A model generated the notes under the pieces. That model ran no database searches and was not told the origin of the DNA. It worked only from the letters and a program-made list of their open reading frames with translations. Positions 1 to 64,000 of a DNA stretch of 64,000 bases are shown here, piece after piece (the first letter of the stretch is position 1; each line of letters begins with the position of its first letter). The position numbers and the translations under genes were made by a program. The stretch covers positions 310,001-374,000 of the forward strand of contig NZ_SZPZ01000004.1 of the NCBI RefSeq assembly GCF_005233875.1. Direction: 5' to 3'. The DNA comes from Kribbella jiaozuonensis. GTDB lineage: Bacteria > Actinomycetota > Actinomycetes > Propionibacteriales > Kribbellaceae.

Positions 1-28
1 CATCGGCGGATTCAGGGCTCACTGTCAT
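1..28 (-). CDS. 5' end of the next operon gene (partial)
   Basis: An ATG at 28-26 overlaps the TGA of the amidohydrolase gene (27-25) in the ATGA arrangement used throughout this operon. The frame stays open for nine codons (MTVSPESAD) to the window edge. The call rests only on this coupling and the open frame, and the product cannot be told. It would be the last visible gene of the catabolic operon that begins at 6758. Confidence 0.45.
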
Positions 29-870
29 GATCGACCTTTCGTTCGGTAGTAGCGAGCGGCTGTGCCTCCGAGCACGGCCGCGAGTTCATCCGGGGACGGC
101 AGCAGGTGTTCTACTGCCGAGCGCAGCGCCGACCAGGCGTCCTGGTACGACGCCCGCAGCAAGACCACGGGCCAGTTGCTCGCGAGCATCAGGCGATCCG
201 GGCCGAAGCACTCGACCGCCCACGTCAGATAGCGATCCAGCTCGTCCGGCCATCCGGGCAGGGCAGTGAGCAGATCGATCCCGAGCGACACTTTGAGACC
301 GATCTGCGGGCAGGCGGCGAGCCGACCGAGCTGCGTTGCCCACGGCTCCCATCCATCGGAGTCGATCGGCGGCCGGCCCAGGTGATCGACGACGATCCGC
401 AACTCCGGCACAGCCTGCGCCAACGCCACGACGGCGTCCGTCTGCTGAGCAGTCACCGGTACGACGTCCCAGCTCAGCCCGGCCTCGGCGAGCTCGGTGA
501 ACAACGCCACCGAGTCTGGCTTGTTCAGCCAATCGAGTGGCTCCCGCCCGACCAGGCATCGCACACCGTGGACGCCGCTTCCGCTGCGCTCCAACTCGGC
601 TCGAGCCGCGGCAGGGTCAGCCAATGGCAACCATCCGACCACGGCTCCCACGTACGACGCCTCAGCCGCGTACCGCATCAACCGGTCGTTCTCCGCCGGC
701 TCGTCCACCGACTGGATCAGGACCGTCTGCTCCACCCCGGCCTCGGCGAGCTCTGCAGCAAGATCGTCCGGGGTGTAATCGCGCGCGATAGCCCCATGCC
801 GATCGTCACGCCACGGTTGGTCCTGCGCATCCACCCGCCAGAAGTGGTGGTGCGCGTCCATCACCGTCAT
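25..870 (-). CDS. Amidohydrolase family (lactonase-type) protein
   Basis: This 281-residue protein is a TIM-barrel amidohydrolase of the Amidohydro_2 type, which includes L-rhamnono-lactonase and 2-pyrone-4,6-dicarboxylate hydrolase. The metal-binding HxH lies at residues 7-9 in DAHHHFW, VVDHLGRPP gives a further His in mid-protein, and ASNWP near the C-terminus matches the SDWP/SNWP strand of the family. I chose ATG 870 because a GGGAGGG ribosome site lies just upstream and the ATG overlaps the enoyl-CoA hydratase stop (ATGA). A start at 882 would place the ribosome site inside the gene. It probably opens a lactone or ring product made by the preceding enzymes; the substrate is unknown. Confidence 0.85.
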   Translation of the reverse strand: MTVMDAHHHFWRVDAQDQPWRDDRHGAIARDYTPDDLAAELAEAGVEQTVLIQSVDEPAENDRLMRYAAEASYVGAVVGWLPLADPAAARAELERSGSGVHGVRCLVGREPLDWLNKPDSVALFTELAEAGLSWDVVPVTAQQTDAVVALAQAVPELRIVVDHLGRPPIDSDGWEPWATQLGRLAACPQIGLKVSLGIDLLTALPGWPDELDRYLTWAVECFGPDRLMLASNWPVVLLRASYQDAWSALRSAVEHLLPSPDELAAVLGGTAARYYRTKGRS

Positions 871-1640
871 CGACCCTCCCATTCGATTCGTTCATGTCTG
901 AGGAACGCCGCGACACCAGCCCGGAAGTCGTGACTGCCATACACCGCCGCCAGTACGTCGTCCGCCGCAGCGTCAGCACCGTCCCGCAGCACGCGCCGCT
1001 CGATCTCCTTCAACGACTCCAACGTGAGCGGCGCATTGGCGCAAATCCTCGCGAGTAACTCATCGACGTGCTCGTCCAGCGGTGCCCGTTCGACGACGTC
1101 ACTGACCAGACCGGCCGCCGCCGCCTCTGTTGCCGAGAGCAACCGTGCGGAGAGCACCATCGCCATCGTCCGCCCGGCCCCGAGCCGCTGGAACAGTCGC
1201 GCCAGTACGACCGGCGGCAGCGTGTTTCCCAGCGTCCGTGCCACGGGCGCGCCGAAGACCGCATCCGGAGTTGCGACGACGAGGTCACTGCACGCGGCCA
1301 GCGCCAAGCCGGCCCCGACCGCAGGTCCTTCAACGACAGCGACGACCGGCACCCGGATCCGCAGCAACGACGCCAGCACGCGACCGACCCGGTGCTCGTA
1401 GTCGACACCTTGCGCGCCGATGGTGAACTCCGTGAACTGACGGATGTCGGTGCCGGCCGCGAACGCCTCGCCACCGGCGCCCCGCAGTACGACGACGCGG
1501 ATGCCGCGATCCCCCGCGACGGTCGGCTCAAGCTGTTCCAGGGCGTCGTACATCGGCCAGGTGATCGCGTTCCGCCGGCCCGGGTTGGACAGTGTCGCTC
1601 GCAGGATCGGCCCGTCGCGTTCGAGCTCCACAGAACTCAT
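867..1640 (-). CDS. Enoyl-CoA hydratase/isomerase (crotonase) family
   Basis: This 257-residue crotonase is of normal family length. Oxyanion-hole segments are visible as GEAFAAGTDIRQF near residue 60 and EGPAVGAGLALAACSDL near residue 105, and LSATEAAAAGLV carries the Glu that usually acts on the substrate. The other catalytic Glu of classical hydratases is not obvious, since the helix reads LGNTLPPVVLARL, so isomerase, hydrolase or lyase chemistry is possible. It is coupled by ATGA overlaps to the CoA-transferase upstream and the amidohydrolase downstream, which suggests it acts on the CoA thioester made by that transferase. Confidence 0.88.
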   Translation of the reverse strand: MSSVELERDGPILRATLSNPGRRNAITWPMYDALEQLEPTVAGDRGIRVVVLRGAGGEAFAAGTDIRQFTEFTIGAQGVDYEHRVGRVLASLLRIRVPVVAVVEGPAVGAGLALAACSDLVVATPDAVFGAPVARTLGNTLPPVVLARLFQRLGAGRTMAMVLSARLLSATEAAAAGLVSDVVERAPLDEHVDELLARICANAPLTLESLKEIERRVLRDGADAAADDVLAAVYGSHDFRAGVAAFLRHERIEWEGR

Positions 1641-2788
1641 TCGCCGAGGACCTCCTCGGTGTGCTCACCGAGCAGAGGTGGATGCCGCCGGATCCGCGCC
1701 GGCGTCCGGCTCAGCCGTACCGGCGACCCCAGGACCCGGACCCGTCCCTCGACCGGGTGATCGACCTCCTGGACCATGCCGCGAGCCTTGACATGCGGAT
1801 CCTCGTCCAGCACCTGCCGGTAGTCCTGGATCGGACCGGCCGGCACGCCGGCGTCCAGCAACAGAGCCACCCACTCATCGGTCGTCCCGGTCGCCAGCCT
1901 GGTCTCCAGTACGGCGGCCAACTCGTCACGGTTCGCCATCCGGTCGGGGTTCGTCACGAAGCGTGGATCCGTGAGCAACTCGGTGACCTCCAGGACCGCG
2001 CACAGTCGTTGCCACAGGCGCTCATTGTTCGCGCCCAGCGTCAGGTACCCGTCCTTGGTCCGGAGCGCCTGGTACGGCGCCGACATCCGATTGGCCGAGC
2101 CCAGCGCCTGCGGGACCTGGCCGGTCGCCCAGTACTCGGTGGACTCCCACACCGACATCGCCAGCGCCGCCTCGAACAACGACGTCTCGACGTACTGCCC
2201 CTCTCCGGTCCTCGTCCTGGCGTGGACAGCGGCGACGATGCCGAGAGCGCAGAACATGCCGGCACCGAGGTCGCCGACGGGCAGCCCGCTCTTCACGGGT
2301 GTGCCGCCCGGGGTGCCGGTAATGCTCATCACTCCGGACATCGCCTGCGCGATCAGGTCGTACCCCGGCCGATCGGCGTACGGGCCGGTCTGTCCGAACC
2401 CGGAGACGCTGGCGTAGATCAGCCCCGGGTTGCGGGCCGCGAGGGTGTCGTAGTCGACGCCGAGCCGCTTGGTCACGCCGGGGCGGAAGTTCTCCACCAC
2501 GATGTCGGCAGTCTCGGCCAGCCGGAGGAACGCGGCCAGGTCGTCGGGCTGTTTCAGGTCCAGGCAGACGCTGCGCTTGTTCCGGTTGAGGGCGAGGAAC
2601 GCGCGGCTGTCCTCGCCGTGAACGGCGTACCCCCAGGACCGTCGCGTCTGGTCACCTGCGCGCGGGTTCTCGATCTTGATCACGTCCGCGCCCAGGTCGG
2701 CCAGCAGCATGGTGCAGAACGGCCCCGCCATCACCTGGGTGAGGTCCAGCACCCGCAGCCCGTCCAGAGCCCCCGCCGGTTCCGTCAT
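1637..2788 (-). CDS. CaiB/BaiF family III CoA-transferase
   Basis: This 383-residue protein has the family III CoA-transferase pattern: LRVLDLTQVMAGPFCTM at the N-terminus, ADVIKIENPRAGD, RNKRSVCLDLK, and SVSGFGQTGPYADRPGYD, whose final Asp is the expected covalent nucleophile. Start ATG 2788 overlaps the stop of the binding-protein gene (TGATG). The same frame stays open further upstream, but that stretch is antisense-like filler inside the binding-protein gene. It should move CoA from a donor such as a short acyl-CoA to an organic acid, priming it for the crotonase. A CoA-transferase embedded in a sugar-type ABC operon is unusual. Confidence 0.9.
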   Translation of the reverse strand: MTEPAGALDGLRVLDLTQVMAGPFCTMLLADLGADVIKIENPRAGDQTRRSWGYAVHGEDSRAFLALNRNKRSVCLDLKQPDDLAAFLRLAETADIVVENFRPGVTKRLGVDYDTLAARNPGLIYASVSGFGQTGPYADRPGYDLIAQAMSGVMSITGTPGGTPVKSGLPVGDLGAGMFCALGIVAAVHARTRTGEGQYVETSLFEAALAMSVWESTEYWATGQVPQALGSANRMSAPYQALRTKDGYLTLGANNERLWQRLCAVLEVTELLTDPRFVTNPDRMANRDELAAVLETRLATGTTDEWVALLLDAGVPAGPIQDYRQVLDEDPHVKARGMVQEVDHPVEGRVRVLGSPVRLSRTPARIRRHPPLLGEHTEEVLGE

Positions 2789-4125
2789 CAGCCGCCCAAC
2801 CCCGCGTTCGCCTCGGTGAAGAACGAGTCGGCCGCCTGCTCCACCGTCTTCTTCCCGAACGCGATCTCCTCGTACGAGCGGGTGAAGGTGGACTCGAAGG
2901 TCGCCTGGTAGCCGGGCGGGTACAGGATCGTCGGCGGCTTCTTCGCCACGATCTGCTGGTACAGCTCGAGTTCGTGCTTCTTCAGCGCCGGCAGCTGCGG
3001 ATCGTCGATCTGGGCCTGCAGCACCTTCTGGTTCGTGGCAGCGCCGTTGTCGGACTTGAACAGCTTGCCGGCCTCGAGATCGTTGGTGAAGAAGTCGATG
3101 AAGGCGGCCGCCGTCGGCACGTTGTCGCAGTTCGTCGGGATCGCGAAGCCCGAGGTGAACATCGCGTTGCCACCACCGGACGGACCGGACGGCATCGGCA
3201 GCGTGGTCAGCTTCTGGCCGCCCGGCTTGGTCGCCAGGGTCGCGGACGCGGGCGTCAGCGCGTTGCCGGGAATGCTGTCGGTCATCAGCTTGCCCTGAGC
3301 AATGAAGCCCTGCTCGGCGCCCTCCGGCTCGTCGGCCTGCGCGTCGGCGCTCATGGTGACGCCCGACTTGCGCAGCTTCTCCCACATCGTCCAGTACTCG
3401 ACCAGCGACTCCTTGGTGAAGTTGAGCTTGCCGTCGTCGGTGAACAACTGCTTGCCATTAGCAAGTTGATACGCGATGAAGTAATTCGGCAGCCCTCCGC
3501 GCGACCCGGCCGCGAAGGTCCCCTTCGGGAGCTTGGCAGACGCCCGCGTCATCCAGTCCGCGTACTGCGCCCACGTATAGCCGTCCGGCGGCAGGCCGAC
3601 CCCGGTCTGCTCCGCGAGCGTCTCGTTCACGCCGACCGCGTCGTACGCCGCGCCGTACGGGAGGAAGTAGAGCTTGCCGTCCGGGCCGCGGCCGGTGTCG
3701 ACGACCTCCTTCGGGATGTCGTCGACCTTGATCGCACCGGACGCGATCATCGGATCCAGCGGCAGCAGCACCTTGCGCTTGGTGTAGTCGTTGAGCTGGC
3801 GGCCCTGCAGTTGCATCACGCACGGCAGGGTGTGGCTCGACGCCTGGATGTTCAGCTTGTTGAAGTAGTTGCCGAAGTCCGCGTTCTGCCGGTCGATGGT
3901 GACGCCGGGGTGCGCCTTGACGAACAGGTCGGTGACCGCGTTCGTCTTCGCAGCCCGCGCCGCTCCACCCCAGAAGGTCAGCTGCAGTTTGCCGGTGACG
4001 TCGCCTTTGCCGTCCTGGCCGTCACCGCCGCCGGCACTGTCGTTGGTCACCGAGGTGCCGTTGCACCCGGCAACCACCAGCAGCGCGGCGCAGGCGAGTG
4101 CCGTCGTACCGAATCGCTTTCTCAT
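2788..4125 (-). CDS. ABC transporter substrate-binding lipoprotein (sugar type)
   Basis: This 445-residue extracellular solute-binding protein of family 1 (CUT1 type) begins with a lipoprotein signal ending in LLVVAGC, with the lipidated Cys at residue 21. A Gly/Ser/Asp-rich linker follows, then GKLQLTFWGG and the usual two-lobe domain. It is tethered outside the membrane and captures the substrate for the two permeases upstream. It sits 16 nt after the second permease and overlaps the CoA-transferase start. No ATPase gene lies in the operon, as is common for CUT1 systems that share an MsmK-type ATPase. Confidence 0.92.
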   Translation of the reverse strand: MRKRFGTTALACAALLVVAGCNGTSVTNDSAGGGDGQDGKGDVTGKLQLTFWGGAARAAKTNAVTDLFVKAHPGVTIDRQNADFGNYFNKLNIQASSHTLPCVMQLQGRQLNDYTKRKVLLPLDPMIASGAIKVDDIPKEVVDTGRGPDGKLYFLPYGAAYDAVGVNETLAEQTGVGLPPDGYTWAQYADWMTRASAKLPKGTFAAGSRGGLPNYFIAYQLANGKQLFTDDGKLNFTKESLVEYWTMWEKLRKSGVTMSADAQADEPEGAEQGFIAQGKLMTDSIPGNALTPASATLATKPGGQKLTTLPMPSGPSGGGNAMFTSGFAIPTNCDNVPTAAAFIDFFTNDLEAGKLFKSDNGAATNQKVLQAQIDDPQLPALKKHELELYQQIVAKKPPTILYPPGYQATFESTFTRSYEEIAFGKKTVEQAADSFFTEANAGLGG

Positions 4126-4141
4126 CAGGATCTCCAGGGGA

Positions 4142-5023
4142 TTATTTGAGGCCGGTGGTCGCGACGCCTTCGATCAGCAGCTTCTGGGCGCCCAGGAAGA
4201 AGCCGACGATCGGTGCCAGCGCGAGGGTGGACATGGCGAACAGTGAGCCGTACGCCGACTCTCCGGTCACGTCCAGGAAGGAGTTCAGACCGAGCGAAAC
4301 CGTCCACAGCTCGGGGCGGTTCAGGTACAGCAACGGACCGAGGAAGTCGTTCCAGGTGTTGATGAAGGTGAACAGCGCCGTGGTGCCCAGCGCCGGGAGG
4401 GCCAGCGGCATGATGATCCGCAGGAACGTGCGCCAGTGCCCGCACCCGTCGATCCGGGCGGCATCGTCGAGCTCCCGCGGCAGCGTGCGGATGAACTGGA
4501 CCATCAAGAAGATGAAGAACGCCTCGGTGCCGAGCCATTTCGGCACCACCAGCGGCAGGTAGGTGTTCATCCACGCCAACTGGTTGAACAAGATGTACTG
4601 CGGCACGAGCGTCACGTGGTACGGCAACAACATCGTGCCGAGCAGCAGCCCGAACAACATCCGCTTGAACGGAAACTCCAGCCGGGCGAACGCGTAGGCG
4701 GTCAACGAGCAGGAGAACAGATTCCCGGCGATCGACAGCGCGGTGATCGCGATCGAGTTCAGGAAGTACCGCGAGAAGTCGAGCTGCCCCGCGCTCCACC
4801 CGTGCCGGTAGTTGTCCAACGTGTAGTGGCGGCTCAGCAGACCGAGGCTGTTCATCACCTCGGCCGTCGGGCGGAACGACGCCGCGACCATCCACACCAC
4901 CGGATAAAGCATCACCACCAGTACGGCGATGAGCACCGCATGCCGGACGATCCCGATGACCAGCGGATTGCGGGTGCGGCGCCGGCCGAGCCACGGCCGC
5001 GCGGTGATCGACACGGTCGTCAT
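4142..5023 (-). CDS. ABC transporter permease, MalG type
   Basis: This 293-residue inner-membrane permease has six predicted membrane spans. The cytoplasmic EAA loop reads ELDDAARIDGCGHWRTF and is followed by the conserved IIMPL, which is where the ATPase docks. ATG 5023 overlaps the TGA of the MalF-type gene (ATGA). The protein ends in LIEGVATTGLK, typical of MalG-like CUT1 permeases. It pairs with the permease at 5020-5916. Confidence 0.93.
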   Translation of the reverse strand: MTTVSITARPWLGRRRTRNPLVIGIVRHAVLIAVLVVMLYPVVWMVAASFRPTAEVMNSLGLLSRHYTLDNYRHGWSAGQLDFSRYFLNSIAITALSIAGNLFSCSLTAYAFARLEFPFKRMLFGLLLGTMLLPYHVTLVPQYILFNQLAWMNTYLPLVVPKWLGTEAFFIFLMVQFIRTLPRELDDAARIDGCGHWRTFLRIIMPLALPALGTTALFTFINTWNDFLGPLLYLNRPELWTVSLGLNSFLDVTGESAYGSLFAMSTLALAPIVGFFLGAQKLLIEGVATTGLK

Positions 5024-5916
5024 CGTTCGTCTCCGTAGTAGACCCAGCGTTTGGCGGTCAGGAACAGGAAGCCGGTGAAGGCGGCCAGCACGATCACCAG
5101 GGCCCAGGCCATGGCGGAGGCGTAGCCCATCTTCAGCTCGGCGAATCCCTGCTGGTACAGGTACAGCGTGTAGAACAGCGTGGAGTCGGCCGGCCCACCC
5201 GATCCGCGACTCACCACGAACGCCCCGGTGAACGCCTGGAACGCGTGCACCGTGTCCAGCAGCAGGTTGAAGAAGATCAGCGGCGTCATCAACGGCAGCG
5301 TGACACTGAAGAACCGGCGGACCGGTCCGGCGCCGTCGACCGCCGCCGCCTCGTGCAGCTCGGCCGGCACCTGTCGCAGCCCGGCGAGGAAGATGATCAT
5401 CGTCGCGCCGAACGCCCACAGGTTGAGCGTCACGATCGTCCACAACGCCGTACCCGGGCTGCCGACCCAACTGCCGTGATTGATGCCGAACAGCGCGAGC
5501 ACCTGATTGACCAGTCCGGTGCCGCCGAAGATCTGCCGCCACAGAACCGCGATCGCGACACTCGCACCCATCAGCGACGGCAGATAGAACAGTGCGCGAT
5601 AGCCGGAGAGGAACCGGATCCCCTTGTTCAGCAGGAGGGCGAGCGCCATCGACACGATCAGCAGCAGCGGCACCGACACAACGACGTACACCAAGGTCAC
5701 GCGCACCGATGACAGGTAGCGCGGGTCGGCGGTGAACATGCGGTGGAAGTTGTCGAGGCCGATCCATCGCGGCGGGCTCAGCAGGTCATAGCTGGTGAAC
5801 GCGAGGTAGGCGGAGTACAGCATCGGGCCGAGCGTCAGCAGCAGGATCCCGATCAGCCAAGGGCTCAGGAACAGGTAGGCGGTCAGGCCTTCTCGGCCGG
5901 TGCGGGAGCTCTTCAC
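5020..5916 (-). CDS. ABC transporter permease, MalF type
   Basis: This 298-residue CUT1 permease has LFLSPWLIGILLLTLGPML as its first span and the EAA loop ELHEAAAVDGAGPVRRFF. The start is GTG 5916, which overlaps the TGA of the dehydrogenase gene (GTGA) and is preceded by GGAAGGGG. Upstream in-frame codons lie inside the dehydrogenase gene and give Arg-rich non-native sequence. It forms the translocation pore with the MalG-type partner. Confidence 0.92.
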   Translation of the reverse strand: MKSSRTGREGLTAYLFLSPWLIGILLLTLGPMLYSAYLAFTSYDLLSPPRWIGLDNFHRMFTADPRYLSSVRVTLVYVVVSVPLLLIVSMALALLLNKGIRFLSGYRALFYLPSLMGASVAIAVLWRQIFGGTGLVNQVLALFGINHGSWVGSPGTALWTIVTLNLWAFGATMIIFLAGLRQVPAELHEAAAVDGAGPVRRFFSVTLPLMTPLIFFNLLLDTVHAFQAFTGAFVVSRGSGGPADSTLFYTLYLYQQGFAELKMGYASAMAWALVIVLAAFTGFLFLTAKRWVYYGDER

Positions 5917-6758
5917 GAAGCAGTCCCCTTCCGGGCGTGTGCCTCGACCCGCTCGGCGAGCTGCTGGGCGAGCAGACCGGCGACCGGAACCCGTACGTCG
6001 CAGTCGCGCGCGGCGACGACGATGTCCCACAGGTCCTTGCTCCACGGGCGATCGCGGACCGGCGTACCGGCCTCGTCGTACGCCGCGGCGACCCGGTCGA
6101 AGAAGCCCCAGTTCCGGGTGATCCACGACTCGCCCGTGCTCGTCGACACCGCGTCCAGCACGGTCTGCTCGGGTACGTCGTACGCCGCGGCGAGCTCCAG
6201 CGCTTCCTGGACGCCGGCGAGTGCGGCGAACATCATCAACTGGTTGGCGAGCTTCACCACCGCACCCGCACCGGCCGGCCCCACATGCAGGACGGTCTCC
6301 GCGACCGAGTCGAGAACCGGCCGAACCCGCTCGATTACGTCGCTCCGCCCGCCGGCCATCACCGTCAGCGTCCCGGTCTGCGCTCGCTCCGCTCCCCCAC
6401 TTACAGGTACGTCGAGCAGCGCCAGTCCGGCCGATTCCGCCTTGTGGGCCAGGCGTTTCGCCGTCGCCGGGAGGATCGTGCTGTGGACCAGAAAGACCGA
6501 GCCCGGCGCCAGGAGCGGGGTCAGCTCACTCACCAACCCGTCCACCGCGTCGTCATCCGGCACCGCCAGCGCGATCACCCCGCACTCCGCCAGCTCCGCC
6601 GGCGCGGCCACGACGTCAAGCCCTTCGGCCCGGGCAGGATCCCGGTCGTGGGCCTTCACCCGCCAGCCGTCGCGGACCAGGGTCTGGGCCATCGGACGCC
6701 CCAGGTTGCCGAGGCCGACGAAGGCCACCGGCAGCGAACGATCGATCTCATCGGCCAC
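5913..6758 (-). CDS. 3-hydroxyisobutyrate dehydrogenase-like oxidoreductase
   Basis: This 281-residue NAD(P)-dependent beta-hydroxyacid dehydrogenase has the Rossmann motif GLGNLGRPM at residues 15-23, the substrate motif LLDVPVSGG, and GPAGAGAVVKLANQ carrying the catalytic Lys. GTG 6758 is preferred to the in-frame GTG 6776 because GGAGG lies 6 nt before it. It is the first gene of the operon, about 47 nt from the palindromic operator at 6805-6824. Likely substrates are beta-hydroxy acids or tartronate-semialdehyde-like compounds; the exact one cannot be read from sequence. Confidence 0.9.
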   Translation of the reverse strand: MADEIDRSLPVAFVGLGNLGRPMAQTLVRDGWRVKAHDRDPARAEGLDVVAAPAELAECGVIALAVPDDDAVDGLVSELTPLLAPGSVFLVHSTILPATAKRLAHKAESAGLALLDVPVSGGAERAQTGTLTVMAGGRSDVIERVRPVLDSVAETVLHVGPAGAGAVVKLANQLMMFAALAGVQEALELAAAYDVPEQTVLDAVSTSTGESWITRNWGFFDRVAAAYDEAGTPVRDRPWSKDLWDIVVAARDCDVRVPVAGLLAQQLAERVEAHARKGTAS

Positions 6759-6804
6759 GGAACGCCTCCAGTTCACCAGCCTGGTTACGAGGACTGCGTC
6801 TATG

Positions 6805-6824
6805 AACTATTGTCTACAATAGTT
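6805..6824. promoter_or_regulatory. Perfect palindromic operator between catabolic operon and GntR gene
   Basis: AACTATTGTCTACAATAGTT has 9-bp perfect arms around a 2-bp centre. Its core TTGTCTACAA fits the TNGTNNNACNA pattern known for FCD-type (FadR subfamily) GntR regulators. It lies in the only intergenic gap of the region, between the minus-strand operon and the plus-strand GntR gene, so the regulator probably represses both and is released by a pathway intermediate. Confidence 0.85.
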
Positions 6825-6860
6825 AGTCGACGCTGACAAGATCTAAGGTGAGAATGAGTT

Positions 6861-7535
6861 ATGACAGAGCAGCAGCTGCGGTCGCCGAGCTTGGTCCAGC
6901 TCGCGGTCGACGCCATCCGCCGGATGATCCTGGCCGGTGAACTGGCCGAGGGCGAGCGACTGATCGAGGACCGGCTGACCGAGCAACTGGGCATCAGCCG
7001 CCCTCCCCTGCGAGAGGCCTTGCGCGTCCTCGAGCAGGAAGGTCTCATCGTCACCCGGCCGCGTCGTGGCTCGGCGGTGGCGACGCTGACCGACCAGGAC
7101 GTGTTCGAGATCCTCACCCTCCGCACCGCTCTCGAGCGGCTCGCGATGGAGCTCGGCGTACCTGTCCGCTACCCCGACCGGCTCGCGCACGCCCGGGACG
7201 CGCTGGCGGAGATGGAGCAATGCGCAGCCGCCGAAGACCGCGGCAGTCTGGTCCAGGCCGGCTACCGCTTCCACGCGGCGCTCGTCGCACTGGCCGGCCA
7301 TCGCCGGCTGGAAGACGCCTACGCGTCGGTCCAGCAACAGCTCCTGCTCTGCATGGCCCGCAACCTCTACACCCGCGAGCACTACTACGAAGACCTCAAC
7401 GAACACGTCGCCCGCCACCGCACCCTGCTCGACCTCGTCGAGCAAGGCGATCCGGCAGCCGTCCTCGCCGAACTGGCCGTCCACGGAGAACGCTCGTTCA
7501 ACGAACGCAAGAACGACGCGCCGACTGGGTTCTAG
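6861..7535 (+). CDS. GntR family regulator, FCD (FadR-type) domain
   Basis: This 224-residue regulator has an N-terminal winged helix (about residues 9-75, with EDRLTEQLGISRPPLREALRVLEQEGL) and an all-helical FCD ligand domain from about residue 85. The Arg/His residues in GYRFHAALVALAGHRRL and HVARHRTLL are the usual metal- and acid-binding positions. It is divergent from the catabolic operon across the operator at 6805-6824. Its stop overlaps the azlD stop on the opposite strand. Confidence 0.95.
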   Translation: MTEQQLRSPSLVQLAVDAIRRMILAGELAEGERLIEDRLTEQLGISRPPLREALRVLEQEGLIVTRPRRGSAVATLTDQDVFEILTLRTALERLAMELGVPVRYPDRLAHARDALAEMEQCAAAEDRGSLVQAGYRFHAALVALAGHRRLEDAYASVQQQLLLCMARNLYTREHYYEDLNEHVARHRTLLDLVEQGDPAAVLAELAVHGERSFNERKNDAPTGF

Positions 7536-7831
7536 GTCAGCGCGAGGCGGACGAGGGCTGTGGTGGCGACGCCTGCGGCGGCTGCGGGCAGCATTGGGAT
7601 GCGGGTGAGGTTGAGGGCGCCGGCGACGGCGACGCCGATCAGTTGGGTCCAGTCGAGGGTGCGGCCGCCGAGGTCGGTGACTATCAGGCCGGCGAGTAGC
7701 GCCGGTGCGGTCAGCTGGGTGACTCGGACCACGGTCGGCGGGAGGTCGCGCTTCCCGAGTACCAACGGACCTGCGGCCTTCATGAACCAGTTAGCGACGC
7801 TGACCATCAGTACGCACAGATACAGCTTCAT
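7532..7831 (-). CDS. azlD: AzlD family branched-chain amino acid transport protein
   Basis: This 99-residue protein has four hydrophobic segments and is the small partner of AzlC. The pair exports branched-chain amino acids or analogues. Its start overlaps the end of azlC by about 40 nt, so the two are translationally linked. Its stop overlaps the convergent GntR stop. Confidence 0.88.
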   Translation of the reverse strand: MKLYLCVLMVSVANWFMKAAGPLVLGKRDLPPTVVRVTQLTAPALLAGLIVTDLGGRTLDWTQLIGVAVAGALNLTRIPMLPAAAAGVATTALVRLALT

Positions 7832-8501
7832 GATGCTCCTTTCGTCGTAGTCCGATCAGAGTTGCCGCGGCTGCGCCGAGCAGCGCGTAGCTGGGACCGG
7901 TGACGAACAGCAGTCCGGCGGAGATCATCCCGCCGAGCAGACACGCGACGAGGGCGCGGCGGGATCGGCGTACCTCGTCGATCAGCAGGATGACGAAGAA
8001 CGCCGGGAACGCCACGTCGAGCCCGAGTTCGTGCATCAGATCCGCCGACGGAGCGGCCAGCGCACCGACCGCGGTCCCTGCGGTCCAGCAGATCCATTGC
8101 GGCACGCTGACCCCGATCATCCGCCAGACGTCGTACCGGCCGTCCTCCTCGTGCGCGGCCAGGAACGATGCGTCGACGATCGCTTGCGCCTGCAGCATCC
8201 GCGCCCATCGGCTTCCGCGCAGGCTCGGCGCGATCGCCACGCTCATCACCAGGTATCGCACGTTGATCACCATCGCCGCGACGACCGCCGCCAGCACCGT
8301 TGCCCCCGACAACGAACTGAGCAACGTGAACTGCGCCGAGCCGCTGAACGCGAACGCGGAGAACGCCACCGGTACGGCGGTCCCCCAGCCTCGCGCCCGC
8401 GCCTCCGCGCCGAAGTTCAGCGCCAGTACGGCGGTCGCGAGCCCCGGCCCGATGCCGAGGCGAAGCCCGCGCGTGAACGACTGCCGCGCAGGCGACCTCA
8501 T
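7791..8501 (-). CDS. azlC: AzlC family ABC-like permease (branched-chain amino acid export)
   Basis: This 236-residue membrane protein has the AzlC landmarks: SFTRGLRLGIGPGLATAVLALNFG, FAFSGSAQFTLLSSL, and INVRYLVMSVAIAP. ATG 8501 overlaps the TGA of the CGNR regulator gene (ATGA), placing regulator, azlC and azlD in one operon. The start is chosen on this overlap; sequence further upstream belongs to the CGNR gene in another frame. Confidence 0.9.
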   Translation of the reverse strand: MRSPARQSFTRGLRLGIGPGLATAVLALNFGAEARARGWGTAVPVAFSAFAFSGSAQFTLLSSLSGATVLAAVVAAMVINVRYLVMSVAIAPSLRGSRWARMLQAQAIVDASFLAAHEEDGRYDVWRMIGVSVPQWICWTAGTAVGALAAPSADLMHELGLDVAFPAFFVILLIDEVRRSRRALVACLLGGMISAGLLFVTGPSYALLGAAAATLIGLRRKEHHEAVSVRTDGQRR

Positions 8502-9052
8502 GCGGTCGTCCCGTCCCGGGCGCGCTGGTAATGCCGTCGCGCGCGGGCCCGGTTGCCGCAGTCGGCCGAGCTGCACCACCGGCGCGAACCGTTCTTGCTC
8601 CGGTCCAGGAACAGCCAGCCGCAACCGTCATCCCCGCACTGACGCAGCCGGCCCAGATCCTCGTCCTCGAACAGCCGCCACACCGCCAGCCGGACGGTGT
8701 CTCCCGGCTGATCGGCCCGCCATCGGAACGGGCTCACCTCGACGGATGCCACCCGGACGACTCCGGCGATGAGGTCGTGCAGCGCGTCGACCGCAGCCGG
8801 GTCGGGCCGGTCTCCCACGGCGAGGGGCGCGAGTACGCCGTACGCGATGTCTCGCGCGGCCACCAGGTCGTCGCGCAGCCGCCGCGTCACCACCGCCTGA
8901 TCGGCGCTCACGCCCGCAGCGAGCAGCCAGTGCTCCACATTCGACAGATCGTCGAACCGATCGACCGTCCGCGCGGGATCGAGCCGCCACGCCACGGTGT
9001 TCACGAGATCAACCGCCAACTGCCCACCGATCAACTCGGGCCGGTACACCAC
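8498..9052 (-). CDS. CGNR zinc-finger / ABATE domain regulator
   Basis: This 184-residue protein has an N-terminal ABATE-type domain (LIGGQLAVDLVNTVAWR) and a C-terminal CGNR zinc finger (CGDDGCGWLFLDRSKNGSRRW, then CSSADCGNRARARRHYQR). Proteins of this design are thought to be stress-linked DNA-binding regulators. It is the first gene of the azlCD operon and lies just downstream of a long palindrome (9075-9109), so autoregulation is likely. The start is GTG with GGAGG upstream; a second GTG follows directly. Confidence 0.9.
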   Translation of the reverse strand: MVYRPELIGGQLAVDLVNTVAWRLDPARTVDRFDDLSNVEHWLLAAGVSADQAVVTRRLRDDLVAARDIAYGVLAPLAVGDRPDPAAVDALHDLIAGVVRVASVEVSPFRWRADQPGDTVRLAVWRLFEDEDLGRLRQCGDDGCGWLFLDRSKNGSRRWCSSADCGNRARARRHYQRARDGTTA

Positions 9053-9074
9053 CCGGAACCACCTCCGGGTCTCA

Positions 9075-9109
9075 CTCTAACAGTCATTAATCCCTTTTGC
9101 CTGTTAGAG
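9075..9109 (-). promoter_or_regulatory. Palindromic promoter/operator of the CGNR-azlCD operon
   Basis: CTCTAACAG at 9075-9083 and CTGTTAGAG at 9101-9109 are perfect inverted 9-mers separated by a 17-base spacer rich in A and T. On the minus strand the gene-proximal arm ends about 23 nt before the CGNR start and contains TAGAGT, a fair -10 hexamer. The arms would then straddle the -35 and -10 region, as in an autorepressed promoter. A factor-independent hairpin is less likely because the loop is long and no T-tract follows. Confidence 0.6.
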
Positions 9110-9116
9110 CATCCGA

Positions 9117-10619
9117 CTATAAGCCGGTTTCAGCTTCCAGGCGGCCGCTCTTGATGGCGGCCAGGAACACCTGGTAGTCGCGTTCGTTCTGGTCGGCGTA
9201 CGCCTCGGCGTACTCGACCATCGCCTCGGGGAACGCGTCGTCGCTGTTCAGGTACGTCGTCAGCGCGATGCGGTCGCCGGACCGGGCATGCGCCCTGGCC
9301 AGGGTCCAGCCGCACAGCTGGCCGTACATCGTCATGCCGGACGGGTCCAGCTTCTCCACCGCGGCCGAACCCTTCATGTCCCGCAACTGCCGGACGTAGA
9401 AGTCGCGGGTCTGTCCGTCGATACCGTCGACCCGCTGCCAGCCGAGGAAGATGTCACTGCCCGCCTGCATCAGCCGTTGCCCAACCACCACGCGCTCCCC
9501 CTCGTTGCGGGGTGCCGATCGATGCCGGAACGCAGCCGGGACCTTCGTCTTCAGGACCGACGGACCGGCCTCCTTGAGTTGCAGGAAGAGCGGATCGCCG
9601 TCGTCGCGGCCGCGCAGCAGCACGATCCAGCAACGCGTGCCGACGCTGCCCACTCCGACCACCTTGCGGGCCAGGTCGACGACCTCGAACTGGTCGAGCA
9701 ACGTCCGCAGTTCGTGCGGCAGCGACCTGCGGTACTGGTCCAGCAGGGCTTTGATCCCGGTCTCGAGCTCTTGCCGGCCCGCCTCGGGCAGCAGATCGGC
9801 GATCGGGACGACCAACGGCGGCTCGGCCTTGATCCGGACGCCGTCGTCGGTCATCTCGCAGAGCTTTGTGAAGGCCTTGAGGCTTCCGCTGCCGCGTGCC
9901 TTGAGCAGGGCCTGATCGATGTTCTTGCGGCGGCTCGAGGTCAGCTTGTTACGCATGGTCTGCTCGACCTCGTCGATGTCGGCGCGGGCGTACCAGACGT
10001 CCAGGGCTCGCATGGTCCCGAACTCGGCGCTCGCGTCGCGATAGCGCCGTACCGTCTCGAGGACGCACCTGCGCCGCTCCTTGCGTGAGAAGCCGTTGTC
10101 CCGGCCCGCCACCGCGATGCTCGCCGCGAGGCGTTTGACGTCCCATTCCCACGGCCCGGCGATCGTCTCGTCGAAGTCGTTGATGTCGAACAGCAGCCGT
10201 CGTTCGGGCGATCCGAAGACTCCGAAGTTCGAGAGGTGGGCGTCCCCGCACAGTTGCACCCGGAGGCCGGAGACGGGCGCCGCGGCAAGGTCGGTCGCCA
10301 TCCCGAGGGCATTGCCCCGGAAGAACGCGAAGGGTGAAACCATCATCCGGCCATGCCGCACCGGGACGAGCTCGGGAACGCGGGATCGGGCCTGCTCCTC
10401 GAACAGTGCGACCGGATCCGGACGGTCCGGGGGCAGCACCAACTTCGCCTGCTCGCGCGGCGGCAGCACCACGCGCGCGGCAAGTCCCAGTCGGGCCCGG
10501 TCGGCCGGAGCGAGACGGCGGACGGTGGACACAGATCCAGTGCCGGCGCGAGCTGATCTCGTGGCGGGTGCGGCTCGTAACGGTGTGGGTGAGGCCGCCG
10601 TCGCGTTCCGTGCACTCAT
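9117..10619 (-). CDS. DUF2252 family protein (paralogue 1)
   Basis: This 500-residue DUF2252 protein has RHGRMMVSPFAFFRG, LCGDAHLSNFGVF and LLFDINDFDET. The GDAHxxN...DINDFDE arrangement resembles the catalytic and metal loops of aminoglycoside-phosphotransferase-like kinases, so a kinase-like fold is plausible although no reaction is known. ATG 10619 follows GGAGGGGTGGGGAG. It shares its upstream region with the divergent K+ channel and with the conserved palindrome at 10709-10725. A second family member lies at 27539-29032. Confidence 0.88.
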   Translation of the reverse strand: MSARNATAASPTPLRAAPATRSARAGTGSVSTVRRLAPADRARLGLAARVVLPPREQAKLVLPPDRPDPVALFEEQARSRVPELVPVRHGRMMVSPFAFFRGNALGMATDLAAAPVSGLRVQLCGDAHLSNFGVFGSPERRLLFDINDFDETIAGPWEWDVKRLAASIAVAGRDNGFSRKERRRCVLETVRRYRDASAEFGTMRALDVWYARADIDEVEQTMRNKLTSSRRKNIDQALLKARGSGSLKAFTKLCEMTDDGVRIKAEPPLVVPIADLLPEAGRQELETGIKALLDQYRRSLPHELRTLLDQFEVVDLARKVVGVGSVGTRCWIVLLRGRDDGDPLFLQLKEAGPSVLKTKVPAAFRHRSAPRNEGERVVVGQRLMQAGSDIFLGWQRVDGIDGQTRDFYVRQLRDMKGSAAVEKLDPSGMTMYGQLCGWTLARAHARSGDRIALTTYLNSDDAFPEAMVEYAEAYADQNERDYQVFLAAIKSGRLEAETGL

Positions 10620-10708
10620 GCTCCCCACCCCTCCGGTCGTGATCGAGTCACGTGATCTGGCTCTGGTCCGCCAGAGTTCCACCCAACCCTGCGGCGAGCA
10701 GAGCGGCA

Positions 10709-10753
10709 TCACCCCCGCCGGATGAACCAGCGGCGCCGTTTCGGGGCTTGACT
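10709..10753 (+). promoter_or_regulatory. Regulon palindrome (TCAYCC-N5-GGRTGA) upstream of K+ channel
   Basis: TCACCCCCGCCGGATGA at 10709-10725 matches the 12 fixed positions of the shared motif. At the usual 22-nt distance the hexamer is TTGACT (10748-10753), a weak -10. A transcript starting about 7 nt later would begin at or next to the GTG at 10760. It lies between divergent genes and may also serve the DUF2252 gene at 10619. Confidence 0.65.
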
Positions 10754-10759
10754 GGAACT

Positions 10760-11299
10760 GTGAAAGCCGCCGACGTCGACTACCACCAGCTCCCCAAGCG
10801 GACCCGGCGCCGCCTTGCCACGATGTCGCTGCTGCGTTCCCTGGGCGTGTCCGTGGTGATCGTCGCCGGCTACTTCGTCCTGCCGATGCGTATCGACGGC
10901 ACCTTCGCCGTCGTCGCCCTGGTCGGCGGGCTTGCCGTCGTGGGGCTGCTGCTGGCCCGGCAGATCCTCGACATCTCCCGGTCCCCCTACCCGCGGATCA
11001 GGGCGATCGGTGCGTTGGCGACGTCAGTGCCCTTGTTCCTCGCGATCTTCAGTACGACGTACGTCCTGATGGCGCGTGCCCAACCGGCGAACTTCTCCGA
11101 GCCGTTGAGCCGGCTGGATGCGGCGTACTACACCGTGACCGTCTTCGCGACCGTCGGCTTCGGCGACATCACGGCCGTGTCGGCGGCGGCGCGCGCGGTC
11201 GTCACCGTGCAGATGCTCGGTGATCTCGTCATGGTCGGCCTGGTCGCGCGGACCCTCATCGGCGCCGTCCAGCACAATCTCAGTCAGCGGGGGGAATGA
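10760..11299 (+). CDS. Two-pore-segment potassium channel family protein
   Basis: This is about 179 residues, with hydrophobic spans near 27-42, 48-66 and 82-104, then a pore helix and the K+ selectivity filter TVGFGD at 131-136 and a final span. It lacks a cytoplasmic RCK domain. The start is uncertain: GTG 10760 fits a leaderless transcript from the upstream palindrome promoter, and ATG 10823 (MSLLRSLG) would remove 21 residues. Its last 20 nt overlap the convergent MFS gene. It probably adjusts membrane potential or K+ balance under stress. Confidence 0.82.
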   Translation: MKAADVDYHQLPKRTRRRLATMSLLRSLGVSVVIVAGYFVLPMRIDGTFAVVALVGGLAVVGLLLARQILDISRSPYPRIRAIGALATSVPLFLAIFSTTYVLMARAQPANFSEPLSRLDAAYYTVTVFATVGFGDITAVSAAARAVVTVQMLGDLVMVGLVARTLIGAVQHNLSQRGE

Positions 11300-12860
11300 C
11301 GGGCGGGTCCTCCAGGCGCACCATCCGGAAGGAGTTCACCAACCCGGCCAGAGCGGCGAGGATCGGGATGCCGAGCGCCACTTGCAGGGCGAGCGGTCTG
11401 GCGTCGGTGTTGATCCGGATGATCTCGTCGCGAACGTCCTGCGGTTGCTTGGCGAGCTGTTCCTCGAGCCCGGTGTTGGTCATCACTTCCGCGTCGTGTT
11501 CCAGCGCCGTGGCGACCTGTTCCTGCTGGGCCGGCTGCAGGACGGTGCTCGCCTCCGCCTTGTTGGTGAAGGTGAAGGACAACGTCGCCAGCATGATGGC
11601 GCCGGCGAAGGCCAGTCCGAAAGACAGGCCGAACGAGCCCGCCGCCGAGTTCACGCCGGCCGCCTCGCTGACACGTTCCTCGGAGATCGGTCCCAGGGTG
11701 TAGTTGTTCAGTTGCGATACCAGGAGGCCGAGCCCGGTTCCCACGACGATCAGCGGCGCGACCAGGGCCCAGCCGGAGTCGGCCCGGGGCACGATCGGGA
11801 TCAGGATCACGAGACCGGCGGTCACGAGCGCGAAACCCCACCTGACGATCTTGCCCGGGCGTCGTCCACCGGCCTTCTTCTCGGCGATGATCGCCGCGCC
11901 GAACATGCTGAGCGAGAGCGGCGCCAGGCTGAGGCCTGCCTCCATCGAGTTGTACTCGAGCACCATCTGCAGGTAGATCGGCAGGGCTATCATGCTGCCG
12001 CCCAGCGCGATCTGCTGGAGCATCTGCTGGGAGATGCCGAGCCGGTAGACGGCGGAGCTGAACAGAGCGGGATCGATGAGCGTCGGCTCACCCCGGCGCT
12101 TGCGTCGCACCAGCCAGTAGATGAACGAGCCGAGTGCGACCAGGCCGATGGCCAGGATCAGGCCGACGTACTCGCCGCCTTCCTGCCAGACCAGGATGCT
12201 CAGGACGATGCCACCCATGCCGAGCACGGACAGGATCGCTCCGACGACGTCCACTCGCCGCGAGCCCGTGTACGGCACGTCGTGGACGAGTCCTTGGCCG
12301 GAGACAACGACCACGATCACCGCGACCTCGAGCAGGAACCCCACCCGCCAGGACAGGTAGGTGGTGATGAAACCTCCGAGCAGCGGACCGACCGCGGCAG
12401 CCATCGCAGCCGAGGCCCCCACCAAGGCGTACGCCTTCGTCTGCTCCGCTCCTTCGAAGTTGCCGTGGATCAGCGACTGCATCGCAGGCAGCAGTAGCGA
12501 CGCTCCGATGCCACCCACCAAGGCCCAGAAGATGATGATCGCGGTCAGGCTCTGGGCCAGTGCCATCGCGCTGGCCCCGATCGCGTAGCCGAGCAGTCCC
12601 AGCAGGTAGGCGCGCTTGCGCCCGATCAGATCGCCGACCTTGCTCCCGATCAGGATGAACGCCGCCGAGACCAGGGCCTCGAGCGCGATCGCGGACTGTA
12701 CGCCGCTCACCGTCGTGTCGAGATCGCGGACCACCGAGGAGATCGAGACGTTCATCAGCGACGTGTCGACGACCAGCACGAACATCGCCATCGCGAGCAG
12801 CAGGGCGAGCCGTGGGTTGGCCTTCGTACCGGCGGGGACCCCGCTCGCCTCGTCGCTCAT
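11280..12860 (-). CDS. MFS transporter, DHA2-like (14-span) drug exporter
   Basis: This 526-residue major facilitator begins LALLLAMAMFVLVVDTSLMNVSISSVVRDL, with the Asp of span 1 typical of DHA2 exporters. GSKVGDLIGRKRAYLLG is the loop 2-3 signature and GPLLGGFITTYLSWR is motif C-like. The size and spacing suggest 14 spans and proton-driven export; the substrate is unknown. It starts 8 nt after the SHOCT gene, so it is third in an operon led by the DUF6325 gene and its palindrome promoter. Confidence 0.88.
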   Translation of the reverse strand: MSDEASGVPAGTKANPRLALLLAMAMFVLVVDTSLMNVSISSVVRDLDTTVSGVQSAIALEALVSAAFILIGSKVGDLIGRKRAYLLGLLGYAIGASAMALAQSLTAIIIFWALVGGIGASLLLPAMQSLIHGNFEGAEQTKAYALVGASAAMAAAVGPLLGGFITTYLSWRVGFLLEVAVIVVVVSGQGLVHDVPYTGSRRVDVVGAILSVLGMGGIVLSILVWQEGGEYVGLILAIGLVALGSFIYWLVRRKRRGEPTLIDPALFSSAVYRLGISQQMLQQIALGGSMIALPIYLQMVLEYNSMEAGLSLAPLSLSMFGAAIIAEKKAGGRRPGKIVRWGFALVTAGLVILIPIVPRADSGWALVAPLIVVGTGLGLLVSQLNNYTLGPISEERVSEAAGVNSAAGSFGLSFGLAFAGAIMLATLSFTFTNKAEASTVLQPAQQEQVATALEHDAEVMTNTGLEEQLAKQPQDVRDEIIRINTDARPLALQVALGIPILAALAGLVNSFRMVRLEDPPVIPPAD

Positions 12861-12868
12861 GGCGTCCC

Positions 12869-13186
12869 TCAGCCTGCGAGGATCTTGGCTTTCTGTGCCT
12901 CGAACTCGGCGTCGGTGAGAACCCCCGACTGCTTCAGTTCACCCAGCGTCTTGAGCTGGTCCAACCGGTCGGAGGTGGCCGACGGCGGCGGCGCAACCGG
13001 CGCCGCAGCTACCGGCGCGGGCGGCGGCGCGGTTTGCTCCGCGTAGGCCTCGTCGCGTTTGGCCGCGGTCTCGGCGTCGCGCTGGGCGAACTTGGCGTCC
13101 TGCCTGCGCTGTATCCGGCCGTGGACGGCGGTCGCGGTCCCCGCGACGGCGGCGGTTCTCGCTATTCCTCGCAACAGTCCTGGCAT
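12869..13186 (-). CDS. SHOCT domain protein
   Basis: This 105-residue protein has a basic N-terminus, a Pro/Ala-rich linker (about 52-68), and a C-terminal SHOCT motif, DRLDQLKTLGELKQSGVLTD followed by AEFEAQKAKILAG. SHOCT segments are short helical hairpins often placed at protein ends to mediate oligomer contacts. It lies between DUF6325 and the MFS pump in one operon. No enzymatic role can be assigned. Confidence 0.85.
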   Translation of the reverse strand: MPGLLRGIARTAAVAGTATAVHGRIQRRQDAKFAQRDAETAAKRDEAYAEQTAPPPAPVAAAPVAPPPSATSDRLDQLKTLGELKQSGVLTDAEFEAQKAKILAG

Positions 13187-13196
13187 CTCAGGCTCC

Positions 13197-13643
13197 TTAG
13201 GTCGTCGCTTCCAGGGATTCCAGCGCGTCGAGCACTTCCATCACGTCCTGAGCGGGGATGCGCCCGCCACCGATCAGCGTGCCGCCGGACTCGAGCGCCG
13301 CGGCAACGAACGGGATCGCCCAGGTGTTTTCGTAGACGATCAGCGCTGCGAGTGTTCCCGGCTGCATCGCGTCGGCCACCTCGAGCAGGTCGTCCTCGGC
13401 CAGGATCCCGGAGCGGGCACCGGCGAGATCCGCGAAGCCGCCGGCCTGACCGGTGCCTTCGGCGAGGTCCACCCAGTAGACGGAGCCGTTGGCGTCCTTG
13501 CCGACCACCATCACGTCGTAGACCTGAACGATGCCGCGTTCGACCAGGTTCACGAGCTCCTCCGAGGCTCGACCCGTGAGCCTGTTGCCGGTGAACTCGA
13601 TGAGTATGTAGTCGATGGGTCCGTGAACCTCTGCCTCCGGCAT
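13197..13643 (-). CDS. DUF6325 family protein
   Basis: This 148-residue protein (GPIDYILIEFTGNRLTGR, then IVQVYDVMVVGKDANG) matches the DUF6325 group often seen beside SHOCT genes in actinobacteria. It is hydrophilic except for one moderately hydrophobic stretch near TLAALIVYENTWAIPFV. It is the first gene after the palindrome promoter at 13682-13726, with an untranslated leader of about 30 nt carrying GGAGGGTGGAG. Confidence 0.8.
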   Translation of the reverse strand: MPEAEVHGPIDYILIEFTGNRLTGRASEELVNLVERGIVQVYDVMVVGKDANGSVYWVDLAEGTGQAGGFADLAGARSGILAEDDLLEVADAMQPGTLAALIVYENTWAIPFVAAALESGGTLIGGGRIPAQDVMEVLDALESLEATT

Positions 13644-13681
13644 GTCTCTCCACCCTCCAACGTCGTTTCCCGTTCGTCGCC

Positions 13682-13726
13682 ACGATGCCGCGACCTCCCG
13701 GCGGCGTCATCACCCCGGCGGGATGA
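13682..13726 (-). promoter_or_regulatory. Regulon palindrome and -10 for DUF6325-SHOCT-MFS operon
   Basis: TCACCCCGGCGGGATGA at 13710-13726 matches all 12 fixed positions. Exactly 22 nt downstream on the minus strand is the hexamer CATCGT (13687-13682), within GGCATCGTG. The same hexamer at the same distance occurs at 20338-20382 and 29667-29711, the strongest internal evidence that this is a shared promoter type. Confidence 0.8.
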
Positions 13727-13728
13727 GC

Positions 13729-14829
13729 TCAACCGGCACGATCGCCGCCGGCCGCCGCGCGGTCGGGGTGGGCGACGCGATAGTCGGCGATCGGGCGGTA
13801 CCGGTCGTAGAGCGTCGCGAGAATGCTGAACAGGAAGATGAAGAAGAGCGCGTCCACCAGGTGCAGTTGGCCCGGTCCCCTCGACAGCAGCACGTCGGCG
13901 AGCAGCACCAGTACGACGTTCACCGCGAAGACGATCCCGAACGAGACCGCCGCGGAGTTCCACGAGTAGCCGCGCCTGGCCGCCCACAACCCGATCGCGG
14001 CGTTGATCACCACGAAGACCGCGATCCCGAGGAACATCTGGACGCCGCTGGCGTCGACGCCAGGCAGCACCTGGCCGTAGATCACGCTGATCAGGCCGAT
14101 CAGGAAGATCTTCTCCAACGTCGTCAGGTCGAAGACCTTCCGGTGCGCGGCCTGGTACGCGGCGCGCTCGGACGCCTCGTCGATACCCTCCGGCAACGGA
14201 TCGGCACGGAACCTCCACGACCAGTCGGCCGGACTCAGCCGCGGACGCACGAAGAAGTACAGCACCGCGAGCAGCACGAGGATCGCGACGACGAGGGTCG
14301 GCAGGAACCATGAGACGTCCCGGATCGTGTCGGTCAGGTCGAGCTTGGCGATGTGGATCCAGTACTCCTGCGGCAGTTTGACGAAGATCCAGATCGCAGC
14401 GGCGACGATCACCCAGAACTTGAAGGTGTACCGCAGCGGATTCCGCCGGGTCCGCACCGATTCGTACGCGATGAAGAAGTATTCGAACGTGTTCGGGAAC
14501 AGCAACAGCAGCAGCCGGATACCGGTGGCCTCGAACGCGACGACGCCGATCTGCCGGAAGAAGAACAGGAAGCGGCTGATCTTGACCGCCCCCGGATGGG
14601 TCCAGTTCCGCAGGCTCGCCAGGTAGGCGATGGACAGGTAGAAGACGTCCATCGCCTTGTCGTAGCTCTGGTAGAACGGCGGGTCGAATCCGAACGTCTG
14701 GAAGATCGTCTGGTCGACACCGTCGAGCAGCAGGCAGGCGATGATGGCCGGCAACGGGAACATCGGGATCAGCAGCGGCAGCGCGAAGCGCGCGAGGACC
14801 ACACTCCAGAACACGACCTCGACACTCAT
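13729..14829 (-). CDS. Multi-span membrane protein of unknown function
   Basis: This 366-residue protein has about nine hydrophobic spans, e.g. ARFALPLLIPMFPLPAIIA, FLPTLVVAILVLLAVLYFF and FVVINAAIGLWAA, and an aromatic-rich segment DPPFYQSYDKAMDVFYLS. I do not recognise the family. It begins 1 nt after the phospholipase D stop and is last in the phosphodiesterase-PLD operon, so a role with phospholipid turnover in the membrane is a reasonable guess only. Confidence 0.75.
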   Translation of the reverse strand: MSVEVVFWSVVLARFALPLLIPMFPLPAIIACLLLDGVDQTIFQTFGFDPPFYQSYDKAMDVFYLSIAYLASLRNWTHPGAVKISRFLFFFRQIGVVAFEATGIRLLLLLFPNTFEYFFIAYESVRTRRNPLRYTFKFWVIVAAAIWIFVKLPQEYWIHIAKLDLTDTIRDVSWFLPTLVVAILVLLAVLYFFVRPRLSPADWSWRFRADPLPEGIDEASERAAYQAAHRKVFDLTTLEKIFLIGLISVIYGQVLPGVDASGVQMFLGIAVFVVINAAIGLWAARRGYSWNSAAVSFGIVFAVNVVLVLLADVLLSRGPGQLHLVDALFFIFLFSILATLYDRYRPIADYRVAHPDRAAAGGDRAG

Positions 14830-14830
14830 G

Positions 14831-16426
14831 TCAGAACTCCCCACGCCGACGCATCCGGCGAGGCCTGCCGTCGGGGTCGTAGACGAGCCGGTACAACGGT
14901 TCCGCCCAGAAAGCCTGGAAACGGCTGATCGGTTGCGTGTGGTGCGGACGGATCTGCCCCGGTGGCCGCTCACCTGTTCGGCCGGCGGCGTACCAGGCAT
15001 CCAGGTCCGCCGCGGTCTGTTGCCACAGCCCGAAGCCCGTCTCGAGGTCGAGCTTGGCCAGGCGGTCACGCGGCATACCGAGGTGCTCCGACCACACCTC
15101 CAGCCGCAGCTCCCGGGCCAGCCGACGGGTGCCCTCGGCAACCAGATCGCGGTCTTCGAGGGTCCCGTCCAGAACGGCGCAGGTGAGTTCGCTGTCGCAG
15201 GTCCAGGACCGCCGGTTGAAGTTGTCCGATCCGCAGGTGAACCACACGTCGTCGACGACGCAGATCTTCGCGTGCACGTAGATCGGAGCGCCCGCGCGGT
15301 TCTCCAGGTTGTAGATCGCGACCCGCTCGGGCGCGGTCCCCCGCAACATCCGTACGGCGCGCAGTTGGCCGAAGCGGGCCGGCGGGCCACTCAGTGGCCC
15401 GTCGGCATCGGGGTACCGCGGTACGACGATGATCACGTGCAACCCGGGCCACCGCTCGAGGGCGTCGTGGATCCCCTCCGCGATCAGCTCCGACCACAGA
15501 TACTGGTCCTCCAGATAGATCAGCTTCCGCGCATTGCCGAACGCCTTCAGGTACGCCCGCGCGATGCTCCGCTCCCCCAGCGGCGCGAACGGATAGCCAG
15601 GACGCTTGTGGGCATACGTTCGCAACACCTGTACGGCGTGCGGCCCGGCCGGCGGCGGATCCGGAAACGACTCCGGCAGCGACTTCGGATGGCGCGGCAT
15701 CCGGGCCATCCGTTGCACGACCATCCGGTACGGCGTCCGGCGGTCGAGCGGGTGGCCGTCGTCCCAGCGCTCGACGAAGGTCCGGAGAAGATCACCGACG
15801 ACCGGTCCGCGGATCTCGAGCGCCGCGTCGTGCCACGGGGTCTGGTCGCCGTACCTGCGGTCCATCGGTGCCTGCTGAGGATCGCCCAGGTGCTCGCCGT
15901 CGTCACGGCGCTGGTGGGACAGGTCGATACCGCCGACGAACGCGACGTCCAGCTCCGGCCAGCCCTTGCGCCGGATCACGAACAGCTTCTGGTGATGCGA
16001 CGCCAGCCGCCGGACGCGCTGGTCGAGCAGTACCTCGGCGCCCGCCTCGTTGAGCTTCGTCCCCAGGCGCCGGTTCTCCCGCGCATTGAACTGCAGATGG
16101 TCGGAGTGGGATCGCCACAGCAGTGCCCTGATCTCGATCCCCGACCGGGCCAGATCGGCGAGCACAGTGCCGATCGTCGGGCCCTCGGGCAGCAGCTTCT
16201 CGTCCGCGTCACCACGCCAGTCGGTGAAATAGACCCGGTCGCCGGCGTGCAGCGCGCACAGCTCCTCGTACAGCCGGCGGAAGTACGTCGCACCGTGGAT
16301 CAGCGGCCGGACCAGGTTGCCGTCGACCCAGGATCCGTCCACGTCCCCGACCCGGTCGATGTCCGTACCGGGATTGCCGCGCTCGTCCGGTCGCAGGAAC
16401 CATTTCCCGGCTGTGTGGTCGGTCAT
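14831..16426 (-). CDS. Phospholipase D family protein
   Basis: This 531-residue protein has two PLD half-sites. The second is canonical: HAKICVVDDVWFTCGSDNF with the following RRS gives HxKx4D and GSxNxxxRS. The first reads ASHHQKLFVIRRKG...DVAFVGGIDL: it keeps His and Lys but has Arg where Asp is usual. No signal peptide is evident, so it may be cytosolic or membrane-associated through its neighbours. ATG 16426 overlaps the phosphodiesterase stop (ATGA), and a further promoter seems to lie within the end of that gene (16445-16489). Confidence 0.9.
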   Translation of the reverse strand: MTDHTAGKWFLRPDERGNPGTDIDRVGDVDGSWVDGNLVRPLIHGATYFRRLYEELCALHAGDRVYFTDWRGDADEKLLPEGPTIGTVLADLARSGIEIRALLWRSHSDHLQFNARENRRLGTKLNEAGAEVLLDQRVRRLASHHQKLFVIRRKGWPELDVAFVGGIDLSHQRRDDGEHLGDPQQAPMDRRYGDQTPWHDAALEIRGPVVGDLLRTFVERWDDGHPLDRRTPYRMVVQRMARMPRHPKSLPESFPDPPPAGPHAVQVLRTYAHKRPGYPFAPLGERSIARAYLKAFGNARKLIYLEDQYLWSELIAEGIHDALERWPGLHVIIVVPRYPDADGPLSGPPARFGQLRAVRMLRGTAPERVAIYNLENRAGAPIYVHAKICVVDDVWFTCGSDNFNRRSWTCDSELTCAVLDGTLEDRDLVAEGTRRLARELRLEVWSEHLGMPRDRLAKLDLETGFGLWQQTAADLDAWYAAGRTGERPPGQIRPHHTQPISRFQAFWAEPLYRLVYDPDGRPRRMRRRGEF

Positions 16427-18492
16427 CGTGACACCCCTCGGTCGAGTGTGGCCTCCTGACCTCCCGGGTTGCTCATGCTCCCCGGGTGAATCCCGCTACG
16501 TTGTCCGTGTTGTTCGAGGTACCCGACGAGCACGCGATGGAGCTCGTCGGCGCCACGGATCGGCTGGTCCGGGATCACCAGGTCGGGCGGGGCGAGGAGC
16601 AACGCCCGGCCCTGCCAGCCGCCCAGTCCACCGTGGCTGCCGACCAGTCCCTCGAACGCGGAGACCTCGCCGGTGTCGTGGTCGACCGAGCTGTTGACGT
16701 ACAGGTCAGGTGCCTCAGGCATCGACACCGCTCTCAGCAGGTCCGCCGGGATCAACGGCCCGAAGGCCGCCAGCGGGTCGTCGCCTGTCACCTTCGAGTC
16801 GGCCAGCCGGTGGACACCCGAAGGTCCGACGACCAGCGGTCCGTGCTCGTCGCTCATCACCGCGACGAAGGTGATCCCATCGTGGTTCACCAACCCCGGG
16901 ATGAGGGCCGGCCAGCGACTGGTGAGCTCCTCCAGCGTCAGCCGCTGCTCCTCGGCGGCGTACACCAGGCCGAGGTTGCCCGACCCCAGGACGACCAGGT
17001 CCGAATTGCTGGTGACTGCCGGCGGTGCGGACCGGCGCTGCACCCGGCCGGCGGCGTTGTGGGCGACCCGTCCCGTGCCGGTATCGCCGCCGGCGAGGTC
17101 GGCGAGCAGACCGTTCAGGCGCCCCCAGCCCTCGACCGGCTGCTCGACCGCTTCGACGCGTGCCGCGGTCAGCTGCGAGCAGACTGCAGCGAGATCGACT
17201 CCGAATCGGTCGGCGAAGATCGCGCCCTGGGACTGGCCGTGGTCGGACAGGACGACCAGCCGGTACGGGCGCGGCGCGGCCTCGGCAACCGCCTCCAGGC
17301 ACGCGAGGACGTGATCGAGCCGGTCGAGCGCGGCCAGCGACTCCGGCCGCAGGGCGCCGGCGTGATGAGCCACCTCGTCGTAGTCGACATAGTCGACGTA
17401 CACGGACCGCGTGCCGCGGATCATCTCCTCGGCCACCAGTGCGGTGTTGAGATCCCGCAGTACGACGTTCGTCACCGCCCGCATGCCGGCGAAGAGCCAG
17501 CCACGGTGTCCCCGCGGACGTACGTCGCGCCGTCGTTGCCGCCGGGCCTCGAACCGCTCCCGGCCGATCTCTGCGATCGCCCCGAACAGACTGCCCGCGA
17601 ACCCGTCCGGCCTGGCCAGATACCAGGCGACCCGACGACGGGTGTCGGCCGAGCCACGGCTGATCTCGAGCTTGCTCATCGTCAGCACCGATCTCTCGGC
17701 GTCACCGCTGAAGAGGTTCGAGATACTCACACCGCCGTCGGCCAGGAGACCTCGACCGTCGGACGCGCGGCGCTCGATCTCGGCGGCGTCGGCGGCCCGG
17801 TTGGCGACCAAGACCCGCCCGAGCGCCCGGTCGTACCAACGGAAAGCGGGCACGCCGTCGATGCGGCCGTGCAGGATCCCCAGTTGACTGGCCGGCGTGG
17901 TCGGCGGCAGCACCGGCGTCCACTCCACCAGGCGGTAGCCGCCATCACGGATCCAGCGCCCGACAGTGGGCAGAGTGGCGGCCAGCAATTGCCAGCGCAG
18001 TACGGGGAACGGCACGCCGTCCAGCTGAACGAAGATCACGCCAGGAACCTCGGGATCGTCGACCGTTGTCCGCCGCCGCCTGGTTCGGCGGACAAGCGCC
18101 GCGGTAAAGGCTTCCGGCGTACCGGAGGTGCAGAGCCAGGCGACGATCGTCGTCGCGGCCGCGGCGATCCATGCCGCGATCAGCACGACCCAGAACGAGT
18201 CCGCCTCGACGCCCGGGATAAGCGACAGCGCCGCAGCGAGGATCACGGCCTGGCCGACTATTGCCAGCAGCAGTACCGCGAGCCATCCGATCGCCGCACT
18301 CGCGACGACGAGCAGCGGGCGGACCAGCGCGCCGACCAGCAACGCGGCCGCGGCCGCGGCGAGCAGTTGCGGGAACGACGAGAACCGCAGGCCCGGCAGC
18401 ACGGCCGCGGCGAGCGCCAGGGCCAGGACCGAGGTGACGTAGGTGGCCGCGATCCGGCCGAGATCGCCGGTACGGACCAGCGGCGTGGACAC
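16423..18492 (-). CDS. Membrane-anchored alkaline-phosphatase-superfamily phosphodiesterase
   Basis: This 689-residue fusion has four N-terminal spans (about 10-120) resembling the holin family 4 / YvlD-type membrane module, then a nucleotide pyrophosphatase/phosphodiesterase-like domain. Metal and nucleophile landmarks are VIFVQLDGV, TTPASQLGILHG (likely Thr nucleophile), VDYDEVAHHAG, LSDHGQSQG and GSHGGLGGW. The catalytic domain probably faces the membrane surface and hydrolyses phosphodiesters or lipid head groups. It is first in an operon with PLD and a membrane protein, downstream of a palindrome promoter at 18594-18639. Confidence 0.85.
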   Translation of the reverse strand: MSTPLVRTGDLGRIAATYVTSVLALALAAAVLPGLRFSSFPQLLAAAAAALLVGALVRPLLVVASAAIGWLAVLLLAIVGQAVILAAALSLIPGVEADSFWVVLIAAWIAAAATTIVAWLCTSGTPEAFTAALVRRTRRRRTTVDDPEVPGVIFVQLDGVPFPVLRWQLLAATLPTVGRWIRDGGYRLVEWTPVLPPTTPASQLGILHGRIDGVPAFRWYDRALGRVLVANRAADAAEIERRASDGRGLLADGGVSISNLFSGDAERSVLTMSKLEISRGSADTRRRVAWYLARPDGFAGSLFGAIAEIGRERFEARRQRRRDVRPRGHRGWLFAGMRAVTNVVLRDLNTALVAEEMIRGTRSVYVDYVDYDEVAHHAGALRPESLAALDRLDHVLACLEAVAEAAPRPYRLVVLSDHGQSQGAIFADRFGVDLAAVCSQLTAARVEAVEQPVEGWGRLNGLLADLAGGDTGTGRVAHNAAGRVQRRSAPPAVTSNSDLVVLGSGNLGLVYAAEEQRLTLEELTSRWPALIPGLVNHDGITFVAVMSDEHGPLVVGPSGVHRLADSKVTGDDPLAAFGPLIPADLLRAVSMPEAPDLYVNSSVDHDTGEVSAFEGLVGSHGGLGGWQGRALLLAPPDLVIPDQPIRGADELHRVLVGYLEQHGQRSGIHPGSMSNPGGQEATLDRGVSR
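16445..16489 (-). promoter_or_regulatory. Internal regulon palindrome and -10 for the PLD gene
   Basis: TCATGCTCCCCGGGTGA at 16473-16489 matches 11 of 12 positions, and CACACT (16450-16445) lies at the usual 22-nt distance. The site is inside the 3' end of the phosphodiesterase gene, 47 nt before the PLD start. The resulting short leader carries GAGGGGTG. It would let PLD and the next gene be made independently of the first gene. Confidence 0.55.
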
Positions 18493-18593
18493 GGCTATCC
18501 GGCCGTCACTGGCGGATCGACTCGAGCGCGCGATGGTCGGTCATCTGTGGTCACCCTCTTGCTCGTTCCCCGACGGACGTCGAGTGCGCGTCG

Positions 18594-18639
18594 ACAGTAG
18601 GGCCGCACGGAGCGGCTGCGCGTCACCCTTGGCGGACGA
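18594..18639 (-). promoter_or_regulatory. Regulon palindrome and -10 for phosphodiesterase-PLD operon
   Basis: TCACCCTTGGCGGACGA at 18623-18639 matches 11 of 12 positions. On the minus strand TACTGT (18599-18594), a good TAnnnT hexamer, follows at 23 nt. It is one of two adjacent palindromes in the 236-bp divergent gap at 18493-18728, each placed for one direction. Confidence 0.65.
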
Positions 18640-18648
18640 CGTCGAGGA

Positions 18649-18693
18649 TCATCCCGGGCGGGTGATGCCCGCCAGGCCGATCTGAGCGACTTT
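18649..18693 (+). promoter_or_regulatory. Regulon palindrome and -10 for AI-2E exporter gene
   Basis: TCATCCCGGGCGGGTGA at 18649-18665 matches all 12 fixed positions, and GACTTT (18688-18693) lies 22 nt downstream. The gene starts at 18729 after a leader with GGGAGGGAGG. Confidence 0.7.
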
Positions 18694-18728
18694 CGAAGCC
18701 ACGAAGGGTCGGGAGGGAGGGTGCGACG

Positions 18729-19877
18729 ATGTCCGCAGACTCCACGCAGCCCCCCGACGTCCCGTCGCCATCAACTCTGCCGCGCGGGGTCGTCGTACTC
18801 CTCGGCACGGCGGCCGCCATCCTGACGGCCGCCGGCCTGCGCGGCTTCGCGGACATCGCCGGACCCGTGTTCCTCGCGCTCATCCTGACGATCGCCGTGA
18901 GTCCCCTGCGCCGGCTGCTTGTCAGGCAAGGACTGAAGGTCTGGATCGCCTCGCTGATCGCGCTCGTGGTGGTGAACGCCTTCCTGCTGGGTATGGCGGC
19001 CGCGCTGGCCCTCTCCGTCGCCAAGCTGGCGACGCTGCTCCCGACGTACCAGGAGAGGTTCGCCGATCTGGTCGACGATGTCCGTGGCTGGCTCGCGGAC
19101 CGTGGCATAGGCGACGAGCAGATCCAGGCCGCCCTGCAGAAGGTCGACCTCGGCAAGTTCTTCGACGTGCTGCAAGGCTGGCTGTCCGGACTCCTCGGGG
19201 TCGTCTCGAACCTCGGTTTCATCATCATCGTGCTGTTCTTCATGGGCCTCGACGCGAGTGCCTTCTCGGAGCGCCTGCGTGAGGCGGCCCGGATCAGGCC
19301 GGACATCAGCTCGGCCCTGACCGGCTTCGCCCGCGGTACGACGCGCTATCTGGTCGTGTCGACGGTCTTCGGACTGATCGTCGCCATCTTCGACGTCGGC
19401 GTCCTCTACCTGCTGGACATCCCGCTGCCCTGGCTGTGGGGGCTGCTGGCCTTCATCACCAACTACATCCCGAACGTCGGGTTCTTCATCGGCGTCATCC
19501 CGCCCGCGCTGCTCGGACTGCTCGACCAGGGCTGGGCCACGCTGCTGTGGGTGATCATCGCCTACAGCGTCATCAACTTCATCATCCAGTCGATCATCCA
19601 GCCGAAAGTCGTCGGCGAGGCGGTCGGGTTGTCGACGACGCTCACGTTCCTGTCCCTGGTCTTCTGGGCCTGGATCCTCGGCCCGCTGGGCGCCGTACTG
19701 GCTATCCCGCTCTCGCTCCTGGTCAAGGCGCTACTGCTGGACGCCGACCCGTCCACCCGCTGGCTCGGCGGCCTCATCTCCGGTGACCAGCTCCCCGAGG
19801 ACGCCCCGCCCGCCGAAGAAGAAGCAGCAGCAGCAGACCTCCCACCCACCGAGGTCGCCACCGAGCAAGTCGGATAG
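18729..19877 (+). CDS. AI-2E family (TqsA/PerM-like) transporter
   Basis: This 382-residue membrane protein has the AI-2E transporter layout: two N-terminal span pairs, a long extracellular helical segment (about 90-150), then spans with LLAFITNYIPNVGFFIGVIPP, the family's most conserved segment, and SIIQPKVVGEAVGLSTTLTFLSLVFWAWILGP split across the last spans. The C-terminus is acidic. Family members export small molecules or act in Na+/pH stress; the substrate here is unknown. A strong GGGAGGGAGG ribosome site precedes the ATG. Confidence 0.9.
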   Translation: MSADSTQPPDVPSPSTLPRGVVVLLGTAAAILTAAGLRGFADIAGPVFLALILTIAVSPLRRLLVRQGLKVWIASLIALVVVNAFLLGMAAALALSVAKLATLLPTYQERFADLVDDVRGWLADRGIGDEQIQAALQKVDLGKFFDVLQGWLSGLLGVVSNLGFIIIVLFFMGLDASAFSERLREAARIRPDISSALTGFARGTTRYLVVSTVFGLIVAIFDVGVLYLLDIPLPWLWGLLAFITNYIPNVGFFIGVIPPALLGLLDQGWATLLWVIIAYSVINFIIQSIIQPKVVGEAVGLSTTLTFLSLVFWAWILGPLGAVLAIPLSLLVKALLLDADPSTRWLGGLISGDQLPEDAPPAEEEAAAADLPPTEVATEQVG

Positions 19878-19893
19878 GGAGGCCGCGTGGGGT

Positions 19894-20307
19894 TCAGGTA
19901 CGGCGTTCTGCGCGGCCCTGGGTCACGGCCCAGATGACCCACACGCAGAGCGCGATCACCACGATCGACCACACCGGCTGGTACGGGATGAAGAAGAAGT
20001 AGTCGAGCGCGGTCAACCCGGCGACGACGATCGCGACCACGCCGGCCCAGCCCTTGTTCATGAAGAGGCCGAATCCGACCACCACGACCGCGAGGCCCAG
20101 CACCAGGTGGATCCATCCCCACGCGACGGTGTCGAGGTCGAACGCGTAGCGCCGGGAGACGACCAGGTAGTCGTCGTCGAGGATCGCGGCCATGCCCGCG
20201 ACCATCGAGAACGCACCGACCATGACCATGATGCTCGCGGCGAACGCGATCCCGCCCACCGCACCGCTCGACACGTCGTGCCGCTCGTCCATATCGCCGT
20301 ACGTCAT
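19894..20307 (-). CDS. DUF7144-type four-span membrane protein (paralogue 1)
   Basis: This 137-residue protein has four spans, with FSMVAGMAAILDDDYLVV, VAWGWIHLVLGLAVVVVGFGL and PYQPVWSIVVIALCVWVIWA. It shares the pattern D[DE]xLVV...GWGWI/WGWIH...P[VQ]W with the protein at 25911-26390, so they are paralogues. ATG 20307 follows GGGAGGCCGAGCACG. It is driven by the palindrome at 20366-20382, which it shares with the divergent SulP gene. Function unknown. Confidence 0.82.
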   Translation of the reverse strand: MTYGDMDERHDVSSGAVGGIAFAASIMVMVGAFSMVAGMAAILDDDYLVVSRRYAFDLDTVAWGWIHLVLGLAVVVVGFGLFMNKGWAGVVAIVVAGLTALDYFFFIPYQPVWSIVVIALCVWVIWAVTQGRAERRT

Positions 20308-20337
20308 CGTGCTCGGCCTCCCTCGTCGTTGCTCACC

Positions 20338-20382
20338 ACGATGCCCGCGGATCCCGGCCGCCACATCGTCCGACCGGGGTGA
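20338..20382 (-). promoter_or_regulatory. Regulon palindrome and -10 for DUF7144 gene
   Basis: TCGTCCGACCGGGGTGA at 20366-20382 matches 11 of 12 positions. On the minus strand CATCGT (20343-20338) lies exactly 22 nt beyond it, within GGCATCGTG as at 13682 and 29667. Confidence 0.78.
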
Positions 20383-20410
20383 GATATCAGCGCGGATTCG
20401 GACCTAGGCT
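20366..20410 (+). promoter_or_regulatory. Same palindrome used toward SulP gene, with -10
   Basis: Read on the plus strand, the palindrome at 20366-20382 is followed after 22 nt by TAGGCT (20405-20410), a good TAnnnT hexamer. One palindrome therefore serves two divergent promoters with identical geometry. Confidence 0.7.
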
Positions 20411-20457
20411 CGCAGCCGATCCCGGGTGAGGAGACCCCGGACGCGGAGGGAGACGGC

Positions 20458-22173
20458 GTGAGTGGTCATCGCGTGAGCGCTCGTCCGGTACTGCGGTGGC
20501 TGCGGTCGGTCCGGCCGGAGCGACGGAGTCTGCGGGCCGACGTGATCGCGGGTCTACCGGGCGCGATCAGCAGTGTCCCCAACGGGATGGCGTCGGCGGC
20601 TTTGATCGGGGTGAACCCGATCCACGGGCTGTACGCGAGCTTCGCCGGTCCGGTCGCCGGCGGGCTGGCGACGAGCAGTCAGCTGATGGTGGTCACGACG
20701 ACCACGGCCGGGGCCCTCGCCGCCGGATCGGCCCTGGAGGGCGTCGATGCGGCGGACCGGCCGCAAGCCCTGCTGCTGTTGACGATCATCGCCGGCCTGG
20801 TGATGATCCTGGCCGGGATCGCACGACTCGGGCGCTACACCCGCTTCGTCTCGCACTCGGTCATGACCGGCTTCCTCACCGGGATCTCGGTGAACATCGT
20901 CCTCAGCCAGCTGCCCGGACTGACCGGCGCGGAGGCCTCCGGGCAGATCGCCCTCGCCAAGGCGGTGGACGTCGCCATCCATCCCACCCGGATCGACATC
21001 CCCTCCCTGCTCGCGGGGCTCGGCGCGCTCGGAATCCTCATCGGCCTGTCCCGTACCCGGCTCTCGGCGGTAAGCGCCTTGGTTGCGTTGGTCATCCCAA
21101 CGGTTGGCCTGGCCGTCGCCGGCGCCGGCGACGTGGCGCTCGTCAAGGACACTGGCCAGATCCCCCGCGGCATTCCGCTGCCGCAGTTGCCGGACTTCGG
21201 CCAGCTGTCGTTTCCCTTGGTCACCGGGGCCTTGGCCGTCGCGGCGATCGTCCTGGTGCAGGGCAGCGGTGTCGCCGACGCCGCCCCGAACCTGGACGGG
21301 ACCGCCTCGAAGGCGAACCGCGACTTCGTTGCCCAAGGCATCGGCAACCTCGCGGCCGGCTTCTTCCGCGGTCAACCGGTGGGCGGGTCGGTCGGTCAGA
21401 CTGCCCTGAACCGGACCGTCGGCGGCCGCACCAGGTGGGCGGCGATCCTTTCCGGGCTGTGGATGGTGGTGATCCTCGTCGCCTGCTCGGGCGTGATCGG
21501 ACTCGTCGCCATGCCCACGCTGGCCGCCATCCTCATCTACGCGGCGGTGAAGTCGCTGAAACCGCGCGAGGTGGCAACGATTCTGCGTACCGGCCCGACC
21601 TCTCAGATCGCGGTGATCACGACGTTCTGCGCGACCCTGTTCCTGCCGGTCTCGGCCGCGGTAGGTATCGGCGTGTCACTCTCGCTGCTGCTGCAGCTCA
21701 ACCAGGAAGCCATGGACCTGAAGGTCGTGCTGCTGAGGTCCGCCGGCGACGGCCGGTGGACCGAGCACCCGGCTCCTTCGAACCTGCCCAGCCATCAGGC
21801 GACCGTCCTCGACGTCTACGGGAGCCTGCTGTACGCCGGCGCACGCACTCTGCGGGTCAAGCTGCCCGACCCGGGCGGCGCCGAGGCACCGGCCGTCGTA
21901 CTGCGGCTGCGCGGCCGGACCGCCGTCGGCGCGACGTTCGTCAAGGTCGTGGACGACTACGCCGTCGCCGTGGAGGCCGTCGGCGGCCGGTTGTACCTCA
22001 GCGGCGTCGACTCCAGCCTCGCCGAACTCCTTCGTCGTAGCGACCGGTTCGACGGGTCCGATCCGGTCGGCATCTTCGAGGCCACCGAGCTGGTCGGGGA
22101 ATCGACCGAGCGGGCATTGCGGGCGGCCGAGGCCTGGGCGCTCCGGCACCGACCGGACAGCACCGATCAATAG
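20458..22173 (+). CDS. SulP family inorganic anion transporter
   Basis: This 571-residue SulP/SLC26 protein has the N-terminal LRADVIAGLPGAISSVPNGMA and GVNPIHGLYASFAGP, the TSSQLMVVTTTTAGA segment, and AAPNLDGTASKANRDFVAQG with GLxxGxPVGGSVGQT-like loops. A diverged STAS-like domain follows from about residue 440. It imports anions such as sulfate or bicarbonate, or exchanges them. Start is GTG 20458 with GGAGGGAG upstream. Its 3' end overlaps the convergent DUF6069 gene by 7 nt. Confidence 0.9.
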   Translation: MSGHRVSARPVLRWLRSVRPERRSLRADVIAGLPGAISSVPNGMASAALIGVNPIHGLYASFAGPVAGGLATSSQLMVVTTTTAGALAAGSALEGVDAADRPQALLLLTIIAGLVMILAGIARLGRYTRFVSHSVMTGFLTGISVNIVLSQLPGLTGAEASGQIALAKAVDVAIHPTRIDIPSLLAGLGALGILIGLSRTRLSAVSALVALVIPTVGLAVAGAGDVALVKDTGQIPRGIPLPQLPDFGQLSFPLVTGALAVAAIVLVQGSGVADAAPNLDGTASKANRDFVAQGIGNLAAGFFRGQPVGGSVGQTALNRTVGGRTRWAAILSGLWMVVILVACSGVIGLVAMPTLAAILIYAAVKSLKPREVATILRTGPTSQIAVITTFCATLFLPVSAAVGIGVSLSLLLQLNQEAMDLKVVLLRSAGDGRWTEHPAPSNLPSHQATVLDVYGSLLYAGARTLRVKLPDPGGAEAPAVVLRLRGRTAVGATFVKVVDDYAVAVEAVGGRLYLSGVDSSLAELLRRSDRFDGSDPVGIFEATELVGESTERALRAAEAWALRHRPDSTDQ

Positions 22174-22646
22174 CGGACCTGCGGGTAACCCGGACCGGTA
22201 CGGCGGGTCCGCATCGCCGACCGCGCCGCACCGCTCACCAACGTGCCGATGGCGATCCCGACCGCGAGGTTGATCACCGCGGTCGCAACCTTCGACGACG
22301 TCGAGCCGTTGGTGACGAACGGCGCGAAGGCCGCGGCGAGCGTCGCCAGAGCGATGATCCACCCGAAGAACCGCAGCGGCCGGGGCGTGGAGATCACCAA
22401 CAGGTGCATGAGCCCGGTGGCCAGCAACGCCGCGAGCGCGCACCACAGCGCGTACTGCGGTGTGTCCGCGTCTCCCCAGGTGCCCTCGCCTTCGGGTGCG
22501 AGGACAGGTACGTCGAAGACGCCGCGAGCGACCAGGATGCCGACCACCGCGATCAAGCCGGCAACGACGGCCGTGGCCGCGCCTCCGGCCCACAACCGGC
22601 CGGCGTCCACCGCGTGCGCACCGCCCTGCGTGGGTTGAACTGTCAT
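22167..22646 (-). CDS. DUF6069-type membrane protein
   Basis: This 159-residue protein has four hydrophobic spans (near 22-42, 68-87, 92-112 and 122-143), with a Pro/Gln-rich N-terminus and basic C-terminus. It matches the DUF6069 group of small actinobacterial membrane proteins by its AGGAATAVVAGLIAVVGILV opening and overall layout. ATG 22646 overlaps the PAP2 stop (ATGA), so it is third in the DAG kinase operon. Function unknown. Confidence 0.7.
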   Translation of the reverse strand: MTVQPTQGGAHAVDAGRLWAGGAATAVVAGLIAVVGILVARGVFDVPVLAPEGEGTWGDADTPQYALWCALAALLATGLMHLLVISTPRPLRFFGWIIALATLAAAFAPFVTNGSTSSKVATAVINLAVGIAIGTLVSGAARSAMRTRRTGPGYPQVRY

Positions 22647-23209
22647 GACGTCTGCTCCTTGTGTTCCGCCTGAAGGGCCAGCCGGCCGGCCAATTTCCCG
22701 AACAGCGCTCCGACGGTCGCCCCGACCAGGACGTCACTCGGGTAGTGCACGCCCGTATAGACCCGAGAGAACGCGACGACCGACGCTGCGACCCGCAGGA
22801 TCGGTCGAAGCGCGGGCAGGACCTCTCCGACCGCAACGGCGAAGGCAGCAGCGGACGCCGAGTGCCCGGACGGAAACGACCCCGAGGCGGGCATCCGCAC
22901 CCACCGCTGCACGGGTACGCCGAGGCGTACGCGGTTGGGCCGACGACGTACACGTGCCGCCTTCTTCATCGGCTGGTTCACCACCAGGGACGCGGCCCCG
23001 ATCGCCGCGACCCCTGCGGCCGCAGCCCGCCGACCCCGTGGGCCGCCGACCAGGGTGAGTACACCGGCAATCAGGAACCATGGCTTGGAGAAGTCGGCGA
23101 AGTCCGACACCCGCCGCAGCGGCTCGTCCAGAACCGGCGTGGACAGCCTCGCCACCGACCGGTACAGCGCACGGTCGTAACGAGCCAGACGACGCGGCGA
23201 GGCGGTCAC
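22643..23209 (-). CDS. PAP2 superfamily phosphatase (paralogue 1)
   Basis: This 188-residue lipid phosphatase has KKAARVRRRPNR (C1), SFPSGHSASAAAFA (C2) and SRVYTGVHYPSDVLVG (C3), so all catalytic residues are present. GTG 23209 overlaps the DAG kinase stop (GTGA). It lies directly after a DAG kinase in one operon, so the two can phosphorylate and dephosphorylate the same lipid class (diacylglycerol/phosphatidate or a polyprenyl analogue). Confidence 0.9.
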   Translation of the reverse strand: MTASPRRLARYDRALYRSVARLSTPVLDEPLRRVSDFADFSKPWFLIAGVLTLVGGPRGRRAAAAGVAAIGAASLVVNQPMKKAARVRRRPNRVRLGVPVQRWVRMPASGSFPSGHSASAAAFAVAVGEVLPALRPILRVAASVVAFSRVYTGVHYPSDVLVGATVGALFGKLAGRLALQAEHKEQTS

Positions 23210-24510
23210 CCAGCGGTCCCCGTCGCCACGTGTTCCCGGTCCCGGCCCAGGACGATGTGCACCAGCTGGACGAGCCCGGCGCGCAGCCCCTCGGGAACGG
23301 TCGCCGACGGCGATGAACCCGGGTGCTGGTGGGCGATCCGGACGCGAAGAACTCCCGGCCGGATCACGAACCGCAGCGGCGCGTCGAGGACGAGCGCCTC
23401 TCCGTCGACGCCGGCCGGCAGCGGGCGATCGGCCTCCACCTCGAACGTCGGGGCGGTCCACTCCCGCCACGGACGCTGAAGGCGGCGTTGATCGCCGTCC
23501 GCGGGCGCCCCCAGGACGGTGATACCGAGCAGACCGTCATCGATACGCGGACGCGTGCCGGATCCGATCGCGCGACCGAGGCGGTAGCGGTTGTTGGACA
23601 CGAGTACGGCGGCACCGCCGCGATGATCGTGACCGCCCGGACCGGTCCAGCGCATGTCGAGATCGCTGCCACTCTCGCCCAGCGCATCGGGCACCGTGTC
23701 GAGGATGGTCCGCATCTTGGCATCGCGATAGCCGCTGCGTTGGACCGCTTCGGCGTACAGGCCAAGTGACACGTTGTTCACGAACACGCGGCCGTTGACC
23801 TCGGCGAGGTCGACCAATCGCTCACCGCCGTCGACGAAGGCGTCCAGCGCGCCGACCACGTCGTCCCGGTCGACTCCGAGATCGAGCGCGAAGTGGTTGC
23901 GGGTGCCGGCCGGAACGCAGGCGTACGGCAGCGAGAGTTCAGCGGCGACCGAGGCAACGATCGCCTGCGAGCCGTCCCCGCCGGCCATCGCGAGCCCGTC
24001 GGCGCCGCGCGCGACCGCTCCGCGGACGAGGGTTTCGAGATCGTCACCGAGCTTCAGCTCGATCGGCTCGATACCGCGGTCGCGCGCTTCCTTGGCCAAG
24101 GCGAACCGTTCCGCCTTTCCGCCGCCCGATTTCGGGTTGTAGAACAGCACTGCATGCTGCGGTGCTGTTGCAGGCGGCAGATCCACATGCGACGTAAAGG
24201 CGGCGCGAGTCGCGGCCAGAGTGACCAGGAGCCCCACCAGGACCAGCAGGTCCACGCCGAACTTCCCACCCACGACGATGAAGATCACCACACCGGCGAG
24301 CGCCACACCGGCCACGTACAAACCGGCCAGGCGCGCTATCCCCCGTCGCAACGCGCCGTACCAGGCCGCCACCGCAGCGATCACCACACAGGCCAGCACA
24401 CCGAGCCCACGCGGGAACTGATTCACAGAATTCACCACGCCGAGCACGAGCGTCGCCGCCCCCACCACCAGCGCCACAACCGCCGCAACCCGCCGCCTCA
24501 TGGAACCCAT
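23206..24510 (-). CDS. Membrane-bound diacylglycerol kinase family protein
   Basis: This is about 434 residues: four N-terminal spans (to about residue 108), then a DAGK/LCB5-type domain with LFYNPKSGGGKAERF, the nucleotide loop MAGGDGSQAIVASVA and VPAGTRNHFALDLGVD. It phosphorylates a lipid alcohol at the membrane. Two starts are possible. ATG 24510 has GGAGG 9 nt upstream. ATG 24501 lies exactly where a leaderless transcript from the CAGGAT hexamer of the upstream palindrome promoter would begin. It is first in an operon with PAP2 and DUF6069. Confidence 0.9.
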   Translation of the reverse strand: MGSMRRRVAAVVALVVGAATLVLGVVNSVNQFPRGLGVLACVVIAAVAAWYGALRRGIARLAGLYVAGVALAGVVIFIVVGGKFGVDLLVLVGLLVTLAATRAAFTSHVDLPPATAPQHAVLFYNPKSGGGKAERFALAKEARDRGIEPIELKLGDDLETLVRGAVARGADGLAMAGGDGSQAIVASVAAELSLPYACVPAGTRNHFALDLGVDRDDVVGALDAFVDGGERLVDLAEVNGRVFVNNVSLGLYAEAVQRSGYRDAKMRTILDTVPDALGESGSDLDMRWTGPGGHDHRGGAAVLVSNNRYRLGRAIGSGTRPRIDDGLLGITVLGAPADGDQRRLQRPWREWTAPTFEVEADRPLPAGVDGEALVLDAPLRFVIRPGVLRVRIAHQHPGSSPSATVPEGLRAGLVQLVHIVLGRDREHVATGTAG

Positions 24511-24553
24511 CCTGTGCGGCCTCCACCGCCACTACATCCCACAGCCGGGATGA
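24509..24553 (-). promoter_or_regulatory. Regulon palindrome (weaker) toward DAG kinase
   Basis: TCCCACAGCCGGGATGA at 24537-24553 matches 10 of 12 positions; the GGATGA half is perfect. On the minus strand CAGGAT (24514-24509) lies at 22 nt and overlaps the ATG at 24510, which argues that translation may begin at ATG 24501. Confidence 0.5.
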
Positions 24554-24581
24554 GGTGCTCCCCCGAACGCGATGTCACGGT
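24537..24581 (+). promoter_or_regulatory. Same palindrome toward Na+/H+ antiporter, with -10
   Basis: Read on the plus strand the site at 24537-24553 is followed after 22 nt by CACGGT (24576-24581). The antiporter GTG lies at 24615 with GGAGG before it. Confidence 0.55.
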
Positions 24582-24614
24582 GCAGGCAGTCCGATACACG
24601 ACGGAGGCGGCGCG

Positions 24615-25904
24615 GTGACCGAAGCCACGTTCGCAGTGCTCGCGCTGCTCGTCCTGGCCTGGGCGGTGACCTCGGACCTCCTGGCCCGGGCCAACATCAC
24701 CGGTCCGCTGGTTTTCACCGCTGCCGGCTTCGTGCTGGGCAACCCGGACTGGGGACCCCTCAAGGTGCACGTCGAGGCCCCATCGGTCCATCTGCTGGCC
24801 GAGCTGACCCTTGCGATGCTGTTGTTCTCGGACGCCTCCAGAGTCAACCTCTCCGGACTGAAACGGGACATCAACCTGCCCGTGCGTCTGCTCGGCATCG
24901 GACTTCCGCTCTCGGTGATTATCGGCTCACTCCTGGCGGCCTGGCTCTTCGACGACTTCACCTGGGCCCTCGCGGGCTTCGTCGGCGCCACGCTGGCTCC
25001 GACCGACGCGGCGCTCAGCGCCCAGGTCGTCAACGACCAACGGATACCCATGCGGCTGCGTCGCGCACTGAACGTGGAGAGCGGACTCAACGACGGCATC
25101 GTGACACCGATCGTCACGTTCACGCTCGCGGTTGCCGCGGGACAACTCGGTACTGCGCAGGAGGGCGACGCCTCCACAGACGGGAGCGGGGCGCTACTCG
25201 AGCTAGCGATCGGCCTCGGCGTCGGCGTAGTGGTCGGGCTCGGAAGCGGCAGGCTCCTGACCTACGGTTCCCGCCGCGACTGGGTCAGCACCGGCGCGGG
25301 ACGGCTCGGCACGTTCGCCGGCGCGCTCAGCAGCTTCGCCCTGGCCGTCGCCTTGAGCGGCAACGGCTTCATCGCGGCGTTCGTGGCCGGCATCGCCTTC
25401 CGGGCGGGACTCGACGAGGACGTCATCGACGCGGACAACGTCATCGAGTTGCCGGAACTCGTCGGCGAGATCCTGGCGTTCGCGGTCTGGTTCCTGTTCG
25501 GCGCCGCGCTGGTGCCCTTCTTCGTCCACAACTTCGACGTGCCGCTCCTCGCGTACGCCGTACTGAGCCTGACCGCGGTCCGCATGGTTCCGGTCGCCCT
25601 GGCGCTGCTGGGGAAGGGTTTGGACAGCCAGACCGTCCTCTTCGTCGGATGGTTCGGGCCTCGTGGTCTGGCATCCGTCGTCTTCGCTTTGCTGGCGATC
25701 GAAGAACTCGGCGAGAACGAGGTGGTGGAACGCGCCGTCGCCGCCGTCGCTCTCACCGTGCTGCTGAGCGTCGTACTGCACGGAATCTCGGCCGGGCCGC
25801 TCGGACGTCGTTACGTCAGGCTCGAACAAGCAGAGGACAGCCCGGGTCCCGGACCTCGGTCACGACGCTCCCCACATCACCACCTCAATAGCGACCTGCG
25901 CTGA
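24615..25904 (+). CDS. Cation:proton antiporter (CPA1, NhaP-like)
   Basis: This 429-residue antiporter has 11-13 spans and the CPA1 landmarks ELTLAMLLFSDASRVN, GATLAPTDAALSAQVVND, LNVESGLNDGIVTP (the ND ion-binding pair) and FVGWFGPRGLASVVFALLA. The GTG start at 24615 has GGAGGCGGCGCG just upstream. It expels Na+ or K+ in exchange for H+, and fits a pH or salt-stress role beside a K+ channel and SulP transporter under the same palindrome. It ends 6 nt before the convergent DUF7144 gene. Confidence 0.92.
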   Translation: MTEATFAVLALLVLAWAVTSDLLARANITGPLVFTAAGFVLGNPDWGPLKVHVEAPSVHLLAELTLAMLLFSDASRVNLSGLKRDINLPVRLLGIGLPLSVIIGSLLAAWLFDDFTWALAGFVGATLAPTDAALSAQVVNDQRIPMRLRRALNVESGLNDGIVTPIVTFTLAVAAGQLGTAQEGDASTDGSGALLELAIGLGVGVVVGLGSGRLLTYGSRRDWVSTGAGRLGTFAGALSSFALAVALSGNGFIAAFVAGIAFRAGLDEDVIDADNVIELPELVGEILAFAVWFLFGAALVPFFVHNFDVPLLAYAVLSLTAVRMVPVALALLGKGLDSQTVLFVGWFGPRGLASVVFALLAIEELGENEVVERAVAAVALTVLLSVVLHGISAGPLGRRYVRLEQAEDSPGPGPRSRRSPHHHLNSDLR

Positions 25905-25910
25905 TCCGGA

Positions 25911-26390
25911 TCAGTGCGGAGGCCTGCGCCGATCGGCGGTGGTGAGCTGAGCTTCCTCGTCTCTGGTCCATGGTGCTTCGTCGATCCCTCCGAGCTGGTC
26001 GCGTACGTCGGACCACCGGGCAGTCAGGGCGTACAGCACGACGACGTCCAGCACGATCATCAGCACCGACCAGACCGGGTAGGCACCGAGCCAGAGGATC
26101 TGTACCACGGCGTGCAGGCTGACGAGCAGGATCGCCGTGATCCTGGCCCACGTCCGCGCCGCGATCAGACCGGCGCCGACGGGCATCAACAGCAGTCCGA
26201 AGATCAGCAGGATCCATCCCCAGCCGGTCACGTCCACGAGGACGAGCTTGCTCGGCGTGACCACCAGACGCTCGTCGGAGAACAGCGCGACAAGCCCCTC
26301 GAAGACGTTGACCAGTCCGATCACCATCAGCACCGCACCGGCGAACACCACGACGCCGGTCATGGCCGCCCCGACCTTTTTCGCAGCCAT
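25911..26390 (-). CDS. DUF7144-type four-span membrane protein (paralogue 2)
   Basis: This 159-residue protein has four spans and the conserved FEGLVALFSDERLVV and VTGWGWILLIFGLLLMPVGAG, matching the protein at 19894-20307. A hydrophilic C-terminal tail of about 35 residues is unique to this copy. ATG 26390 follows GAGAGGAGATACAG. It is driven by a perfect-match palindrome at 26480-26496. Confidence 0.85.
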   Translation of the reverse strand: MAAKKVGAAMTGVVVFAGAVLMVIGLVNVFEGLVALFSDERLVVTPSKLVLVDVTGWGWILLIFGLLLMPVGAGLIAARTWARITAILLVSLHAVVQILWLGAYPVWSVLMIVLDVVVLYALTARWSDVRDQLGGIDEAPWTRDEEAQLTTADRRRPPH

Positions 26391-26450
26391 CTCTGTATCT
26401 CCTCTCGCTGCGTCGGCCGACCGCCGGAGTCGGCGACGGCTCGCACCTGG

Positions 26451-26496
26451 ATGCTGACTCTCGCCACCCGGCAGGCACCTCACCCCGGGAGGATGA
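26451..26496 (-). promoter_or_regulatory. Regulon palindrome and -10 for second DUF7144 gene
   Basis: TCACCCCGGGAGGATGA at 26480-26496 matches all 12 positions. CAGCAT (26456-26451) lies 23 nt downstream on the minus strand. A second full-match palindrome (26539-26555) faces the other way in the same gap. Confidence 0.68.
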
Positions 26497-26538
26497 GTCC
26501 CGGCTACTCGCTGTCGCCGTACGTCCCGATCGGTCGGT

Positions 26539-26583
26539 TCATCCGCCGGGGGTGAGGTTCCGTGCGCCGGCGGCAGCGACGAT
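26539..26583 (+). promoter_or_regulatory. Regulon palindrome and -10 for DUF4239 gene
   Basis: TCATCCGCCGGGGGTGA at 26539-26555 matches all 12 positions, and GACGAT (26578-26583) lies 22 nt downstream. The gene begins at 26613 with GAGGAGG before it. Confidence 0.7.
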
Positions 26584-26612
26584 CGAGCCTGGCCACAGGC
26601 GAGGAGGCGCGG

Positions 26613-27431
26613 ATGAACCTCGTCTGGGCTGCTCTGGTCAGTGTCCTCGCGACCGCCGTCACCGTCACGGCGATGCTCCTCGTGCGCAGGCGGGCGCCGC
26701 AGGGCGGCCACTTCAGCGATGGTGACCGCGCCTCGGGAGTCTTCGGTGTGCTCGCCACCGGATTCTCCGTGCTGCTCGGTTTCATCATCTTCCTGTCGTT
26801 CAGCTCGTACGACCAGTCACGAACCGGCGCCGAGACCGAGGCGACGATCGTGGCGCAACAGGTCCAAACGGCCCAGTTCCTGCCGGCCAGGACCGAGCTC
26901 ACCGGCGAGCTGATCTGCTACGCACGGTCCGTGGCCGGGGTCGAGTGGGATGCGCTGGACACCGGCACGCTCGGGAACTCCGTCAATCCGTGGGGTGTCG
27001 AGATGTACCGGACGATCTCGGCCGTCGCCCCGCGGACGCCGGTCGAGCAGTCGGCGTACGACCGCTGGATGGACCAGACCGCCGCACGGGAACAGGCCCG
27101 CATCGACCGCGTGCACGGGGCGGAGGGGATCATCCCGGCGCCGGTGTGGCTGGTCCTGTCGGTCATCTCCGTGGTGATCTTCGGGTACCTGCTGTTCTTC
27201 GCCGACCCGGCCGAGGGCGCGGTGACGCAGGGCCTGCTGATGGGCAGCGTGACGATGGTCATCACGCTCTTGCTGTTCCTGCTCGTCTTCTTCGACCATC
27301 CGCACGGCGACGGGGTCGGCAGGCTGCAGCCGACCGCCATGGTGCGAACCATCGACCAGATCGATGCCTCGCTCAAGCTGGTCGGGCTCCACGTCACCCC
27401 TCCGTGTGACGAGCACGGCAGCCGACGCTGA
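26613..27431 (+). CDS. DUF4239 (bestrophin-like) membrane protein
   Basis: This 272-residue protein has two N-terminal spans (about 3-24 and 48-68), a soluble middle region with Cys in ELICYARSVAGVEW, and two C-terminal spans (IPAPVWLVLSVISVVIFGY and GSVTMVITLLLFLLVFF) followed by DHPHGDGVGRLQP. This is the DUF4239 layout, for which a bestrophin-like channel role has been suggested. ATG 26613 is preceded by GAGGAGG. No enzyme motif is seen. Confidence 0.82.
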   Translation: MNLVWAALVSVLATAVTVTAMLLVRRRAPQGGHFSDGDRASGVFGVLATGFSVLLGFIIFLSFSSYDQSRTGAETEATIVAQQVQTAQFLPARTELTGELICYARSVAGVEWDALDTGTLGNSVNPWGVEMYRTISAVAPRTPVEQSAYDRWMDQTAAREQARIDRVHGAEGIIPAPVWLVLSVISVVIFGYLLFFADPAEGAVTQGLLMGSVTMVITLLLFLLVFFDHPHGDGVGRLQPTAMVRTIDQIDASLKLVGLHVTPPCDEHGSRR

Positions 27432-27445
27432 AGAAGGCCCGGTGA

Positions 27446-27490
27446 TCGTTCAGCAGGGATGATGCGGCGGTCAGGGTGCTGGTGAATCGT
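27446..27490 (+). promoter_or_regulatory. Regulon palindrome (weaker) and -10 for second DUF2252 gene
   Basis: TCGTTCAGCAGGGATGA at 27446-27462 matches 10 of 12 positions; the GGATGA half is perfect. AATCGT (27485-27490) lies exactly 22 nt downstream. The match would be weak alone, but position and spacing agree with the stronger sites. Confidence 0.5.
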
Positions 27491-27538
27491 CGGCTGAGTA
27501 CACGCAACCCAGGGGTGGGAAGAGAAGGGCGGCCGATC

Positions 27539-29032
27539 ATGTCGACGACAGTTGAACATCTGACTCTGGACGAGCGGAGCGCACGCGGCGTGCAGGCTCG
27601 CACCCGCGCGATGCCGGACAGTCACGCCGGGTGGAAGCCCGCCTCGGACCGGCCGGACCCGGTAGCACTCATCGAGGAGCAGAATCTCCGGCGGGACGCG
27701 GACCTGGTTCCGGTCCGGCACGGCCGGATGATGGCCTCGCCGTTCACCTTCTATCGCGGTGCCGCCAGGATCATGGCCGCCGACCTGGCCGACACGCCCA
27801 CCTCCGGTCTCCAGGTCCAGCTGTGCGGGGACGCCCACCTGTCGAACTTCGGCGCGTTCGCCTCGCCGGAACGAAATCTGGTGTTCGACATCAACGACTT
27901 CGACGAGACCCTTCCGGGCCCGTTCGAGTACGACGTCAAGCGGCTGGCCGCGAGTCTCATGGTCGCGGCCCAGAACAACGGCTGCTCGGAGTCGGACGCT
28001 CGTGCGATCACGAAGGCCTGTGTCACCTCCTACCGGGAGTCGATGGCCGAGTTCGCCGGCCTCAAGACTCTCGACGTGTGGTACGCCCACCTTGCCGAGG
28101 ACCAGATCAAGCAGTCGATGGCCGCGTTCCTGTCCGGGGCCGACGGCAACGGCAAGGGTTCCAAGAAGGGCAAGCGCAAGGGCAATCGCGAGGAGGACGG
28201 CATCAGCGGGCTGACGCCGAAGCAGGCGAAACAGGCCCAGAAGCGGTTCGAGAAGAACGCACTGAAGACGCACTCCCGGACCAGCGACCAGGCCCTGTCC
28301 AAGCTCGGCGAAGAGGTCGACGGCCGCTACCGGATCGTCAGTGTCCCGCCGGTGATCGTCCCCGTGCGCGACCTGCACACGACGTACGGCGTTGAGCCGG
28401 GAGAACTCGAGCAAACCGTCTTCGGTCTGTTCCGGGACTACCGTTCCACCCTCCGGCTCGACCTCCGCCAGCTGCTGCAGCGCTTCGAGGTCGTCGACTG
28501 GGCCCGGAAGGTCGTCGGTGTCGGCAGTGTCGGAACGCGCGCGTTCATCGTCCTCCTGCAGGGCCGTGACGCCGGCGATCCACTGTTCCTCCAGGTGAAG
28601 GAAGCCACCAGGTCGGTGCTCGAAGGAACCTTGCGCAAGAGCGCGTTCAAGCAATCGGGCGAGCGGGTGGTCCAGGGCCAGCGAATGATGCAGGCCAACA
28701 GCGACATCTTCCTGGGCTGGTCCAAAGGGGTTCAGGCCGACCGCTACTTCTACTGGCGCCAACTGCGCGACATGAAGGGCTCGGCGCTGGTGGAGCTGAT
28801 GCCACCTGCGGCGCTGGCCTGGTACGGCCGCACGTGCGGGTGGACGCTGGCCCGTGCACACGCACGAACCGGCGACCCGGTGTCGATCTCGGCGTACCTC
28901 GGCGACGACGACGGCTTCGACAAGTCGATCACTGACTTCTCCGAACGCTATGCGGCCCAGAACGACCAGGACTTCGCCGATTTCGCCAAGGCCATCGCCT
29001 CGAACCGGATCGAGGCCATCCCGGACGTCTGA
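27539..29032 (+). CDS. DUF2252 family protein (paralogue 2)
   Basis: This 497-residue paralogue of the 9117-10619 protein has RHGRMMASPFTFYRG, LCGDAHLSNFGAF, LVFDINDFDETLPGP and VGVGSVGTRAFIVLLQGRD. It differs by a Lys/Gly-rich insertion in mid-protein (near 200-215), where the first copy has a shorter loop. The APH-like GDAHxxN / DINDFDE arrangement hints at a kinase fold. ATG 27539 follows AGAGAAGGGCGG. Confidence 0.88.
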   Translation: MSTTVEHLTLDERSARGVQARTRAMPDSHAGWKPASDRPDPVALIEEQNLRRDADLVPVRHGRMMASPFTFYRGAARIMAADLADTPTSGLQVQLCGDAHLSNFGAFASPERNLVFDINDFDETLPGPFEYDVKRLAASLMVAAQNNGCSESDARAITKACVTSYRESMAEFAGLKTLDVWYAHLAEDQIKQSMAAFLSGADGNGKGSKKGKRKGNREEDGISGLTPKQAKQAQKRFEKNALKTHSRTSDQALSKLGEEVDGRYRIVSVPPVIVPVRDLHTTYGVEPGELEQTVFGLFRDYRSTLRLDLRQLLQRFEVVDWARKVVGVGSVGTRAFIVLLQGRDAGDPLFLQVKEATRSVLEGTLRKSAFKQSGERVVQGQRMMQANSDIFLGWSKGVQADRYFYWRQLRDMKGSALVELMPPAALAWYGRTCGWTLARAHARTGDPVSISAYLGDDDGFDKSITDFSERYAAQNDQDFADFAKAIASNRIEAIPDV

Positions 29033-29112
29033 CCACCCGGGTCGACAGCTCGGCCGGCGTGCGGATCCCGGAGCACGTCCGGTCGAGCTGGGGCTTCCCG
29101 GGTCAGCCCGGA

Positions 29113-29613
29113 CTACTTGGCCGCGTTCTTGACCTCGGTCGCACTGTCCGCGTCGACCTCGTGCTTGGTCACCTTCTCCGCGTGCGACAGCGCCTTGTCG
29201 ACGTCGGTGACCCAGGTTTCCTCGAACAGCGCCACGATGCCCGAGCTGTTCGCCGGCAAGGAGTCCTCGACGTCGGCCTTGATCGCCGCCTTCTCCCGGT
29301 GGGACTTCAGACCACCGATGCCGAGACCCGCTCCCGCACCGACCGCCGCACCGGCCAGCAGGCTCGGTGGGAAGATCAGGCCGATGACCGCACCGCCGAC
29401 TGCACCCCAGGCAGCGCCCTTCCGGGCCGTGTGGAAGTCGTCGTCGACCATGATCTTGCCGTCGGCGCCGCGGCTGATGAGGACCAGCCCGTCGACCTTG
29501 ATCAGATCGTCCGAAGCGGCTTGCTTGATCGTGTCCCAATCGACGCGCGCCGCCGCCGCATCGGTGTACGCGGCGATGTACAGGGCGACGGGAGCCTTCA
29601 TGTCAGATCCCAC
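29113..29613 (-). CDS. DUF1269-type glycine-zipper membrane protein
   Basis: This 166-residue protein has an N-terminal alpha/beta segment (VALYIAAYTDAAAARVDW), a Gly/Ala-rich hydrophobic stretch (GAAWGAVGGAVIGLIFPPSL, then AGAAVGAGAGLGIGG), and a charged C-terminus. This is the DUF1269 pattern. GTG 29613 is preceded by AAAGGAGA at good spacing; ATG 29601 is the alternative. It lies downstream of the palindrome at 29695-29711. Confidence 0.8.
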   Translation of the reverse strand: MGSDMKAPVALYIAAYTDAAAARVDWDTIKQAASDDLIKVDGLVLISRGADGKIMVDDDFHTARKGAAWGAVGGAVIGLIFPPSLLAGAAVGAGAGLGIGGLKSHREKAAIKADVEDSLPANSSGIVALFEETWVTDVDKALSHAEKVTKHEVDADSATEVKNAAK

Positions 29614-29666
29614 GGGTCTCTCCTTTGATCACGCGACCGCGGCCGCACCCGAGTCCTAGGCTCCTC

Positions 29667-29711
29667 ACGATGCCTCCGGCGCCGAGGTGCGGCGTCACCC
29701 CGGGCGGACTA
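29667..29711 (-). promoter_or_regulatory. Regulon palindrome (half strong) and -10 for DUF1269 gene
   Basis: TCACCCCGGGCGGACTA at 29695-29711 has a perfect TCACCC half and a degenerate other half (10 of 12). CATCGT (29672-29667), within GGCATCGTG, lies exactly 22 nt downstream on the minus strand, as at 13682 and 20338. Confidence 0.65.
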
Positions 29712-29741
29712 GTCGGCCTTCAGGGCGTCGCTGCCCCCTGA

Positions 29742-30617
29742 TCAGGTGCTGATCTTGAACTTCGGCGACATCGCCAGCTCGGCCAGTTGGCGGGTGGTGA
29801 AGACCGGTTGCGTCAGTGGCGATCGGCCCTCGCGGTCGGTCTTCCTGGACTGGGCGAGGACCACGACGGTGCCGTCGTCGTAGCGGTAAGCAGCCCACTG
29901 GTCGTAGCTGTGGTGGCCCTTGGCGGTCACCACACCGACCTTCTTGCCGCCGATGTCCATCACAGTGCAGGTACCGGACCCACCCCAGAACTCCCCCGCC
30001 AGCTTGCACGGAGTCGTCGCCGGTTTCCCGGTGGGTGTGGTCGCCTGCACCAGCAACTGGCCGAGCCGGTTGTCCTTCTGGACCGGGATGATGGCCTGGT
30101 ACTCCCAGTAGTCCTGCTCCCCGTCGTTCGACGCGTACTGCGCCTGCGGCCATCTCATCGCGCGTCCGTCCGGGTACTTCACATCCGGCGTGCTGAAGCC
30201 CGCCGGCACGGACGAGCTGAGGTCCTGCATCAACGTCACCGCCCGATCGGCGCGCGGACCCGCGCTCGCCGTCCGGTCCACCTGGCCCTCCGGCCACGGG
30301 TCACCGGACTTCCGCGTCGTCGGCGCCTTCGGCAGCAGGGTGGAGGTCGCGCGCGGCGTCGGCACTGACGGCGACGTACTGGGGACGCCGGCCACCATCT
30401 GGCCCGTCGACCGGCCACCCGTGTGGTGCGCGACCAGTGCGGGACCGGCCCCGATGCCAACAACCAACGTGGCGACGGCGGCCGCGGCCAGTACCGCCGT
30501 ACGTCGCTTGCGCGCCCGGCGGGCCTGATCGAGAGCATGCGCAGGATCCATCGACGGCGGCGGGCTGCTCCGCACCATCACGTCGTGCAGCGCCTCGCTG
30601 AGATCGTCTTCGTTCAT
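29742..30617 (-). CDS. Single-span membrane protein coupled to SigE-family sigma factor
   Basis: This 291-residue protein has a short cytoplasmic N-terminus (1-39), one membrane span (about 41-62, VLAAAAVATLVVGIGAGPAL), a Ser/Thr/Pro-rich linker and an outside domain with one Cys pair (TTPCKLAGEFWGGSGTC). ATG 30617 overlaps the sigma factor stop (ATGA). The topology is that of a membrane partner or anti-sigma-like protein, but no zinc anti-sigma motif is visible. Regulation of the sigma factor is therefore inferred from coupling only. Confidence 0.72.
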   Translation of the reverse strand: MNEDDLSEALHDVMVRSSPPPSMDPAHALDQARRARKRRTAVLAAAAVATLVVGIGAGPALVAHHTGGRSTGQMVAGVPSTSPSVPTPRATSTLLPKAPTTRKSGDPWPEGQVDRTASAGPRADRAVTLMQDLSSSVPAGFSTPDVKYPDGRAMRWPQAQYASNDGEQDYWEYQAIIPVQKDNRLGQLLVQATTPTGKPATTPCKLAGEFWGGSGTCTVMDIGGKKVGVVTAKGHHSYDQWAAYRYDDGTVVVLAQSRKTDREGRSPLTQPVFTTRQLAELAMSPKFKIST

Positions 30618-31108
30618 CGAACCTTCTCCTCTTCCAGCAGACCGCGCAGCGTCGCCAGCCCGCGCGCGGCCTGGCTCTTCACATTTCCTGCCGAGCAATC
30701 GAGCAATGCCGCCGTCTGCTCGACGGACTGGTCCTCCCAGTACCGCAGGACGAGGACGGCGCGTTGCCTCGGCGGCACCTTCGCGAGCGCCTCCAGCAAC
30801 ACGAGCCGTTCGTCGGCAAGGCCGGAGGACGGCGACGCCCGATCGGTCTCCGCGGACCCGACCGACTCGTGCCGGAACCACCCCCGGCGTCGCTCGGACA
30901 GGAACGTGCGTACGAGCGTCTGCCTGGTGTAGCTGTCCATCGCCTCGTGCCGCTGGATCCGGCGCCACACCAGATAGATCTTCGTGAACGTCTGCTGGAC
31001 CAGGTCCTCCGCTCGATGCCAGTCGCCGCACAGCAGGTACGCCGTGCCACGCATGGCGTCCGACCGTGCAGCGAAGTACGCCTCGAATGCGGCGTCCCTG
31101 TCACTCAT
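30614..31108 (-). CDS. SigE-family ECF RNA polymerase sigma factor
   Basis: This 164-residue ECF sigma factor of the actinobacterial SigE-like subgroup has region 2 as FEAYFAARSDAMRGTAYLLC...AEDLVQQTFTKIYLVWRRI and region 4 as LAKVPPRQRAVLVLRYWEDQ with SVEQTAALLDCSAGNVKSQA. No C-terminal extension is present. It is translationally coupled to a membrane protein (29742-30617). Targets are unknown. Confidence 0.92.
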   Translation of the reverse strand: MSDRDAAFEAYFAARSDAMRGTAYLLCGDWHRAEDLVQQTFTKIYLVWRRIQRHEAMDSYTRQTLVRTFLSERRRGWFRHESVGSAETDRASPSSGLADERLVLLEALAKVPPRQRAVLVLRYWEDQSVEQTAALLDCSAGNVKSQAARGLATLRGLLEEEKVR

Positions 31109-31192
31109 CTGTCCTCCCCGTCCTCGGTACCGGGTTAGACACGCCTATGGGTGCAAAGTTGGTTGCATCGCCTCGACAAGGATGTGGTGAGG

Positions 31193-31999
31193 ATGACGGC
31201 TTCGAACGGTTGGCCGGTCGTGCTGCTTCACGGGTGGCCGGTCACAGAGAGGCACTGGGACAGTCTGCTGCCGCTCCTGAGTGGGAGTGGTTTCGCGCCG
31301 GTTCCGGTCGCGCTGCCGGGGCTCGGTACGCCGGTGGGGAGCGCGACCGGCTTCCGGAAGAGCGACCTCGCCGACCACCTCATCGACGAGCTCAGCAACC
31401 GCGGGCTGACCCGCTTCTCCCTGGTCGGCCACGACTGGGGCGGCACGGTCGCCCTTCTCCTGGCCGCTGCCATGCCCCAGGCGGTGAACGCGCTCGTGAT
31501 CGAGGAGGAGATCCTCCCCGGGATCGACGTCGACATCCCGGCACCTGGCGCCGACTATTACCCGACCTGGCACGGACCGTTCAACCGCACCCCCGGCCTC
31601 GCCGAGCAGCTCGTCCCGGGACGAGAGGATGCGTACTACGGAACCTTCCTCCGCCAGAGCGCCGGCCCGGCCGGACTGGACCCGGACACGCTCCGCTCCT
31701 ACATCGACGCCTACACGACGGCCGACGCCCTGGAGGCCGGGCTCGGCTACTACCGAGCCCGCCCCGACGACATCACCGACGTACGACGACTCCAGGCGAA
31801 GCCGATCCACACACCCGTGCTGGCGCTCGGAGGCCGCTACGCGATGGGTACCGCCGTCGCGGACGGCCTCCGCACGCTGTCGACACAGGTCACGGGCCTC
31901 GTCCTGGAGCAGTCCGGCCACTACCCCGCCGAACAAGAACCCGAACCCACGGCCGAAGCCATCGTCGACTTCTTGAGTCAGATCGGCAGGGGGTCGTAG
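31193..31999 (+). CDS. Alpha/beta hydrolase, epoxide hydrolase-like
   Basis: This 268-residue protein has LLHGWPVTERHWDSL (oxyanion loop) and the nucleophile elbow LVGHDWGG with Asp as in epoxide hydrolases and haloalkane dehalogenases, then EQSGHYPAEQEPE carrying the catalytic His. The start is uncertain: ATG 31193 is chosen over in-frame codons to 31151 because homologous sequence begins near NGWPVVLLHG. Its last 22 nt overlap the convergent PhyH gene. Confidence 0.85.
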   Translation: MTASNGWPVVLLHGWPVTERHWDSLLPLLSGSGFAPVPVALPGLGTPVGSATGFRKSDLADHLIDELSNRGLTRFSLVGHDWGGTVALLLAAAMPQAVNALVIEEEILPGIDVDIPAPGADYYPTWHGPFNRTPGLAEQLVPGREDAYYGTFLRQSAGPAGLDPDTLRSYIDAYTTADALEAGLGYYRARPDDITDVRRLQAKPIHTPVLALGGRYAMGTAVADGLRTLSTQVTGLVLEQSGHYPAEQEPEPTAEAIVDFLSQIGRGS

Positions 32000-32757
32000 T
32001 TGGCGCCGAACGGCGCGTCGGGCCGAGCGAACTCACCCATCAGGGCGCGCCGCAGCGGCGTGGTGCGGTCGAGGAACTCGGGGTCGTTGCTGAGGCGGTC
32101 GGCCGGGCGGACCCACGGCGGGCTGTAGACGTAGTGGGTGGTGAATCGGTCGTAGTCGCCGTCGTGGCGGAAGGTCCGGTGCCAGACGCCGTTGTGGAAC
32201 ACCAGGGCGGAGCCCGCCTCGGCGCAGATGACGTGGCCGATCGCGATGTCGCCCTTGTTCTTCCGGATGGAATCGGGCAGCGGGACCCGCGAGCGGTGGC
32301 TGCCGGGGATCAGTTCCATGTTGCCCATGCCGGGCACGGTCTGATCGGTGAGCAGGTACGACACGCGCAGCTGGATCAACGGAACCGGGTAGCCCAGGTC
32401 CTTGAAGTCGAACGCGGACGAGCCGTCCTGGTGCCAACCGCCGTTCCCCGCGTGCGCCGGTTGCATGGTGTTCCAGCCTGCCTGCAGGACGAATCGGTCG
32501 CCGAGCAGCCCCTGCACCTTCGGAAGGACGTCAGGATGATCGATCAGCCGCTCGAGCACCGGCTCGCTCTCGTACGTCCGGCCGATCTGCCCGAACTCGC
32601 GGTCGCGGCTCTCGTGCAGACGCTGCGACACGTCGTACGCCTCTGCGGCCTCGTCCTTGGTCAAGACGTTGGGGATCAGGAAGTAACCCCACGACTCGAA
32701 GATGAAGCGGTCGGTCTCGGTCAGCTGCCCTTTGTCTACGACGGGATCAAGCATCAC
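31978..32757 (-). CDS. Phytanoyl-CoA dioxygenase (PhyH) family oxygenase
   Basis: This 259-residue Fe(II)/2-oxoglutarate oxygenase has the metal motif GGWHQDGSSAFDF (HxD) with the distal His in VFHNGVWHRTFRHDGDYDR, followed by Arg for 2-oxoglutarate. It is of normal length for bacterial PhyH proteins. The substrate is not predictable, since the family hydroxylates many small metabolites. A 117-bp gap upstream holds a perfect 6-5-6 inverted repeat at 32835-32851. Confidence 0.88.
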   Translation of the reverse strand: MMLDPVVDKGQLTETDRFIFESWGYFLIPNVLTKDEAAEAYDVSQRLHESRDREFGQIGRTYESEPVLERLIDHPDVLPKVQGLLGDRFVLQAGWNTMQPAHAGNGGWHQDGSSAFDFKDLGYPVPLIQLRVSYLLTDQTVPGMGNMELIPGSHRSRVPLPDSIRKNKGDIAIGHVICAEAGSALVFHNGVWHRTFRHDGDYDRFTTHYVYSPPWVRPADRLSNDPEFLDRTTPLRRALMGEFARPDAPFGANYDPLPI

Positions 32758-32834
32758 TCAGCCCTCTTCGTCAGGTTGTCACCGCGGATGGTTGCGGACG
32801 CCATCCAATTCTGGCCCACTCGTATACCGATAAA

Positions 32835-32851
32835 CATCCGATGCCCGGATG
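32835..32851. promoter_or_regulatory. Inverted repeat upstream of PhyH gene
   Basis: CATCCGATGCCCGGATG has perfect 6-bp arms around 5 bp, 77 nt upstream of the PhyH start. It differs in its arms from the stress-regulon palindrome. It may be an operator for this gene or a short hairpin after the pentapeptide gene; the evidence is the symmetry alone. Confidence 0.35.
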
Positions 32852-32874
32852 CGGTCAGCGGCCGGGACGGGCGG

Positions 32875-33726
32875 CTAGGACCAGTGCGGTGGGCGGATCA
32901 GCCGGTCCGGGAGCGTCGTGCCGGCGTCGCCGCGGGTCGCGTTGACCTGCATCTGGGTCAGGAAGATGCTCCGCGCGAGGTGTGCGCCGCGTACGTCGGT
33001 GTCCCGCAGGTCGGCGCCGATGAGATCGGCGGAGGTGAGGTCGGCGCGTCGCAGGTCAGCGCCGATCAGGTAGGAGCTGCGCAGGTCCGCGCCCCGCAGG
33101 TCGGCGCCGGCCAGGTCCGCACCCATGAGATCCGCGCCGCGTCGGTTCAGCGGGGTGGCCGAGACGCCGGCCCGGACGAGCTCGCTGGTCCGGAGCAGCA
33201 GGTCGTTGATCCGTGAGCGGTGGGCGAGGACGTCGAGCGCCGTCAGCGACTCCGGGCTGCCGAGAGCCAGCTGTTCGGTGTCGTCGGTCGCACGCCTGAG
33301 CGGACCGTGAAGCGAAGGCGCCAGCTCGAGGGCCTCGATCAGGTACCAGAGCAGCTCGTGCAGCAGCCGCACTACTGAGAACACTTCGAACATCTGCGCG
33401 CCGGAGTCCGCCGCCTGCCGCCAGTCACGGCCGCCGAAGGTGATCTGCGTGACCTTCTGACCGGCGCCGAAGCAGTCGTACACGGTGCAGCCCGGGAAGC
33501 CGCCGTCGCGCAGCCGCGCGTGGATACCGCAGCGGAAGTCGTGTTTCAGGTTCGGGCACGGTTGGCCGGCCGGCTTGTCGATGGCGAAGTCGGCGGACGC
33601 TGTCATCGCGAGCGCCACACAGCACAGGCCGACACACTGCGTGCAGTCGGCACGCAGGTCAGGGCGTCGTACGGGCCGGTCGGGCATATCCCTGTCGAGG
33701 CTAGAGCGTGCTGCCGTAAATCGCAT
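32875..33726 (-). CDS. Cys-cluster (YkgJ-like) plus pentapeptide-repeat protein
   Basis: This 283-residue protein has an N-terminal Cys-rich region (CTQCVGLCC, CPNLKHDFRCGIH, CTVYDCFGAG) that looks like the metal or Fe-S binding UPF0153/YkgJ type. A helical middle follows, then pentapeptide repeats from about residue 195 (ADLMGADLAGADLRGADL and on) forming a short right-handed beta-helix. ATG 33726 overlaps the TPR gene stop (TGATG), so the two proteins are made together. Function unknown; the domain pairing suggests a scaffold with a metal-binding head. Confidence 0.82.
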   Translation of the reverse strand: MRFTAARSSLDRDMPDRPVRRPDLRADCTQCVGLCCVALAMTASADFAIDKPAGQPCPNLKHDFRCGIHARLRDGGFPGCTVYDCFGAGQKVTQITFGGRDWRQAADSGAQMFEVFSVVRLLHELLWYLIEALELAPSLHGPLRRATDDTEQLALGSPESLTALDVLAHRSRINDLLLRTSELVRAGVSATPLNRRGADLMGADLAGADLRGADLRSSYLIGADLRRADLTSADLIGADLRDTDVRGAHLARSIFLTQMQVNATRGDAGTTLPDRLIRPPHWS

Positions 33727-34655
33727 CAGCCGCGCCGCTGCGTCATCGCCTCTCGTGCACAGGCGGCGGCCAAGGGATGCCCGGAGTCGATGGCGAGCTG
33801 GTACGCCGACTCCGCACCGTCGAGATCGCCCTGGTCCTGACGAAGCACCCCGAGATTGAAGGCAGCCTTCGGCGCCATGTCAGCGTGCCCCGACTCGATC
33901 ACCAACAGGAAGGCCGACTCCGCGCCGGCAAAGTCCGCCCGACCGTGACGCAGCACCCCGAGATTCACCGCCGCCTGTGGAGCCTGGTCAGCGTGCCCGG
34001 AGTCGATCACCACCTGGTACGCCAGCTCCGCGCCGTCGAAATCGCCCCGGCCCTCACGGAGTACGCCGAGATTGACCGCCGCCTTCGGAGCCAGGTCGGC
34101 GTGGTCGGAGTCGATCGCCACCTGGTACGCCAGCTCCGCGCCGGCGAGATCACCCCTTCCCTCGCAGAGCACCGCGAGGTTGATCGCTGCCATCGGCGCC
34201 ATGTCAGCGTGTCCGGACTCGATCGCCAGCCGATAGGCGCGCTCCGCGCCAACGCAGTCGCCCCGGCGCACGCGGAGTACGCCGAGGTTGACCGCGGCTC
34301 TCGGGGCCTGGTCGACGTGGCCGGAGTCGATCGCCACCTGGTAGGCGCGCTCCGCGCCGTCGGGATCGTCACGCAGTACGCCGAGGTTGACGGCGGCCAT
34401 CGGGGCCAGGTCCGCGTGGCCGGAGTCGATCGCCACCTGCAGCGCCTGCTCGGCGCCGGCGAAATCGCCCCGGCCCTCACGGAGTACCCCGAGGTTGACC
34501 GCCGCCATCGGGGCGTGGTCCGCGTGCCCGGAGTCGATCGCGAGCTGATAGGCCCGCTCCGCCCCGACGAAATCGTCCCGATCCTCACACAGGACCCCGA
34601 GATTGAACGCAGCCTTCGGCCCGAGGTCGGCGTGCCCGATCTCAACCGTCGTCAT
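33726..34655 (-). CDS. Tetratricopeptide-like repeat protein
   Basis: This 309-residue protein is built almost wholly of eight 36-residue units with pattern GHADxAPxAAVNLGVLREG, then RGDFxGAExAYQxAIDS. The third unit is three residues short. No signal peptide or membrane span is present, so it is a cytoplasmic solenoid for protein binding. ATG 34655 is chosen because GGGGGG lies 7 nt before it; an in-frame GTG is at 34661. It is coupled to the pentapeptide gene downstream. Confidence 0.85.
   Translation of the reverse strand: MTTVEIGHADLGPKAAFNLGVLCEDRDDFVGAERAYQLAIDSGHADHAPMAAVNLGVLREGRGDFAGAEQALQVAIDSGHADLAPMAAVNLGVLRDDPDGAERAYQVAIDSGHVDQAPRAAVNLGVLRVRRGDCVGAERAYRLAIESGHADMAPMAAINLAVLCEGRGDLAGAELAYQVAIDSDHADLAPKAAVNLGVLREGRGDFDGAELAYQVVIDSGHADQAPQAAVNLGVLRHGRADFAGAESAFLLVIESGHADMAPKAAFNLGVLRQDQGDLDGAESAYQLAIDSGHPLAAACAREAMTQRRG
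33783..34637 (-). repeat. 108-bp tandem coding repeat (eight units)
   Basis: The TPR coding region consists of eight tandem units of 108 bp (one of 99 bp). Segments such as GAGATTCACCG-like starts and GTACGCCGAGGTTGAC recur with few changes between units. Such near-identical tandem units can gain or lose copies, and the 99-bp unit is probably an in-frame deletion. Confidence 0.8.
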
Positions 34656-34687
34656 CACCACACCCCCCGACTACCTCGAAGCATTCT

Positions 34688-36022
34688 TCACCTGATGTGT
34701 GCGGAGCTCCAGAGATACGTGTCGTATCCGGAGGTGCCACCACCGGGCGCCAGCGTCGTCGCGTCAGAGTCGAACGCCACGTGCTGTCCGTCGTCGGAGA
34801 TCGCCGGGCCGTGGCTGCCGTTGCGGCCGTTCACCTGCGTCTGATCCTGGCCGGAGGTGATCCAGAGGAGCGACCTGGTCCTCCGGTCGAGCCGGAACAC
34901 GTCGCTGATCTCCCCTTCGTCGGTGCGAGTCAGGCGAGCTGTCGACCCGTAGGTCACATACCGCCCGTCTGCAGAGATATCGGTCCGGAAGCCGGCGCCG
35001 ATCGCCAGTGCCGGCTGGCCCAGGTGGTCGACGGAAACCAGCTCGAGTCGATCGGTGCGGAGGTCGCGAAGCCAGACGTTCGGAACCGGATCCATTCCCG
35101 GCAGCCATCCGATGACTGTGAAGACCACGAACCGTCCGTCGTTCGAGATCGACGGCTTCCCGGACTCGAGAGAATCCGACCGCGGATCGACCGTGACACC
35201 GCGCGAAACCACGCGGGTCCTGTTCGTATCGCGGTCCCGTACGGCGACCTCGGTATTGGAAGCGAAGGCGACGGAGCGGCCGTTCGCCGAGATCGCGGGA
35301 TCACTCGACGAATGGGTCGACTGCAGCCCGCCGGCGGTCAGCGAAACGCGTTCGGTCCGAGCGCGGTCGAGGTCCCGTACGAAGACATCTGCGGTCTGGT
35401 TCGTATCGCCGGCGACCAGGTTCGTCGATGCCGACGTGAACACCACATGCAGACCATCGGCCGAGATCTCCGGCTGGTGCGCGCCTTGGTCCGCCTGGCC
35501 GCTGCGGCCGACGGAGACCAGCGTCGTACGTCCGGTCCGCAGATCGCGAACGAAGACATCCGGGCTGTTGTTGGTGTCACCGGGCAGCAGGTTCGAAGCG
35601 TCGGAGTTGAAGGCGACGAACCGCCCGTCAGCCGAGATCGAACCTTGGCTGCTCTCCTGGTTTCCCTGGATCCCGCCGACCCCGACCGATGCAAGCGTCG
35701 TACGGCCGGTCTTGGTGTCGCGGACGAAGACATCCCGTTGACCGTTGGTGTCGTTGGCGACGAGATCGGTCGCGTACGACGAGAAGACGACGTACCGCCC
35801 GTCAGCCGACACTCCCACGCCCTTCTCGGTCCCAGGGAACAAGCCGGCGTTGCCACCACCTCCACCAGCTCCGACCGACACGAGGCCGATCGTGCCCTGA
35901 TGCCGATCACCGTCGGCCGCCGCCGGCACAGCGACCGCGCCCACCGGTACTGCGGCTACTGCAAGCACTGCAAGAGCAGTACGAATCGGTCGACGGTCTT
36001 TGATGGTGTGAAGAAGTGTCAC
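34688..36022 (-). CDS. Secreted TolB/PD40-type beta-propeller protein
   Basis: This 444-residue protein has a signal peptide (basic TIKDRRPIRTA, hydrophobic core, AVAVPAAA cleavage region) and six or more PD40-like blades with ISADGRFVAFNSDASNLLPG, TN-x-PDVFVRDLRTGRT and similar. Exported propellers of this kind bind proteins or polysaccharide at the cell surface. GTG 36022 is preceded by AAAGGGGGG. No enzyme active site is visible. Confidence 0.85.
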   Translation of the reverse strand: MTLLHTIKDRRPIRTALAVLAVAAVPVGAVAVPAAADGDRHQGTIGLVSVGAGGGGGNAGLFPGTEKGVGVSADGRYVVFSSYATDLVANDTNGQRDVFVRDTKTGRTTLASVGVGGIQGNQESSQGSISADGRFVAFNSDASNLLPGDTNNSPDVFVRDLRTGRTTLVSVGRSGQADQGAHQPEISADGLHVVFTSASTNLVAGDTNQTADVFVRDLDRARTERVSLTAGGLQSTHSSSDPAISANGRSVAFASNTEVAVRDRDTNRTRVVSRGVTVDPRSDSLESGKPSISNDGRFVVFTVIGWLPGMDPVPNVWLRDLRTDRLELVSVDHLGQPALAIGAGFRTDISADGRYVTYGSTARLTRTDEGEISDVFRLDRRTRSLLWITSGQDQTQVNGRNGSHGPAISDDGQHVAFDSDATTLAPGGGTSGYDTYLWSSAHIR

Positions 36023-36113
36023 GATGTCCCCCCTTTGGACACCTGCTAGATGCCGCCGGAGCGCAGTAAGTTGCAGACCCGGCGACAGTCGGTCCCGACG
36101 TTAGAGTGGCCGG

Positions 36114-36779
36114 ATGGTGTTGCGGCTGGTGTTCGCGGATGACAACTTCTTGGTGCGGGAAGGGATATCGGCCCTTCTCGCCGAGGCCGCTGAGATCGAT
36201 CTGGTCGAGACAGTTGGCGATCCCGCCGCTCTGATCAGGGCGGTTGCCGAGCACCGGCCCGATGCCGTCCTCACCGACATCCGGATGCCTCCGACGTTCA
36301 CCACCGAAGGGATCGACGCGGCGAAACGGATCCGGGCCGAGCATCCGTCCACCGGAGTCGTCGTGCTGTCGCAGTACGTCGAGGAGGACTACGCCTTTGA
36401 CCTGCTGTCGGACGGTGTCGCGGGGCTCGGATACCTGTTGAAGGAGCGAGTGTCCCAGCTCGACGACCTGGTCCGGGCCTTGTACGACGTGGCGCGGGGC
36501 GGCTCGGTGCTCGACCCCACGGTCGTCGAGGGACTGCTCGCGCGGAAGATCAAGGACGAGCAGTCGCCACTCCTCCGGCTCACCGGGCGAGAACGAGAGG
36601 TGCTCCAGGAGATGGCGGCCGGCCGCAGTAATGCGGCCACCTCGAAGGCCCTGTTCATGAGCGAGCGCGCCGTCGAGAAACATGTCAGCGCGGTCTTTCA
36701 GAAGCTCGGCCTGGCAGACGAGGCCGACGTGAACCGCCGGGTGATGGCCGTCCTGGCGTTCCTCGAAGCCACCAGATAG
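36114..36779 (+). CDS. NarL/LuxR-type response regulator
   Basis: This 221-residue protein has a receiver domain (acidic pair D9/D10, phospho-acceptor Asp55 in VLTDIRMPP, Lys in LLKERV) and a LuxR-type helix-turn-helix (about 155-220, LTGREREVLQEMAAGRSNAA, then SERAVEKHVSAVFQKLGL). It is the only DNA-binding regulator of the kinase cluster at 36.1-40.5 kb and the likely partner of the kinase at 39215-40492. Its own sites are not known. Confidence 0.93.
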   Translation: MVLRLVFADDNFLVREGISALLAEAAEIDLVETVGDPAALIRAVAEHRPDAVLTDIRMPPTFTTEGIDAAKRIRAEHPSTGVVVLSQYVEEDYAFDLLSDGVAGLGYLLKERVSQLDDLVRALYDVARGGSVLDPTVVEGLLARKIKDEQSPLLRLTGREREVLQEMAAGRSNAATSKALFMSERAVEKHVSAVFQKLGLADEADVNRRVMAVLAFLEATR

Positions 36780-36866
36780 TACGGGCAACCGCACCACAGC
36801 CGAGCGGTCAGCCCCATGCCGCGTCGGCACCTCGATACCGCACCCTGACCACAAGGAGGCAGGTCT

Positions 36867-37238
36867 GTGGTCGCTGTACGTGTCCTGGTCGTCGACGACC
36901 AAGAGCCCTTTCGCCGGGCCATCGCAGCCGTCGTGTCGGAGACCGACGGCTTCGTCGTTGTCGCGGCGAGCGCATCGGGTGAGGAGTCGCTGCAAGCCAT
37001 CGGCCGGCTCCGCCCGGACCTGGTGCTGATGGACGTACGCCTGCCGGGCATCGACGGGATCGAGGCCTGCCGGCGGATCACCGTCGACGCGGACGCGCCG
37101 GTCGTCGTACTGCTCTCGACCTCTCCCCCGGACGAGTTCGAGCTGTCCGGCTGCGGGGCAGCCACGTACCTCGCCAAGGCCGGCTTCGGCCCCGAGCAAC
37201 TCGTCGCCACCTGGACCGCGGCTAGACCGGGATGCTGA
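36867..37238 (+). CDS. Stand-alone receiver-domain response regulator
   Basis: This 123-residue protein is a complete receiver domain without output domain: acidic pair D10/D11, phospho-acceptor Asp56 in LMDVRLPGIDG, Ser/Thr at 84-85 and Lys104. GTG start with AAGGAGGCAGG upstream. Its end overlaps the convergent pseudokinase gene by 17 nt. It could be a phosphate sink, or signal by protein contact with the neighbouring kinase or pseudokinase. Confidence 0.9.
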   Translation: MVAVRVLVVDDQEPFRRAIAAVVSETDGFVVVAASASGEESLQAIGRLRPDLVLMDVRLPGIDGIEACRRITVDADAPVVVLLSTSPPDEFELSGCGAATYLAKAGFGPEQLVATWTAARPGC

Positions 37239-39213
37239 CCGACACCAGCAACGGATCATCCAGGTACGGCGTTCCGCCGACCGCCTCGATCCGATCGACG
37301 ATGGCCTGTACGTCGATCTCCCCGCGGGCTACTCCATGCACTCGGACGACGAGCTCCTCCGCCACGACCGCCAGATCGATCCGGGCCCCGGTGGATGCCG
37401 ACCGGAGTGCTTCAACACAACAGAAATAGGCCGCCGCTTCGACCCCGGCTGGGAACCGCCGATCCGCCGACGGCTCGACCCGCAGTACGGCGACAGCGCC
37501 GGTCCGGGCCAGGTGTGACCGCAGCGCGCGGGACAGACCGGACCGCGACAGCTGACCGGGAAAGACGCCATGGGTCAACTCACGCAAGGATTCGAGCGCG
37601 GTGTTCGTCGAGGTGACGAGCCGCTCGAGCTCGACCGACGCTGCGACGCTCGATCCGGCTACACGGAGGCTGCTGAGGCGCTCCGGCATCGGCGCGAGAT
37701 GGGACAGTACGTCGCGAGCGATCGCGGACTCCAACCGCTGTCGGGTGGCATCGTCCGCGGCAACCAGTCGTCTCCGTGACTCGGCGAGCGCACCGGTGGT
37801 GACATCCAGAGCGGCCACGTGTGCAGCCAGCTCAGACTCCATCGCAGCATTGCGAAACGCCACCGCGGTTTGGTCCGCCAGATCGCGGAGCAGTTGTTCG
37901 TCCGTGGGTCGGAGCGGACGTCCCTTCGGCATGATGACGCCGATGCTGCCGAGAGTCTCGCCGCCGTACCGGACTGGCACCTCCCACTCCGGGGATTCGT
38001 CGGATTCAGCAGGCCAGGACTTGGAGATCCAGTCCGCTCCGGGCACCTGGAGGACGACGGTCGATGACCGCGCGGACACCGCACGCCCGGCTGCTTCCGC
38101 GACCGCGGGCAACAGCGAGGTCGGCGAAGGGGTCTCGGCCAGGCGACGACTGAAGTCGGACAGCGCTTCGTACGGCTGCGCCCGCACCCCATAGGCGAGC
38201 CGATTGGCCAACCGAACCACCCACCCACGGAGCGGCTGGAACGCGAGCGCGACCAGCGCGGTCGCCAGTAGGGACACCCAGAATCCGCTCGTCCGCAGGT
38301 TCACCAGGCCCGAGACGGCCAGCACCAGGCCGGCGTACCCGATCCCGGCGAAAATGGTGCCCAAGGCAAGGACTACGGCGCGGTTGATGATCAGGTCGAG
38401 GTCGAACAGGCGATACCGCAGTACGGCGACGGCGAGCAGCAGGGGCAGGCACGGATAGGAGATGTACAGCGGAAGCGTCGCGAGCCAGGTCTGGTGCCCG
38501 CCGTTGATCGTCTGCACGACGATCAGGTAGACGAAGCTCAAGGCGATGAGCGCTGCCGACACGGCGATCAACCGCACTTGCTGCCGTTGCTCCCCCTGGC
38601 TGCGGCGCAGGCGCAGGACCGTGGACACCATGGCGGCGATCAGGCCGCCGGAGATGAACGGCAGACCGACCACGGACAACAGACTGCCGACCGGACCGAG
38701 GTTGTGATCGTCGATGTCGTACTCCGTCGGCGACAGGGTGAGCAGCATCCCGGCGTACGCGCCGTATCCGACCAGGACGACGACCGCTGCCGCGCGCCAA
38801 CGGCGGGACAGGAAATGGCCGTCCGGCGCAACGAGGAACACAACGCCCAACGCGGCCAGCGACAGCTGCCCGCCGAGCAGGGACGCAACCCAACCGGCAA
38901 CCCCACCCAGGCTCCGCGACCCCGGCCCGTCCGCTGTGACCACCCAGACGCTGTAGGCCTCGGCCAGCAAGGAGATCGAGGACGAGAAGCCGATCAGGCA
39001 CAGCAGCCAGCCGATCGGATGCCGGGCCCAACGAGCCACGATCAGGGCTCCCATCGTCGCGCAGCCGATGACCGCGATGCTGACGAACGGGACGCCGTGC
39101 ACGGCTACCGCTTCCTCGGACAGCAACGGCCGGTAGCGGGAGGTCACCCAGATATCTGCCCCGGCCAACAGCGCGGTGATCGTCACCAGTACCCATGCCG
39201 CCCGCGCGTACAT
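37222..39213 (-). CDS. Pseudo-histidine kinase (7-8 span, GAF, degenerate HisKA_3/HATPase)
   Basis: This 663-residue protein has seven or eight spans (to about residue 330), a GAF-like domain (about 360-455) and a region that aligns with the neighbouring active kinase. The kinase phospho-acceptor His238 corresponds to Ala499 here (RQRLESAIARDVLSHL). The N-box Asn344 corresponds to Ser605 in VEALRSASTGARID, and the DDGSGF G1 box is missing. The fold-level similarity (VEAAAYFC is identical) shows common ancestry. It starts 1 nt after the active kinase stop, so they are cotranscribed. A sensor subunit for a heterodimer is the likely role. Confidence 0.85.
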   Translation of the reverse strand: MYARAAWVLVTITALLAGADIWVTSRYRPLLSEEAVAVHGVPFVSIAVIGCATMGALIVARWARHPIGWLLCLIGFSSSISLLAEAYSVWVVTADGPGSRSLGGVAGWVASLLGGQLSLAALGVVFLVAPDGHFLSRRWRAAAVVVLVGYGAYAGMLLTLSPTEYDIDDHNLGPVGSLLSVVGLPFISGGLIAAMVSTVLRLRRSQGEQRQQVRLIAVSAALIALSFVYLIVVQTINGGHQTWLATLPLYISYPCLPLLLAVAVLRYRLFDLDLIINRAVVLALGTIFAGIGYAGLVLAVSGLVNLRTSGFWVSLLATALVALAFQPLRGWVVRLANRLAYGVRAQPYEALSDFSRRLAETPSPTSLLPAVAEAAGRAVSARSSTVVLQVPGADWISKSWPAESDESPEWEVPVRYGGETLGSIGVIMPKGRPLRPTDEQLLRDLADQTAVAFRNAAMESELAAHVAALDVTTGALAESRRRLVAADDATRQRLESAIARDVLSHLAPMPERLSSLRVAGSSVAASVELERLVTSTNTALESLRELTHGVFPGQLSRSGLSRALRSHLARTGAVAVLRVEPSADRRFPAGVEAAAYFCCVEALRSASTGARIDLAVVAEELVVRVHGVARGEIDVQAIVDRIEAVGGTPYLDDPLLVSVSIPV

Positions 39214-39214
39214 G

Positions 39215-40492
39215 TCAGTCCCCGGGCCGGAGCGGGCCTGGCAGGCTCGCGGCGACCAGCGTGCCGCGCGACGGTGTGGTCGCGATCGTCAGGGTTCCGC
39301 CGGCCGACTCGACCCGATCACGCATGTTGACCAGGCCCGCGCCCGCACCTGTTGCCTCGGGATCGAACCCGGAACCGTCGTCCTGGACGGTCACCTCGAG
39401 CAGGCGAGGGCCGCCGGTCAGGCAGAGCTGAATCGCCTTCGCTGCCGAGTGTTTCGCGGCGTTCTGCAAGGCCTCCAGCGCACAGAAGTACGCCGCCGCC
39501 TCGACGCCGGCCGGGTAGCGGCCGAGCTCGGCCACGACGAACTCCACCGGGAGTGGGCTGTCGGCGATCGCCGTACGGAGCGCTGCCTCCAAACCTTCGT
39601 CGACGAGCAGGTTCGGGTAGATGCCGCGGGACAGATTCGCGATCGTCTCGATCGTGACGGTCGCTGCTCGACATTGCGCCTGGACGAGCCGGTCCGCCCG
39701 TTCGGGGGCCCGGCCGGCCAGGGTACGCGCGAGGCTCAGGTTCACCGCGAGGGCGACCAGATGCTGTTGCGCGCCGTCGTGGATGTCCCGCTCCAGCCGG
39801 CGGCGTTCGGCGTCCTGTGCATCGACAACTCGTTGCCGGGACCTTCGCAGTTCGGCCGCCAAGGTGGACAACTCCGCGATCCGGTGCACGAGTTCGGCCC
39901 GCAGCCGAGTGCCTCGCAGCACCAGCCCGGCCTGGTTCGCGAGACCGGCGAACAGCCGCTCCTCGACCGGGGTGAGCGGCACGTTCTCGTGCTCCTGTAC
40001 GGCGAGGACGCCGAGCAGCTCACCCGCCTGCCGTACCGCGAGCTCACGTCGGCCACCCACGCCGACCGAACTGTCAGGCGGCCACGTCGCAGCGAGCCTC
40101 AATGTCCCGTCGACCATCAGCCACACCTGCGCCGACTGCGCACCCGTGCCATCGGCGAGGATCTCGGCCATCCGCACCGGCAGGTCGTCCCGGCTACCGG
40201 TCACAGCCGGCGAGAACCGCTTCAGCACCTCGTACGGCGACTGCCGTCCCCCGTGCACCAGCCGCGACATCACGCTCTCGAGGCGTGACTGCACGCGCCC
40301 GAACGCCAGCGCCACCACGGCCGTGGCGAGCACCGAGAGCCCAATGTGGGGCGAGGACGTGCGGCCGATCAGAACTCCGCCGCCGAGCACGATGACGACG
40401 TACACCAGCACCACGAACACCACGAGCCCGCCGAGCACCAGCAGGCCGACGAAGCGTTCACGGCCCGTCAGCCATCGCCCCCTCACCCTCAC
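39215..40492 (-). CDS. Sensor histidine kinase (HisKA_3, NarX-like)
   Basis: This 425-residue kinase has two N-terminal spans (about 14-43 and 50-65), a GAF-like domain (about 85-195), the phosphorylation site RRRLERDIHDGAQQHL with His238, N-box ALQNAAKHS with Asn344, and G1 box DDGSGFD at 371-377. It likely phosphorylates the regulators at 36114 and 36867. The start is a GTG near 40492 (another GTG at 40486); sequence further upstream is Arg/Pro filler. It is divergent from the MacB-type ABC genes. Confidence 0.88.
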   Translation of the reverse strand: MRVRGRWLTGRERFVGLLVLGGLVVFVVLVYVVIVLGGGVLIGRTSSPHIGLSVLATAVVALAFGRVQSRLESVMSRLVHGGRQSPYEVLKRFSPAVTGSRDDLPVRMAEILADGTGAQSAQVWLMVDGTLRLAATWPPDSSVGVGGRRELAVRQAGELLGVLAVQEHENVPLTPVEERLFAGLANQAGLVLRGTRLRAELVHRIAELSTLAAELRRSRQRVVDAQDAERRRLERDIHDGAQQHLVALAVNLSLARTLAGRAPERADRLVQAQCRAATVTIETIANLSRGIYPNLLVDEGLEAALRTAIADSPLPVEFVVAELGRYPAGVEAAAYFCALEALQNAAKHSAAKAIQLCLTGGPRLLEVTVQDDGSGFDPEATGAGAGLVNMRDRVESAGGTLTIATTPSRGTLVAASLPGPLRPGD

Positions 40493-40697
40493 CTCTGCAG
40501 TCTGCCCCTCCGGCTGCCGGGATGGGAGTACCCGAACCCTGCGGGGTGGGTTACCCGCACGATCGCCCGCTGCACCGCTGCGGTCAGCCCCCGGCCGACG
40601 TGCGCCCAGCGCGGTGGGAGCGAGCAGCTGAAACGCCTTTGCTGGTAGCACGGCCGCTCGTTCCGGGGAGGCCACTCCAGCACAGGGGGTCTCACCT

Positions 40698-41447
40698 ATG
40701 TCTGCCACCACAATCGCTCCGACCACATCCGCCGCCCGCGCGGAAGGCGTCAGTAAGTTCTACGGATCCGGGGACGCGACCGTCACCGCGCTCAAAGACG
40801 TTCACGTTGCCCTGCAGGCCGGTCAGTTCACCGCGATCATGGGCCCGTCCGGGTCAGGCAAGTCGACGCTGCTGCACATGCTCGCGGGCCTCGACCGGCC
40901 GACGTCGGGTGAGGTGTTCCTCGGCGACACCCGGATCAGCTCGCTCAACGACAAGGCGCTCACGCTGCTGCGTCGCGATCAGATCGGGTTCATCTTCCAG
41001 TCGTTCAACCTGCTGCCGACGATGACCGCAGCGGAGAACATCGTGCTGCCGATCCGCATCGCCGGCCGCAAGCCCGACGACGCCTGGGTGCAGTCGATCG
41101 TCGACAAGCTCGGGCTGGCCGACCGGCTGTCGCATCGCCCGACCGAACTGTCCGGTGGACAACAGCAACGGGTGGCCGCGGCTCGCGCCCTGGCCTCGCG
41201 TCCGCAGATCGTCTTCGCCGACGAGCCCACCGGCGCCTTGGATTCAGCCGCCGGCACCGAGTTACTCACCTTCCTGCGCACAGCAGTCCAGGAACTCGGC
41301 CAGACGGTCGTCATGGTCACCCACGACCCGACCGCGGCCAGCTACGCCGACCGGGTGCTGTTCCTGGCCGACGGCCACGTCGTCGACGAGATGTTCGAGC
41401 CGACCGCTGACGCCGTACTGGACTTCATGAAGCACCTGGGAGCGTGA
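40698..41447 (+). CDS. ABC transporter ATP-binding protein (MacB/LolD type)
   Basis: This 249-residue ATPase has Walker A GPSGSGKST, Q-loop FIFQSFNLLPTMT, signature LSGGQQQR, Walker B VFADEPTGALDS and the H-loop VTHD. It belongs to the group that works with FtsX/MacB permeases in antimicrobial-peptide or lipoprotein handling. ATG 40698 follows AGGGGGTCTCACCT. Its stop overlaps the permease GTG (GTGA). Confidence 0.95.
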   Translation: MSATTIAPTTSAARAEGVSKFYGSGDATVTALKDVHVALQAGQFTAIMGPSGSGKSTLLHMLAGLDRPTSGEVFLGDTRISSLNDKALTLLRRDQIGFIFQSFNLLPTMTAAENIVLPIRIAGRKPDDAWVQSIVDKLGLADRLSHRPTELSGGQQQRVAAARALASRPQIVFADEPTGALDSAAGTELLTFLRTAVQELGQTVVMVTHDPTAASYADRVLFLADGHVVDEMFEPTADAVLDFMKHLGA

Positions 41448-43993
41448 CCATGTTCACCGCAACTCTGCGAGGGATGCTCGCACACAAGGTCCGGCTCGTC
41501 CTGACGATCGCGTCGATCGCGTTGGGCGTCGCGTTCCTGGCCGGCACGCTCGTGCTGACCGACACGATGCACGTGGCGTTCGACCAGCTCTTCGGCAAGG
41601 TCTCCGCCGGTACGTCGGCAGTCGTGCGGACCGAGGCCGCCTACAGCCAGTCGGAAGGCATCAGCACCAGCAGGGCCCCGATTCCGGCCGCCGTCGTCAA
41701 CGGCGTACGCACGGTTGACGGCGTACGTGCCGCTGAAGGTGCCGTCAGCGGCTACGCGCTGCTGACCGACAACGCCGGCCGGGCCGTACTGACCAGCGGC
41801 GGTGCTCCGACGATGGGCTACAGCATGGCGGCCGACCCCGCGCTGCGCGGTGACGTCAAGCTCCTGAGCGGCAACGCGCCGACCGGACCACGTCAGGTCG
41901 CGATCGACGCCACCAGCGCCGAGGAGCACCACATCGCGGTCGGATCCACCATCAAGGTGCTGTTCCAGGGCCCGGCGCAGGACTTCACCGTGGTCGGGAC
42001 CGTCGGTTTCGGCAAGGAGAAGAACCTCGGCGGGACCACCGGCGCGTACTTCGACTCCGCCACCGCGCAGCGGGTCCTCGGCGTACCCGGGTTCTTCGAC
42101 GCGATCAACGTGAGCGCGGACAACGGCGTACAGCCCACCGAGCTCGTACAACGGATCAACGCCGTCCTGCCGAACGGCGCCGAAGCCGTCACCGGCGCGA
42201 CCGTGGTGAAGGAGTCCGCGGATGCGGTGAACAAGGATCTCAGGTTCGTCGGAATCCTGTTCCTGGTCTTCGCCGGGATCGCGTTGTTCGTCGGCGCCTT
42301 CATCATCTGGAACACGTTCACGATGACGATCACCCAGCGGTCCCGCGAGATCGCATTGCTGCGGGCGATCGGCGCCACCCGGCGCCAGGTGAACCAGAGC
42401 CTGATCGTCGAGGCGTTCCTGCTGGGCCTGCTGGCCTCTGCGGTCGGAATCGCTCTCGGCCTGTTGGTTGCCAAGGGCCTCAATCTGCTCATGGACGCGG
42501 TCGGCTTCTCGCTGCCGAGTACGTCGATGCAGGTCCAGCCGCGCACCATCGTGGTCTCCCTGCTGGTGGGCACGCTGGTGACCGTCGTCGCCGCGCTCGT
42601 ACCGGCGTACCGGGCCACGAAGGTCCTGCCGGTCGAGGCACTGCGCGAGGCCGTTCCGGGGTCCGGCAACCCGTCGGGCAAGCGTGTCATCGCCGGCATC
42701 GTCGTCACCGGACTCGGCCTGGCCGGTCTGTTCACGACCCTGTACGGCGATCTCAGCATGAAACTGTTCGGCCCCAGCCTGCTGGCCATCATCACCGGTG
42801 TCCTGATGCTGCTGCCGGCCGCGGCCCGCCCGCTCGCCTCGCTGATCGGCGTACCGCTGCGGCTGCGGGGCCTGCCGGGCGAGCTGGCCAGGCAGAACGC
42901 GATGCGCAACCCACGCCGTACGTCGTCGACCGCGGCCGCGCTGATGGTCGGCCTGACGCTGGTCGTCAGCATGGGCGTGTTCGCGTCGTCGCTGAAGGCC
43001 TCGTTCACCGACATCGTCGGAGACTCGACGAACGCCGAGCTGTTCGTGACGCCCTCGAGCAAGCAGGGCCCGGGCTTCAGCCCCGAGGTGATCAAGGTCG
43101 TCCAGGGCGTCTCCGGGGTCAACGCGGTCTCGGCCAGCGGCTTCGGCCAGGCCCGGTTCAACGGCACGGACTCCAGCTACTCGGCCATCGACCCGGCGAC
43201 CGCGGCAGCAGGCCTGAACCTGCGGTTGTCGTCCGGATCGGTCTCCGCGCTCGGCACGGACGGCGTCGTGGTCGCCAAGACCGCCGCCACGACCCACGGA
43301 TGGAAGCTCGGCAGCGTCATTCCCAGCGAGTTCGCGCAGACGGGCAAACGGAACTTCCACGTCGTCGGCATCTACGACAGCAAGGGCTGGATCAGCGACG
43401 ACTACGTCATCAGCATCGCCGCACAGACCGCGGCGGCCGGCCGGCAACTGACCGCTTCCGGGCTGGTCACGCTCGCGGACGGAGCCGACAAGGGAACCGT
43501 GCAGCGTGCCATCACGGACGCGCTGGCCGGGCACCCCGACGCCAAGGTGCTGGACCGGAAGGGGTTCGAGAAGGAGGCGAGCGGGTTCATCGACCAACTG
43601 CTCACCTTCGTCACCGTGATGCTGTTGCTGGCGGTCGTCATCGCGCTGCTGGGCATCGTCAACACGCTGGTGCTGTCGGTGTACGAGCGCACCCGCGAGC
43701 TCGGCCTGCTCCGCGCCATCGGCATGACGCGGGCTCAGGTACGGGCGATGGTCCGCTGGGAGTCTGTGGTCATCTCGCTGATCGGCGCACTGGCCGGAGC
43801 CGCCCTCGGCATCGGCCTGGGCCTCGGGCTCTCGCAGGCGCTCGCGGACGAGGGCATCAAGTCGATCTCGGTGCCCGGCCTGCAGGTCACGTTGTACGTC
43901 GTCCTCGCTGCCGTCGCCGGCGTACTCGCCGCCATCGGCCCGGCCCGGTCCGCCGCGAAGGTCGACGTACTGAAGGCGGTGATCGCCGACTGA
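41444..43993 (+). CDS. FtsX-like (MacB-type) ABC permease
   Basis: This 849-residue permease has an N-terminal span (about 13-36), a large outside MacB periplasmic-type domain (about 40-265), three spans with an FtsX core (TQRSREIALLRAIGATRRQV), a second outside domain (about 500-690) and a second FtsX core (YERTRELGLLRAIGMTRAQV). This internal duplication gives the ten-span BceB-like arrangement. GTG 41444 overlaps the ATPase stop. These systems act by mechanotransmission rather than classical transport and often defend against cell-wall antibiotics. Confidence 0.93.
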   Translation: MTMFTATLRGMLAHKVRLVLTIASIALGVAFLAGTLVLTDTMHVAFDQLFGKVSAGTSAVVRTEAAYSQSEGISTSRAPIPAAVVNGVRTVDGVRAAEGAVSGYALLTDNAGRAVLTSGGAPTMGYSMAADPALRGDVKLLSGNAPTGPRQVAIDATSAEEHHIAVGSTIKVLFQGPAQDFTVVGTVGFGKEKNLGGTTGAYFDSATAQRVLGVPGFFDAINVSADNGVQPTELVQRINAVLPNGAEAVTGATVVKESADAVNKDLRFVGILFLVFAGIALFVGAFIIWNTFTMTITQRSREIALLRAIGATRRQVNQSLIVEAFLLGLLASAVGIALGLLVAKGLNLLMDAVGFSLPSTSMQVQPRTIVVSLLVGTLVTVVAALVPAYRATKVLPVEALREAVPGSGNPSGKRVIAGIVVTGLGLAGLFTTLYGDLSMKLFGPSLLAIITGVLMLLPAAARPLASLIGVPLRLRGLPGELARQNAMRNPRRTSSTAAALMVGLTLVVSMGVFASSLKASFTDIVGDSTNAELFVTPSSKQGPGFSPEVIKVVQGVSGVNAVSASGFGQARFNGTDSSYSAIDPATAAAGLNLRLSSGSVSALGTDGVVVAKTAATTHGWKLGSVIPSEFAQTGKRNFHVVGIYDSKGWISDDYVISIAAQTAAAGRQLTASGLVTLADGADKGTVQRAITDALAGHPDAKVLDRKGFEKEASGFIDQLLTFVTVMLLLAVVIALLGIVNTLVLSVYERTRELGLLRAIGMTRAQVRAMVRWESVVISLIGALAGAALGIGLGLGLSQALADEGIKSISVPGLQVTLYVVLAAVAGVLAAIGPARSAAKVDVLKAVIAD

Positions 43994-44040
43994 CCAACCG
44001 CCCGTCCCACCGGTCCCCACTCGTTGAAAGGTTGCCCAGC

Positions 44041-44682
44041 ATGACCGGATTGGCACGACCCACCACGACCACCGAACCGAACTACTCACACTCGGCCCTC
44101 GCCCGGCTGGCCGGCCCGCTCGCAGTGGCTGCCGGCCTCCTGATGATCGTCGTCGAACTGGCGATCCTGCCCATCGTCGATGTCGACGATCACGTCGGAA
44201 CGTCGACCAACCTCGTCTACCGGATCAGCGGCGTCGTGTACTTCGTCGCTTTCTGCCTGCTCGTGCTCGTCGCGGTCGCGGCGTACGCACGGCAGGCGCA
44301 CAAGGCCGGCCGCCTCGGCCTGATCGGCATGATCGCGGCCGTGGTCGGCACCATGTGGCTCGGCGGCGATCTGTGGTTCGAGTCGTTCTACGTCACCTAC
44401 ATCGTCGATCACGCCCCCCAGGTCCTCGAACTCGATCCAGGCGGCATGATCGTCATCGGCGCCATCTCCAGCTACCTGTTGTTCGCCATCGGCTGGGCCC
44501 TGTTCGGCATCGCGAGCCTCCGCGCCGGGGTCTTCCCCCGCATGATGAGCGCAGCCATCATCATCGGCGGCCTCCTCGGCTTCCAGGCCCTCCTACCGCC
44601 CTGGGGCATCGCCCTCGGCCTGGCCATGGTCTGGCTCGGCGTATGGCTGATCCGGACCCCCGCACAGGTCGAGGCGACCTGA
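44041..44682 (+). CDS. Six-span membrane protein, unknown function
   Basis: This 213-residue protein has about six spans (LAGPLAVAAGLLMIVVELAI, VVYFVAFCLLVLVAVAAYA, GLIGMIAAVVGTMWLGGDL and others) and an outside segment with HAPQVLELDPGG. ATG 44041 follows GAAAGGTTGCCCAGC and lies 47 nt after the ABC permease, so it is probably in the same operon. The family is not recognised with certainty. Confidence 0.75.
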   Translation: MTGLARPTTTTEPNYSHSALARLAGPLAVAAGLLMIVVELAILPIVDVDDHVGTSTNLVYRISGVVYFVAFCLLVLVAVAAYARQAHKAGRLGLIGMIAAVVGTMWLGGDLWFESFYVTYIVDHAPQVLELDPGGMIVIGAISSYLLFAIGWALFGIASLRAGVFPRMMSAAIIIGGLLGFQALLPPWGIALGLAMVWLGVWLIRTPAQVEAT

Positions 44683-44860
44683 CGAACCCGTCCGGTCGTG
44701 TCGTTGCGCGGTCAGAGGGTTTCTGAGAGTGACGGCCGGTTGTTTACCTTGCGCACATGTGGGGTGCTCGCAGTGTTGGGGTCGGCGCGGTTGGCGGATC
44801 TCACGATTGGTCAGGCTCTGGCGGTGGCGTCAGGGTCGGCCAATCCTGTGAGGAGGAATC

Positions 44861-45712
44861 GTGATACGGAAACGCATCGCGGCTGCGGTTGTGGCGGCGG
44901 CGGCCGTCGTCGCCTCGGTGGTGGTCGTGAACGGCCACTCGTCGCCCGCGCAAGCGGCGGCGGGTGTGCCGGTGTTCGACCACATCGTGCTGGTGATGTT
45001 CGAGAACCACGCGTACTCGCAGATCAGCGGGAGCTCCAGCGCCCCGACGTTCAACAGCCTGGCGGGCCAGGGTGCGAAGTTCACCCAGGCGTACGGCGTC
45101 ACCCACCCCAGCCAACCCAACTACGCGGCGATCTTCTCCGGGTCGACGCAAGGCCTGACCAGCGACAGCTGCCCGCACACGTACAGCGGCAGCAACCTGG
45201 GCAAGCAGCTGATCGACGCCGGCAAGACCTTCAAGGGCTACTCCGAGAGCATGCCGTCGGTCGGCTACACCGGCTGCTCGAGCGGCCAGTACCAGCGCAA
45301 GCACAACAGCTGGGTCAACTTCAGCAACGTGCCGTCGGCGAACAACCTGCGGTACGCCGACTTCCCGAGCTCGGCCAACTACGCGAGCCTGCCGACCGTC
45401 TCGTTCGTGACGCCGAACATGTGCAGCGACATGCACGACTGCTCGGTCGGCACGGGTGACACCTGGCTGAAGAACAACCTGACGGCGTACGCGACGTGGG
45501 CGAAGACCCACAACAGCCTGCTCGTCATCACCTTCGACGAGGACAACGGCGGCTCGTCGAACCACATCTTCACCGCGTTCGTCGGCGCACACACGCAGGT
45601 CGGCACCTTCTCCAACCAGATCAACCACTACAACGTCCTGAGCACCATCGAGAGTGCCTACGGGCTGACGCACCTGAACTCGGCCGCAGCGATCACCAAC
45701 GTGTGGAACTAA
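44861..45712 (+). CDS. Secreted phosphoesterase (acid phosphatase / phospholipase C family)
   Basis: This 283-residue protein has a signal peptide (IRKRIAAAVVAAAAVVASVV, cleavage near AQA-AAG) and a phosphoesterase domain: HIVLVMFENHAYSQI, THPSQPNYAAIFSG (likely Ser/Thr nucleophile region), FVTPNMCSDMHDCS, and VITFDEDNGGSSNHIFT. This matches acid phosphatases related to the AcpA / phospholipase C superfamily. GTG 44861 follows GAGGAGGAATC. It would release phosphate outside the cell. It ends before a strong hairpin terminator. Confidence 0.88.
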   Translation: MIRKRIAAAVVAAAAVVASVVVVNGHSSPAQAAAGVPVFDHIVLVMFENHAYSQISGSSSAPTFNSLAGQGAKFTQAYGVTHPSQPNYAAIFSGSTQGLTSDSCPHTYSGSNLGKQLIDAGKTFKGYSESMPSVGYTGCSSGQYQRKHNSWVNFSNVPSANNLRYADFPSSANYASLPTVSFVTPNMCSDMHDCSVGTGDTWLKNNLTAYATWAKTHNSLLVITFDEDNGGSSNHIFTAFVGAHTQVGTFSNQINHYNVLSTIESAYGLTHLNSAAAITNVWN

Positions 45713-45722
45713 GTCGTCCCTG

Positions 45723-45752
45723 CTCGCGGCCACGCTTCGGTGTGGCCGCGAG
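45723..45752 (+). terminator. Hairpin terminator after acid phosphatase gene
   Basis: CTCGCGGCCACGC and GTGTGGCCGCGAG form a 13-bp stem (one G-T wobble) closed by a TTCG tetraloop. It begins 10 nt after the phosphatase stop and lies before the MFS ribosome site. No T-tract follows, which is usual in high-GC actinobacteria. Confidence 0.75.
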
Positions 45753-45774
45753 TCCGCGCCCGGAGGTGACTCTC

Positions 45775-47028
45775 GTGTACCTGTCCTCGATCGACCGTCC
45801 GCACGCCGCGACGACCTCGCGCCGTCGCGCCCTCTTCCTCGTCAGCGGCAACGTCTTCGCGCTCGGCGCCGTCAGCCTGATCACGGACATCTCCTCGGAG
45901 ATGGTGACCGCGGTGCTGCCGGTGTACCTGATGATCGGCCTCCACCTCAGCCCCACCGTGTACGGCGTGGTCGACGGCACTTACACCGGCGCGACCGCGC
46001 TGTTGCGGCTCGTCGGCGGGTACGTCGCCGACCGGGCCAGCCGGCGCAAGTTCATCGCCGGCCTCGGCTACGGGCTGTCGGCCGTGGCCAAGCTCGGACT
46101 GCTTGCCGCGGGCAACGCCGTCGGTGCGATCGGAGCGGTGATCGCCATCGACCGAACCGGCAAGGGCCTGCGGACGGCGCCGCGCGACGCACTGATCACG
46201 CTGTCCACACCACCGCGGTTGTACGGCCGCGCCTTCGGCGTACACCGGATGATGGACACGATCGGAGCATTCGCGGGGCCGCTCGTCGCGCTCGCCATCC
46301 TGGCCGGCACCGCGCAGGCGTACGACGCGGTGTTCGTCGCCAGCTTCTGTATCGCCGCGTTCGGCGTACTCGTGCTCGTTCTGTTCGTGCGGGACCACCG
46401 CGACGAACAGCCGCCCAAAGCCACGGTCACACCCTCGGCGTTGCGCGGCCTGCTGCGGATCGCGCCGGTACGTCGGCTGGTGCTGGCCGCATGCCTCGCC
46501 GGGATGGTGACCATCGGCGACGGCTTCGTCTATCTGCTGCTGCAACGGCGCGAGGAGCTGAGCATCGGCTGGTTCCCGTTGCTTGCCGTGGGCACCAACC
46601 TGTCCTATCTGGTGCTGGCCACGCCGCTGGGCGTGCTCGCCGACAAGATCGGCCGGCAGAAGGTGGTGATCGGCGGCTACCTCGCGCTGATGCTGGTGTA
46701 TGTGCTGCTGTTCGGACCGCTCGGCGGCTGGCCGCTGCTGATCGTCGTACTGGGCCTGTACGGCCTGTTCTATGCATCGACGGACGGGGTGCTGATCGCG
46801 CTGGCTGGGCCGGTGCTGCCGAGCGGCGTCCGTACGACTGGGATCGCGCTGATCCAGACGGGACAGGCCTTGTCCTACCTCGTCTCTTCGGTGCTCTTCG
46901 GGCTCGCCTGGACGACCTGGGGTCCAACCGGCGCGATCCGGATCGCGGCTGCGATCGCCGCGGTCGCCGTCATCGTGGTTGCCTTACTCCTGCGCAGGAT
47001 CGCGGCCGACGCGGAGCAGCCGGCATGA
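45775..47028 (+). CDS. MFS transporter
   Basis: This 417-residue 12-span major facilitator has TDISSEMVTAVLPVYLM, a loop 2-3 signature GGYVADRASRRKFIAG, and GKGLRTAPRDALI after span 5, a segment typical of a group of MFS proteins of unknown substrate. LATPLGVLADKIGRQKVVIGG repeats the signature in the second half. GTG 45775 has GGAGG 8 nt upstream. ATG of the next gene overlaps its stop. Confidence 0.88.
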   Translation: MYLSSIDRPHAATTSRRRALFLVSGNVFALGAVSLITDISSEMVTAVLPVYLMIGLHLSPTVYGVVDGTYTGATALLRLVGGYVADRASRRKFIAGLGYGLSAVAKLGLLAAGNAVGAIGAVIAIDRTGKGLRTAPRDALITLSTPPRLYGRAFGVHRMMDTIGAFAGPLVALAILAGTAQAYDAVFVASFCIAAFGVLVLVLFVRDHRDEQPPKATVTPSALRGLLRIAPVRRLVLAACLAGMVTIGDGFVYLLLQRREELSIGWFPLLAVGTNLSYLVLATPLGVLADKIGRQKVVIGGYLALMLVYVLLFGPLGGWPLLIVVLGLYGLFYASTDGVLIALAGPVLPSGVRTTGIALIQTGQALSYLVSSVLFGLAWTTWGPTGAIRIAAAIAAVAVIVVALLLRRIAADAEQPA

Positions 47029-48002
47029 GGCGGCAGATCGTCCTCGCGCTGGTCGGGGCGCTCGTGCTGGCGACCCTGGCGATCGGGTACGGCGTGTACG
47101 CCGTCGCGCGCCAGCCGACGCCCGTCGCAGCTGCCGACGCGCTGAGCCTTGCCGGCCCGCGGATCATGTTCCGCAGTACCGCACCGGACAGCAAGGGTCA
47201 TCTGGCGTTTGTTGCCAAGGACAACCCGGGCGGGCCGCGCTCGGTGTCCGCGCTGAACTGCCTGCGGGTCTATGCAGCGGGCGGCACCGGCACGTGCCTG
47301 CGGCAGGACGGCGCGCTGGCCACTTTCCAGATCGCGATCCTCGACGAGAACCTCAACGTGCAGAAGGCGATTCCGCTGGTCGGCGTACCGAACCGGACCC
47401 GGGTCTCCGGCGACGGTCGCCTGGTGGCGTGGACGGTGTTCGTTGCGGGCGATTCGTACAACCACGGGCGATTCTCGACCCGCTCCGGGCTGATCGACCT
47501 CAGCACCGAGGACATGATCGACTCGCTGGAGTTCCTGTCGGTCACCGTCGACGGACACCCCTACACCGCGCCCGACCTCAACTTCTGGGGAATCACGTTC
47601 GCCGCCGACGACAACCACTTCTACGCCACGATGTCCACCGCCGGCCGCCGCTATCTGGTCGAAGGCGACATCGCGGCCAAGTCGGTGCGCACCATCGCCC
47701 GCAACGTGGAATGCCCGTCCCTGTCCCCCGACGGCAAGCGCATCGCCTTCAAATCCGCGATCGACGACAACCCGGCAAAGGGCTGGCGACTGACCGTCCT
47801 CGACCTCGCCTCAGGCACCAGAACCCCACTGGCCGAAACCCGCAGCATCGACGATCAAGCAGCCTGGCTGGACCCCAACACCATCGGGTACGCCGTCCCA
47901 CACGGACCCGCCGACTCCGACATCTGGTCCGTCCCCGCGGACGGCTCGGGCACGCCCCATCTCCTCATCCCCCAGGCCGAATCCCCGGCCGCGCTCAGCT
48001 GA
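47025..48002 (+). CDS. TolB-like propeller protein with N-terminal anchor
   Basis: This 325-residue protein has one N-terminal span (about 5-27), probably an uncleaved anchor, then PD40-like strands (RVSGDGRLVAWTVFVAGDSY, CPSLSPDGKRIAFKSAIDD and SDIWSVPADGSG). Two Cys in LNCLRVYAAGGTGTC may pair outside. ATG 47025 overlaps the MFS stop (ATGA). It likely acts outside the membrane with the MFS protein; no catalytic site is seen. Confidence 0.82.
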   Translation: MRRQIVLALVGALVLATLAIGYGVYAVARQPTPVAAADALSLAGPRIMFRSTAPDSKGHLAFVAKDNPGGPRSVSALNCLRVYAAGGTGTCLRQDGALATFQIAILDENLNVQKAIPLVGVPNRTRVSGDGRLVAWTVFVAGDSYNHGRFSTRSGLIDLSTEDMIDSLEFLSVTVDGHPYTAPDLNFWGITFAADDNHFYATMSTAGRRYLVEGDIAAKSVRTIARNVECPSLSPDGKRIAFKSAIDDNPAKGWRLTVLDLASGTRTPLAETRSIDDQAAWLDPNTIGYAVPHGPADSDIWSVPADGSGTPHLLIPQAESPAALS

Positions 48003-48915
48003 GCTGGTCGTGGAGAAAGGTTGTTACGAGGTCCATCAGTTGGGTGGTTGTCCAGGGGGCGGGGTCGTCGGACAGGTCGCCGTGGCCGGCGCCGGTGATG
48101 ACGTAGCGGGTGGTGGGGACTCCGGCTTGGCGTAGGGCCTGGTGCAGGTGGGCGGTCTGCGCGGGCGGGATGATGCGGTCGTCGTCGCCGTGGAAGATGA
48201 GGAAAGGTGGCGTGGTCGGGGTCACCCGGGATGTCGGGTCGGCCTCGTGCATCTCGCCGACGGCGAGTCCGCCGGGGCCCACGACGTACGCCGTGATCGG
48301 GGAATCGGGTCCGGTTGTCGCCGCGACGATGTCGCCCTCGAAGCCGTCGGCGATCGCGGCCAGGTTCGAGGCGCCGAAGAAGTCGACGACGGCGTCGATC
48401 CGGTTGTCCGGGGCGGTGCCGGCCATCGACGCCAGGTAGCCGCCGGCCGACTCGCCCCAGACCGCGACATGGTCCGGGTCGATCGCGTACTGCGAGGCGT
48501 GATCACGCAGGAAAGCCAACGCGGCAGCGACATCGGCCAAGCCGTCGCGGTAGGTCGCGCCGACGGTCGTCGTACGGTAGTCGATACTCGCCACCACGAA
48601 GCCGGCCCCGGCGACGTACCGGCGCTGCTTGCCGGCCATCATCCGGCGGGCCGACACGAACCCGCCGCCGGGCAGGTACAGCACCAGCGGGAACGGACCG
48701 CTCCCCTGCGGTACCAGGACGTCCATCCGGAGATCCCCGGAGTACGCGATGCCCTTGTCCGACCGGAGACCCCGCACCCGGCCGATCTGCGGACCCGGTC
48801 CGATGTCGAGCGCGACGCTGTCGGGGTCCTTGTCCGGAGCCGCGACCGTCGAGAATCGAATCGGGTGCCCTTGCAGCGCGGCCAGCGCCATGATGATCCG
48901 CATCGAAAGCTTCAC
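47995..48915 (-). CDS. Alpha/beta hydrolase (acetyl-esterase, HSL-like)
   Basis: This 306-residue esterase has the oxyanion HGGG-like loop as YLPGGGFVSARR, nucleophile VWGESAGGYLASMAG, acid FHGDDDRIIPP and His in ITGAGHGDLSD. The GTG at 48915 has AGGA upstream. It has no signal peptide, though the N-terminus is mildly hydrophobic (MRIIMALAALQG). Its end overlaps the convergent propeller gene by 8 nt. Confidence 0.85.
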   Translation of the reverse strand: MKLSMRIIMALAALQGHPIRFSTVAAPDKDPDSVALDIGPGPQIGRVRGLRSDKGIAYSGDLRMDVLVPQGSGPFPLVLYLPGGGFVSARRMMAGKQRRYVAGAGFVVASIDYRTTTVGATYRDGLADVAAALAFLRDHASQYAIDPDHVAVWGESAGGYLASMAGTAPDNRIDAVVDFFGASNLAAIADGFEGDIVAATTGPDSPITAYVVGPGGLAVGEMHEADPTSRVTPTTPPFLIFHGDDDRIIPPAQTAHLHQALRQAGVPTTRYVITGAGHGDLSDDPAPWTTTQLMDLVTTFLHDQLS

Positions 48916-48965
48916 GCAGACATCCTGCCACGGCACCAAGCACGCCGACCTCTGACGTCAAACTC

Positions 48966-48999
48966 GCTCAGCGGGTTCTCAGCGGGCGACCTCGACACT
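48966..48999 (+). promoter_or_regulatory. CTCAG direct-repeat promoter of PAP2-RR-HK operon
   Basis: GCTCAG (48966-48971) and TCTCAG (48977-48982) are spaced by 5 nt, so they repeat every 11 bp on one face of the helix. After 11 nt comes GACACT (48994-48999) as -10, and 7 nt later the ATG at 49007. The mRNA would be leaderless. Four other sites in the window have the same layout. Confidence 0.75.
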
Positions 49000-49006
49000 G
49001 GATCAC

Positions 49007-49672
49007 ATGCGGGACGAACACGGGCAGGTACTGACCACGCGGGCTGTGGTCGGGCTGCTCCTCGTGGTGCTCGGGGTAAGCGGGTTCGCGTGGCTCGCCG
49101 ACGCGGCTGCGGAGGGCGACCACCTCGCGGCGTTCGATCCTCGGCTGACGACGGATTTCGTTGCCCACCGCACCGCCGACCTGACCCGTGTTGCCCAGGG
49201 CATCTCCTTCGTCGGCAATGTGCCGGTCTTGTTGTTGCTGACAGCAATAGCCGCCGGCATCCTATGGCTCCGCACGAGACGATGGCAGCCGGTGCTCCTG
49301 CTCGTTGTCGGTATGGGCGGTGCCGGAGCGCTCACCTACGGACTCAAACTGCTCATCGGACGGCACCGGCCGGGCGCTGCGTTCGTGCTGGGGCCGATCG
49401 ACACCGGGTTCTCGTTTCCCTCCGGTCACACGTTGAGCTCGACCGTGTTCTTCTTCCTGCTCGCAGGACTTGTCTGGTGCACGGAGGTACGTCGGGCAAC
49501 CAAGCTCGTCGCCGTTGCCGTGGCGACCGTGATGAGCCTGGCGATGGGACTGAGTCGTGTCTACCTCGGATATCACTGGGCAACCGACGTCCTCGCCGGA
49601 TGGTTGATCGCGCTCACCTGGCTCTGTCTCATCGCGACCGCACTGAATTATGGCCAGGGTCGCCGTCTGTGA
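49007..49672 (+). CDS. PAP2 superfamily phosphatase (paralogue 2)
   Basis: This 221-residue, six-span phosphatase has KLLIGRHRPGAAFVL (C1), FSFPSGHTLSSTVFF (C2) and SRVYLGYHWATDVLAGW (C3), all catalytic residues present. Such enzymes dephosphorylate undecaprenyl/decaprenyl diphosphate or phosphatidate outside the membrane. ATG 49007 seems leaderless. It is first in an operon with a response regulator and kinase, which overlap it. By analogy with Rv3807c it could be the missing phosphatase of the DPA pathway encoded at 54-60 kb. Confidence 0.9.
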   Translation: MRDEHGQVLTTRAVVGLLLVVLGVSGFAWLADAAAEGDHLAAFDPRLTTDFVAHRTADLTRVAQGISFVGNVPVLLLLTAIAAGILWLRTRRWQPVLLLVVGMGGAGALTYGLKLLIGRHRPGAAFVLGPIDTGFSFPSGHTLSSTVFFFLLAGLVWCTEVRRATKLVAVAVATVMSLAMGLSRVYLGYHWATDVLAGWLIALTWLCLIATALNYGQGRRL

Positions 49673-50303
49673 GGACGACCGCGCGTTGCGCGGCGTCCTG
49701 AGGCGAGCCCTGGAAGGCGACGGTCACTCGATAGTTGCCGCCGCCAACGGTTCCGATCTCCTGGCAAGACTCGAGCCGCCACCCCAGCTCGTCATCCTCG
49801 ACCTCGCCCTCCCGGACGCCGACGGCCGCGACGTCTGCCTGGCATTACGTGCGCACGGCCTCGATGCCCCGGTCCTCATGCTCACCGCGCTGGGTGGGAT
49901 GCACCACAAGGTCAGCGGCTTCGAGGCGGGCGCCGACGACTATCTCACCAAGCCGTTCGACATCCCCGAACTCCTGGTCCGGGTCCGCGCGCTCCTCCGC
50001 CGTACGACGGTCGCCGTCACCGTGGACGAGGTCGTACTCGACCCCACCAGCCATCAGGTACGCCGGGGCGCGGCCGGCGAGGCACTCACGCCGACCGAGT
50101 TTCGTCTGCTCGGCCGACTCATCTCGGTCCCCGGCGAGGTGGTACGCCGCCATGCCCTCGTCGCCGCCGGCTGGCCGCACGGGGCGTACGTCAGCGAGAA
50201 CACACTGGACTCCTACCTGCGACGACTCCGCGTGAAACTCGATCGGCTCGGCATCGCCGGCCGGGTCGCGACCGTCCGCGGCGTCGGGTACCGATGGGAC
50301 TGA
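49650..50303 (+). CDS. OmpR-type response regulator
   Basis: This 217-residue regulator has a receiver (VCEDD, VILDLALPDADGRD with the phospho-Asp, and TKPFDIPE with the Lys) and an OmpR winged helix (LTPTEFRLLGRLI, then RRLRVKLDRLGI, VRGVGYRWD). Its start lies 23 nt inside the PAP2 gene and its end overlaps the kinase, so all three are coupled. Confidence 0.93.
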   Translation: MARVAVCEDDRALRGVLRRALEGDGHSIVAAANGSDLLARLEPPPQLVILDLALPDADGRDVCLALRAHGLDAPVLMLTALGGMHHKVSGFEAGADDYLTKPFDIPELLVRVRALLRRTTVAVTVDEVVLDPTSHQVRRGAAGEALTPTEFRLLGRLISVPGEVVRRHALVAAGWPHGAYVSENTLDSYLRRLRVKLDRLGIAGRVATVRGVGYRWD

Positions 50304-51550
50304 CCGGCTTCCGCGCCCGGATCGTCTCGCTCGCGGTGCTGACCGCGACGCTGGTGGTCGCCGTACTCGTCATCCTCAACCACGTCCTGGCGACCCGCGC
50401 GTCCGAAGCGGACACCCGCATGCTGGCCCGAACCCGGGCCGAGGCCGTCGCCGGCACCGTCGAGGTCGTGGCCGGGAAGGTCCGCCTGGTCGAGGGCACC
50501 GGCGATGCCTTCGACACCCTCGCCTGGGTGTACGCCGACGGGCGCCTCGTCGACGGCGTACTCCACCCTGCGATCGCCGACGAGGTCGAGCAGCTCAGCA
50601 AGCCCGATCGAAGCCGATTCCTGACGACCGGCCACTACCTCCTGTACGCCGAGCCGCTGCCGGTGCAGGCGCATCAGGTCACCGTCGTCGTGATGGTGGA
50701 CCTCGCGCCGTACGAGAGGTCCGAACAGCGCAGCCTGACGATGTCGCTGATCCTCGGCGCGCTCGTCGTCGCGCTCGCCGGCATCATCGCGTACGTCGGC
50801 GTCAGCCGTGCCCTGCGTGTCGTCCAGCAGATGTCGGCGCTGGCCGACGAATGGGGCGACCACGACCCGGACCGCCGGTTCGGGCTCGGGCACGGCCGCG
50901 ACGAGTTCGGCAAGCTGGCGCACACGTTCGACCGGCTCCTCGATCGCGTCGCAGACAGCATCGCCGACGAACGACGCCTCACCGACGAGATCGCCCACGA
51001 ACTCCGTACGCCGATGTCCGTACTCCGCGGCGAGGCACAGCTCGCGGAGCTCGCCGGAACCGACGTCGACCCGCAGCTCGTGCTCACCGAAACGGATCGG
51101 CTCAGCACGGCCGTCACCGCGATCCTGGACGCCGCACGCTTACGGCCCCACCGCGAGGCGAGCTGCCGGCTGACGACAGCTCTGCGCAAGGTCTCCGAGG
51201 GCCGCGACGTCCAGATCCACGCTCCGACCTTTGTCGACCTGGCCGTCCCCGCCGACGTGGTGACGTCCGTCCTCGCGCCGCTGCTGGACAACGCCGCCCG
51301 CCACGCGCGAACCAGCGTCTGGCTGGTGGCCGAGACCGCCGGTGACAACGTCTTCGTTCACGTCCTCGACGACGGACCCGGTTTCCAGCCCGACGAGCTC
51401 GACAGCATCTTCGCCCCCGGTCGAAGCACTGCGGGCGGCCACGGGCTCGGACTGGCCGTCGTACGCCGGATCGCCGCCGCAACCGGTCTCGGCGTACGGG
51501 CGATCGCGGACGGCCGTGGACACGTCGAGGTCCGCTTCCCGCGGGCCTGA
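50294..51550 (+). CDS. Sensor histidine kinase (HisKA)
   Basis: This 418-residue kinase has two spans (about 10-32 and 148-172) flanking an outside sensor of about 115 residues, a HAMP-like linker, the H-box LTDEIAHELRTPMSV, N-box LDNAARHARTSV, G1 box DDGPGFQ and G2 GGHGLGLAVV. ATG 50294 overlaps the regulator end. It senses an envelope signal and phosphorylates the regulator at 49650-50303. Confidence 0.93.
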   Translation: MGLTGFRARIVSLAVLTATLVVAVLVILNHVLATRASEADTRMLARTRAEAVAGTVEVVAGKVRLVEGTGDAFDTLAWVYADGRLVDGVLHPAIADEVEQLSKPDRSRFLTTGHYLLYAEPLPVQAHQVTVVVMVDLAPYERSEQRSLTMSLILGALVVALAGIIAYVGVSRALRVVQQMSALADEWGDHDPDRRFGLGHGRDEFGKLAHTFDRLLDRVADSIADERRLTDEIAHELRTPMSVLRGEAQLAELAGTDVDPQLVLTETDRLSTAVTAILDAARLRPHREASCRLTTALRKVSEGRDVQIHAPTFVDLAVPADVVTSVLAPLLDNAARHARTSVWLVAETAGDNVFVHVLDDGPGFQPDELDSIFAPGRSTAGGHGLGLAVVRRIAAATGLGVRAIADGRGHVEVRFPRA

Positions 51551-51598
51551 TCGCAGCAGTCAGGTTGCGTGCAGGTCCCGCGCGCAAGGGTGGCCGGC

Positions 51599-52849
51599 AT
51601 GACAACCACTACCGCGTCCCGTCCAGCTGCAGCTCGGGTGCTGCTGAACAAGGTGCCCGAGGTCACCATCTGGTTCTGGCTGATCAAAATCCTCTGCACC
51701 ACCGTCGGCGAGAGTTTCGCCGACTGGATCAACATGCAACTCGGTGTCGGACTCGTCGCCACCGCGATCATCTTCACCGTCGTCTTCGCAGCAGTCCTGA
51801 TCTGGCAGATCAGCACCTCCAGGTATCGGCCGGCGGCGTACTGGCTCACCGTCGTCGTGGTGAGCGTCACCGGCACCCTCTACACCGACATCCTGACCGA
51901 CCAACTCGGCGTACCGCTGTGGATCAGCACTTCGGTCTTCACCGTGGCGCTCGCCGTCGTGTTCGGCATCTGGTGGACCCGCGAGCGCACGCTCTCGATC
52001 CACAGCATCGTCACTCGCCCACGCGAGGGCTTCTACTGGCTCGCCGTCCTCGTCACCTTCGCACTCGGTACGGCGGCCGGCGACTGGACGCTCGAGCTGA
52101 CCGGTTGGAGCCCGGGCGTGTCCGTCCTGCTCCCGCTGGCCCTGATCGCGATCATCGTCGCCTGCTGGCGGATCGGCGCGAACCCGGTCCTGGCGTTCTG
52201 GCTGGCCTACATCCTGACCCGGCCGCTCGGCGCGAACCTGGGCGACTGGCTCGCCTCCCCCAAGACGCCTGATCAGGGTCTCGGCCTCGGCACCCTCGTC
52301 ACCAGCCTGATCTTCCTGGCCGCGATCCTCGCGACCGTCGTCTACCTCACGATCACGCGGGCCGACGTCATCGAAGGCCACCGGGACCGCACCCCGAAGT
52401 ACCACCGGCCCCGCCGCGAATGGCCGCTCCTCGGCGTCATGGTCGCTGCGACCGTCGCCGCCGGCATCCTGCTGAACTGGGCATCCGCCCAACCGCACGC
52501 GAACGCGGCCGCTGAGGGTGAAGGTCCGAACCCGGCCGAGAAGAACGTCCACCTGACCGCCGCGGAGGCAACTGCACACTTCCCCAAGACCGATGTCGCA
52601 CAGTTCCGCACCCTGATCACCAGCATGAATACGGACCTCACCAAGGGTGACCAGGCCGGCCTGAACACCGCCGTCGACGCCTACGAGAAGGCCTGGGACG
52701 ACGACGAGAGCAAGCTCAAACCCCTCGACGGCAAGGCCTGGGACTACATCGACAGCCAGAACGACGCGCTGTTCACCTCGGTCCGCGAAACCAAGAATCC
52801 GGCCGCCGAGAAGCAGGCAGTCCAGGCCCTGCTGACGACCCTGGGCTGA
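51599..52849 (+). CDS. COG4705-type membrane protein with outside helical domain
   Basis: This 416-residue protein has about eight or nine spans in repeated pairs (KVPEVTIWFWLIKILCTTVG at the start is typical of COG4705). An extra C-terminal domain of about 110 residues (from about 305) is hydrophilic and helical and lies outside, with NTDLTKGDQAGLNTAVDAYE and AWDDDESKLKPLDGKAWDYI. That tail is reminiscent of metal-binding helical domains, but no motif proves this. ATG 51599 follows CAAGGGTGG. It is 48 nt after the kinase. Confidence 0.75.
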   Translation: MTTTTASRPAAARVLLNKVPEVTIWFWLIKILCTTVGESFADWINMQLGVGLVATAIIFTVVFAAVLIWQISTSRYRPAAYWLTVVVVSVTGTLYTDILTDQLGVPLWISTSVFTVALAVVFGIWWTRERTLSIHSIVTRPREGFYWLAVLVTFALGTAAGDWTLELTGWSPGVSVLLPLALIAIIVACWRIGANPVLAFWLAYILTRPLGANLGDWLASPKTPDQGLGLGTLVTSLIFLAAILATVVYLTITRADVIEGHRDRTPKYHRPRREWPLLGVMVAATVAAGILLNWASAQPHANAAAEGEGPNPAEKNVHLTAAEATAHFPKTDVAQFRTLITSMNTDLTKGDQAGLNTAVDAYEKAWDDDESKLKPLDGKAWDYIDSQNDALFTSVRETKNPAAEKQAVQALLTTLG

Positions 52850-52870
52850 GCCGCCTCACCACCCCACCGA

Positions 52871-52904
52871 TTGACACCCACGGTGCTGCGTAACTATCGT
52901 TACG
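52871..52904 (+). promoter_or_regulatory. Sigma-70-type promoter with palindromic operator over the -10
   Basis: TTGACA (52871-52876) and TATCGT (52895-52900) are separated by 18 bp and form a strong housekeeping promoter. CGTAAC-TATC-GTTACG (52889-52904) is a perfect inverted repeat centred on the -10, with GCTG and CAGC flanks extending the symmetry. GTAAC-N4-GTTAC palindromes are typical TetR-family operators. The gene at 52942 is therefore probably strongly expressed once a repressor leaves. Confidence 0.75.
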
Positions 52905-52941
52905 TGCAGCATATGTTTCATCTGCCTGAGGGAAGTGAGAG

Positions 52942-53742
52942 ATGGACGCGGCAACGTGGGGTCTGATCATCGCGACGTTCGTCGCGTGTTTCGTGGAGAT
53001 GGTGGAAGCCACCACGATCGTGATGGCGATGGGCTACACCCGGAGCTGGCGCTCGGCGCTGGTCGGCACCTTCGCAGCGCTCGGTGCGCTCGCGGTGGTC
53101 ACGCTGGCCGCCGGCTACGCGCTGGCGAACTGGCTGCCGGAGTCGGCACTGCAACTCGCCATCGGCGGGCTGTTGCTGATCTTCGGTCTGCAATGGCTGC
53201 GCAAGGCGATCCTGCGATCGTCCGGGCGCAAAGCGGTGCACGACGAGGACGCGATCTACCGCGAGGAGGTGGAGGCGGCCAAGGCGGCCGGTGAGGCGAA
53301 GCAGGGTCTGGATCTGTTCGCGTTCATGGTCTCGTTCAAGGGCGTGTTCCTGGAGGGGATGGAGGTCGTGTTCATCGTGCTGACCTTCGGCCTGAACGCG
53401 AACAACATCCCGGCGGCCAGCATCGGCGCGGCTGCCGCGGTGGTCATCGTGCTCGGTATCGCCGTCGCGCTGCGCCGGCCGCTGTCGATGATCAACGAGA
53501 ACCTGCTCAAGTACGGCGTCGGCCTGCTGCTCGCGTCCTTCGGGACGTACTGGGCGATCGAAGGGATCGGCATCTTCCGCGACGGCCGCGAGAGCCTGAA
53601 CTGGCCGGGTCACGACCTGATGATCCTGGTCCTGCTGGCTGCCTGGCTGCTGCTCAGCCGGATCTTCGTGACCGCGCTGCGCAAGCCGGCCGCACCAACC
53701 CCGGCCGTGGCCGGCGACATCGCCGTGGAGGTGAAGAAGTGA
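52942..53742 (+). CDS. COG4280-type membrane protein, possible metal transporter
   Basis: This 266-residue protein has six or seven spans in two similar halves. Each half has a paired-acid motif in a span: FVEMVEATTIVMAMG (about 15-29) and FLEGMEVVFIVLTFG (about 134-148). These resemble the REGLE motifs of FTR1-type iron permeases and acidic motifs of GDT1 cation exchangers, so cation transport is plausible. ATG 52942 follows GAGGGAAGTGAGAG. Its stop overlaps the next small gene (GTGA). Confidence 0.78.
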   Translation: MDAATWGLIIATFVACFVEMVEATTIVMAMGYTRSWRSALVGTFAALGALAVVTLAAGYALANWLPESALQLAIGGLLLIFGLQWLRKAILRSSGRKAVHDEDAIYREEVEAAKAAGEAKQGLDLFAFMVSFKGVFLEGMEVVFIVLTFGLNANNIPAASIGAAAAVVIVLGIAVALRRPLSMINENLLKYGVGLLLASFGTYWAIEGIGIFRDGRESLNWPGHDLMILVLLAAWLLLSRIFVTALRKPAAPTPAVAGDIAVEVKK

Positions 53743-53957
53743 AGTTCCTCAAGTCTTTCGGCCAGTTCTGGTACGACTTCATCATCGGTGACGACTGGAA
53801 GATCGCGGTCGCGGTCGTCATCACCCTGGCCGTGATGGTGGCCGCCATGCTGAGCGGCGCCCTGAGCGACACCGCACTGACGCTGATCGGCGGAGCGCTG
53901 GTCCTGGTGGCATTCAGCATCAGCCTCGCGATCGACGTCCGGCAGAAGAGCCGGTAA
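53739..53957 (+). CDS. Small two-span membrane protein (72 aa)
   Basis: This 72-residue protein has an aromatic-rich amphipathic N-terminus (KSFGQFWYDFIIGDDW) and two spans (about 22-42 and 47-66). GTG 53739 overlaps the COG4280 stop (GTGA), which shows it is a real partner gene. It is probably a small subunit or regulator of that transporter. A strong terminator follows. Confidence 0.8.
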   Translation: MKFLKSFGQFWYDFIIGDDWKIAVAVVITLAVMVAAMLSGALSDTALTLIGGALVLVAFSISLAIDVRQKSR

Positions 53958-53967
53958 CCCCTCCCCG

Positions 53968-54005
53968 GCACGATGGCCCCGCACTCCGGTGCGGGGCCAT
54001 CGTGC
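53968..54005. terminator. Bidirectional hairpin terminator
   Basis: GCACGATGGCCCCGCAC and its exact complement form a perfect 17-bp stem with a TCCG loop. It fills the gap between the plus-strand 72-residue gene (ends 53957) and the minus-strand UbiA-type gene (ends 54009), so it can end both transcripts. Confidence 0.9.
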
Positions 54006-54008
54006 GTG

Positions 54009-54905
54009 CTAGGCGAAGTACAGGCCGATGCCGACCATCGAGGCCCAGGTGAGACCGGCGACCAGGAGGACCGGGTCGCGGAAGAGTTCGTGCTCGGGCT
54101 GCTCGCCGCGGCCGGTGGAGACGAGCAGGGCGTAGCGGAGCAGGCCGGTGAAGAACGGGAGGAACGAGACGGCGAGGAGTTCGCGGTAGACGTCGTGGCC
54201 GAGGTACTGGAAGGCCCACATGCCGTACGACAGCGCCGTACCGAGCAGAGCCACCGTCATGACCTGGTCCAGCCACGAGGTGGGGTACGCCGCCAGCACC
54301 GGCCGACTGACCGCGTTGCCGGCCGACGCGTGCTCGGCCTTGCGTTTGCCGGTGACCAGGAACATCGCGCCGAAGAGTGAGACCAGCAAGAACCAGTGCG
54401 ACACCGGCAGCCCGGTCGCCGTCCCGCCGGCTGCGGCGCGCAGTACGAAGCCGAGGGCGACGATGACGAGGTCGATCACGGCGACGTGTTTGAGGCCGAG
54501 GACGTACATGACCTGGGCGATGAGGTAGGCCATGGCGAGAGCGAAGGTCGCGATGCCGAGGCTGCTGGCGATCGCCAGACCGGACAGCGCAGCGACCACG
54601 CCGAACGCTGCGGCGAGCCTGGGGCTGAGGGTGCCGGATGCGACCGGGCGGAGTTGCTTGCGCGGATGGCGGCGGTCGTCCGGTGCATCGCGGATGTCGT
54701 TGAAGGCATAGATCGCGACCGCTAGGAGGATGAATCCGATGGCCGCGACAGCGGCTCGGAGTACGACGAGGGGCGATTCGAGCGCTCCTGCCGCCGCCGG
54801 GGCCGCGAAGAGCATCGCCGCCTTGTGCCATTGCTGCGGCCGGCTCAACCGCAGCAGCGCCCGCGCCGGCGCCTCCCGGGCGGTGACTGTCGTCAGGCCG
54901 GTCAT
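54009..54905 (-). CDS. UbiA-type decaprenyl-phosphate phosphoribosyltransferase
   Basis: This 298-residue protein with about nine spans has the Asp-rich motif NDIRDAPDDRRHPRKQLRPV, which closely follows the NDxxDxxxDRxHPxKxxRP pattern of mycobacterial Rv3806c. It should transfer 5-phosphoribose from PRPP to a polyprenyl phosphate at the inner membrane. ATG 54905 overlaps the phosphodiester glycosidase stop (ATGA). It closes the operon that also contains dprE1 and dprE2, which act on its product after dephosphorylation. Confidence 0.88.
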   Translation of the reverse strand: MTGLTTVTAREAPARALLRLSRPQQWHKAAMLFAAPAAAGALESPLVVLRAAVAAIGFILLAVAIYAFNDIRDAPDDRRHPRKQLRPVASGTLSPRLAAAFGVVAALSGLAIASSLGIATFALAMAYLIAQVMYVLGLKHVAVIDLVIVALGFVLRAAAGGTATGLPVSHWFLLVSLFGAMFLVTGKRKAEHASAGNAVSRPVLAAYPTSWLDQVMTVALLGTALSYGMWAFQYLGHDVYRELLAVSFLPFFTGLLRYALLVSTGRGEQPEHELFRDPVLLVAGLTWASMVGIGLYFA

Positions 54906-56017
54906 TTCGCGGTCACGTAGAAGAAGTCGCGCTGGTCGTCGACCAGGTAGCGGTTCGTCGGCGAGTTCATCGAGTTGAGCAGCCGTTCGCCGCTGACAGT
55001 GCCGTTCGGGCCGGGCCGCTCGATGTCGAAGCTCACCATCGCGGAGTGGATGTCGAGCTCCATTCCCTGCACGATGCCGGCCTGATGCATCGCGTCGGCC
55101 AGGGTCGCCAGCGTCAGCTTGTTGCCTGCGACATAGATCAAGTTGCCGTGGGCATCCGTTCCGAGGCCGGACCGCCAGGTGTACTGGAACTGGCTGCGGA
55201 CGGTCCCCCAGCGGCCGTTCGCGTTGGTGGTCAGCCCGTTGACGATCCGGTCGTCGACGATGACCTGGTCGAGGTTCTGCCGGACCGCGACGACGTCGTG
55301 CGACATCCGCACTGTGCGGTTCCAGGTGCCGATCAGCGCGGATCCATCGCGGAGGATGACGACCGATGCGCGGCCGTCGACCAGTGGCACCGCTGCCGAT
55401 GCTGTGGTCCACCAGCCGCCATGCGAGTCGTTCATCTTGAAGCCGGCGTTGAAGGTCGCGACCAGCGCCGAGCGGTTCGCAGCGGGGACGGAGTACCCGT
55501 CGTGGGATGCCATGCCGACCACCGGCTCACGGGTTCCCGGCATCAGGTTGAGGTGGTAGGAGCCCCGTGGCAGCAACGCGGCGGCGGCCGATACCGGTAG
55601 ATGACTGGGATCGGCTCGGAACCAGGTTGTCCATAGCAACGGTTTACCGGTGCTCGACTGGCGTGCGACGGCCCACGTTCCTTCCAGCGGCAGCCGCTTC
55701 GTACGAGGCAGCAACTGAACGGTCGGCAACCCGGTGGCTGTCGGTCGTCCGATGGTCGGCCTGGGTGCAACACCACGTGGCGTGGTGTCGGCCGGTGCTC
55801 CGGTCGCGGGTGGTTGCTGACGCGAGTATCTCCACGTCTCGACGGCGTCGATCAGCTTTCCGCCGCCGTGGTCGCGGAACCACTCGACTGTTCGGACCGC
55901 GAAGGTCGCGTTGCCCGGGTACAGCAAGGCCCGGACGTACGACACCGCCGGCACGACCAGCACCAGGCAGCAGGCCAACGCGATCCACCGCTTACGTATC
56001 CGGCGCCGGCGCCTCAT
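54902..56017 (-). CDS. Phosphodiester glycosidase (NAGPA-domain) membrane protein
   Basis: This 371-residue protein has an Arg-rich start and one span (about 9-30), then an outside NAGPA-type domain: AALLPRGSYHLNLMPGT, ATFNAGFKMNDSHGGWW, and GMELDIHSAMVSFDI. Family members cleave sugar-1-phosphodiester bonds. ATG 56017 is coupled to dprE2 (ATGA). It could remodel a glycosyl-phosphoryl polymer or polyprenyl-linked sugar outside the cell. Its presence in a DPA-type operon is unusual. Confidence 0.82.
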   Translation of the reverse strand: MRRRRRIRKRWIALACCLVLVVPAVSYVRALLYPGNATFAVRTVEWFRDHGGGKLIDAVETWRYSRQQPPATGAPADTTPRGVAPRPTIGRPTATGLPTVQLLPRTKRLPLEGTWAVARQSSTGKPLLWTTWFRADPSHLPVSAAAALLPRGSYHLNLMPGTREPVVGMASHDGYSVPAANRSALVATFNAGFKMNDSHGGWWTTASAAVPLVDGRASVVILRDGSALIGTWNRTVRMSHDVVAVRQNLDQVIVDDRIVNGLTTNANGRWGTVRSQFQYTWRSGLGTDAHGNLIYVAGNKLTLATLADAMHQAGIVQGMELDIHSAMVSFDIERPGPNGTVSGERLLNSMNSPTNRYLVDDQRDFFYVTAK

Positions 56018-56721
56018 CGCCAAGCCTCCGGGAGAAGCCTGCGCGGGACCAGGTTGAGCACGCGCACCACCAGACCCATCACGCCCGGCACCCACACAAT
56101 CGACTTCCGCGCCTCCACCGCAGCGGCCACGCGCCGGCCGACCCGGTCCGGGCTCGTCGCGAACGGAGGCTTCTTCAGGTCCGCGGTCATCCTCGTCTGC
56201 ACGAATCCCGGACGTACGACGAGCACCCGTACGCCTGTGTCCGCCGCCTGCCGCGAAAGCAGAACCGCCGTCGAGTCGGCCAACTGCTTCCCCAGCGAGT
56301 ACGCCGCGATCGACTGGCGCGGACGGACCGCGGCCGCCGATGACAACAGCACGATCTGTTCAGGCTTGCGGTGAACCAAGGCACGCAACAGCAGCGAGAC
56401 TCCGAACCCGTTGACCACAACCCCGTCGGCGAACGACGTCGACGACATCGATCCCACCGCCACGATCGCAAGCTCCAGCGGATGCTCGGCGCAGGCGTGC
56501 TCGAGCATCCCGTCGATCTCCTCGACGTTCAGCCCCGCGTCGTACTGCGTGGTTGACACGGAGTACCCGGCATCGCGGAGCCGCTCGGCGTTCCACCACA
56601 GCTCACCACTCGGCCGGCCGGCGAGGATCACCTGCCGGGGCGCCGGTCCGAGCAGCGGGAGCAGCACCGCCATACCGATCTCGGACGATCCGCCGACGAG
56701 CAGCGCAGTACCGGGACTCAT
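56014..56721 (-). CDS. dprE2: Decaprenylphosphoryl-2-keto-beta-D-erythro-pentose reductase (DprE2-like SDR)
   Basis: This 235-residue SDR has the NAD motif VGGSSEIGMAV at residues 8-18, a Ser in VLLSSAAAV, and the catalytic pair in AAYSLGKQLADS (Tyr and Lys spaced YxxxK). VRPGFVQTRMT is the usual SDR C-terminal loop. It should reduce the keto intermediate made by DprE1 to DPA. ATG 56721 overlaps the dprE1 stop (ATGA). Adjacency to dprE1 supports the assignment over a general SDR. Confidence 0.88.
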   Translation of the reverse strand: MSPGTALLVGGSSEIGMAVLLPLLGPAPRQVILAGRPSGELWWNAERLRDAGYSVSTTQYDAGLNVEEIDGMLEHACAEHPLELAIVAVGSMSSTSFADGVVVNGFGVSLLLRALVHRKPEQIVLLSSAAAVRPRQSIAAYSLGKQLADSTAVLLSRQAADTGVRVLVVRPGFVQTRMTADLKKPPFATSPDRVGRRVAAAVEARKSIVWVPGVMGLVVRVLNLVPRRLLPEAWR

Positions 56722-58091
56722 GACAGCAGGTCCAATCGTTCGGCGAGTCCGGACGTCCAGCGTCTGGCTGGATCCAGCCGGCGCTGCGTGAGCCGCCACG
56801 TCGGCAGCCGCGGATACATCACCGGGATCAGCTCCGGATCGGTGACGGCGTCCTTCGCGAGATAGATCCGGCCGCCGGCACCGGCGACCATCTTGTCGAC
56901 CGGCCGCAAGGTGTCCGGACGATGCAGCCACCGTCCGGGGAGGTCGACCGCGAGCGTCCATCCCGGGATCGGGAACGACAGCGGCCCGGCAGTCCCGAAC
57001 CCGAAGTTCTTCAACGTGGTAAGGGCAGGCGTCATACCGCGGGTCCCCAGGAACGCAAGCACTCCTCGCACTGCGCCGAGCTCCTCAAGTGGTACGGCGA
57101 ACTGGTACTGAACCAGTCCCCCGCGCCCGAACGCGGCCGGCCACGCGTCCGCCCGGTCCAGCGGGCAGAGCGCCGTACGCAACGGCACCAGATGTGAGTT
57201 GCTGGATCGGCTCAGATGCCAGCGAGCGGCCGACGCAGCGGCGATCGTTGCCCTCGACATCAGACCTGGCCCCGGCAAGGACTGCCTCGTACGCGTTGCT
57301 ACCACGCGTGCCTCAGGGAACGGAGCAACCGAGCCTGGGAGATCAAGAGTCGAGGCGGTGTAGAACTCGTCGACGATTCCGCGCCCGAGCCCGCCGCCCT
57401 GCGCATGCACGTCCAGCCAGGCGATCGCGTGCCGATCCGGATCCAGCTCCTGGCGTGCCGCCAACGCCTGCATCGCTTCCAGGGTCTCGTCGAGCGAGTT
57501 GGTCCGCAGCCGGTTCCGGATCACCCAACCGGTGTCGACGCGCTGCAGCTGGATCGCCGCTCTCAGGACGACCCCGGTCAGCCCCATCCCACCGATCGTC
57601 GCCCAGAACCCGTCCGGATCCTGCCCGGCCGACAGCTGGACGATCGTGCCGTCCGACCGCAGCAACGCCAGCCACAGCACATGCTGGCCGAAGGATCCGG
57701 CGCCCGGATGGTTCTTCCCGTGTACGTCGCTCGCGATCGCACCGCCGACCGTGATGCGTTCCGTGCCGGGCACCACCGGGAGTTTCCAGCCCAACGGGAG
57801 GGTCTGGTCGATCAGGTCCTTCAGTACCGCACCGGCCTCGACCACGATGACGCCGTTGCCTTGGTCGAAGGAGATGATCCGATCGAGCGAGGTCGTGTCG
57901 AGGACGATCCCGTCGCCCGGCAGCGCCGCGTCACCGTAGCTCTTGCCGGCTCCGCGCACCGTGATCCTCGGCTCCGCCAGGACCGCGTCGACCAGACCGC
58001 CATCGAGGGTCGGTCGCCGTACCCGCGAGGCGCGGTGAACCGTCCGGCCCCATCCGGACAACGAATGAGTGCTGGGTTCGTCAAGGGTCAT
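56718..58091 (-). CDS. dprE1: Decaprenylphosphoryl-beta-D-ribose oxidase (DprE1-like)
   Basis: This 457-residue FAD oxidoreductase has the FAD segment VRGAGKSYGDAAL, VPGTERITVGGAIASDVHGK followed by NHPGAGSFG (His as in Mtb H132), LVQYQFAVP and IYLAKDAVTD (Lys as in Mtb K418). It oxidises the 2' hydroxyl of decaprenylphosphoryl ribose. The cysteine that benzothiazinones attack in Mtb (C387, in NICVDF) is Ala381 here (TLAVDL, codon GCG at 56951-56949). ATG 58091 overlaps the GT stop and lies 7 nt after a TAGCGT hexamer of a CTCAG-type promoter. Confidence 0.92.
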   Translation of the reverse strand: MTLDEPSTHSLSGWGRTVHRASRVRRPTLDGGLVDAVLAEPRITVRGAGKSYGDAALPGDGIVLDTTSLDRIISFDQGNGVIVVEAGAVLKDLIDQTLPLGWKLPVVPGTERITVGGAIASDVHGKNHPGAGSFGQHVLWLALLRSDGTIVQLSAGQDPDGFWATIGGMGLTGVVLRAAIQLQRVDTGWVIRNRLRTNSLDETLEAMQALAARQELDPDRHAIAWLDVHAQGGGLGRGIVDEFYTASTLDLPGSVAPFPEARVVATRTRQSLPGPGLMSRATIAAASAARWHLSRSSNSHLVPLRTALCPLDRADAWPAAFGRGGLVQYQFAVPLEELGAVRGVLAFLGTRGMTPALTTLKNFGFGTAGPLSFPIPGWTLAVDLPGRWLHRPDTLRPVDKMVAGAGGRIYLAKDAVTDPELIPVMYPRLPTWRLTQRRLDPARRWTSGLAERLDLLS

Positions 58092-59161
58092 GATGTCGAC
58101 GCTAGGTACTGCGCACTGAGAGCGTGCTGAGCTCGGTACGCGGCAAGATGCTGTGCGAGGACGTGCTCCCAGGTCATTGCCGGCTCGGTGCCCCGGTTGA
58201 AGTCCTGGATCCGGGACCTCAGCGCATCGTCGGTCAGCAGATCCGCGACGGTCGTCACCATTTCGGCGTCGCTGTTCACCAGGAATCCCTCGATACCCGG
58301 TCGGATGAACTCTCCGACACCACCGGAGGCCATCGCGACGACGGGCAGCCCGGCGCAGCGTGCCTCGAGGGCTGCGACGCCGAACGACTCCAGCTCCGCG
58401 GGCGCGAGATAGACGTCCGCAGACGCGTACAGCTGCTGAATCTCGAACCGGGTAAGGCGTCCCGCCAGGTCGACCCAAGGGCCGACGCGGCGCGCCGCAG
58501 CAGCCACTGCACCTCCTTGGGGTCCGTCTCCGACAATGACCGCGCGCAGCCGGATAGCGGACGGCACCGCCGCGCGGATCTCCTCGAGAATGCTGAGAAA
58601 CGCCATCGGGCGCTTGCGACGTGTGAGCCGCATCGTGCTCACGATCGTCAGCGGATGGTCCTCGCGAGTCCCCGGACGCCACAACCCCGGATCGATCCCG
58701 TTGTGCAGTACGCCGATGTGCCGGGCGGGCAGGAGCTTCCGGAGTACGGCCGCAACCGCCTCGCTCACGGCGGTCCATTGCGCGTCGCCGACGTACCGGG
58801 CTATGCGTTCGACCGGCCAGGGCGTCGACGGGCTCGGCAACGAATGCAGTGTGACGAGTGCGTTGTCGACGAGTCGTGCGGCTCGCCAGGCCAGTGGTGA
58901 CACCAACGATGAGTGGCAGTGGACGACATCGAAGGTCGCCAGCGCGGACCGCAGCCGGTCGATCGCCGACGGGAACGGTACGCCGGCCATCGCAGGCAGG
59001 CGCACGACCGGGACGTCCCCGGCGGACGACGGACCGTCGGTGATCGTGAAGACCGTGACGTCGTGTCCGGCCCGCATCAGCTGTACGGCGAGATCGTGGA
59101 CCTGGAGCTCGATACCGCCGAGTCGTGGCAGGTAGCAATCACTGACGAGCGCGATCCTCAC
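58088..59161 (-). CDS. Glycosyltransferase family 4
   Basis: This 357-residue GT-B enzyme has LVSDCYLPRLGGIELQVHDL at the start, VVHCHSSLVSPLAWRAA, STMRLTRRKRPMAFL, and the nucleotide-sugar motif APAELESFGVAALEARCAGL with GVGEFIRPGIEGFLV. GTG 59161 overlaps the flippase-like stop (GTGA). It transfers a sugar from a nucleotide donor on the cytoplasmic side. Its 3' end carries an internal promoter for dprE1 (58099-58132). Confidence 0.9.
   Translation of the reverse strand: MRIALVSDCYLPRLGGIELQVHDLAVQLMRAGHDVTVFTITDGPSSAGDVPVVRLPAMAGVPFPSAIDRLRSALATFDVVHCHSSLVSPLAWRAARLVDNALVTLHSLPSPSTPWPVERIARYVGDAQWTAVSEAVAAVLRKLLPARHIGVLHNGIDPGLWRPGTREDHPLTIVSTMRLTRRKRPMAFLSILEEIRAAVPSAIRLRAVIVGDGPQGGAVAAAARRVGPWVDLAGRLTRFEIQQLYASADVYLAPAELESFGVAALEARCAGLPVVAMASGGVGEFIRPGIEGFLVNSDAEMVTTVADLLTDDALRSRIQDFNRGTEPAMTWEHVLAQHLAAYRAQHALSAQYLASTS
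58099..58132 (-). promoter_or_regulatory. CTCAG direct-repeat promoter of dprE1 (inside GT gene)
   Basis: On the minus strand GCTCAG (58132-58127) and TCTCAG (58121-58116) are 11 bp apart, followed after 11 nt by TAGCGT (58104-58099) and 7 nt later by the dprE1 ATG (58091). The hexamer is a good TAnnnT and the spacing equals that of the intergenic sites, so an internal leaderless promoter is likely although it lies in coding sequence. Confidence 0.68.
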
Positions 59162-60168
59162 CCGGCCACCGCTTCCAGCCGCGGATCCGATGAGGTCCGG
59201 CGATGCAACCAGGACCAGACGGCAAGTAGTACGCCGCCGACCGGGATCTCCATCAGATAGGTGAATCCGCGGAACAGCAGCAGACCGGCCGCGGCGCCGG
59301 CCGGGTCGGTGCCGAGCGCGACCAGGGCCGCCGTCGTACCGACCTCGACGACACCCGCGCTGCCGGGCGTGATCGGCACCATTGTCAGCAGGCGCTCCAC
59401 CGCCAGAACGGTGAACAGCACCGGCAGGCCGACCTGGACCTGCAGGACCTGGAAGCACAGCCAGAGCAGCGCCAGTTGAAGGGCAAGGTAGGCGATCATC
59501 CCGGCTGTCATCGGCCGCCATCCGGTCCGCATCACATTCAGGACCAGGCGCCTCAGCCCGGGGAGCTGCTCCCGCAGTCGCGTCGGCCGGAGCTTGCCGA
59601 TGACCTTGTCGAGTGCGTTGCCGACGGCAACAGCCACCCGCTCGTCGGCGAGGATGCCGATACCTGCGGCCACAGCGACCGGAACGGGCAAGAGGAACAG
59701 ACTCGCCGAGCCGAATGCGGAGGCACTGTGCAGGATCGGCACCAGTCCGAGCGCGAGCGCGATCACGCCGAGCTTGGACACGACATTGAGGAGGGTGGTG
59801 ACCGCGAGGAAACTGCCGAAGCGGCCCGAGCTGAACCCCCAGCGGCGAACCATAGCGAAGTTCAGCGCGGTGCCGGCCGCGCCACCCAGTGGGAGAACGT
59901 TCGCCACCGCGCTGCCGGTAAGACTGAGTGTGAGGCCGCGGCGTTTCGTCAGGCCGGGCAGCGATGCCGCCAGGACGAAGGAATGCGCCCACAGGCCCGC
60001 GATCCACACGACCGTCAGCAGCACCAAGGATGCGGGCGAGACCTGGACGAGGAGTGCTCCGACCTCGCTCCAGGTCGCACCGACTGCGCGTGGCAGGAAC
60101 ACCACGAGCGCTGCCGTCAACGAAACGCTCAGGATGGAGGTCACCAGCCTGGATCTACTCGTTCTCAC
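59158..60168 (-). CDS. Flippase-like (LPG synthase TM-domain / UPF0104) membrane protein
   Basis: This 336-residue protein with eight or nine spans has GSAVANVLPLGGAAGTALNFA, VVSKLGVIALAL and TPGSAGVVEVGTTAALVA, which mark the lysylphosphatidylglycerol synthase transmembrane / UPF0104 family. Relatives move or modify lipid-linked groups. GTG 60168 is chosen because it lies 7 nt after the CAGGCT hexamer of a CTCAG promoter (leaderless); in-frame codons up to 60213 would lie upstream of that promoter's start. It is the first gene of the DPA operon. Confidence 0.85.
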   Translation of the reverse strand: MRTSRSRLVTSILSVSLTAALVVFLPRAVGATWSEVGALLVQVSPASLVLLTVVWIAGLWAHSFVLAASLPGLTKRRGLTLSLTGSAVANVLPLGGAAGTALNFAMVRRWGFSSGRFGSFLAVTTLLNVVSKLGVIALALGLVPILHSASAFGSASLFLLPVPVAVAAGIGILADERVAVAVGNALDKVIGKLRPTRLREQLPGLRRLVLNVMRTGWRPMTAGMIAYLALQLALLWLCFQVLQVQVGLPVLFTVLAVERLLTMVPITPGSAGVVEVGTTAALVALGTDPAGAAAGLLLFRGFTYLMEIPVGGVLLAVWSWLHRRTSSDPRLEAVAG

Positions 60169-60175
60169 CAGAGCA

Positions 60176-60209
60176 AGCCTGGATTCCCGGCACTGAGAGG
60201 GTGCTGAGA
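60176..60209 (-). promoter_or_regulatory. CTCAG direct-repeat promoter of the flippase-GT-DprE operon
   Basis: On the minus strand two perfect TCTCAG copies (60209-60204 and 60198-60193) are separated by 5 nt. After 11 nt comes CAGGCT (60181-60176), and 7 nt later GTG 60168. Layout and spacing equal the sites at 48966, 58099, 62484 and 63874. Confidence 0.78.
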
Positions 60210-60249
60210 GCAATTAGCCCGCAAGCGATCCGCATGCGATGCTCGGTCA

Positions 60250-61050
60250 ATGGCCCGGCGTTTCACCCTCGTGGCTTTTCATGCGCACCCGGATGACGAG
60301 GCTCTGCTGATGGGTGGCACGTTGGCGCGGCTCGCCGCCGAAGGGCATCGCGTCGTGCTCGCGGTCGCCACCGACGGTGAGGCCGGCGCGGCGGCTTCGT
60401 CGTACCGGAGTGCAGGACGGCTTGCGGCGTACCGACGGGACGAGCTGGATCGATCCGCGGCGGCGCTGGGGTGTGCGCGGGTGGTGCGGTTCGGGTTCAA
60501 GGATTCGGGCTGGCCGGCGGCCGCCGACGGGTTCAGCACGCTCGCGGTCGAGGACGCGGCGGCGCCGCTGATCGAGCTGCTGCGGGAGGAACGGGCCGAT
60601 GCGCTGACGATCTACGATCCGGCGGGTGGGTACGGACACCCGGACCACCGGCAGGTGCACACGGTCGGGACGTACGCCGCGGCCCGGGCCGGCACGCCGT
60701 TGGTGCTTGAGGCAACAATCGACCGGCGCCTGATCCGCCGGCTGATCCGGATCGTGACAACCATCCCCGGCGTACTCCCGGCCGTCAGCGCGGCGGACTA
60801 CGACCACGCCTACTCCCCCGGTACGGCGATCACACACCGGGTCGACGTACGCGCGTACGCCGCCCAGAAACGGCACTCGTTCGAGGCACACGCCAGTCAG
60901 GCCAGCTCTGACGACGGCGCCCGTACGCTCTCGTTGCTGCTCAAACTCCCGCGGTGGCTGTTCCGTCTGATGCTCGGCCACGAGTGGTACGTCGAACACG
61001 GCCGCACGCCTGGTACTCCGCTCGACGACGTGTTCGCCAGCCTGCGGTAG
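60250..61050 (+). CDS. PIG-L / LmbE family deacetylase
   Basis: This 266-residue zinc deacetylase has the motif FHAHPDDEALLMGG (about 8-21), DGEAGAAASSYRS, and GGYGHPDHRQVHTVG (about 126-140). It follows the MshB/LmbE fold and would remove N-acetyl groups from a sugar or lipid-linked sugar. It is divergent from the DPA operon, so its substrate may belong to the same glycolipid pathway. No clear ribosome site is seen. Confidence 0.88.
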   Translation: MARRFTLVAFHAHPDDEALLMGGTLARLAAEGHRVVLAVATDGEAGAAASSYRSAGRLAAYRRDELDRSAAALGCARVVRFGFKDSGWPAAADGFSTLAVEDAAAPLIELLREERADALTIYDPAGGYGHPDHRQVHTVGTYAAARAGTPLVLEATIDRRLIRRLIRIVTTIPGVLPAVSAADYDHAYSPGTAITHRVDVRAYAAQKRHSFEAHASQASSDDGARTLSLLLKLPRWLFRLMLGHEWYVEHGRTPGTPLDDVFASLR

Positions 61051-61088
61051 CTGCCGCCTGGCACGATGGTCGGGAAGGAGGGTTCGAC

Positions 61089-62477
61089 TTGTCCCCGATA
61101 CGCAACGCCATCTCACGACTGCGCCGCGCCAGCGTGCGGAGCAGGTCGACCGCTGCCGCGGTGGTCGTCGTGGCGATCGCGATGGCGTTGGGCGCCGCCG
61201 TACTCCTCCTGCTGTTGCAGCGGGCGCTGATCACGACGGTGTCCGATGCCGCGGACGGGCGAGCAGCCGACGTTTCCAGTCAGGTCGCAGAAGAGGGCGT
61301 CACCGCGCTCAGCACGGATCTGGCCAAGACCACGCGGGCGACCCAGATCATCCAGGTCCTGGATTCCTCCGGGCGGATCGTCGCGGCATCGTCGGCGCGG
61401 GCGGAGACCACCGCGCTGACCCAGCTGCGGCCCACCGCTGACACGATCCAGCGCGCCGAGGTCGGTGAGATGCCGCTGCTCGACGACGATCACGACTATC
61501 TGGTCGTTGCACGCGGCGTCGAGTACGGCGGCCAGACATACACCGTTGTCGTCGCGTCGTCGATCCAGACCCAGCGCGACACGGTGGCCACGGTGACGAA
61601 GTACCTCGCGGTCGGCTTCCCCGTGCTCCTGCTGGTGGTCGGCGCTGCGAGCTGGATGCTGACCGGAAGGGCCCTCGGACCGGTCGAGCGGATCCGCAGG
61701 CGGGTGCAGGGCATCGAGTCGAGCGATCTGACCGAGCGGGTCCCGGTCCCGCCGACCGATGACGAGATCGCCCGGTTGGCCGCCACGATGAACGAGATGC
61801 TCGACCGTCTGCAGGCGGGCCAGGCCACTCAGCGGCGGTTCGTCGCGGATGCGAGTCACGAGCTCAGGTCCCCGCTGTCGACGGTCGCCGCGGGTCTGGA
61901 CGTGATCGCGCCGTCTGCGCGCGGCCAGGCGTGGGAGGACCTGCATCGGTTGATGCGTGGCGAGGCCGAGCGGATGCGGCGACTGGTGGAGAACCTGCTA
62001 CTCCTCGCCAAGGCCGACGATGCAGCCCTGCCGATGCAGCGGGCCGAGGTCGATCTGGACGACCTGGTCGACACCGAAGTACTGCGACTGCGCAGCAACG
62101 ACCGACTCAAGGTGCTGGCCGACGTCCATCCGGTCCGCGTCCACGGCGACCCGCTCCGGCTCAGCCAGCTGATCCGCAACCTGGTCGAGAACGCCGCTCT
62201 CGCCGCGCACACGACTGTGCGGCTCAGCACCACCGAGCAGGACGGTCGGGCAGTGCTCACGATCGAGGACGACGGCGACGGCATCCCGGAGGCCGACCGC
62301 CGCCGCGTGTTCGAGCGCTTCGTCCGCCTCGATGCCAGCCGGGCCCGCTCCAGCGGAGGCTCCGGCCTCGGCCTGTCCATCGTCGAGGAGATCATCAAGG
62401 CACACGACGGCACGGTCACCCTGACCGCGGCGCCCGCCGGCGGCACCACCGCGACCGTCACGCTTCCGTTGCCGTGA
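61089..62477 (+). CDS. Sensor histidine kinase (HAMP, HisKA)
   Basis: This 462-residue kinase has two spans (about 20-44 and 178-200) with a 130-residue outside sensor, HAMP (RALGPVERIRRRVQGIESSD), H-box RRFVADASHELRSPLSTVA, N-box RNLVENAALAAHTTV, G1 EDDGDGIPE and G2 SGGSGLGLSIVEE. The start is TTG 61089, preceded by GGAAGGAGGGTTCGAC; no ATG or GTG is in a suitable place. It sits just before the response regulator but is not coupled to it, since a separate promoter lies in the 46-nt gap. Confidence 0.9.
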   Translation: MSPIRNAISRLRRASVRSRSTAAAVVVVAIAMALGAAVLLLLLQRALITTVSDAADGRAADVSSQVAEEGVTALSTDLAKTTRATQIIQVLDSSGRIVAASSARAETTALTQLRPTADTIQRAEVGEMPLLDDDHDYLVVARGVEYGGQTYTVVVASSIQTQRDTVATVTKYLAVGFPVLLLVVGAASWMLTGRALGPVERIRRRVQGIESSDLTERVPVPPTDDEIARLAATMNEMLDRLQAGQATQRRFVADASHELRSPLSTVAAGLDVIAPSARGQAWEDLHRLMRGEAERMRRLVENLLLLAKADDAALPMQRAEVDLDDLVDTEVLRLRSNDRLKVLADVHPVRVHGDPLRLSQLIRNLVENAALAAHTTVRLSTTEQDGRAVLTIEDDGDGIPEADRRRVFERFVRLDASRARSSGGSGLGLSIVEEIIKAHDGTVTLTAAPAGGTTATVTLPLP

Positions 62478-62483
62478 GTGTCG

Positions 62484-62517
62484 TCTCAGGTTGCTCTCAG
62501 CCAGAGGATCGGACACT
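62484..62517 (+). promoter_or_regulatory. CTCAG direct-repeat promoter of the 62524 response regulator
   Basis: TCTCAG (62484-62489) and TCTCAG (62495-62500), 5 nt apart, are followed after 11 nt by GACACT (62512-62517) and after 6 nt by ATG 62524. The repeats lie at about -40 to -24, overlapping the -35 region, which is the normal place for an OmpR-type activator. This suggests positive autoregulation. Confidence 0.78.
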
Positions 62518-62523
62518 GGGAAC

Positions 62524-63201
62524 ATGCGGGTACTGATTGTCGAGGACGAGATCCCCCTGGCCGAGACCGTGCGTCACGGTCTGACCGAGGACGGCTTCGT
62601 CGTCGAGGTGGTCCACAACGGCGAGGACGCGGTCTGGGCCGCGACCGAGCACGCGTACGACGTGATCGTGCTCGACATCATGTTGCCCAAGCTCAACGGC
62701 TACAAAGTCCTCGAGCAGATCCGCGAACGCGGTGTCTGGACCCCTGTCCTGATGCTGACCGCGAAGGACGGCGAGTACGACCAGACCGACGCGTTCGATC
62801 TCGGCGCCGACGACTATCTCACCAAGCCCTTCAGCTTCCTGATCCTCGTCGCCCGCCTCCGCGCCCTGATCCGCCGCGGCGCCCCCGAGCGCCCGGTCGT
62901 GCTGACCGCCGGCGACCTCACCCTCGACCCTGTCCGCCGCCGGGTCGAACGCATGGGCCAGGAAGTCACCCTGACCCGCCGCGAGTACGGTCTCCTCGCC
63001 TACCTGATGCGCCACCGCGGCGAGACCGTCAGCAAGACCGAGATCCTCGAGAACGTCTGGGATCCGGCGTTCGATGGTGACCCCAACGTCGTCGAGGTCT
63101 ATATCCGGTATCTACGCCTCAAGCTCGACGCGCCGTTCGACCGCCACGCCATCGAGACCGTCCGCGGCCTCGGCTACCGCATCGACTCCGACGGCGGCTG
63201 A
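62524..63201 (+). CDS. OmpR-type response regulator
   Basis: This 225-residue regulator has a receiver (LIVEDEIPLAE, VLDIMLPKLNGYK with the phospho-Asp, YLTKPFSF with the Lys) and a winged helix (LTRREYGLLAYLMRHRGE, then VEVYIRYLRLKLDAPFD, VRGLGYRID). ATG 62524 is the natural receiver start and seems leaderless. It is the best candidate to bind the five CTCAG repeat sites, because one of them is its own promoter. Confidence 0.94.
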   Translation: MRVLIVEDEIPLAETVRHGLTEDGFVVEVVHNGEDAVWAATEHAYDVIVLDIMLPKLNGYKVLEQIRERGVWTPVLMLTAKDGEYDQTDAFDLGADDYLTKPFSFLILVARLRALIRRGAPERPVVLTAGDLTLDPVRRRVERMGQEVTLTRREYGLLAYLMRHRGETVSKTEILENVWDPAFDGDPNVVEVYIRYLRLKLDAPFDRHAIETVRGLGYRIDSDGG

Positions 63202-63233
63202 GGCCGTTTCCTGAAGTACACGTGATCAAGCCG

Positions 63234-63836
63234 TCAGGCGGCGCGGCGGCGGTGCTTGAGTAGTTCGATTCCGATCGGGATCAGTGAGATCACGACGATC
63301 AGCGCGATGATCGGGAGCAGGTACTTGTCGATGTTCGGGATCCTGCTGCCGAGAGCGTGGCCGGCCAGCACGAGACCGATCGTCCAGACGACGCCGCCGA
63401 CGATCTGCCAGCGGGTGAAGACCTTCGCGTCCACCCGCAGCGCGCCGGCCAGCGGGTTCATCACGGTCCGCACGGCGGGGATGAAGCGAGCAAGGACCAC
63501 GGCACGGCCCACGCCGTACTTCTCGAGCTGATGCCTAGCCCGCGCGGCGGCCTGGGACAGCCGCGGGCGGTCCGGGCGGTCCACGAGCGACGGCCCGGCC
63601 CGCCGTCCGATCAGGTACCCGACCTGCGCCCCGGCCAAGGCTCCGATCGGCGCCAGGACGAGGGTCCACGTCAGCGACAGGTGTACGGCGGTGGTCGTGA
63701 GCAGGCCGGCGGTGAACAGCAGCGAGTCTCCGGGCAGCACGATGCCGATCAGCAGACCGGTCTCGGCGAACATCACCAGCAAGACGGCGAGTGGACCGAG
63801 ATGGGTCAGGAGGCTGTTCGGGTCCAACGGATTCAT
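63234..63836 (-). CDS. DedA family membrane protein
   Basis: This 200-residue DedA (VTT domain) protein has AETGLLIGIVLPGDSLLFTAG, GAQVGYLIGRRAGPSLVD, and the loop ARFIPAVRTVMNPLAGAL with conserved Arg and Gly. Some DedA proteins return undecaprenyl phosphate to the cytoplasmic side. That fits the carrier-lipid theme of this regulon and the CTCAG promoter upstream. Confidence 0.92.
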   Translation of the reverse strand: MNPLDPNSLLTHLGPLAVLLVMFAETGLLIGIVLPGDSLLFTAGLLTTTAVHLSLTWTLVLAPIGALAGAQVGYLIGRRAGPSLVDRPDRPRLSQAAARARHQLEKYGVGRAVVLARFIPAVRTVMNPLAGALRVDAKVFTRWQIVGGVVWTIGLVLAGHALGSRIPNIDKYLLPIIALIVVISLIPIGIELLKHRRRAA

Positions 63837-63873
63837 CGGTACGGCTCCGGATCCAAAGTAGGGATGTCGTTCG

Positions 63874-63907
63874 ACCCTAGGAACCGGCTGCTGAGAGGCA
63901 GCTGAGC
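63874..63907 (-). promoter_or_regulatory. CTCAG direct-repeat promoter of dedA
   Basis: On the minus strand GCTCAG (63907-63902) and TCTCAG (63896-63891), 5 nt apart, are followed after 11 nt by TAGGGT (63879-63874). Here a leader of about 30 nt with GGAG precedes the ATG (63836), so this is the one site of the five that is not leaderless. Confidence 0.72.
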
Positions 63908-63911
63908 AGAC

Positions 63912-64000
63912 TCAGTCGACGGCCGGCGGGTCCAGGCGGTACCCGTGGCCGCGGAGTGTCACGACGCTCGGAACACGCTCCGGCGGCGTGCCGGTGCGGG
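63912..64000 (-). CDS. C-terminus of an OmpR-type response regulator (partial)
   Basis: The frame running into the window from the right edge ends in RTGTPPERVPSVVTLRGHG followed by YRLDPPAVD and TGA (63914-63912). VTLRGHGYRLDP is the final hairpin of OmpR-type winged-helix domains (compare VRGLGYRID at 63160-63180). Only 28 codons are in the window. It ends 76 nt before dedA on the same strand. Confidence 0.72.
   Translation of the reverse strand, partial: RTGTPPERVPSVVTLRGHGYRLDPPAVD

Follow-up and report, generated by a model that had tools for sequence, protein, structure and literature searches.

Genes and palindromes of the island

The window, which is the whole 64-kb stretch of Kribbella jiaozuonensis DNA analysed here, contains an island of genes with the palindrome TCAYCC-N5-GGRTGA at their promoters. 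The genes and palindromes are shown in Table 1. The original prediction had listed eleven palindromes, and rescanning of the window recovered all eleven (11/11) at the positions given, with the same grades of match: five had no mismatch, three had one and three had two. Five exact matches compare with 0.017 expected under a first-order Markov model of the window. One extra site with two mismatches was located at 12642, within a coding region and inside the 10.7-29.7 kb block. No site with two or fewer mismatches was detected elsewhere in the 64-kb window.

Table 1. Genes, palindromes and the island junction in the window. Coordinates are nucleotides of the window; C1 and C5 are other contigs of the same genome.
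Feature	Position	Strand	Mismatches	Context and remarks	Hexamer (distance)
DUF2252 gene	9117..10712	-		Pfam E 2e-146
Palindrome	10709..10725		0	TCACCCCCGCCGGATGA; upstream of DUF2252 gene 9117-10712 (true start downstream of site)	TTGGGT, weak
MFS transporter	11280..12860	-
SHOCT-domain protein	12869..13186	-
DUF6325	13197..13643	-
Palindrome	13710..13726		0	promoter of DUF6325-SHOCT-MFS genes	CATCGT (22 nt)
Membrane protein, orthologue of u360 of relatives	13729..14830 (start approximate)	-		70% identity to C1 paralogue; DNA 82-90% identical to other species
Junction	13745..13757			relatives have a 5.8-kb segment at this point (LAL, u104, RDD, u301); segment on C5 here
PLD-like protein	14831..16426	-
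4-TM holin-like + phosphodiesterase/pyrophosphatase protein	16423..18492	-
Palindrome	16473..16489		1	promoter of phospholipase-D-like gene 14831-16426	CACACT (22 nt)
Palindrome	18623..18639		1	promoter of holin-like/phosphodiesterase gene 16423-18492	TACTGT (23 nt)
Palindrome	18649..18665		0	promoter of AI-2E-family transporter gene 18729-19877	GACTTT (22 nt)
AI-2E-family transporter	18729..19877	+
DUF7144	19894..20364	-
Palindrome	20366..20382		1	between DUF7144 gene (-) and SulP gene (+)	both sides (22 nt)
SulP-family permease	20458..22173	+
DUF6069, PAP2, diacylglycerol-kinase-like genes	22167..24510	-
Palindrome	24537..24553		2	between DAGK gene (-) and Na+/H+ exchanger gene (+)	both sides (22 nt)
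Na+/H+ exchanger	24555..25904	+
DUF7144	25911..26711 (ORF as listed; true start before 26480)	-
Palindrome	26480..26496		0	promoter of second DUF7144 gene (domain in ORF 25911-26711, -)	CAGCAT (23 nt)
Palindrome	26539..26555		0	promoter of bestrophin-like gene 26562-27431	GACGAT (22 nt)
Bestrophin-like channel	26562..27431	+
Palindrome	27446..27462		2	promoter of second DUF2252 gene 27476-29032	AATCGT (22 nt)
DUF2252 (second)	27476..29032	+
DUF1269/glycine-zipper protein	29113..29613	-
Palindrome	29695..29711		2	promoter of DUF1269 gene 29113-29613	CATCGT (22 nt)

At 10 of the 11 sites a gene-side hexamer of the form NAnnnT begins at a distance of 22 or 23 nt, as the original prediction had it; the site at 10709, carrying TTGGGT, is the sole exception. 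The sequence GGCATCGTG, said to be common to the sites at 13710, 20366 and 29695, is present there at one offset. At 20366 and 24537, which had been read as working in both directions, a hexamer was found on either side.

Distribution of the motif in the genome and promoter geometry

The spaced motif was enriched in the genome scan that had been proposed as a check. In the 8.66-Mb genome, exact motifs numbered 20 against 0 in the reversed control, and motifs with at most one mismatch numbered 88 against 7. When the hexamer was required and up to two mismatches were allowed, 129 sites were found against 12 in the control. The claim that no palindrome lies outside the block therefore holds for the window and fails for the genome. 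Beyond the window, motifs cluster on contig C1 (2.03-2.06 Mb), contig C5 (1.24-1.29 Mb) and contig C8 (220-223 kb). Instead of forming a 19-kb block, as had been proposed, the motif sites are scattered over the genome in several clusters. The genes at these clusters belong largely to the families of the window, with three more DUF7144 genes, a second DUF1269, DUF6325 and AI-2E gene and another SHOCT protein. A chloride channel, a GH15 trehalase-like enzyme, a sulfatase, an amino acid permease and a prolidase-type peptidase are also encoded there.

The distance between palindrome and hexamer was examined at 162 sites with at most one mismatch in Kribbella loci. At 135 of them NAnnnT occurred 22-23 nt away on one or both sides; other offsets averaged 14.6 such sites, with 27 as the highest count. 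On the 91 gene-facing sides of the Kribbella loci, 47 hexamers lay 22 nt away and 18 lay 23 nt away, with about 2 at each other offset. Loci of another family, f3, gave 33 at 22 nt and 24 at 23 nt among 122 sides. G was preferred two places 5′ of the hexamer, a bias that would resemble extended -10 promoters. At the fourth position of the motif, C and T were about equally frequent.

Identical site sequences were observed at a constant offset in C1 (~2.20-2.36 Mb) and C5 (1-160 kb). The ends of these contigs appear to overlap, as one stretch left unjoined in the assembly, and the overlap may contribute to the contamination estimate of 6.6%.

A candidate regulator on contig C5

The original prediction had noted that the regulator is not obviously in the block, which is right for this genome. 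The gene for a MalT-like protein of 866 aa, a LAL (large LuxR-family ATPase), is located outside the window, at C5:1286059-1288656. The protein contains a STAND ATPase, a MalT-type TPR region (TPR_MalT) and a C-terminal GerE HTH, and its Walker A sequence, APAGFGKT, is invariant. E. coli MalT is the top-scoring PDB entry for it (E 5e-34), and with 206 bits it fell far short of the NCBIfam MalT equivalog cut-off of 537. The LAL gene shares a divergent promoter with a 104-aa gene, u104 (C5, locus L020:18871-19185), and an exact palindrome lies between the two. A site of the exact pattern is found in the LAL gene's own promoter in 11 Kribbella genomes and in one further genome, G210. K. rubisoli and K. 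capetownensis each have the LAL gene in two copies.

The number of exact sites per Kribbella genome had two peaks: 12 genomes held 17-34 and 25 held 0-5. An orthologue of the LAL (at least 62% identity) was present in 11 of the 12 motif-rich genomes, the query genome counted, and in none of the 25 motif-poor ones (Fisher P 1.4e-8, uncorrected for descent). LALs of 31-34% identity also occur in some motif-poor Kribbella genomes, so it is only the close orthologue that separates the two groups cleanly. The motif-rich genome without a close orthologue, G032, has a LAL that is only 34% identical, with sites near it on both sides, and this protein falls in the same subfamily as the 866-aa LAL in the tree. 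We also observed in G032 (loci L056 and L074) diverged LALs, the same gene families in rearranged order and 19 exact sites. G032 suggests a parallel lineage of the same regulator-motif system.

Judged from these sequence comparisons, the palindrome is very probably the operator of a MalT-type STAND-LuxR activator encoded by the 866-aa LAL gene. The original prediction that one activator controls the ion, phospholipid and DUF genes is supported as regards a class-II-type activator over the -35 of many units, and not as regards its DosR-like nature.

The island is split in this genome

In two relatives (loci L062 and L070) the island is continuous. It consists of the counterpart of window 9.1-13.745 kb, a 5.8-kb segment with u104, LAL, RDD and u301, the counterpart of window 13.757-18.5 kb and a further piece. 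When L062 was aligned, its positions 3615-8278 and 14083-18844 matched the window, and 8301-14041 matched C5 of our genome. The split involves positions 13745-13757 and 18514-18518 of the window and the stretch 13104-19383 of L020 on C5. Both extra pieces, including the one that carries the LAL gene in relatives, lie together on C5 here, and the window and C5 share out the island with almost no overlap. The split may reflect relocation, or duplication with complementary loss.

Regulator and motif beyond Kribbella

In f3, probably a Nocardioidaceae-like family, the median number of exact sites was 10 in LAL-positive genomes and 1 in the others. A follow-up with a broader profile used 18 motif-rich f3 genomes that were LAL-negative in the tight search and 18 without an exact site. 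LAL was found in 17 of the 18 motif-rich and 0 of the 18 motif-free genomes (hypergeometric, ~2e-9), and u104 showed the same counts (17/18 and 0/18). In family f2, u104 was present in 6/6 versus 0/3. Several of the f3 follow-up matches end three quarters of the way along the profile, and these may be proteins without the DNA-binding domain. LAL-like proteins of ~700-780 aa were also observed, some in tandem with a full-length LAL (L189 6108-8255, L190 11577-13811, L191 11163-13307).

The class-wide sample covered 247 genomes. Of 20 loci centred on its best LAL matches, 19 have at least one exact site in ~20 kb, and many also carry u104, DUF6325, DUF7144, SHOCT, DUF2252, MFS or GH15 genes. Exact sites occurred there at 1.1 per 10 kb. 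Around distant named MalT-like proteins, mostly from other phyla, two were found in 1.27 Mb of flanks (0.016 per 10 kb). Such near-absence led us to reject the motif as a general property of LALs. A tree of 100 LALs was built with FastTree and has some long branches; on it, 9 changes suffice to account for the label "site within 1.5 kb", versus 33.5 when labels are shuffled, and 43 of 48 site-labelled rows fall within one group of 50 rows. No site was found near L295, a LAL of the motif-linked subfamily, and a LAL search at 1e-60 gave no match in G380, a genome with 9 sites. Relatives of the LAL that share this site are widespread in the class, judging, beyond the order, from the sampled loci.

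The core of u104 comprises ~75 aa, "YEIRVAGAVP...DQSALYGLLARLRALGIEVVEVRR". It had no match in Pfam or NCBIfam. Across many loci we found u104 almost always next to the gene of the MalT-like regulator, and in Kribbella the two have a promoter site in common.

Comparison with known systems

A region of 51 genes in Actinoplanes sp. SE50/110 was described by Droste et al. (2020); it carries the motif TCATCC-5nt-GGATGA, and at 17 mapped starts the distance to the 3′ end of the motif is 34.4 ± 1.0 nt (PMC7567727). Deletion of the MalT-like ACSP50_3915 lowers, and its overexpression raises, the expression of ~40 genes of the region, and a second MalT-like gene lies within it (PMC7567727). The region is up on maltose versus glucose, with the maltose genes unaffected (PMC7567727). 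That paper pointed out the match of the motif to the E. coli MalT box GGGGA(T/G)GAGG, with the core GGA(T/G)GA, and reported regions of this type in Micromonosporaceae (PMC7567727). The Kribbella and Actinoplanes lines of evidence are independent, because the paper was found after the regulator had already been singled out.

As in the ACSP50_3915 regulon, the palindrome lies upstream of many transcription units and the site covers the -35; 22-23 nt plus the hexamer and the usual gap agrees with 34.4 nt from the start. In both systems a MalT-like LuxR regulator, here the probable activator, is encoded within or alongside the regulon, which includes many transport and uncharacterised genes, and in both an amino acid permease and aminopeptidase-P/prolidase-type genes stand beside sites, here at L016. 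In contrast to Actinoplanes, the regulon here is distributed over several contigs with the regulator outside the main island, most of its genes encode membrane proteins of the ion, lipid or DUF kind, and the fourth motif position is C or T about equally. The hosts are Kribbella and other families, whereas the paper named Micromonosporaceae only. With E. coli MalT (box GGGGAKGAGG) the LAL shares the order STAND ATPase, TPR sensor and LuxR HTH, the half-site core GGATGA and, as proposed here, activation from the -35 region. It differs in the inverted pair of half-sites with a 5-nt gap and in scoring 206 versus 537 bits. No mal genes were recognised among the targets here.

Alternative explanations

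The original prediction had drawn a parallel with DevR/DosR. A response regulator of this type, such as the LuxR-type protein encoded at 36114-36779 with the kinase at 39215-40726, would be close to the block and has the same type of DNA-binding domain as the LAL; DosR/DevR likewise acts at the -35, near -42/-43 of many promoters. However, among Kribbella genomes its orthologue was present in 4 of the 12 that are rich in the motif and in 6 of the 25 that are poor in it (Fisher P 0.70), and no motif sites lie near it in the window. DosR belongs to another protein family, and its box is TTSGGGACTWWAGTCCCSAA; the sites here, TCAYCC-N5-GGRTGA, are unlike it and contain no GGGACT-type palindrome. 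We consider it most improbable that this protein binds the palindromes, and it was rejected for want of a phyletic match with the motif; the factor would instead be of the MalT-type STAND-LuxR kind. A literature search on DosR with DUF2252, and on LuxR regulons of Kribbella, returned nothing relevant.

A second LAL of 930 aa beside the C5 island (C5:1291298-1294087), or another of the genome's many LALs, might be the main activator. A 1-mismatch site just upstream of the 930-aa LAL gene and the second MalT-like gene of the Actinoplanes region speak for it. Against this, relatives of the 930-aa LAL are found in 37 of 38 genomes of the genus, whatever their motif content, and it falls outside the motif-linked subfamily in the tree. 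The loci of these relatives, the other LAL family of Kribbella, contained 0 exact sites in 63 kb. The 930-aa LAL was rejected on its nearly genus-wide distribution and the absence of exact sites, and this alternative is very unlikely. Equally slight is the chance that the palindromes are operators of a repressor competing with RNA polymerase at the -35: a site covering the -35 would fit a repressor too, but the strict spacing of 22-23 nt from the -10 is what an activator would be expected to show, and the published Actinoplanes relative activates. That the palindromes are chance matches or coding-sequence repeats, for which no support was found, is practically negligible given the control counts (20 versus 0 reversed), the fixed distance to the -10 and the conserved footprint. 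The MalT-type LAL remains the candidate that we prefer.

Proposed mechanism and significance

Each palindrome consists of two inverted MalT core half-sites (GGRTGA). LAL would bind over the -35, ~43 bp upstream of the start, and recruit RNA polymerase where a promoter has its -10 and lacks a good -35, acting also at its own promoter through the site it has in common with u104. By analogy, the signal read by the TPR sensor region may be a sugar or a related metabolite. Activated LAL would then switch on some 20 transcription units or more, with products for membrane transport, ion homeostasis and the turnover of phospholipids as well as several uncharacterised small membrane proteins. For Kribbella we infer the binding by LAL, the activation, the signal and the physiological role. 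The label "stress regulon" rests on annotation, and the sole measured input, in a relative, is the carbon source.

LAL and u104 could form a conserved two-part sensor-switch across much of the Actinomycetes, governing a common envelope and ion-balance programme without a recognised role (DUF2252, DUF7144, DUF6325, SHOCT and DUF1269). Here u104 would act as a ligand sensor or anti-activator, comparable to MalY, Aes and MalK for MalT. We put this forward tentatively and regard it as rather doubtful.

This kind of system is already known and was described in Actinoplanes. What the present analysis adds is the Kribbella regulator, the gene content, the occurrence in other families and a small, conserved protein that accompanies the regulator. 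Such a regulon had been reported a single time, from Micromonosporaceae, and several more families turn out to have it. The DUF2252, DUF7144, DUF6325, SHOCT, DUF1269 and bestrophin-like families of actinobacteria, so far unexplained, are linked through one regulator and one recognisable DNA site, and their joint role can be tested through a single gene.
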